Virus record (IMG/VR): IMGVR_UViG_3300034198_011334
Location: 1-20,742 of that record
DNA: 20,742 nucleotides
DNA from: a virus
Strand: one strand, 5' to 3'
The notes under the pieces are model-generated. The model was not told where the DNA came from and searched no databases. It worked only from the letters and a program-made list of their open reading frames with translations. Shown here piece by piece: positions 1-20,742 of this stretch (position 1 is the stretch's first letter; each line of letters starts with the position of its first letter). A program made the translations under genes and the position numbers.

Positions 1-14
1 AAAAAAACCTTTTT

Positions 15-43
15 AATGGGGGTCAAAAGCCCCCATTTTTTTT
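15..43 (+). terminator. Intrinsic terminator
   Basis: An eight-base stem, AATGGGGG at 15-22 pairing with CCCCCATT at 30-37, encloses a seven-base loop and runs into a T tract (36-43). It most likely ends the transcript of a gene left of the window and separates it from the gene starting at 50. Confidence 0.85.
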
Positions 44-49
44 AAGCCT

Positions 50-292
50 ATGCTTGAAGTAATATCAAACATAAAAATAAGGAAGGACAACACGATTGTT
101 CCAATTACAAGATATAAATTGACTTCGTTGCGACTTGATTTATACACATCAATCATTACAATAAAGGTGGAGTTTTACAGAGAAGATAAATACTTATTTC
201 ACAGAATATACGAAATGGGAAAAAGTGGGGCAGACACAGATGTAAATGACTTAATCAACCAAGTTCATAATAGAATAACAAATGAAAGTTAA
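50..292 (+). CDS. Small phage protein of unknown function
   Basis: This 80-residue protein is not recognised. It has alternating hydrophobic and charged residues suggestive of a small beta-rich fold (for example the stretch around residues 30-45) and no cysteines or membrane segment. It starts six bases after the T tract of the preceding terminator, and its stop overlaps the start of the fibre-like gene by 11 bases, so the two are probably translationally coupled. From its position it could be a small structural or assembly factor, but nothing in the sequence shows a function. Confidence 0.7.
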   Translation: MLEVISNIKIRKDNTIVPITRYKLTSLRLDLYTSIITIKVEFYREDKYLFHRIYEMGKSGADTDVNDLINQVHNRITNES

Positions 293-1904
293 ATCACTTT
301 TAACACAATATTTTCAAGGCGAACAAGTGTATAATTACGGGGGACAAGTCCCTGGTATATTATTTCCTGGTACATCACCTTCACCAACCCCATCTATAAC
401 ACCTACGAATACCCCTACGCCTTCTATTACACCAACTTACACAACCACCCCAACTCCTACAGACCCAAGAGCATGTAGAACATATGAAATTACAATAACA
501 GGCGGTGGTGGTTCATTATACACTTATGTAGATTGTAATGATGGACTAACTAAAAACTTATCAATACCACTATTTCCATATCCACCATTTAATTGGTGTG
601 CTAAACAAAATACAATTACCTATGTAAATGGTGCTGTTGTGGTAATAACGGATATTGGAACTTGTCCTTTACCAAGTCCAACGCCTACGAATACAACTAC
701 CCCTACAATCACGCCAACCAATACACCGACAACAACACCACCAATAGTTTATTCAGGTCAATTCTATACGGGTAATACCCAAAGTGATGCTTGTGCCACA
801 ACTGGTTCAACAACTACATTATACAGCTCACAACCATTCTTCACAAGCGGACAACAAGTATATTACCAATTACCCTTAACACCAACAAACTACATTCCAA
901 TAAACATATATTTGACTAGTGGGGGAACATCTTACATTTATGAATATTTGATGTTAAATCCAGGTTTAGTTGATTTGGGTGCTTGTCCTTCACCTACACC
1001 TACGAATACCCCAACGAATACGACTACACCGACAACTACACCTACACAAACGCCTACAATTACCCCTACACCATCTTCAACATCTTCACCAGCTGCCGAC
1101 CCTGATGCAACGGCTTACTTAAATGCTGTTGTTGCTGCGGGAGGTTCTGTAAGCTCAATCCAAAGTGGAGCAACATATAATTTGTTCGCTCAATTAAAGG
1201 CAAATGGTATTTACAACAAATTGCGTGTTTTCTACCCAATGCTAGGTGGAACTTACAATTCTATAAGAATTGAAGCTAAATTACAATCAGCATATTATTT
1301 AACCCAAAGTGCTGGATGGACTTATGGTTCAAGTGGGGCAACAACCACATCAAATACAACACATAGTTCTTACTTATCCACCAATTTTAGTGTATCTGGT
1401 AATTTAACAAGAGCAAACACTTCATTTAGTTTTTATTGGATAAATAACTATGGATATACACCAAGCAACGATAAATATTGGGCTGGAGCTTATACAGGAC
1501 AATATAATATGTGGGCTAATAATCCATATAGTCCAACTACTTGGCAAGTTATAGGATACTTAAATGGAAGTGATTTACAATCATTTGACCCTACCACAAT
1601 AGGTATAAATCCTAGTGCTGGTTGTTATTTCACTAATAATGAAATAAATACTGGTGGTGATTTTATCACATCACAAATAAATGGTATTCCAATTACACCA
1701 GCAAAAAGTATAAATGGTGGAAGTAATTTACCGAATGCTGATTTTTATTTAGGTAATTTATCATTAAATAATTCACCTTACCAGGGTATTCCAGGAACCT
1801 ATTGTTTCTTGCATCTTGGTGATGGTTTAACACAAATAGAACAGGGATATTTGGCAGCTATTGTAAATCAATATCAAGTTGATTGTGGTAGAAATGTTTA
1901 TTAA
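282..1904 (+). CDS. Modular Pro/Thr-linker fibre-like structural protein
   Basis: A 540-residue protein built of blocks. Residues 1-30 form a short head. Three Pro/Thr-rich linkers (about 31-62, 129-155 and 236-272) repeat motifs such as PTPTNTP. The linkers separate a four-cysteine module (Cys65, Cys85, Cys106, Cys128) from a second module (about 158-235, Cys171 and Cys235). Residues 273-540 are a Gly/Ser/Asn-rich beta domain opening with DPDATAYLNAVVAAGG, a type I recall from phage structural proteins, where it often carries virion surface or adhesion functions. Both cysteine modules have relatives in the tail proteins at 15761 and 18084. No signal peptide is seen. A surface fibre or decoration protein is the likeliest role, but the ligand is unknown. 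The start is the ATG overlapping the preceding gene. Confidence 0.75.
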   Translation: MKVKSLLTQYFQGEQVYNYGGQVPGILFPGTSPSPTPSITPTNTPTPSITPTYTTTPTPTDPRACRTYEITITGGGGSLYTYVDCNDGLTKNLSIPLFPYPPFNWCAKQNTITYVNGAVVVITDIGTCPLPSPTPTNTTTPTITPTNTPTTTPPIVYSGQFYTGNTQSDACATTGSTTTLYSSQPFFTSGQQVYYQLPLTPTNYIPINIYLTSGGTSYIYEYLMLNPGLVDLGACPSPTPTNTPTNTTTPTTTPTQTPTITPTPSSTSSPAADPDATAYLNAVVAAGGSVSSIQSGATYNLFAQLKANGIYNKLRVFYPMLGGTYNSIRIEAKLQSAYYLTQSAGWTYGSSGATTTSNTTHSSYLSTNFSVSGNLTRANTSFSFYWINNYGYTPSNDKYWAGAYTGQYNMWANNPYSPTTWQVIGYLNGSDLQSFDPTTIGINPSAGCYFTNNEINTGGDFITSQINGIPITPAKSINGGSNLPNADFYLGNLSLNNSPYQGIPGTYCFLHLGDGLTQIEQGYLAAIVNQYQVDCGRNVY

Positions 1905-1914
1905 AAAATAAGAT

Positions 1915-2361
1915 ATGATATACATTCAACAAGAACAAACGAATAACATTTTTGTAAATGTGTCGCAATACAAGACAGGAAACTATGGTGCGAACCCTAG
2001 ATATTTATGGCGTTTGCAAAATAGTCAGGGAAAAAATATCATATCATTCTATCCCGAAAATGCCACATCTACATATCCATCTATGTATGCTAATCGTTAT
2101 GATGTATTCAGTTTTGATACATTCAAGGGATTACCAGTCAATTTGGATTATACAGGTGGGACGCCTTGTAATCTACATTTAGAAAACGAAAACCAGTATT
2201 GGTTGGGTGTATATGAAATGCCACCTAATTCACATTCTTTAACCCCTTCTGCTGATAAAGTCCTGACTTCGTTGGCATTTATATTCGTTGCAAAAGATAA
2301 TGTCTTCTACACAGGAAACACCCTTAATTTTGACCCGAATGTGATTTACTACAAATCATAA
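1915..2361 (+). CDS. Small beta-rich phage structural-type protein
   Basis: A 148-residue protein beginning MIYIQQEQTNNIFVNVS. From memory, Bacteroidetes phages often carry proteins of this type, which open with MIYI(N/Q)xxxTN, have a central region describing a strand-rich fold, and end with a short segment such as the VFYTGNT seen here near the C-terminus. They sit among structural genes but have no firmly known role. It lies ten bases after the fibre-like gene and before the portal, consistent with a virion or head-decoration component. No cysteine modules or linkers are present apart from a single Cys. The family resemblance is recalled, not searched. Confidence 0.7.
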   Translation: MIYIQQEQTNNIFVNVSQYKTGNYGANPRYLWRLQNSQGKNIISFYPENATSTYPSMYANRYDVFSFDTFKGLPVNLDYTGGTPCNLHLENENQYWLGVYEMPPNSHSLTPSADKVLTSLAFIFVAKDNVFYTGNTLNFDPNVIYYKS

Positions 2362-2371
2362 CCCTTTTACT

Positions 2372-2379
2372 TATATTTA
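2372..2379 (+). promoter_or_regulatory. TATATTTA box before portal gene
   Basis: TATATTTA lies six bases before the portal ATG, in the only gap of this gene group. The same octamer sits in the other intergenic regions at 4846, 5345, 7991 and 9772. It resembles the Bacteroidetes -7 element TAnnTTTG with the last base changed, but no TTG lies 19-20 bases upstream here, so promoter activity is uncertain. Confidence 0.25.
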
Positions 2380-2385
2380 TACTAT

Positions 2386-3510
2386 ATGGACTTAAAAAAT
2401 AAACCAGAACCAAAGATACATTCGTTTAATATTGATTACTTAATCAATAGATTAGACACCCGTGAAAATAGGGAAGCAACCATTAGGTCAAAGCCTTGGG
2501 TATTATGGGGTGAAAAGAATGACTACCCACAATTCTTATTACAGGTGAAAGAACATTCCCCTGTTATGTCGGTATGTATTGATGCCAAAACCAATATGGC
2601 AATCGGTGAAGGTTGTGAAATTGAAGGGTTAGGAAATGTATTGGTAAATCGCTATGAAACAATCACGGAACTATATTACAAATTGTTCTATGATGTTTGG
2701 TTATTTGGTGGTTTCACCATAGAAGTAATACCTTCAAGGGACGGAAGTAGAATTGAAAGTATCTATCATATTCCTTTCCAAAATATCCGTATCGGTAAAG
2801 GTGAAGGAGACAAACACGATGAAGAATTGGATTGGTTCTATCACTGCGATGACTGGCAAAATCTAGGTCAAAACAGAGTTATTACCAAGTTTCACGGATT
2901 AGACCTTGAAAGAAGGGATGCGAGACAATTATACTATTGGAAGAATTATACCCCTACAACGAACAGACATTACCCTTTAACACCATATCAAAGTGGTATT
3001 GATGCTTGTGTATTAGAAGGTGAAATATTCCAATTCCACAAGACCAATTTAGCAGCATCACTAATGCCAAACTTATTCGTTAGTTTGATTGGAGACCCTA
3101 CCCCTGAAGAAAAGTTAGAAACTTATGAAGAATTGGTTAGGTCATATCAAGGTAAGAACGGACAAAAACTAATGTTGGCTTTCAGTAATTCAGCTGACGA
3201 AAGACCAGTCATAGAAGCCATTAGCAATAATGGTAATGATACATTCTATACGGAAGTATTGAATATGTGTATCCAAAGTATCCTTACGGCACAACAAGTG
3301 TCGTCCCCCTTATTGATTGGTATTCAAGGATTTAGTAGTAATCCATTCAGTCAAAATGCTGATGAATTACAAGTAGCTTGGAAGCATATGATGGAAATTG
3401 TAATTAAACCGATGATAAAGAAAGTAAATATGGGTCTTGAAGGTATTTTAGCGTTGAAGTATGATAGACCTGTTAAGATAATAAACAACCTTAAAACACC
3501 TGAACTATAA
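2386..3510 (+). CDS. Phage portal protein
   Basis: A 374-residue protein that would form the dodecameric ring at the capsid vertex through which DNA is packaged and to which the tail connects. The opening includes RSKPWVLWGEKNDYPQFLL (about residues 36-54), a hallmark as I recall of portal proteins in Bacteroidetes phages. It is followed by the crown-type alpha/beta region and a C-terminal helical stretch (SQNADELQVAWKHMMEIVIKPM) expected for the stem and wing. At 374 residues it is at the short end for portals. Its stop codon overlaps the start of the connector gene (TAATG), typical of coupled head genes. The assignment rests on family resemblance and position. Confidence 0.85.
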   Translation: MDLKNKPEPKIHSFNIDYLINRLDTRENREATIRSKPWVLWGEKNDYPQFLLQVKEHSPVMSVCIDAKTNMAIGEGCEIEGLGNVLVNRYETITELYYKLFYDVWLFGGFTIEVIPSRDGSRIESIYHIPFQNIRIGKGEGDKHDEELDWFYHCDDWQNLGQNRVITKFHGLDLERRDARQLYYWKNYTPTTNRHYPLTPYQSGIDACVLEGEIFQFHKTNLAASLMPNLFVSLIGDPTPEEKLETYEELVRSYQGKNGQKLMLAFSNSADERPVIEAISNNGNDTFYTEVLNMCIQSILTAQQVSSPLLIGIQGFSSNPFSQNADELQVAWKHMMEIVIKPMIKKVNMGLEGILALKYDRPVKIINNLKTPEL

Positions 3511-4073
3511 TGATGATTTATTGGATTGACGAAAGTTATGTTCGTGATAATTTACCTGTTGAATATTCCCTATTAAGTGGGAATATCTTACCAGCTTTAC
3601 AACAAGCTCATTTCATAAATGCTCGTGATATATTGGGTGATAGATTGTTTGATAAGATAAATGAACTTATCATCACGAATACTATGGACGACCCTGCTAA
3701 TGAAAGATTTAAGTTCTTGTTAGACCAGTATATGCAGAATGTGGTTCTTTACTGGACGCAGGTTTATTTGACTACCAACCTACTTGCAAAGTATGCAAAC
3801 AGAGGGGTGCAAAGTGAAAGTGGTGAGTTCAGCACCAACGCTGATTTAAGTGTTTGGAGAACCCTTAAGAACGAGTTTAGTGATTTGGCGACATATTATT
3901 CCCAACGTGCTAATGATTGGTTATTTTGGAACCAGAACTTCTATGTTCCATATTACACATATATGGTTGCTAATGGTCTTCAACCTGCTAATCCCCGTGA
4001 GAAGTTTAGAAATGGTGGAGTAGTATTAGGAGCTAGAAGAAGATTTAGCTGGAACAATCAATGCTGCTACTAA
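3510..4073 (+). CDS. DUF6712-like head-tail connector protein
   Basis: A 187-residue protein matching the pattern of DUF6712-type proteins of Bacteroidetes phages: an N-terminal line (ILPALQQAHFINARDILGDRLFDKI) followed by helices with many Tyr and Trp residues. Proteins of this kind follow the portal and are thought to act as head completion or adaptor proteins. Two ATGs (3510 and 3513) open the frame; the first overlaps the portal stop. The last residues, SWNNQCCY, precede a stop that overlaps the stop of the convergent HNH gene by four bases. Because a homing-type gene now sits directly after it, the original C-terminus could have been altered, but no proof of this is visible. Confidence 0.75.
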   Translation: MMIYWIDESYVRDNLPVEYSLLSGNILPALQQAHFINARDILGDRLFDKINELIITNTMDDPANERFKFLLDQYMQNVVLYWTQVYLTTNLLAKYANRGVQSESGEFSTNADLSVWRTLKNEFSDLATYYSQRANDWLFWNQNFYVPYYTYMVANGLQPANPREKFRNGGVVLGARRRFSWNNQCCY

Positions 4074-4570
4074 TTTAACCAACCCCAAGATTTACCTTTT
4101 TTAATACCATAGATTGCTCCTGTAGTTGTTGAAAAGTCCTTGGCTATATCAATACACCTTTCACCAGTAGATAATCGTTTCTTGATGGTTTTAACATCGT
4201 TTTCAGTCAATTTAGATTTACCATTACCACTTCCTTTTTGCGGTTTATGTAATCCTGTCTTATTTGCGTGTTTTATATTTTCTTCTTGATTTACCCATTC
4301 CAAATTGGAATAATGATTATTTGTTTTACAACCATCAATATGATTGATATTAGGTAAGTTATTTGGATTAGGAATAAAAGCCATAGCAACTAAACGATGT
4401 AGTCGTATAGTTTGTCTATCTGTCCTTGAATAAAAAAATGAAAATGCATAGTATCCATTATTCAACACTTTTGATAAATGCTTACCAGTATTATCATTTC
4501 TAATATTACCAAAATTACTAATTGAATAATTTGGGTGATTTTGTATTTGTTTCCACACTTCTTTTTCCAT
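4070..4570 (-). CDS. HNH homing endonuclease (NUMOD4-HNH-HTH)
   Basis: A 166-residue DNA endonuclease of the mobile HNH type. An N-terminal NUMOD4 motif (residues 4-24, VWKQI...YSISNFGNIRN) is followed by the HNH core: His58 in LHRLVA, Asn76-His77 in INHIDG, and Asn85 and Asn89 leading into LEW. A C-terminal helix-turn-helix (about 121-162: LTENDV, IAKDF, then IKKGKSW) would bind DNA. I chose the ATG at 4570 rather than upstream codons because the protein then begins MEKEVWKQI at the domain edge and a promoter ends four bases earlier. It is the only minus-strand gene. It is free-standing, convergent with the connector gene, and fits exactly between two + strand genes, as expected for a homing insertion. 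Confidence 0.9.
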   Translation of the reverse strand: MEKEVWKQIQNHPNYSISNFGNIRNDNTGKHLSKVLNNGYYAFSFFYSRTDRQTIRLHRLVAMAFIPNPNNLPNINHIDGCKTNNHYSNLEWVNQEENIKHANKTGLHKPQKGSGNGKSKLTENDVKTIKKRLSTGERCIDIAKDFSTTTGAIYGIKKGKSWGWLN

Positions 4571-4574
4571 ACTA

Positions 4575-4604
4575 CAAAGATAGATATTTATTATTATATT
4601 ACAA
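4575..4604 (-). promoter_or_regulatory. Bacteroidetes-type promoter for HNH gene
   Basis: Read on the minus strand, TTG (4604-4602) is followed by 19 bases and then TATCTTTG (4582-4575), a full match to the Bacteroidetes -33/-7 consensus TTG-N19-TAnnTTTG. Only four bases separate it from the ATG at 4570, so the transcript should be leaderless or nearly so. Confidence 0.7.
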
Positions 4605-4609
4605 AACAA

Positions 4610-4813
4610 ATGTATCTACCAATATACAATAGGGGTGAAAGCACCGCAGGTTATGTATCACGTTGTTCTAGCACAAGTGATATGATTAAAAATATCAGTA
4701 GCAATCAAGTTAGGGTTGCAATCTGTAGGGAGCACGTAGAACAAATTAGAAGTGCTATGAAACAACCCTTCAGTCAAGAAGAACCTAAAAGAAAATTAGG
4801 TCAAAAAAAATAG
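4610..4813 (+). CDS. Small basic head-region protein, unknown
   Basis: A 67-residue protein starting at the ATG at 4610. Upstream codons in the same frame are antisense to the HNH gene and its promoter, so the longer frame is unlikely. The body (AGYVSRCSSTSDMIKNISSNQVRV...) contains a central Ile/Val stretch and a helical region, and the tail is very basic (KRKLGQKK). I do not recognise it. If the HNH gene is removed, it would follow the connector stop almost directly, suggesting it belongs to the head operon. No Shine-Dalgarno site is visible; the region before it is A-rich, as is common in Bacteroidetes. Confidence 0.6.
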   Translation: MYLPIYNRGESTAGYVSRCSSTSDMIKNISSNQVRVAICREHVEQIRSAMKQPFSQEEPKRKLGQKK

Positions 4814-4823
4814 TTTCATTCTA

Positions 4824-4853
4824 TTGAGTTTTTCGTTTTTTACAATATATTTA
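4824..4853 (+). promoter_or_regulatory. TTG-N19-TATATTTA promoter for ncRNA candidate
   Basis: TTG at 4824-4826, a 19-base spacer and TATATTTA at 4846-4853 give a near-consensus Bacteroidetes promoter in which the last base of TAnnTTTG is A. The identical arrangement occurs at 5323-5352. No open frame follows for over 250 bases, so it probably drives an untranslated RNA or a long leader. Confidence 0.5.
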
Positions 4854-4885
4854 TTATTGTATCTAAATCATATTGCAGTTTATAG

Positions 4886-4922
4886 TGCCGACACCTTTAA
4901 CGGATATGAGCCGAAGATAGTA
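4886..4922 (+). repeat. Imperfect direct repeat, copy 1
   Basis: TGCCGACACCTTT (4886-4898) and, after 15 bases, AAGATAGTA (4914-4922) recur in the same order 161 and 155 bases downstream. The 13-mer and 9-mer are exact in both copies while the spacer between them differs, suggesting a duplicated block or a functional paired element at both ends of the candidate RNA. Confidence 0.7.
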
Positions 4923-5017
4923 ATAACCATAATGGGACTATGGTGAAGCAATGTCGTTAAACGCTTCTAAACTTTAATTCACAAGATTATTGGAACGGAC
5001 AACTAAATTATTGAATT

Positions 5018-5063
5018 GGTTTCGGTTCTTTTTGGGGGCTTTTTCTTGCCGACACCTTTTTTT
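5018..5063 (+). terminator. Possible terminator ending the ncRNA candidate
   Basis: GGTTTCGGT at 5018-5026 can pair with GCCGACACC at 5048-5056 (one U-C mismatch, one G-U pair) around a 21-base loop, followed by seven T residues (5057-5063). The large loop makes it weaker than the other terminators in the window. Confidence 0.45.
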
Positions 5064-5077
5064 CTACCAAGATAGTA
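5047..5077 (+). repeat. Imperfect direct repeat, copy 2
   Basis: TGCCGACACCTTT (5047-5059) followed after nine bases by AAGATAGTA (5069-5077). In this copy the 13-mer continues into a T run and forms the 3' arm of the possible terminator, unlike copy 1. Confidence 0.7.
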
Positions 5078-5084
5078 TATTAGT

Positions 5085-5115
5085 TTGTTTGTTATTTTAA
5101 TTTCATTTATACTTG
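5085..5115 (+). promoter_or_regulatory. Bacteroidetes-type promoter for the 5120 gene
   Basis: TTG at 5085-5087, a 20-base spacer and TATACTTG at 5108-5115 match TTG-N20-TAnnTTTG at all but one position. The ATG at 5120 follows four bases later, the same spacing as at the HNH gene and at 7066, implying a leaderless or nearly leaderless mRNA. Confidence 0.5.
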
Positions 5116-5119
5116 TAAT

Positions 5120-5326
5120 ATGAAAGATTTAACTAATATCCCAAAGAAATATCATTCCGTATTCACTACTGACTGGAATAAAGGTAATGAAAGTAAAATG
5201 ACTTCATTAGATAGAATGGAAATGAATAATTTGTTTCTTGAATATAACAGATGGGAAGTCAAAAAAATGATTGATAGTAAGAAACCAGTTCAAGAAAATA
5301 TTATTATTGGATTTGTTAAAGATTGA
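5120..5326 (+). CDS. Small protein of unknown function
   Basis: A 68-residue protein, unrecognised. It is mostly helical and polar (SLDRMEMNNLFLEYNRWEVKKMI at about residues 29-51) and ends with a hydrophobic strand, IIIGFV. It stands alone between two candidate structured RNAs, with its own promoter immediately upstream; the promoter of the second RNA overlaps its stop codon. That isolation suggests separate expression from the virion genes, perhaps an early regulatory or host-directed function, but this is inference from context only. Confidence 0.6.
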   Translation: MKDLTNIPKKYHSVFTTDWNKGNESKMTSLDRMEMNNLFLEYNRWEVKKMIDSKKPVQENIIIGFVKD

Positions 5327-5352
5327 GTTTTTTTTAATTTATCTTATATTTA
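5323..5352 (+). promoter_or_regulatory. TTG-N19-TATATTTA promoter for second ncRNA candidate
   Basis: TTG at 5323-5325 overlaps the stop codon of the 5120 gene; a 19-base spacer leads to TATATTTA at 5345-5352. Spacing and octamer are identical to the site at 4824-4853. Confidence 0.5.
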
Positions 5353-5357
5353 TATGT

Positions 5358-5455
5358 ATTGGGGGAAGCATTTTTTTTTTACTATAAGTAAGTCCCATTA
5401 TCTTATAGTGTTTTGTTCTAATATTCTATTCAGGTCATCGTCTTCCCCCTTTTTT
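5358..5455 (+). ncRNA. Candidate small RNA closed by a terminator stem
   Basis: A transcript starting about seven bases after the promoter would begin at or near GGGGGAAG (5361-5368). This pairs perfectly with CTTCCCCC (5442-5449), followed by six T residues. The outer stem encloses a second perfect stem, ACTATAAG (5381-5388) with CTTATAGT (5402-5409), whose 13-base loop contains GTCCCA, and a ten-T tract at 5371-5380. The whole is about 98 bases, with promoter, compact fold and termination, and has no open frame. A simpler reading is a long-armed terminator for the 5120 gene; the inner perfect stem and the separate promoter favour a discrete RNA. Confidence 0.5.
5361..5455 (+). terminator. 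Terminator formed by the outer RNA stem
   Basis: The eight-base stem GGGGGAAG/CTTCCCCC with T6 after its 3' arm (5450-5455) should stop transcription before the gene at 5469. The 73 bases between the arms contain another stem, so this is unusual for a simple terminator. Confidence 0.6.
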
Positions 5456-5468
5456 AATTTTACCTAAT

Positions 5469-5768
5469 ATGCAACAACACGAGTTTATTGTAAGACGAAA
5501 AAGAATTGATGAAAATGGGGAATGGGAATACGAGTGTGGTAATTGTATGTTGTGGATGCCAAAGAATAAGTTTCGTGGTTGTTTAAGATATATTGATGCT
5601 TATGGTAATTGTTTGATGTGTAGTTCTTGTAGAGCAAAGAAAGCTCACGCAACAAGGGAAGGTGTTGTTGAAAAAGCCATCAACGAAATATTGATAGATA
5701 TGGGTTATGACCCCTATTCCAAAACACCAGTATGGAAACAATTTAATAAACGACACGGACTAAAGTGA
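5469..5768 (+). CDS. Zinc-ribbon phage protein
   Basis: A 99-residue basic protein with two cysteine pairs, Cys23-x2-Cys26 and Cys51-x2-Cys54, plus Cys38 and Cys48. This is a zinc-ribbon arrangement expected to bind one zinc ion. The C-terminal part (EKAINEILIDMGYDPYS) is helical and ends in a Lys/Arg-rich stretch. Such small zinc proteins often bind nucleic acid or scaffold larger complexes. I do not know a specific family. It opens the operon that runs to TerS at 6962, so a role in packaging or regulation is possible. The ATG follows the preceding terminator by 13 bases; no Shine-Dalgarno site stands out. Confidence 0.7.
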   Translation: MQQHEFIVRRKRIDENGEWEYECGNCMLWMPKNKFRGCLRYIDAYGNCLMCSSCRAKKAHATREGVVEKAINEILIDMGYDPYSKTPVWKQFNKRHGLK

Positions 5769-5780
5769 TATTTATAGTTT

Positions 5781-6107
5781 ATGAACGACAATTTAATTTT
5801 AATAGTATCCAACGCTTTAACAGGTATTGCCACGTATATTGTATCTAAAAGACAGAAACAAGCAGAACTTGAAAATAGTGTATTACGTAATGTGGAACTG
5901 GCAGTCAATATCTACAAGAGCTTGATTGACGACCTGAAACAAGAAATACATTCATTAAACCTTAAGATACAAGATTTAGAAAAGAAGGTTGATGATTTGA
6001 TGATAGAAAACAAGAAGTTGAAAACCAAATATACGACTGGTATTAAACCAGATAATATTAGAGGATTGAAACCTAAAAAAGAAGTTGATGGAGAAAAGTT
6101 GGATTGA
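5781..6107 (+). CDS. Membrane-anchored coiled-coil protein
   Basis: A 108-residue protein with a hydrophobic N-terminal segment (residues 4-22, NLILIVSNALTGIATYIVS). A long heptad-rich helix follows (about 30-85: LENSVLRNVELAVNIYKSLIDDLKQEI and onward), and the C-terminus is basic. The form suits an inner-membrane protein with a soluble coiled-coil domain. In phages such proteins include inner-membrane spanins, holin partners and membrane-associated assembly factors; I recall close look-alikes in flavobacterial phages without a proven function. No lysozyme or amidase gene is nearby, so a lysis role is unproven. It follows the zinc-ribbon gene by 12 bases. Confidence 0.7.
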   Translation: MNDNLILIVSNALTGIATYIVSKRQKQAELENSVLRNVELAVNIYKSLIDDLKQEIHSLNLKIQDLEKKVDDLMIENKKLKTKYTTGIKPDNIRGLKPKKEVDGEKLD

Positions 6108-6372
6108 TGATATTGAAGCAGAACAACTATTCAAGTTAAGTAAAGAAGAACAACGACAAGTAATTGAAAATGGGGTTGATTTAATACTTCAACAAGTTAT
6201 TTTAACTAGTGAATTGACTAGTAGGTCAAGGGCAAGAATATTAAATGAATTATTATATGGTCTTGATTTACGAATAGAATACCTAACAGAAACAGAAGAA
6301 TATGAAACTTGCCATTACCTAAATGAAATTAAATGGTGTATTCATTCAAGATTAAATAAAAACGAAATATAA
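6088..6372 (+). CDS. Helical protein of unknown function
   Basis: A 94-residue protein starting at the ATG at 6088; the frame could begin one codon earlier at TTG, but ATG is preferred. It overlaps the preceding gene by 20 bases, implying translational coupling. It is highly helical and acidic at the N-terminus (WIDDIEAEQLFKLSKEEQRQ) with a conserved-looking LTSELTSRSRARILNELL stretch. I do not recognise it. Its place in the run 5469-6962 suggests it works with the membrane coiled-coil protein or TerS. Confidence 0.65.
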   Translation: MEKSWIDDIEAEQLFKLSKEEQRQVIENGVDLILQQVILTSELTSRSRARILNELLYGLDLRIEYLTETEEYETCHYLNEIKWCIHSRLNKNEI

Positions 6373-6373
6373 G

Positions 6374-6556
6374 ATGTGTAGTTGCAAACAAACCCCATTA
6401 CAGAAAGTAGAAATGCGTTTAGCAGTTAAAGGGTGGGATAGACTGGCTTTAAGTGAATTGAAGTTGATAGACGAGTTCATATTTAGTAAATTGGGTATGT
6501 CCCCTAACGGACAAGAAGAAAGAACAATAATGTATGGACGAGCAAAACAAGCCTAA
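6374..6556 (+). CDS. Small protein of unknown function
   Basis: A 60-residue protein beginning MCSCKQTP, with a Cys-x-Cys at residues 2 and 4 and a helical core (QKVEMRLAVKGWDRLALSELKLIDEFIFSKLG). It starts two bases after the preceding stop and overlaps the TerS start by 23 bases, so it is part of the same operon. No family is recognised; a small DNA-packaging accessory is possible from position only. Confidence 0.6.
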   Translation: MCSCKQTPLQKVEMRLAVKGWDRLALSELKLIDEFIFSKLGMSPNGQEERTIMYGRAKQA

Positions 6557-6962
6557 AAGAAATTATGTTTATTCAAGGGAGCCCAAGAATAGACATACCA
6601 CGATTACAAAACAAAATTGTATCGTTAAAAGATTAGCCGAAGGTAAATCGGTAGTTCAAGCCTGTAAAGATTGTGGGACTACGGAAGTTTCTTACTACAG
6701 ATGGAAGAAATACGACGAGGAGTTCAAGCAGAAGATTGAAGAATATTTCCAAATAGAGTTAGAACAGGCGGAAGAAATATTAAAACAATCTTTAAGGGAC
6801 AATCCCAACTTGCTACAATTCTTCTTAAAACATAGACACCCCGAATACAAGGTTAAACAATCCATAGAGTTAAACCACACGGGACTTGAAAAAATAGAAG
6901 TTAAGGTTATATTACCTAACAATTACCAAGATACATCACAGGAAGACCCAGAAGTTCTATAA
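6534..6962 (+). CDS. terS: Terminase small subunit-like protein
   Basis: A 142-residue protein with an N-terminal helix-turn-helix (about residues 26-58: VKRLAEGKSVVQACKDCGTT then SYYRWKK). A long acidic helix for oligomerisation follows (KQKIEEYFQIELEQAEEILKQ), then the segment NPNLLQFFLKHRHPEYKVK leading to a SIELNHTG-type beta end. This is the usual plan of phage small terminases, which bind the packaging start on viral DNA and regulate the large subunit. It lies about 2.9 kb before TerL instead of next to it, with a terminator and an accessory island between. A plain HTH regulator is the alternative, but the C-terminal pattern favours TerS. Confidence 0.75.
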   Translation: MDEQNKPKRNYVYSREPKNRHTTITKQNCIVKRLAEGKSVVQACKDCGTTEVSYYRWKKYDEEFKQKIEEYFQIELEQAEEILKQSLRDNPNLLQFFLKHRHPEYKVKQSIELNHTGLEKIEVKVILPNNYQDTSQEDPEVL

Positions 6963-6991
6963 CGCCATTATTATTTGGGGTCGTGTTGTAG

Positions 6992-7020
6992 GGGAAAGTG
7001 TAAAAACTTTCCCTTTTTTT
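6992..7020 (+). terminator. Strong intrinsic terminator after TerS
   Basis: A perfect eight-base stem, GGGAAAGT (6992-6999) and ACTTTCCC (7006-7013), with a six-base loop and a seven-T run (7014-7020). It ends the operon of 5469-6962. Confidence 0.92.
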
Positions 7021-7031
7021 ATGCTTTTATT

Positions 7032-7061
7032 TTGGCAGTATGAAAATAAGTTGTATCTTCG
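7032..7061 (+). promoter_or_regulatory. Bacteroidetes-type promoter for the 7066 gene
   Basis: TTG at 7032-7034, a 19-base spacer and TATCTTCG at 7054-7061 (one mismatch to TAnnTTTG). The -33 element lies in TTTGGCAG (7031-7038), a string shared with the promoters at 7303 and 7929. The ATG follows four bases later. Confidence 0.55.
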
Positions 7062-7065
7062 TGTT

Positions 7066-7314
7066 ATGAAAGTAATAGAAACAAATATGAACGATGGGAT
7101 TGATTTAATCCACGAATGGTCTTCAGTTGAAGAAGCACTTAAAAGCGGAAGATTTGATTATGTATATCAAATGTGGTGTGATGAATATGATGATGAAATG
7201 GAAGAATATGATATTAAAAATGAAGATGACCTATTCAACTTCTTTAGAAAAGAATGTGATGGTGTTGAAGATTTTATTGAAAAAATATCTTACCCATTTT
7301 ATTTGGCAGAATAA
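7066..7314 (+). CDS. Small, strongly acidic protein
   Basis: An 82-residue protein with about 24 Asp/Glu and seven Lys/Arg residues (for example EYDDEMEEYDIKNEDD). I chose the ATG at 7066 because a promoter ends four bases upstream; the longer frame from 7021 would overlap the promoter and the T tract. I do not recognise a family. Its extreme acidity and its own host-type promoter in an accessory island recall DNA-mimic or anti-restriction proteins, but there is no sequence evidence for that role beyond charge and context. Confidence 0.65.
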   Translation: MKVIETNMNDGIDLIHEWSSVEEALKSGRFDYVYQMWCDEYDDEMEEYDIKNEDDLFNFFRKECDGVEDFIEKISYPFYLAE

Positions 7315-7333
7315 AATATTATTCATAACTTTG
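7303..7333 (+). promoter_or_regulatory. Bacteroidetes-type promoter for the 7359 gene
   Basis: TTG at 7303-7305, a 20-base spacer and TAACTTTG at 7326-7333, a full consensus match. The -33 element lies inside the final Leu-Ala codons of the 7066 gene, within TTTGGCAG (7302-7309). The start site is about 25 bases upstream of the ATG. Confidence 0.8.
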
Positions 7334-7358
7334 TAAAACAATTAAAAACACACACACT

Positions 7359-7940
7359 ATGGAAAACATTAAAAAACTTTACATCAAAGAAAACGGAACA
7401 CCAATTTACACCCACTACAACGGAAGCTGGAATGTTATGAAAATGGAAACCACCGATGGTTTGGACTATTCTTATAGCATTAGTGAAATGATTGACGATA
7501 GTTTGTATCAATACGAAGAAGAAAATGGTGAATTGAATGGTGATGACTACGACCAATTTGTTGCAAATGAATTAGAATACATTGCTGAATGTTGTGGTTG
7601 GGAATTGGTAAGGGCTGATTGGTTTTTGCAAAAAGAAAGTCAGTTGAACTACCTACATGCAGAAATGATGAATACTAATTGTGTATGTGATTACATCTTC
7701 AACGGAGCAGAAAAACCACACTTCACAAAGATTTGGCAACAAGTAAGCGAAGGAAACAATCGTTATACTATGGAAGAAATACACAAAATTATCTATGAAT
7801 ATAATAATACTACAGAGTTCGCATTCATTATGGATTTGGATAAAAAGTTTTATGATAAGGTAGAGAAGATGAAAGCGAATGTAGAAACTAATGATACTGA
7901 AAAACTTTGGGATATTTTTCTAAATAATTTGGCAGATTAA
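7359..7940 (+). CDS. Acidic protein of unknown function
   Basis: A 193-residue acidic protein with several Tyr and Trp residues (for example YEEENGELNGDDYDQF near residue 55, and ECCGWELVRADWF near 85-97). Cysteines cluster in the middle (ECCGW and NCVCDY), without a clear zinc pattern. No domain is recognised. Being acidic and separately promoted in the island between TerS and TerL, it may be an early accessory or counter-defence protein, but this is inference. Its gene ends in the same Leu-Ala-Asp/stop context that carries the next promoter. Confidence 0.7.
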   Translation: MENIKKLYIKENGTPIYTHYNGSWNVMKMETTDGLDYSYSISEMIDDSLYQYEEENGELNGDDYDQFVANELEYIAECCGWELVRADWFLQKESQLNYLHAEMMNTNCVCDYIFNGAEKPHFTKIWQQVSEGNNRYTMEEIHKIIYEYNNTTEFAFIMDLDKKFYDKVEKMKANVETNDTEKLWDIFLNNLAD

Positions 7941-7959
7941 AATAAAAGACATACCTTTG
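7929..7959 (+). promoter_or_regulatory. Bacteroidetes-type promoter for the 8004 gene
   Basis: TTG at 7929-7931, a 20-base spacer and TACCTTTG at 7952-7959, a full consensus match. It resembles the 7303 promoter closely: both contain TTTGGCAGA at -33 and share CTTTGTAAAACAATT across and after the -7 element. A TATATTTA box (7991-7998) lies further down, five bases before the ATG. Confidence 0.8.
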
Positions 7960-8003
7960 TAAAACAATTTACAATATAACCAAAGTTTAATATATTTATA
8001 GAT

Positions 8004-8513
8004 ATGGGAACAAAAGCAACATTTAAGATTTACAACGATGGTAAGTTCGTTATTGGTTCGTGGATTAAATACGATGGGGGTGTAAGTGAAACATCTGTAT
8101 TCCCCAACTTCTTGAAGAACCTGAAATATGACTTGGATAAGAAATCATTTTACGACTATATCAACAAGTTCGTAAATGATGGTAAGTTCGGTAGTATGTT
8201 TGGTGATAAGAAAAAACCTTTCATCAACCAAATCAACGATGAAGGTATGACTAGTCCTGATGTGTTATTTTGGGATACTTCTATGAGTGATAAGAAGTTG
8301 ATGGAAAATTACATTTGGGGTGAATATACTTACGAAGTTCGTTTTACCAAAAAAGTAATCAACATCAAGATAAACTATAATGGAGCTGAAAAAGTATTTT
8401 ATATGAAGAGGGATTTTGGGACTGGTTCTATTATTGGAACTATCAACGAAGTTCAAGATTGGGTAGATGATATTGAATACGGATTAAACGATTGTGATTG
8501 TAAAGAACATTAA
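8004..8513 (+). CDS. Protein of unknown function
   Basis: A 169-residue protein starting MGTKATFKIYNDGKFVIGSW, with a beta-rich N-terminal third. An alpha/beta middle follows (about 45-110, KKSFYDYINKFVNDGKFGSMFGDKK), then a C-terminal acidic helix ending CDCKEH. I recognise no family with confidence; the opening resembles small phage proteins with conserved (A/S)TxKxY beta strands. It begins the 8004-8901 unit and is transcribed from the promoter at 7929. Confidence 0.7.
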   Translation: MGTKATFKIYNDGKFVIGSWIKYDGGVSETSVFPNFLKNLKYDLDKKSFYDYINKFVNDGKFGSMFGDKKKPFINQINDEGMTSPDVLFWDTSMSDKKLMENYIWGEYTYEVRFTKKVINIKINYNGAEKVFYMKRDFGTGSIIGTINEVQDWVDDIEYGLNDCDCKEH

Positions 8514-8538
8514 ACTTAAAATATAAAAAAACAAAACT

Positions 8539-8901
8539 ATGATTGGCGCTTGGAAACTTACACCCGAAGATGTGGTGGAAATCAAAAACTTGTTCGCAAC
8601 GACGAACTTATCAAATCAGGAAATTGCTGACCAGTATGGTGTAGCAAGGGAACACATTAGTCATATCCGTTTGGGTAGAAGATGGAACACAGAAAACCAT
8701 TCGTTTCTTATGAAGGAAGAAATAGAAAAAAAGAAACCAGAAAACTTTATCATTTTACATATTTTAGATGTAGAGACCTGTGAAGTAATTACGGCAATCC
8801 ATTTATCACCTGATAAACTTGTAGCTCTAAATGATTACATTACAGAATGTTATATCAACGAAAGCGGAGGAATGACTTTAATTTTAGAAATCTTCGCATA
8901 G
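8539..8901 (+). CDS. HTH protein related to homing-nuclease DNA-binding domain
   Basis: A 120-residue protein. Residues 7-49 form a helix-turn-helix (LTPEDV, IKNLFATTNLSNQEIADQYGV, ISHIRLGRRW) that matches the C-terminal HTH of the HNH endonuclease at 4070-4570 in order and key residues: LTxxDV, IK, IA, I-x2-I and G-x2-W. Residues 70-120 are a separate alpha/beta domain with no nuclease motif. It is likely a DNA-binding regulator or a former homing-endonuclease module put to another use. It sits 25 bases after the 8004 gene with no promoter of its own. Confidence 0.75.
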   Translation: MIGAWKLTPEDVVEIKNLFATTNLSNQEIADQYGVAREHISHIRLGRRWNTENHSFLMKEEIEKKKPENFIILHILDVETCEVITAIHLSPDKLVALNDYITECYINESGGMTLILEIFA

Positions 8902-8905
8902 TCAG

Positions 8906-8936
8906 TTGATTATATTGTAAAACTAAACTATATTTG
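8906..8936 (+). promoter_or_regulatory. Bacteroidetes-type promoter for the 8953 gene
   Basis: TTG at 8906-8908, a 20-base spacer and TATATTTG at 8929-8936, a full match to the consensus. The ATG used (8953) lies 16 bases later; an ATG four bases earlier (8949) hits a stop after three codons. Confidence 0.8.
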
Positions 8937-8952
8937 TAAAAGAAAACGATGA

Positions 8953-9465
8953 ATGGATAGGAAAGCTTCATTTAATAATGATGGGAGATTTGATATTAAA
9001 ACCGAACCAAAGTTCTTAAATGGGACGATGATGGAACTTCTTTCTTGGGATATACTTTCACAACCCGATATGACTTTTGAGGTTAAAAGTGAAAACAAGA
9101 ATAAGTGGGGATTGACTGGAAATGTTTTTATTGAGTTCCAACAACTAAAAGGAAACGAATGGGTGGCAAGTGGAATATCAATAACCGAAAGTGATTATTG
9201 GGTTATTGTCTTAAAAGATTATGATAATGAAAAAATTGAAAGCATAATCATCACCCCAACCCACAACTTAAAGAAACGAATTAAAAGGTTGTATAGAGCT
9301 GGTAAAATAAGTATTGAAGGAAAACCCAAGACGAAAGATGGAACAGCAACAAAAGGTTATATCGTCCCAATCCAACATCTTTTTCTATACGATACGGAGT
9401 TTGAGGAAGACAGAAATATTAGAGTAAAAAAAGCATTAGAAGACAAAAAAACTAAAAACAAATAA
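8953..9465 (+). CDS. PD-(D/E)XK nuclease-like protein
   Basis: A 170-residue protein with the active-site pattern of the PD-(D/E)XK nuclease superfamily. It has Asp39 in QPDMTFEVK, Glu43-x-Lys45, then TGN (55-57) leading to Glu61 in VFIEF, and SGIS (73-76) with Asp81 in ITESDYW. Proteins with this EVK...TGN(V/I)xIE(Y/F)...SGI...(S/A)DY order occur in many phages and may cut DNA, either in recombination or nucleotide recycling. The C-terminal half is basic with many Lys residues. It starts a two-gene unit with its own promoter. Activity is inferred from motifs only. Confidence 0.7.
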   Translation: MDRKASFNNDGRFDIKTEPKFLNGTMMELLSWDILSQPDMTFEVKSENKNKWGLTGNVFIEFQQLKGNEWVASGISITESDYWVIVLKDYDNEKIESIIITPTHNLKKRIKRLYRAGKISIEGKPKTKDGTATKGYIVPIQHLFLYDTEFEEDRNIRVKKALEDKKTKNK

Positions 9466-9467
9466 TA

Positions 9468-9674
9468 ATGGCACAAAGTAAAGAAAGACAAATCGCAGCA
9501 CAGAGTTCGTTGAAACTTGTGAATGAATGGGCTAATTCCTGTGGGAAATGCTTAACAATTAAAGACCTGGTGGGTATATCGGTCGTAATCGTAGATTATG
9601 TGGAAAATGGTTATTCCGCAGAATTGGGAAAACGATTGGAAGCAATCCAAGACCATATAGACAACAGGAAATAA
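9468..9674 (+). CDS. Small helical protein of unknown function
   Basis: A 68-residue helical protein (RQIAAQSSLKLVNEWANSC..., then ELGKRLEAIQDHI). It starts two bases after the nuclease-like gene and ends 50 bases before the terminator at 9725, so it closes the accessory island. I recall similar small proteins in phages near ssDNA-binding or recombination genes, but cannot name a family. Confidence 0.65.
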   Translation: MAQSKERQIAAQSSLKLVNEWANSCGKCLTIKDLVGISVVIVDYVENGYSAELGKRLEAIQDHIDNRK

Positions 9675-9724
9675 AGATATACCAAGTAGAAAGGTAAATG
9701 GTTCATATTTGGTTGTTTGCTAAT

Positions 9725-9759
9725 AACCCCATCTTTAATACAGGTGGGGTTTATTTTTT
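9725..9759 (+). terminator. Intrinsic terminator closing the accessory island
   Basis: AACCCCATC (9725-9733) pairs with GGTGGGGTT (9743-9751), nine pairs with one G-T, around a nine-base loop, followed by a T-rich tract to 9759. Confidence 0.85.
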
Positions 9760-9771
9760 ACAACATAAACC

Positions 9772-9818
9772 TATATTTATTATTATCGTAATCCCCATTA
9801 CGATGTATTCTGGGGATT
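9772..9818 (+). promoter_or_regulatory. TATATTTA box and palindrome ahead of TerL
   Basis: TATATTTA (9772-9779) is followed by an 18-base palindrome, TCGTAATCCCCATTACGA (9786-9803: seven-base arms, CCCC loop). The bases AATCCCC (9790-9796) can instead pair with GGGGATT (9812-9818), so the two hairpins exclude each other. A start about seven bases after the octamer would put the palindrome at the 5' end of the mRNA. It may be an operator, an attenuator-like leader or a transcript-end structure. No TTG is present at -33. Confidence 0.45.
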
Positions 9819-9834
9819 GTGGGACATTTTCGGT

Positions 9835-11010
9835 ATGGAAATTAAAGTATCAACATTATATTTGGATATAGACAAAGCGGTCAAGGAAGGTAAAAGACAT
9901 ATCTTCTTGCGTGGGTCATCAAGAAGTGGGAAGACATACCAAACCATTTCATATCTAATCTTATACATTTTACAGAACCCCAACACAACAATCACAATCG
10001 TTAGGGACACATTAGTATCAATCCGTAATTCAGTCCTAATTGACTTTCAAGAAGTAATGAACCAAATGGGTTTATACAACCCCGAACTATTCAACAAGAG
10101 TGAAGTGGTTTATAGATTTGATAATGGTTCGTTAGTTAGGTTCTTGGGAGCAGATGATGGTAGTGGTAAGCTTCGCGGAATGAAACAAGATATAGTTTTC
10201 ATAAATGAAATCACATCAGTTAGTCAAGAAGCATTTATTCAGTTAGACATTAGGACAAATAGATTTATCATAGCCGATTACAACCCATCTGCAAGTGAAG
10301 ATTGGTATGTGTATGACTTGGAAGAAATCCCCAACAATAAACTTATTATTTCAACCTACAAACAGAACCCCTTTTTAGATGACCGAATTGTTAAATCTAT
10401 TGAAGGTCTTAAGGATATTGACCCCGAAATGTATGAAGTGTATGCATTAGGTAAGAAGATTAAACCCCGTGAAACAATCTTTATCAACTGGGAAGTGGTT
10501 AAAGAAGCACCAAGATATTCCAAAATGTTAGGTGTAGGAATTGACTGGGGATATTCCAACGATGAATGTGCTTGTGTATGGGGACTTATCAACGAACCTG
10601 ATAATGTAATCTACCTTAAGGAAGTATTCTATGAAAAGGGATTGTCTAGTGATGATATATTGTTTAAGATGAAAGAAGGGGGATTACAAAAGACATTTGA
10701 GGTCATCTGTGATAGTAGTGAGCCCCGAATGATTGACGAGATTAAGAAGGGTGGTTATTCACGAGCAAGGGGTGTTAAGAAGGAAGCAGGGTCAGTCCTG
10801 TATGGTATTACTGAAATGAAGAAATACAAAATACAGATTGACGAAAGCTCCACCAACCTTATAGAAGAAATAAAGAACTATAAATGGTTCAAGGACAGGT
10901 CGGGGAACATCACCAGTAAGACCACAGGACGAGACCACTTATTAGACGCCGCACGTTATTTAATCACCGAAATGACGTATAAACCAAAGGTGAAATATAG
11001 TTTTATGTAA
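9835..11010 (+). CDS. terL: Terminase large subunit
   Basis: A 391-residue packaging motor: the N-terminal ATPase drives viral DNA through the portal into the prohead and the C-terminal nuclease cuts the concatemer. The Walker A motif is GSSRSGKT (27-34) and the Walker B motif is DIVFINE (119-125) with Glu125 as catalytic base. The RNase H-like nuclease acidic residues are Asp237 (GIDWGYSND), Asp293 (VICDSSEP) and Asp371 (GRDHLLDAARY). I chose the ATG at 9835; the frame extends to a TTG at 9817 that overlaps the hairpin arm. It pairs functionally with the portal at 2386 and the TerS-like protein at 6534, but is not adjacent to either. Confidence 0.95.
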   Translation: MEIKVSTLYLDIDKAVKEGKRHIFLRGSSRSGKTYQTISYLILYILQNPNTTITIVRDTLVSIRNSVLIDFQEVMNQMGLYNPELFNKSEVVYRFDNGSLVRFLGADDGSGKLRGMKQDIVFINEITSVSQEAFIQLDIRTNRFIIADYNPSASEDWYVYDLEEIPNNKLIISTYKQNPFLDDRIVKSIEGLKDIDPEMYEVYALGKKIKPRETIFINWEVVKEAPRYSKMLGVGIDWGYSNDECACVWGLINEPDNVIYLKEVFYEKGLSSDDILFKMKEGGLQKTFEVICDSSEPRMIDEIKKGGYSRARGVKKEAGSVLYGITEMKKYKIQIDESSTNLIEEIKNYKWFKDRSGNITSKTTGRDHLLDAARYLITEMTYKPKVKYSFM

Positions 11011-11011
11011 T

Positions 11012-11893
11012 ATGATAGATTTAAGATTAGGGGATTGTTTTGATTTGATAAAAGAACTACCCGATAATTCAGTTGATTTGGTAATAACATCACCACCATA
11101 TTCCAATATCTTATCTTATGGTAAGAATGTATCAATTAAAAAACCTGATGAATATGTGGATTGGATACTACCATTATTTACAGAAATACATAGGGTATTA
11201 AAACCATCTGGTTCTTTTATATTGAATATAAATGATAATTGTGAAAACGGATACAGAAGCACTTATGTCTTTGATTTGATTTCAAGGAACAATAAAGAAA
11301 CCCCATTAAAGTTATATGATGTTTTGACTTGGTATAAAAAAAATGGATTACCGAATGGAAGTAGAAAAAGATTTAGAAACCAAACTGAATATCTATTTCA
11401 TTTTTGTAAGGACGCTAAACAGATGAAGTTTTATATGGATAGGGTATTAGAAGAACCAACAGAAACCACAAAAAAAAGATATGAAACCCCCAAGTATAAT
11501 AGTCAGGGTGAAGTGATTGATGGGGTTAGGAATAGAAAGAAAGAAGTATGGGTTAGAAGAACAAGTATGAAGGTTGATGAAAATGGTGTTAAAGACCCAG
11601 ATTTAGTTAGAAGGGAAGTCCCTGAATTAGTCCGTCCTGATAATGTGTTTAGGTTTCCAACAGCATCAGCATCAAGGGATAATGAAGTAAGACATCCAGC
11701 ACCATTCCATAAAGATTTACCCACATATTTTATCAACTTACTAACAGACGAAGGGGATACTATCCTTGATGTATTTTCGGGAATTGGAACTACTGGATTA
11801 GGTTGTGTGAATAGAAACTACATAGGGTTTGAGTTAAACCCAGTTTATTTAGAATATAGTAAAAAAAGATTAGATTATGAAAAAGACATCTAG
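11012..11893 (+). CDS. Orphan beta-class DNA methyltransferase
   Basis: A 293-residue S-adenosylmethionine-dependent DNA methyltransferase. The catalytic motif IV is TSPPYSN (26-32) and the SAM-binding motif I, DVFSGIGTTG (253-262), follows near the C-terminus with FEL (273-275). Motif IV before motif I with an intervening target-recognition region marks the beta class. The Ser-Pro-Pro-Tyr form is more typical of N4-cytosine enzymes than adenine ones, but the base is not certain. No restriction endonuclease is nearby, so it is an orphan. It starts one base after TerL and likely protects phage DNA from host restriction or marks it during packaging. Confidence 0.9.
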   Translation: MIDLRLGDCFDLIKELPDNSVDLVITSPPYSNILSYGKNVSIKKPDEYVDWILPLFTEIHRVLKPSGSFILNINDNCENGYRSTYVFDLISRNNKETPLKLYDVLTWYKKNGLPNGSRKRFRNQTEYLFHFCKDAKQMKFYMDRVLEEPTETTKKRYETPKYNSQGEVIDGVRNRKKEVWVRRTSMKVDENGVKDPDLVRREVPELVRPDNVFRFPTASASRDNEVRHPAPFHKDLPTYFINLLTDEGDTILDVFSGIGTTGLGCVNRNYIGFELNPVYLEYSKKRLDYEKDI

Positions 11894-12014
11894 TATATCC
11901 AAAAAAATTGAACGGAAGAAAATATCAAGACCAGGTATTCATTCCAAGAACAAAAGCTCAAAGCTAAAAGGGTCAAAGAATTATCTTAAAAAATACAGAG
12001 GACAAGGAAAATGA
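11877..12014 (+). CDS. Tiny, very basic phage protein
   Basis: A 45-residue protein starting at an ATG inside the methyltransferase gene and overlapping it by 17 bases. Seventeen of 45 residues are Lys or Arg and only one is acidic. The pattern RPGIHSKNKSSKLKGSKNY followed by KKYRGQGK matches my memory of tiny proteins in Bacteroidetes phages that lie between packaging and tail genes. The charge suggests binding to DNA or RNA, or to acidic virion proteins; its role is unknown. Its stop overlaps the next start (ATGA), supporting real translation. Confidence 0.7.
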   Translation: MKKTSSISKKIERKKISRPGIHSKNKSSKLKGSKNYLKKYRGQGK

Positions 12015-12175
12015 AAGTAAAAAGAAACGGGAAGGAACTTGTATATGATTACAAGACATTATTTCTACACGGAAAACACCACAAGAAACTTAAAGATTTA
12101 AGTGATAAAGAACAAGTCCCTATGGGGAAACTAATTAGTAAATTGATAGACCATTATGAAAGTCGTATTAGATAA
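12011..12175 (+). CDS. Small ribbon-helix-helix-like protein
   Basis: A 54-residue basic protein. An N-terminal strand-like segment is followed by KKLKDLSDKEQVPMGKLISKLIDHY, a two-helix pattern like the Arc/MetJ family. In those proteins the strand contacts DNA in a dimer. It overlaps the preceding gene by four bases and the tail chaperone gene by 20, so it is tightly embedded in the operon. It might regulate phage genes, for example at the palindrome before TerL, but this is a guess. Confidence 0.65.
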   Translation: MKVKRNGKELVYDYKTLFLHGKHHKKLKDLSDKEQVPMGKLISKLIDHYESRIR

Positions 12176-12773
12176 AAAAGAATATGAAGTTAAACCTATC
12201 AGTATAGAACATTATATTCTATTGCGTGATAATAAGGACATCAAGGACTTCCAACTAATCCATTTACTTACGGGAGCTCCATTAGAAGAAATTAAACAAG
12301 CCCCCTTCGCTGATGTGAAGTTTGTTGCAAGTATGTTGATGCAAGAATGGGGTGAAGTAGAAGAAGTAGCACCATTAGATTTGGTAATAGAGTTCAACAA
12401 GAAAAAGTATGGACTGATTAAACCATCAAGTATGTCTTATGAAGAATGGATAAACCTTGAAGTGTTTATGGCTGAAAGTCCATTAGATATGGTGAAGCTT
12501 GCAACCCATCTTTACAAACCATTAGCAAACGATAAGATTGGGGTGGAAAGGGAACTAATCCCATATTCATTAGACGAGTGTATGTCCCGTCAAACTGAAA
12601 TGGCAAAGCTTCCAATTAGAACATTCTTTTCAGCCCTTTTTTTTTTAGGAACTTTCGCGACCAAACTTACAGAAGCTTCCCTATCATCTATGGAGACGAG
12701 GCTGATAGAGAAGCAGAAAAGAGAAGAAGCAAAACCAAAGATACTACACCAGAAGAAGTCAAACAAAGCGTAG
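12156..12773 (+). CDS. Tail assembly chaperone, short form (gpG-like)
   Basis: A 205-residue protein. In long-tailed phages two products from one start, G and the frameshifted GT, help polymerise the tail tube round the tape measure protein. Here the body (LHLLTGAPLEEI, then LDLVIEFNKKKYGLIKP near residues 74-91, and EWINLEVFMAESP) is helical and acidic like such chaperones, and its C-terminus is Lys-rich. The zero frame passes a T10 run at 12637-12646 and ends at 12773, while the -1 frame stays open to 12934. Gene order, just ahead of tail proteins, supports the assignment. No family search was possible. Confidence 0.75.
   Translation: MKVVLDKKEYEVKPISIEHYILLRDNKDIKDFQLIHLLTGAPLEEIKQAPFADVKFVASMLMQEWGEVEEVAPLDLVIEFNKKKYGLIKPSSMSYEEWINLEVFMAESPLDMVKLATHLYKPLANDKIGVERELIPYSLDECMSRQTEMAKLPIRTFFSALFFLGTFATKLTEASLSSMETRLIEKQKREEAKPKILHQKKSNKA
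12637..12646 (+). other. T10 slippery run for -1 frameshift
   Basis: Ten T residues, read in the zero frame as CTT TTT TTT TTA, contain the heptamer T_TTT_TTT that allows -1 ribosomal slippage. A homopolymer of this length can also cause transcriptional slippage. The -1 frame is open for 97 codons from here. Confidence 0.65.
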
Positions 12774-12934
12774 TTGATTTTTATTACCAATCTTTAATGA
12801 TGTGCGCTCAAGACGATATACTAAAAGTAAATCCAATTCTTAAACTTGATTTGTATGAAGTATTGGGGTATTTATCATATAGGTTAGACAAAGCACACAA
12901 AGAAAACCAAAGAAACCAAAAAGCAATCCAATAA
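12644..12934 (+). CDS. -1 frameshift extension of tail chaperone (GT-like)
   Basis: About 96 residues in the -1 frame following the T10 run, with no stop until 12932-12934. The sequence includes a charged linker (DREAEKRRSKTKDTTPEEV) and a folded-looking end (MCAQDDILKVNPILKLDLYEVL, then YLSYRLDKAHKEN). The fused product would be roughly 259 residues, counting about 163 zero-frame residues. The continuous open frame of this length across the zero-frame stop, and the direct stop-start overlap with the next gene, are what a G/GT pair predicts. Confidence 0.75.
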   Translation, partial: FRNFRDQTYRSFPIIYGDEADREAEKRRSKTKDTTPEEVKQSVVDFYYQSLMMCAQDDILKVNPILKLDLYEVLGYLSYRLDKAHKENQRNQKAIQ

Positions 12935-15018
12935 TGACTATAAAAGATTTTATTAAACTATTCGCCTACTTTACGGCACAACACCCAATCTTAAGAACAT
13001 TTAGTTGGGGTAATTTGGCGGATTATTCCCGTGATGATTATATCACAGAATACCCTGCGATGCACGTTGTTCCCCAACCATCGCTAGTTGAAAGAACATA
13101 TGCGAACTTCAACTTCACAATTCTATTCTATGACTTGTTAAATGAATATGTAGATGGAGACCCAATCAGGTCAAACCAATTAGATAGTATGGGTCTTACC
13201 GAAACTATCTTAAATGACTTCTATGCATTCTTTACCAATCAACTTACGAACTATGGTTTCTTTCTAACTACAAGTGTGAATTACACCCCTTTCGTTGATA
13301 GGTTCAAGGAAGATGTATGTGGTGTTGAAGCAGTCATTACAATCACCGCAGAACAAACTGCTTGTATTCCCCCATTTGTAAATGAAAATGGTTTCTTGTT
13401 ATATGAAAATGGGAACACGATGACTAGTGAAGATTGTGAAGTGGTTAGTTATGCTTCCCCTTCTTGTCCTAATGAAACCATCGGTCAATTACCAATCTTT
13501 ACAGGTGATTACACAGGGGGTTGGGTTGTGTTTAATAATTCAGGTAATACAATAACTTACAGAATAAATGTAGATGACCTTAAAGGTAATTCAGGAAGTT
13601 CAGGAACAAGTGGAACATCAGGCAGTTCAGGAACTTCTGGTATAGATGGGACTTCGGGCTCATCAGGAACAAGTGGGTCTTCTGGCACATCTGGAAGTGG
13701 GGGCACTAGTGGCTCATCAGGAACTTCGGGCTCAAGTGGAACATCGGGGACTTCTGGTAGTTCAGGGACTTCGGGCGTTTCAGGTTCGTCTGGAACTTCG
13801 GGCTCAAGTGGCACATCGGGAAGTTCAGGCACAAGTGGAACAAATGGTTCAAGCGGAACTAGTGGGTCATCAGGAACTAGCGGTAGTTCAGGAACAAGTG
13901 GTTCTAGTGGAACAAGTGGCACATCAGGAACTAATGGTAGTTCGGGGACTTCAGGTAGTTCTGGTGTTTCAGGTTCTTCTGGAACTTCGGGCTCAAGTGG
14001 GACTTCTGGTAGTTCAGGGACTTCGGGTAGTTCTGGTGTTTCAGGTTCGTCTGGAACTTCGGGCTCAAGTGGAACATCGGGAACTGGTGTATCGGGAACA
14101 GATGGTTCATCAGGTAGTTCAGGAACTAGTGGTAGTTCGGGAACGAGTGGAACAGGTATTTCGGGAAGTTCAGGAACATCAGGTTCAAGTGGAGCTTCAG
14201 GTAGTTCGGGAACTTCGGGCTCATCAGGAATTAGTGGTTCATCTGGCACATCAGGAACTAATGGTAGTTCGGGAACATCGGGAAGTAGTGGAACAAGTGG
14301 GTCATCAGGAACTTCGGGAACGAATGGTTCAAGTGGAACATCAGGAACTTCGGGAACGAATGGTTCAAGTGGAACATCAGGAACTAGTGGCGGAACAGGT
14401 AGTTCAGGAACATCGGGAAGTAGTGGAACAAGTGGAATAAACGGAATAAACGCAAATGCTGGTGGCGGTGGTGGAACTAGAATTGCCCCACCAACAAGTT
14501 CTTGGATTACAACTACTTTAATAAGTGGTGTTTCAAGTTTGGTGGCTTCATTAGGTTTTACTACGAATATTATTTATTTATTACCATATGTTCCACAAAG
14601 GTCTTTTTCATATACGGGTTTGAGTATAAATGTTGTTGGTAATGTCGCTTCTACGAATATTAAAATACTTGTTTATGATGACTTAAATGGATTACCAAAC
14701 AATAACATAATAACTTCAAGTTCATTATCAAAAGCAACTACAGGATTAAAAACTTATTCTGTATCAGGGACTTTTAGTGCAGGAACGCAATATTGGTTTG
14801 GTGTAATAAACGATACATCAACGGGAACAATAACAGCTACACCAAATACAACAATACAAACAGCATTTCCATTTTTAATTGCATCACCAACAACAACGAC
14901 ACAATCATTTACATATAATTCATCTTTCGCATCACCAGCATCATCAATAACCGCATCTAGTATAACACAAGGAACTAGTGCATCATCACTACAATTTCTT
15001 ATTTATATCAACCAATAA
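12934..15018 (+). CDS. Tail-terminator-like protein fused to collagen-like repeats
   Basis: A 694-residue fusion. Residues 1-150 match my recollection of a tail-terminator or tail-completion protein of Bacteroidetes phages (HPILRTFSWG...YPAMHVVPQP, then ...CGVEAVITITAEQTACIPPF). Residues 150-217 form a short linker domain. From 218 to about 506 every third residue is Gly, in about 96 Gly-X-Y triplets, mostly Gly-Thr-Ser and Gly-Ser-Ser. Residues 507-694 are a Thr/Ser-rich beta domain expected to be surface exposed. Such a triple-helix-like stalk could lift the C-terminal domain from the tail, giving a fibre for host contact. Proline is nearly absent from the triplets, unlike animal collagen. 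The gene overlaps the chaperone extension by one base. Confidence 0.8.
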   Translation: MTIKDFIKLFAYFTAQHPILRTFSWGNLADYSRDDYITEYPAMHVVPQPSLVERTYANFNFTILFYDLLNEYVDGDPIRSNQLDSMGLTETILNDFYAFFTNQLTNYGFFLTTSVNYTPFVDRFKEDVCGVEAVITITAEQTACIPPFVNENGFLLYENGNTMTSEDCEVVSYASPSCPNETIGQLPIFTGDYTGGWVVFNNSGNTITYRINVDDLKGNSGSSGTSGTSGSSGTSGIDGTSGSSGTSGSSGTSGSGGTSGSSGTSGSSGTSGTSGSSGTSGVSGSSGTSGSSGTSGSSGTSGTNGSSGTSGSSGTSGSSGTSGSSGTSGTSGTNGSSGTSGSSGVSGSSGTSGSSGTSGSSGTSGSSGVSGSSGTSGSSGTSGTGVSGTDGSSGSSGTSGSSGTSGTGISGSSGTSGSSGASGSSGTSGSSGISGSSGTSGTNGSSGTSGSSGTSGSSGTSGTNGSSGTSGTSGTNGSSGTSGTSGGTGSSGTSGSSGTSGINGINANAGGGGGTRIAPPTSSWITTTLISGVSSLVASLGFTTNIIYLLPYVPQRSFSYTGLSINVVGNVASTNIKILVYDDLNGLPNNNIITSSSLSKATTGLKTYSVSGTFSAGTQYWFGVINDTSTGTITATPNTTIQTAFPFLIASPTTTTQSFTYNSSFASPASSITASSITQGTSASSLQFLIYINQ
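13585..14451 (+). repeat. Gly-X-Y coding repeat array
   Basis: About 96 codon triplets encoding Gly-X-Y, with a nine-base unit of the type GGAACTTCG/GGCTCAAGT in many synonymous forms. The DNA also leaves long open frames on the reverse strand (13557-14249) and in a shifted + frame (13646-14440), which are by-products of the repeat. The array should vary in length between relatives by slippage or recombination. Confidence 0.9.
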
Positions 15019-15022
15019 CAAT

Positions 15023-15187
15023 ATGAAAACAAAAATAGTTAGACACGAAATCTATGATGATAATGGACTTATTGAAGTCCGTGAATATGAAGTTGAAGAT
15101 ACAACCGAACAAGACATCAAAGACAAAGAACAATTACTTTTACAGATGTATCAAGAACTTCAAGCATTAAAAGAACAAACCCAATAA
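15023..15187 (+). CDS. Small acidic helical protein of unknown function
   Basis: A 54-residue protein starting at the ATG at 15023; an earlier in-frame start would lie inside the preceding gene. A strand-rich start (KTKIVRHEIYDDNGLIEVREYEVED) leads into a helix (DIKDKEQLLLQMYQELQALKEQTQ) that could coil. It sits between two tail genes, four bases ahead of the next start, and is probably a small tail assembly factor. No family is recognised. Confidence 0.65.
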   Translation: MKTKIVRHEIYDDNGLIEVREYEVEDTTEQDIKDKEQLLLQMYQELQALKEQTQ

Positions 15188-15191
15188 TCTA

Positions 15192-15761
15192 ATGGAAGAA
15201 GAACTACTAAATCTTATTGGTAAGTTTTTGGTTGAAGCAATTAGAAAGCAAATAATGAGCCCCGAAGCTCGTTTTACAAAAAGGGGTAATTCACCAAAAC
15301 GACCACCAAGATATAATTTCTATGCTAGTGGTTCATTATACAATTCTGTATCTTATATTATTAGAGATGGGGAGATTGATATTCTAATGAACGACTATGG
15401 GGTTGATTTTGTGTTTGGAGAAGGTAGTTGGCCTGGTGGTGGAAGATACTATCCCGACACAAGAAGAAAGGGAACAAAGGGGAAGACATCACCTTTAATC
15501 GCAGCATTAGAAAAGTGGGCTAAAGACAAATTACATCTTCCCCAAGCTCAAGCAAAAAGCATGGCATTTGCCACAAGAAAGAACTTATTTAAGGCTGGAT
15601 ACAAGGGTTATAGATTATTTAATGATAAGTTCCAAGAAAAAATAAATAACTACATTAGTCAGTTATTAGAACAGCCACAATACCAAGAAGCAGTATTAGG
15701 TGATATATTTGACCGAATAAATATTTTTGGAAATCAACAATACCAAATAGCAATATCATAA
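15192..15761 (+). CDS. Tail-completion or neck-type protein
   Basis: A 189-residue basic protein with an N-terminal helix (EEELLNLIGKFLVEAIRKQI) and a GlyAsn/Pro loop with many Arg (KRGNSPKRPPRYNFYASGSL). A WPGGGRYYPDTRRKGTKGKTS stretch follows near residues 79-99, and a Lys-rich middle helix. The form recalls HK97 gp10-type neck or tail-completion proteins, in which a basic surface loop joins the tail terminator; I cannot prove that. It ends in TAATG with the following tail gene, as in coupled tail operons. Alternatives are a minor tail assembly factor. Confidence 0.55.
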   Translation: MEEELLNLIGKFLVEAIRKQIMSPEARFTKRGNSPKRPPRYNFYASGSLYNSVSYIIRDGEIDILMNDYGVDFVFGEGSWPGGGRYYPDTRRKGTKGKTSPLIAALEKWAKDKLHLPQAQAKSMAFATRKNLFKAGYKGYRLFNDKFQEKINNYISQLLEQPQYQEAVLGDIFDRINIFGNQQYQIAIS

Positions 15762-18082
15762 TGATTACATTTTTATCACAACCAGATATTATACAACCAG
15801 TTTATTCTAACTTGGTTTTTCAGTTCCAATCAACAGCGGCAACTGACCCCACAATTTACAAGTATAGATATGTGGTAAATGTCTTTACACAAGACGGACA
15901 AATCACACAACTTAATATCACCCCTTCAACACAAGGTTGGGGACAGGTTGATTTATCCCAAATCTTATTAAACTATACATCATCAAAACCTGTGAATATC
16001 GGTTGTTCTGGTGATACACCAATCCATCAAGCCAAATGGGGATATTTGGAAAACAATATGATTGTCTATGATATTATAGTTGGGGAAGAATATGCGACAA
16101 CCGCTAATGGTGTTGTATCCCAATATAATGGTTATGGAGCTGCTGGTTCCCCTGCCGTTCGTTCTAAAGTATGTTATGCAACGAATGGTGTGAAGGAATG
16201 GTTCAACGGGAAATCCTATGATTTTGAGCCATATTATCTAACAGGACAGACAGGGACATTCCCCCAATATACTTCAAGATTTTTAACAGGTAGTCCAAGA
16301 ACAAGATATATTCGTGATACGGATAATGCCTTACTGGCATCATTAAATTGGTATAACGCTACTGGTTATATCGCTAATGGTGTGTGGGGGACAACATCTT
16401 ATACTGATGGATACTTACCATCAAAAAGGGTTCATTCGGCTTTATTCACTTTCTATGACGAACAAGATAATGAAATAGGAACAGGAAGAACTTACAATAT
16501 TAAGACAAATTGTGGAACACAAGAAAATTGTGCCACATTAGATTTTCAAGAACCACTAACATCAAATTGGGCTGAAAAACAAATTATCTATGTCGGCACA
16601 GGTGTTCCAAACATAGAGGAAAATGGTATATCAGTTCCAGCAACTACGAAATACTATAAGGTGGAATTAGAAAGCCACGACCCAAGTAATCAACCTTTAC
16701 CACCAGACCCTAATTTAACAGCATTTACAGATTGTAGTTGTTTTAGATATAACTATGAAAATACTGGTTTAGCACCAGTAGTTCTTGAATACTATGATTG
16801 TGATGGGGTATATCAAACATTTAATATTGACCCAAGTTCTGTCGCTGATTGGTGTGCTTGCCAAAACAGCAATCTAATAAATGGTAATGCATTTGACCCT
16901 AACTTGCTTCAAGTGGAAGCTTGTGATAGTTGTGTTTGCACCACTTATGATTTGATAAATAGCGACCCCGATTTTTCATACACTTATTCTTATCAAAATT
17001 GTAGTGGAAATACCATTACTGGTTCGGTTTTACCTGACGATACTTTAAGGGTTTGTGCTTGTTATGGTTCAGTTGTGGCTCCTGATTTAACGATAGATGA
17101 AGTAGGGACTTGTCCTTTACCATTTGTTCCAAACTGCCAAGAAATTGCAGTATCCACATTTGTTCTATATCCATTAGACATCACTTATACTGGTTGTTGT
17201 GGAAATGAACTAACAATCACAATCCCACCATTCACATCGGTAGTATTGTGTGCTAATTATCCTTTCCCTACTTCTGTATTATGGGAATGGTCTGTTCTTA
17301 CAACTTGCACCCAACCAGTTTGTCCTACACCGACACCCACACCTACACCTGTTCCATTACCATCAGGTCAATCGTTCATCGGTAGAAATGTTTGCACGGG
17401 TGATATAATGTATTTCAGTTATTCAGGTAATCCAATATCTATCGGTCAATATGTAAATTACATCAACGAAGTTTATGAAATCACAGCATTAGGTGGGGGT
17501 GGATTTATTCAGTTGGTTTCGCCTTGGATATTTGATACTGAAGCAAGTGCTTTAGCTATGTTCCCTTGTTATTCAGCAACCACAGGAACTTGTTTAAGTA
17601 ATGTTGTTGTGAGCGAACCATTCTATTATTATTTTAATGAAGATTGTTCGCCAGGTAATCGTGTTGTTTTCTGGCTTGGAAAGTTTGGCACTTGGGAAAG
17701 CTACAATTTTACAGAAAGGGAAGATGTGGGTTATTCAGTTGAAAAACAAATAATACAAAAATCACCTGAACTATATTCAGCTGGTTGGGATACACCATCT
17801 TATCAAGGGTGGAATAGTAAGCGTGATGTATGGTCGCAAAAGGTCGCACAATCAGGTATTCTTTATACGGACTTCTTACCACAAGCAGAAAGCATTTGGT
17901 TGTCCCAAGAAATCACACAATCCCCATCTGTTTATTTGGTTCAAGATAATGGTGTGTTATTACCAATCACAATTACCAATACAGAAGTGGCACAACCGAA
18001 CTATCAAATCAACAATAACAAATACCAATTCCAAATAGAATATAAAGCGGCTTACGATACAATAAGACAAAATCACGAATAA
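15761..18082 (+). CDS. Large tail protein with tandem cysteine modules
   Basis: A 773-residue protein. Residues 1-305 and 620-773 look like two halves of a core tail protein (for example IYKYRYVVNVFT near 32-43, and FWLGKFGTWESYNFTERED near 637-655, typical as I recall of Bacteroidetes phage tail proteins). Between them lie three tandem four-cysteine modules (Cys327/347/365/388, Cys393/414/432/451 and Cys459/480/497/516). A PTPTPTPTP linker (522-530) then leads to a second module type (535-603). The insertion fits a surface position. The modules resemble those of the protein at 282-1904. It overlaps the previous gene by one base and precedes the large tail gene at 18084 by one base. The core function, perhaps in the distal tail or baseplate, is not certain. 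Confidence 0.7.
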   Translation: MITFLSQPDIIQPVYSNLVFQFQSTAATDPTIYKYRYVVNVFTQDGQITQLNITPSTQGWGQVDLSQILLNYTSSKPVNIGCSGDTPIHQAKWGYLENNMIVYDIIVGEEYATTANGVVSQYNGYGAAGSPAVRSKVCYATNGVKEWFNGKSYDFEPYYLTGQTGTFPQYTSRFLTGSPRTRYIRDTDNALLASLNWYNATGYIANGVWGTTSYTDGYLPSKRVHSALFTFYDEQDNEIGTGRTYNIKTNCGTQENCATLDFQEPLTSNWAEKQIIYVGTGVPNIEENGISVPATTKYYKVELESHDPSNQPLPPDPNLTAFTDCSCFRYNYENTGLAPVVLEYYDCDGVYQTFNIDPSSVADWCACQNSNLINGNAFDPNLLQVEACDSCVCTTYDLINSDPDFSYTYSYQNCSGNTITGSVLPDDTLRVCACYGSVVAPDLTIDEVGTCPLPFVPNCQEIAVSTFVLYPLDITYTGCCGNELTITIPPFTSVVLCANYPFPTSVLWEWSVLTTCTQPVCPTPTPTPTPVPLPSGQSFIGRNVCTGDIMYFSYSGNPISIGQYVNYINEVYEITALGGGGFIQLVSPWIFDTEASALAMFPCYSATTGTCLSNVVVSEPFYYYFNEDCSPGNRVVFWLGKFGTWESYNFTEREDVGYSVEKQIIQKSPELYSAGWDTPSYQGWNSKRDVWSQKVAQSGILYTDFLPQAESIWLSQEITQSPSVYLVQDNGVLLPITITNTEVAQPNYQINNNKYQFQIEYKAAYDTIRQNHE
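16739..17308 (+). other. Three tandem cysteine-module coding units
   Basis: These bases encode residues 327-516 of the tail protein: three consecutive modules of about 60 residues, each with Cys, then Cys (usually in a Cys-x-Gly or CysGly context), then Cys-Ala, then Cys. The spacings are 20/18/23, 21/18/19 and 21/17/19 residues. The module at residues 65-128 of the protein at 282-1904 has spacings 20/21/22. Disulphides or metal binding are both conceivable. Confidence 0.7.
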
Positions 18083-18083
18083 T

Positions 18084-20597
18084 ATGGTAGAATTATGGTT
18101 AAAATCCAACACGACTGATGTATGGGAAAATATAGATGTGGGTGCTGATTTAACAATCGGCATCACAAAGTCATATGAAGAAATTGAAGATTTCCAAACA
18201 AAGAAATCAACATATTCTAAAACCTTTACAATCCCCCGAACAGCAAAGAATAATCAGTTTTTTGCATCATCATTTCAGGTGAATAGTGCAGGATTTGAGA
18301 ATGATATTGTTGTTCCCGCAGTTGTTAAATATGGTGGGGCTGATGTCTTTAATGGTTCGTGTAGATTAAACAAAGTAATCACTTCATTAAACGGGGGATA
18401 TTTTGAGGTATTCTTAACACAGATTTTACCTGACTTCGCTAATAGTATTCAAGATGTTAAACTAATTGAATTAGATTATTCAGGTTTAACACATACATTA
18501 AACTACGATACATTAGTATCCACTTGGGCTTATTCTGGTGGGTCATACAACGACTATCCAGACATCGTTGGTAAGATAGTATATCCGTTAGGATTTTATG
18601 GTTATAGCGACACAGATTATTATAGTCCTTTCAACACATCATCAACAGGTTTTACATCATCACAATACCCATTAGCCGTAGGTCAATTCGCGCCTTGGGT
18701 TTCAGCAAAATATCTTATAGATAAAATATTTGATAGAGCTGGTTATTCATATACCAGTTCGTTCTTTAATAGTGAATATTTCGCAGGGATATTTTGTCTA
18801 GCTAAAACCAATAATACACAAGGGGCAACCAAAGTAAGTGCGGCAACACAGAACGAAAATATATTTGAGGTTTCACAGGGAAGACCCACCTATATTGATA
18901 CTGATGACGACAACTATAATATAAACTATAACAAGTCATTTATATTTCAACAAGTAATCAACAACCCGTTAAATGTATTCACAAGAGCAACCAGTTTCTT
19001 AAATAGACAAAACTATTTCACTACTGCTGTTGCAGGAAAATATCAATTCAAGATTGGATTTACCTTACAATTAAGGGACAATTATTTACCAGTAACTTAT
19101 CTAAATATAGCCATAAAAGATATTGATAATGGAACAATATACAGAGAAATACAAGGTATAGCAATTCTTCAAGGACAACCTACAGAGTTCAAGGACATTT
19201 ATATGAACGCCACAATACCTGCTGGTAGAAGGGTGGCTTTATGTTATTCAAGACAATTAGGTGGTGGAGACCCACACGCTCAAATCTTAATAAGTGCTGC
19301 AAATTGGAAATTATATGCTTCCCCAATTTTATCGGCAGATAGAAAAGTTTTATTACAAGACAATCTACCTAATGAAATGTATTGCCTTGAGTTTTTTAAG
19401 GGGATTGTAGATACTTTTAATCTTGTGGTAATACCTAAAGGTCAGGACGAACTTTTGGTTGAAAGATGGGAAGATTATTTTGCTGGTGGTGATGATTTGG
19501 ATTGGAGCCAGAAACTTGATTTATCCACAGATTATCTAATTGAACCTACGAACAATTTAACCAAAGAATACATCTTGAAATACAAAGATAGTAGTGATAG
19601 ATATTCCCTAATAAATCAACAAAGAAGAAATCAACAATTTGGAACTTTAAGGAACATATCATCAGCACAATTCCAAACAGGGAAAAAAATTATTGAAGTT
19701 CCATTTGAGCCCCTACCGATAAGTGTATTTGATGGGGAAACCCCGAGCACCATTTTAGTTCCACATATCTATACTTGGAACCAGGGCGCAAGTAGTAATA
19801 CCGCACAATATACACCATTAGGTTCTAACATTAGATTAGGTTTCTATAATGGATTATTAGATAGTAAAATTACAGGAACAACAACCCCCTATTATATTCT
19901 ATCAGGAACATCAGGAATAAGTCATACAACATATGCGGCAATATCCCATTTAAGTTCTTATGAATATTCCCCATCAATATTTAGCGACCTGAACTTCCAA
20001 AATCAGTATGATTACTGGCAACCGATGAACGACAGCTATATTGGATTTACGAATAATGATATTTTTAATAACTTTTGGAGGACAAGGGTGGAGCAATTAT
20101 ATGCAAGTGATGTAAAATTATTCACGGGGACATTTAAGCTCACCCCAACTGAAATAAACAACATATCTTTCAACGATAATGTATATTTCTTAAATGCATG
20201 GTGGAGGTTATTATCTATGACTGATGCTGATATTACAGACATCAGTAAGGTTGAATGTAAGTTTATCAAATTACCATATATCACAGCAGCATCAATACCA
20301 CTTATACCCCCAACTTACAAACAGGCTCCATTCGTTCCAACCCCTACACCGAGTTCGGCACCATACCAGTATGTTGTATTTTCAAGTCAAAATATTGGGG
20401 AAATGTGTAATGAAACAGCAGGACAGATTGTGGTGTGGTCTAATTGTAGTCCAACATTATCTGCTGGTTGTTCTGTATTCCAAGATAGTGCGGCAACAAC
20501 CCCGTATAGTGAAGGCACTTTAATTAAACAGACGGGTAATAATACTATTTATCAAGTAATAGAATATGGTATAATAACCATATTTACAGAATGTTAA
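18084..20597 (+). CDS. Large tail protein with C-terminal cysteine module
   Basis: An 837-residue protein. The N-terminal region includes YSKTFTIPRTAKNNQFF (44-60), a pattern I recall in Bacteroidetes phage tail proteins probably forming a tail hub or distal-tail component. The middle is a long alpha/beta region with a helical patch (IDKIFDRAGYSYTSSFF near 207-223). Residues about 742-760 form a Pro/Thr linker (PTPTPSSAP), and 761-837 form a cysteine module related to those at 158-235 of the 282 gene and 535-603 of the 15761 gene, ending in Cys. The linker-module end may be a later addition. The gene precedes the tape measure gene by ten bases. Confidence 0.7.
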   Translation: MVELWLKSNTTDVWENIDVGADLTIGITKSYEEIEDFQTKKSTYSKTFTIPRTAKNNQFFASSFQVNSAGFENDIVVPAVVKYGGADVFNGSCRLNKVITSLNGGYFEVFLTQILPDFANSIQDVKLIELDYSGLTHTLNYDTLVSTWAYSGGSYNDYPDIVGKIVYPLGFYGYSDTDYYSPFNTSSTGFTSSQYPLAVGQFAPWVSAKYLIDKIFDRAGYSYTSSFFNSEYFAGIFCLAKTNNTQGATKVSAATQNENIFEVSQGRPTYIDTDDDNYNINYNKSFIFQQVINNPLNVFTRATSFLNRQNYFTTAVAGKYQFKIGFTLQLRDNYLPVTYLNIAIKDIDNGTIYREIQGIAILQGQPTEFKDIYMNATIPAGRRVALCYSRQLGGGDPHAQILISAANWKLYASPILSADRKVLLQDNLPNEMYCLEFFKGIVDTFNLVVIPKGQDELLVERWEDYFAGGDDLDWSQKLDLSTDYLIEPTNNLTKEYILKYKDSSDRYSLINQQRRNQQFGTLRNISSAQFQTGKKIIEVPFEPLPISVFDGETPSTILVPHIYTWNQGASSNTAQYTPLGSNIRLGFYNGLLDSKITGTTTPYYILSGTSGISHTTYAAISHLSSYEYSPSIFSDLNFQNQYDYWQPMNDSYIGFTNNDIFNNFWRTRVEQLYASDVKLFTGTFKLTPTEINNISFNDNVYFLNAWWRLLSMTDADITDISKVECKFIKLPYITAASIPLIPPTYKQAPFVPTPTPSSAPYQYVVFSSQNIGEMCNETAGQIVVWSNCSPTLSAGCSVFQDSAATTPYSEGTLIKQTGNNTIYQVIEYGIITIFTEC

Positions 20598-20607
20598 AAA
20601 AACAATT

Positions 20608-20742
20608 ATGGCTAAAGAAATTGCGTTAAAGCTCAAAATAACCAGCGACGGACAGGAAAAGGTAATCAGTAATCTAAAAGGTCTTGAAGAAGAATTAGCT
20701 TTATTACAGGAAAAAATAAAGACCCTTGATTTTGGTAGTGCT
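20608..20742 (+). CDS. Tape measure protein, N-terminal part
   Basis: The first 45 residues of a gene that runs past the window edge. The start (AKEIALKLKITSDGQEKVISNL, then KGLEEELALLQEKIKTL) is a beta strand followed by amphipathic helix, the usual opening of phage tape measure proteins, which set tail length and later move into the host envelope. The place after the tail proteins fits, although in many siphoviruses this gene sits right after the chaperones. Only the start is visible, so the assignment is tentative. Confidence 0.65.
   Translation, partial: MAKEIALKLKITSDGQEKVISNLKGLEEELALLQEKIKTLDFGSA

Follow-up and report, generated by a model that had tools for sequence, protein, structure and literature searches.

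The 20,742-nucleotide stretch of viral DNA analyzed here, referred to as the window, appears to come from a small tailed phage that carries on its particle a display system of exchangeable cassettes. We give this explanation as a whole a probability of roughly 0.7. The host of these uncultured tailed phages is probably a member of the Bacteroidota. The central component is type A, a previously unnamed phage module family recognisable from its sequence, its pairs of cysteines and the fold predicted for it. Its homology, the switching of anchor genes, the linker breakpoints and the paired cysteines are established by sequence comparison, and on this basis one type A cassette is found on anchor genes of five kinds, joined to them within Pro/Thr linkers. 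The modules would lie on the outside of the virion, where their likely function is adhesion; the assignment to the particle is suggested by the position of the genes next to the tape measure, portal and terminase. All features described below are on the + strand and are named by the start of their gene in the window.

The original prediction placed a four-cysteine module once in the 282 gene and three times in the 15761 gene, and its positions proved to be exact. The cysteines of the 282 module (residues 64-129; 471..668) are at residues 65, 85, 106 (as Cys-Ala) and 128. Those of the 15761 modules (16736..16927, 16934..17116 and 17132..17311) are at 327/347/365/388, 393/414/432/451 and 459/479/497/516, the third of each set again being Cys-Ala. 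The pattern occurred in 0/2000 shuffles of the 282 protein and a mean of 0.007 times per shuffle of the 15761 protein. Outside the family, it was seen once among 1914 ORFs of related contigs, and that ORF is antisense. An HMM built from 15761-family modules only matched residues 64-129 of the 282 protein with an i-E of 1.5e-6, so the modules are homologous. The fragment GTCPLP is identical in the 282 gene and in 15761 module 2, and PTPTP linkers are found in the 282, 15761 and 18084 genes, both as predicted.

The 282 gene starts with a 28-residue anchor (MKVKSLLTQYFQGEQVYNYGGQVPGILF; 282..365) that is 93-96% identical in many relatives with the rest of the protein differing; 282-type genes conserve this start and are mosaic in the remainder. 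The linker mask marks three Pro/Thr linkers, at 363..476, 657..755 and 981..1091, and it is in linkers like the first that DNA blocks shared with relatives end. A C-terminal domain (residues 275-540; 1104..1901) is also present on collagen-fibre genes of two relatives (L059, L063) and on the 1915 homologue of another (L149). It had no Pfam match and no convincing PDB sequence match, and weak antibody matches in the PDB sequence search were taken as chance. The 1915 gene (1915..2361) is a bare 148-aa anchor here, with Pro/Thr linkers and modules added in relatives to reach 848-930 aa. Together, 282 and 1915 are probably the fast-changing part of the system.

A survey of related phages found the same module on different anchor genes. 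The closest case joins the 282 type A module to the C-terminus of a 12934-type, tail-completion-like gene in L011, a fragment common to otherwise unrelated proteins with 77% protein and 85.2% DNA identity (223 bp), where at least 50% fragment identity has been taken to mark recent exchange (Smug et al. 2023). L011 is a distant phage; its terminase is about 43-44% identical and its 12156 homologue 30%. Type A modules are also carried on the 18084 homologue in L064, L108 and L109 and on the 1915 homologue in L149, making the carriers across phages the 282, 15761, 18084-type, 12934-type and 1915-type genes. Among shared DNA blocks starting at the 282-type anchor, 45/47 end inside Pro/Thr linkers in both partners, compared with about 28% of the length being linker; low-complexity sequence such as that of linkers can pull in the ends of BLAST blocks, and the pairs are not mutually independent. 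The two other ends are a contig end. The predicted exchangeable module set is strongly supported by the switching of anchors, the mosaic 282-type genes, the breakpoints in linkers and the 85% DNA identity to another type of gene in the distant L011. The module was not found in a search of 395 Bacteroidota genomes or in a genome scan with the 15761 family; as a positive control, a search of phage records recovered it in 13/14. No relative of 15761 or 282 was found among phage isolates.

The 15761 gene (15761..18082) has a backbone in two halves (about residues 1-320 and 610-773), which flank an inserted, fixed array of modules that includes a short CPTPTPTPTPVPL linker (17321..17359). The array is kept in all informative 15761 homologues, and its three type A copies are evidently ancient, fixed and vertically inherited. 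Most relatives with this array have no type A module elsewhere. The homologue in L064 keeps both backbone ends and has no type A module; the only two type A matches in that genome are in its 18084 homologue. The 18084 gene (18084..20597) has a backbone (residues 1-750), a VPTPTPSSAP linker (20334..20363) and a C-terminal display position, where homologues in L064, L108, L109 and L112 have long module tails. The tail-completion-like N-terminal anchor of the 12934 gene (12934..13503) has a counterpart with a type A module in L011 and with other modules in L112. As in collagen-like phage fibres, it is followed by Gly-X-Y repeats (approximate limits 13570..14500; Pfam PF01391, E 1.6e-35). In the 18084 homologue of one isolate, P12024S_45, the same C-terminal place has a BACON match (E 0.003, below its cut-off), which is the only hint toward candidate glycan binding and a precedent for the display position.

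In the mechanism we propose, several structural genes offer a site, at their end or within them, to which accessory modules can be attached (282, 1915 and 18084 here, 12934-type in relatives). Each module would be a small, beta-rich domain, 60-80 residues long and held together by disulphides, with flexible Pro/Thr linkers between one module and the next. Secreted bacterial cellulases have Pro/Thr boxes between small binding domains, and the linkers here resemble those of these cellular secreted enzymes. Such repetitive linkers may serve as recombination joints, so that another phage's module could take the place of a resident one, on an anchor gene of the same kind or of another kind, leaving the anchor undisturbed. 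The three-copy 15761 array would be the old fixed part of this display and 282/1915 the fast-changing part. Most likely, the display holds on weakly and in many copies to the host surface, or to the polymers around it, ahead of true receptor engagement, and module swapping changes what the particle sticks to. Another possible explanation is that the modules are passive structure, stiffening, spacing or shielding the tail or head and binding nothing, with swaps that are neutral or driven by escape from recognition. The 15761 array is fixed between two backbone halves, the modules match no binding family, and a 282-type protein in the relative L036 ends in a bare linker, all of which would suit a passive role. 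Still, we regard this as unlikely: unrelated cassettes turn over often at the linkers and co-occur with fibre-type parts, namely a Gly_rich_2 domain (PF21722) and collagen, and both observations fit adhesion better. Adhesion would therefore seem the best explanation for the modules.

The cysteines appear to staple the modules by disulphides, which would form once the particle has left the reducing cytoplasm. Cys1 and Cys2 are invariant in the type A copies. Cys3 and Cys4 are missing jointly in 5/5 cases of loss among 62 copies, with at least two separate events on the tree, and an extra cysteine pair comes or goes as a unit in 62/62 copies. Loss and gain in pairs argue for disulphides rather than metal binding. 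The predicted bonds join Cys1 to Cys2 and Cys3 to Cys4, and copies with CxC or CAC would have a third. The four cysteines of a module are nearly invariant, as would be expected if they bound a metal such as zinc, but such a site needs all four and would lose its function on loss of either pair, which makes this reading highly improbable.

Hardly credible is the idea that their content of Cys and Pro/Thr is all the modules have in common, or that they are early duplicates which stayed in place: despite the lack of DNA similarity between modules inside this genome and the single clade formed by each of 15761 copies 1 and 3, it is refuted for the 282 copy by the leave-out HMM match, by a profile-profile probability of 98.3% between the 282 and 15761 modules (unrelated Cys modules, less than 5%) and by the 85% DNA identity of the 282 module to its counterpart on another gene in the distant L011, and it holds for the fixed 15761 array. 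The predicted spread within the genome by recombination was not borne out, since intra-genome alignment found only short linker words in common among the modules. Nor is it supported by the nearest relative of the 282 module, which sits in another phage, or by the age and vertical inheritance of the 15761 array. Module spread appears to have been mainly from phage to phage.

The AF2 model of the 282 type A module is all beta, with six strands and a pLDDT of 83, and the predicted strand layout is the same in the 15761 modules. Other uncultured phages have proteins with related predicted folds, among them one that carries the annotation TP901-1 major tail protein. A Foldseek search of PDB with this model gave no match at E up to 0.001 (best fold E 0.43), and the module profile had no convincing hit among PDB sequences (best E 0.026, internalin J). 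Pfam, PHROGs and NCBIfam searches of the three proteins returned nothing for the modules; at E up to 1, they had no Pfam match, including to Ig-like, PKD and BACON families. No carbohydrate-binding family was matched in these searches. The full 15761 model gave nothing significant in Foldseek, owing to the low quality of its modelled backbone (mean pLDDT 45).

A second module type had been proposed in three genes, and this was true of two of them. The copies are B1 in the 15761 gene (residues 535-603; 17363..17569), B2 in the 282 gene (residues 157-235; 750..986) and B3 at the 18084 C-terminus (residues 761-837; 20364..20594). Direct hhalign of B2 (from residue 158) with B3 was weak (29.5%). 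A profile of the 282 type only, which took in the bridging sequences L152 and L153, reached the C-terminus of the 18084-type protein in L005 with an i-E of 3.9e-4; a further round brought in the window's own 18084 copy at 2.4e-13. By profile, B2 and B3 are related and belong to one family. For B1, predicted as strands plus a C-terminal helix, hhalign against the 282 type, the 18084 type and the merged set gave 0.3%, 0.5% and 2.8%, and B1 was rejected as a member. As far as these tests go, its 'SGQ' start is a coincidence.

By analogy, the module family may work like the exchangeable adhesion decorations of 936 and Ig-like-domain phages. The 936 lactococcal siphophages have carbohydrate-binding modules on Dit, the major tail protein and the neck passage structure, which are common 'bricks', shuffled, for many-copy adhesion; they have recognisable CBM/BppA folds and two bind host cells experimentally (PMC6669499). 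Here too, one accessory module type is on several structural proteins (two or more) of one phage group. Unlike the 936 decorations, type A has no known relative (no Pfam match, and E values of 0.026 and 0.43 against PDB sequences and folds), its cysteines are paired, its Pro/Thr linkers are long and its adhesion is predicted. Ig-like, BACON and PKD domains decorate tailed phages, including T4 Hoc and gut-phage modular adhesins (PMC13370021, PMC10385173). These are likewise small beta domains on many structural genes in mixed combinations, Bacteroidota phages included, but type A lacks a Pfam Ig/BACON or Foldseek PDB match and relies on paired cysteines. Domain mosaicism has been described for phage receptor-binding and neck proteins, in which proteins with no other relation, neck passage and tail fibre proteins among them, have recently come to share homologous fragments (Smug et al. 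2023; PMC10684548). The same kind of sharing is seen here; unlike that general survey, whose main text does not treat linkers, the present case is one module family over five anchor genes with breakpoints in Pro/Thr linkers.

The surface module reading of the original prediction is plausible. Annotation based on the module would mislead, as the module does not tell which structural gene carries it. We tentatively suggest an open 'display socket', in which the structural genes of one phage group might draw linker-joined cassettes from a common pool, hardened by disulphides only outside the reducing cytoplasm, and phages of different genera might rebuild their surface by linker exchange. The system makes two questions testable: how a phage can fit its structural genes with adhesion domains and still assemble, and whether disulphides staple virion proteins outside the reducing cytoplasm in which they were produced.

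The original prediction placed a four-cysteine module (type A) once in gene 282 (genes are named by start coordinate) and three times in tandem in gene 15761, and its cysteine positions were matched exactly. To separate homology from composition, a profile was built solely from modules of the 15761 family. This profile matched residues 64-129 of 282 (i-E 1.5e-6) and also two tandem copies in the 282-type protein of another phage, L030 (L numbers denote contigs or sequences of related phages). Profile-profile comparison of the 282 and 15761 modules gave 98.3% probability, compared to less than 5% for unrelated Cys-containing modules of the same proteins, the control; hhalign E-values are single-comparison values and optimistic. 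Shuffling the 282 protein never produced the Cys pattern, which was also nearly absent among the remaining ORFs (1914 examined). The likeness between 282 and 15761 is therefore more than Cys and Pro/Thr composition.

Cys1 and Cys2 are unchanged in all 62 type A copies. Cys3 and Cys4 are jointly missing in 5 of the 62, never singly, and a tree puts these losses in at least two places. An extra pair, the first Cys of CxC and the second of CAC, is either wholly present (39/62) or wholly absent (23/62). Such pairing is what putative disulphides between Cys1 and Cys2 and between Cys3 and Cys4 would be expected to leave, and the extra pair would supply an optional third bond. A metal site was also considered; the paired gain and loss speaks against it. 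The AlphaFold2 model of the 282 module (pLDDT 83) has six strands in the same arrangement as the 15761 copies, which were modelled with confidence; the 15761 backbone itself was modelled poorly. No PDB structure matched the model. With Foldseek, predicted proteins of other uncultured phages matched at probability 1.00, with modest E-values (2e-3 and above); one of them bears a TP901-1 major tail protein annotation, a hint of an additional anchor, as we call the part of a structural gene that carries modules via Pro/Thr linkers.

The anchor changes between phages. The type A module of 282 and the end of its linker share 85.2% DNA identity over 223 bp with L011, where the copy ends a different gene. 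The product of that gene is tail-completion-like and shows homology to the start of 12934 (E 3e-8); the gene also occupies the 12934 position in the gene order. L011 is otherwise distant from the window phage (terminase 43%, 12156 30%, start of 15761 28%). The 15761 homologue of L064 retains both backbone ends, yet type A matches this genome at two sites only, both within the long tail of its 18084 homologue. The 18084 homologues of L108 and L109 bear the module too. In L055, a 1915 homologue (56% identity across the 148-residue anchor) is extended by Pro/Thr linkers, a type A module and a 282-like C-terminal domain. Gene 1915 of the window is bare, with no module extension. A collagen-fibre gene of L059 and L063 likewise terminates in the 282 C-terminal domain. 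Assembly error could account for any single case; three independent contigs show such changes with reading frames intact. The modules had been proposed to spread within the genome by recombination. In the window's own genome they share no DNA relation except short linker words, so the data show exchange between phages, not spread inside this genome.

Separately, contig ends split an 18084-type gene in G408 (L111, L150), and three type A modules at the far end probably continue it in a circular genome. A further Cys module, of the YYYYIVCKC...DDCPEC type, is common to the L064 18084-type gene (tail of 7145-10801) and the L030 282-type gene (residues 110-175 of 2772-5024), with hhalign giving 84.7% singly and 90.7% as a family. 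A CPQ...NGTYDR module may likewise be common to tail-completion-like (L112:5121-6419) and 282-type (L039:3061-4809) genes (hhalign 43%).

The place and order of the three type A modules are kept in every informative 15761 homologue. Copies at position 1 form one clade (99/98), as do those at position 3 (100/99). Judged from these sequences, the array is old and inherited. Gene 282 behaves in the opposite way. Its relatives share 93-96% identity over the first 28 residues and then differ widely in the cassettes that follow: these are Cys modules, domains of WSAS repeats, a glycine-rich domain (PF21722) or a common C-terminal domain. Pairwise comparison of 282-type genes gave 47 shared DNA blocks that begin at the start codon. 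For 45 of them the end lies within a Pro/Thr linker in each of the two genes, linkers accounting for about 28% of the length; a contig end cuts the remaining two. Since the pairs are non-independent and linkers are low-complexity, this count is supportive and inexact. The 282-type genes L035:3197-4542 and L030:2772-5024 are nearly identical apart from a 73-bp gap within the L035 linker. The loss causes a frameshift that removes all downstream modules; it may reflect slippage at the linker, phase switching or an error of assembly. The 282-type protein of L036:10001-10798 ends in a bare Pro/Thr linker, its terminal module absent.

A second module type had been assigned to three genes, and this held for two: the copies in 282 (B2, 157-235) and 18084 (B3, 761-837) are related, and that in 15761 (B1, 535-603) stands apart. 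Direct comparison of B2 with B3 was weak (29.5%). When bridging copies (L152, L153) were included in a profile free of 18084 sequences, it matched the 18084-type C-terminus of L005 (i-E 3.9e-4), and the following round matched the window's B3 at 2.4e-13. B1, whose predicted model has a C-terminal helix, was separate in all tests run. The profiles thus point to two families, B2 with B3 versus B1. B3 is a regular component of 18084: in every close relative examined the 18084 homologue terminates in it, and homologues in more distant phages terminate in related sequences. At the same C-terminal position, the homologue in Nonlabens phage P12024S has a BACON-like stretch, noted by its depositors and below the Pfam cut-off here.

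The window (20,742 bases, an IMG/VR virus record) is identical across the overlap to a 29,082-base contig that supplies the rest of the genome. Together they give the gene order terminase, 12156, 12934, 15192, 15761, 18084, tape measure, probable protease/scaffold, capsid, 282, 1915, portal. Among isolates, the terminase has relatives in Bacteroides, Parabacteroides and Flavobacterium phages (top identity ~32%), and P12024S encodes the 18084 homologue; a Bacteroidota host is therefore likely. All relatives used are metagenome contigs, P12024S excepted. At 12934-15018, a long GSSGTSG collagen is fused to the tail-completion-like domain. This fusion is lineage-specific, as the two are separate adjoining genes in L046, L050, L059 and L063. 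An N6/N4 DNA methylase (11012-11893; PF01555, E 4e-42) adjoins the terminase. Differing methylase-like genes do so in L003, L011, L051 and L055, so this position also looks like an exchange spot. Directly past the head-tail connector gene, on the minus strand, lies a NUMOD4-HNH type homing endonuclease (4070-4609).

Homologous modules thus occur on several anchors, with joints in linkers and paired cysteines. From the positions of their genes, the modules would be displayed on the particle, where disulphide staples could form outside the cytoplasm, and they probably serve adhesion. For type A itself, the glycan binding first proposed is conjectural. The closest working parallel is in the 936 phages, whose Dit, major tail and neck proteins carry carbohydrate-binding modules; host-cell binding is known for two of these modules (PMC6669499).
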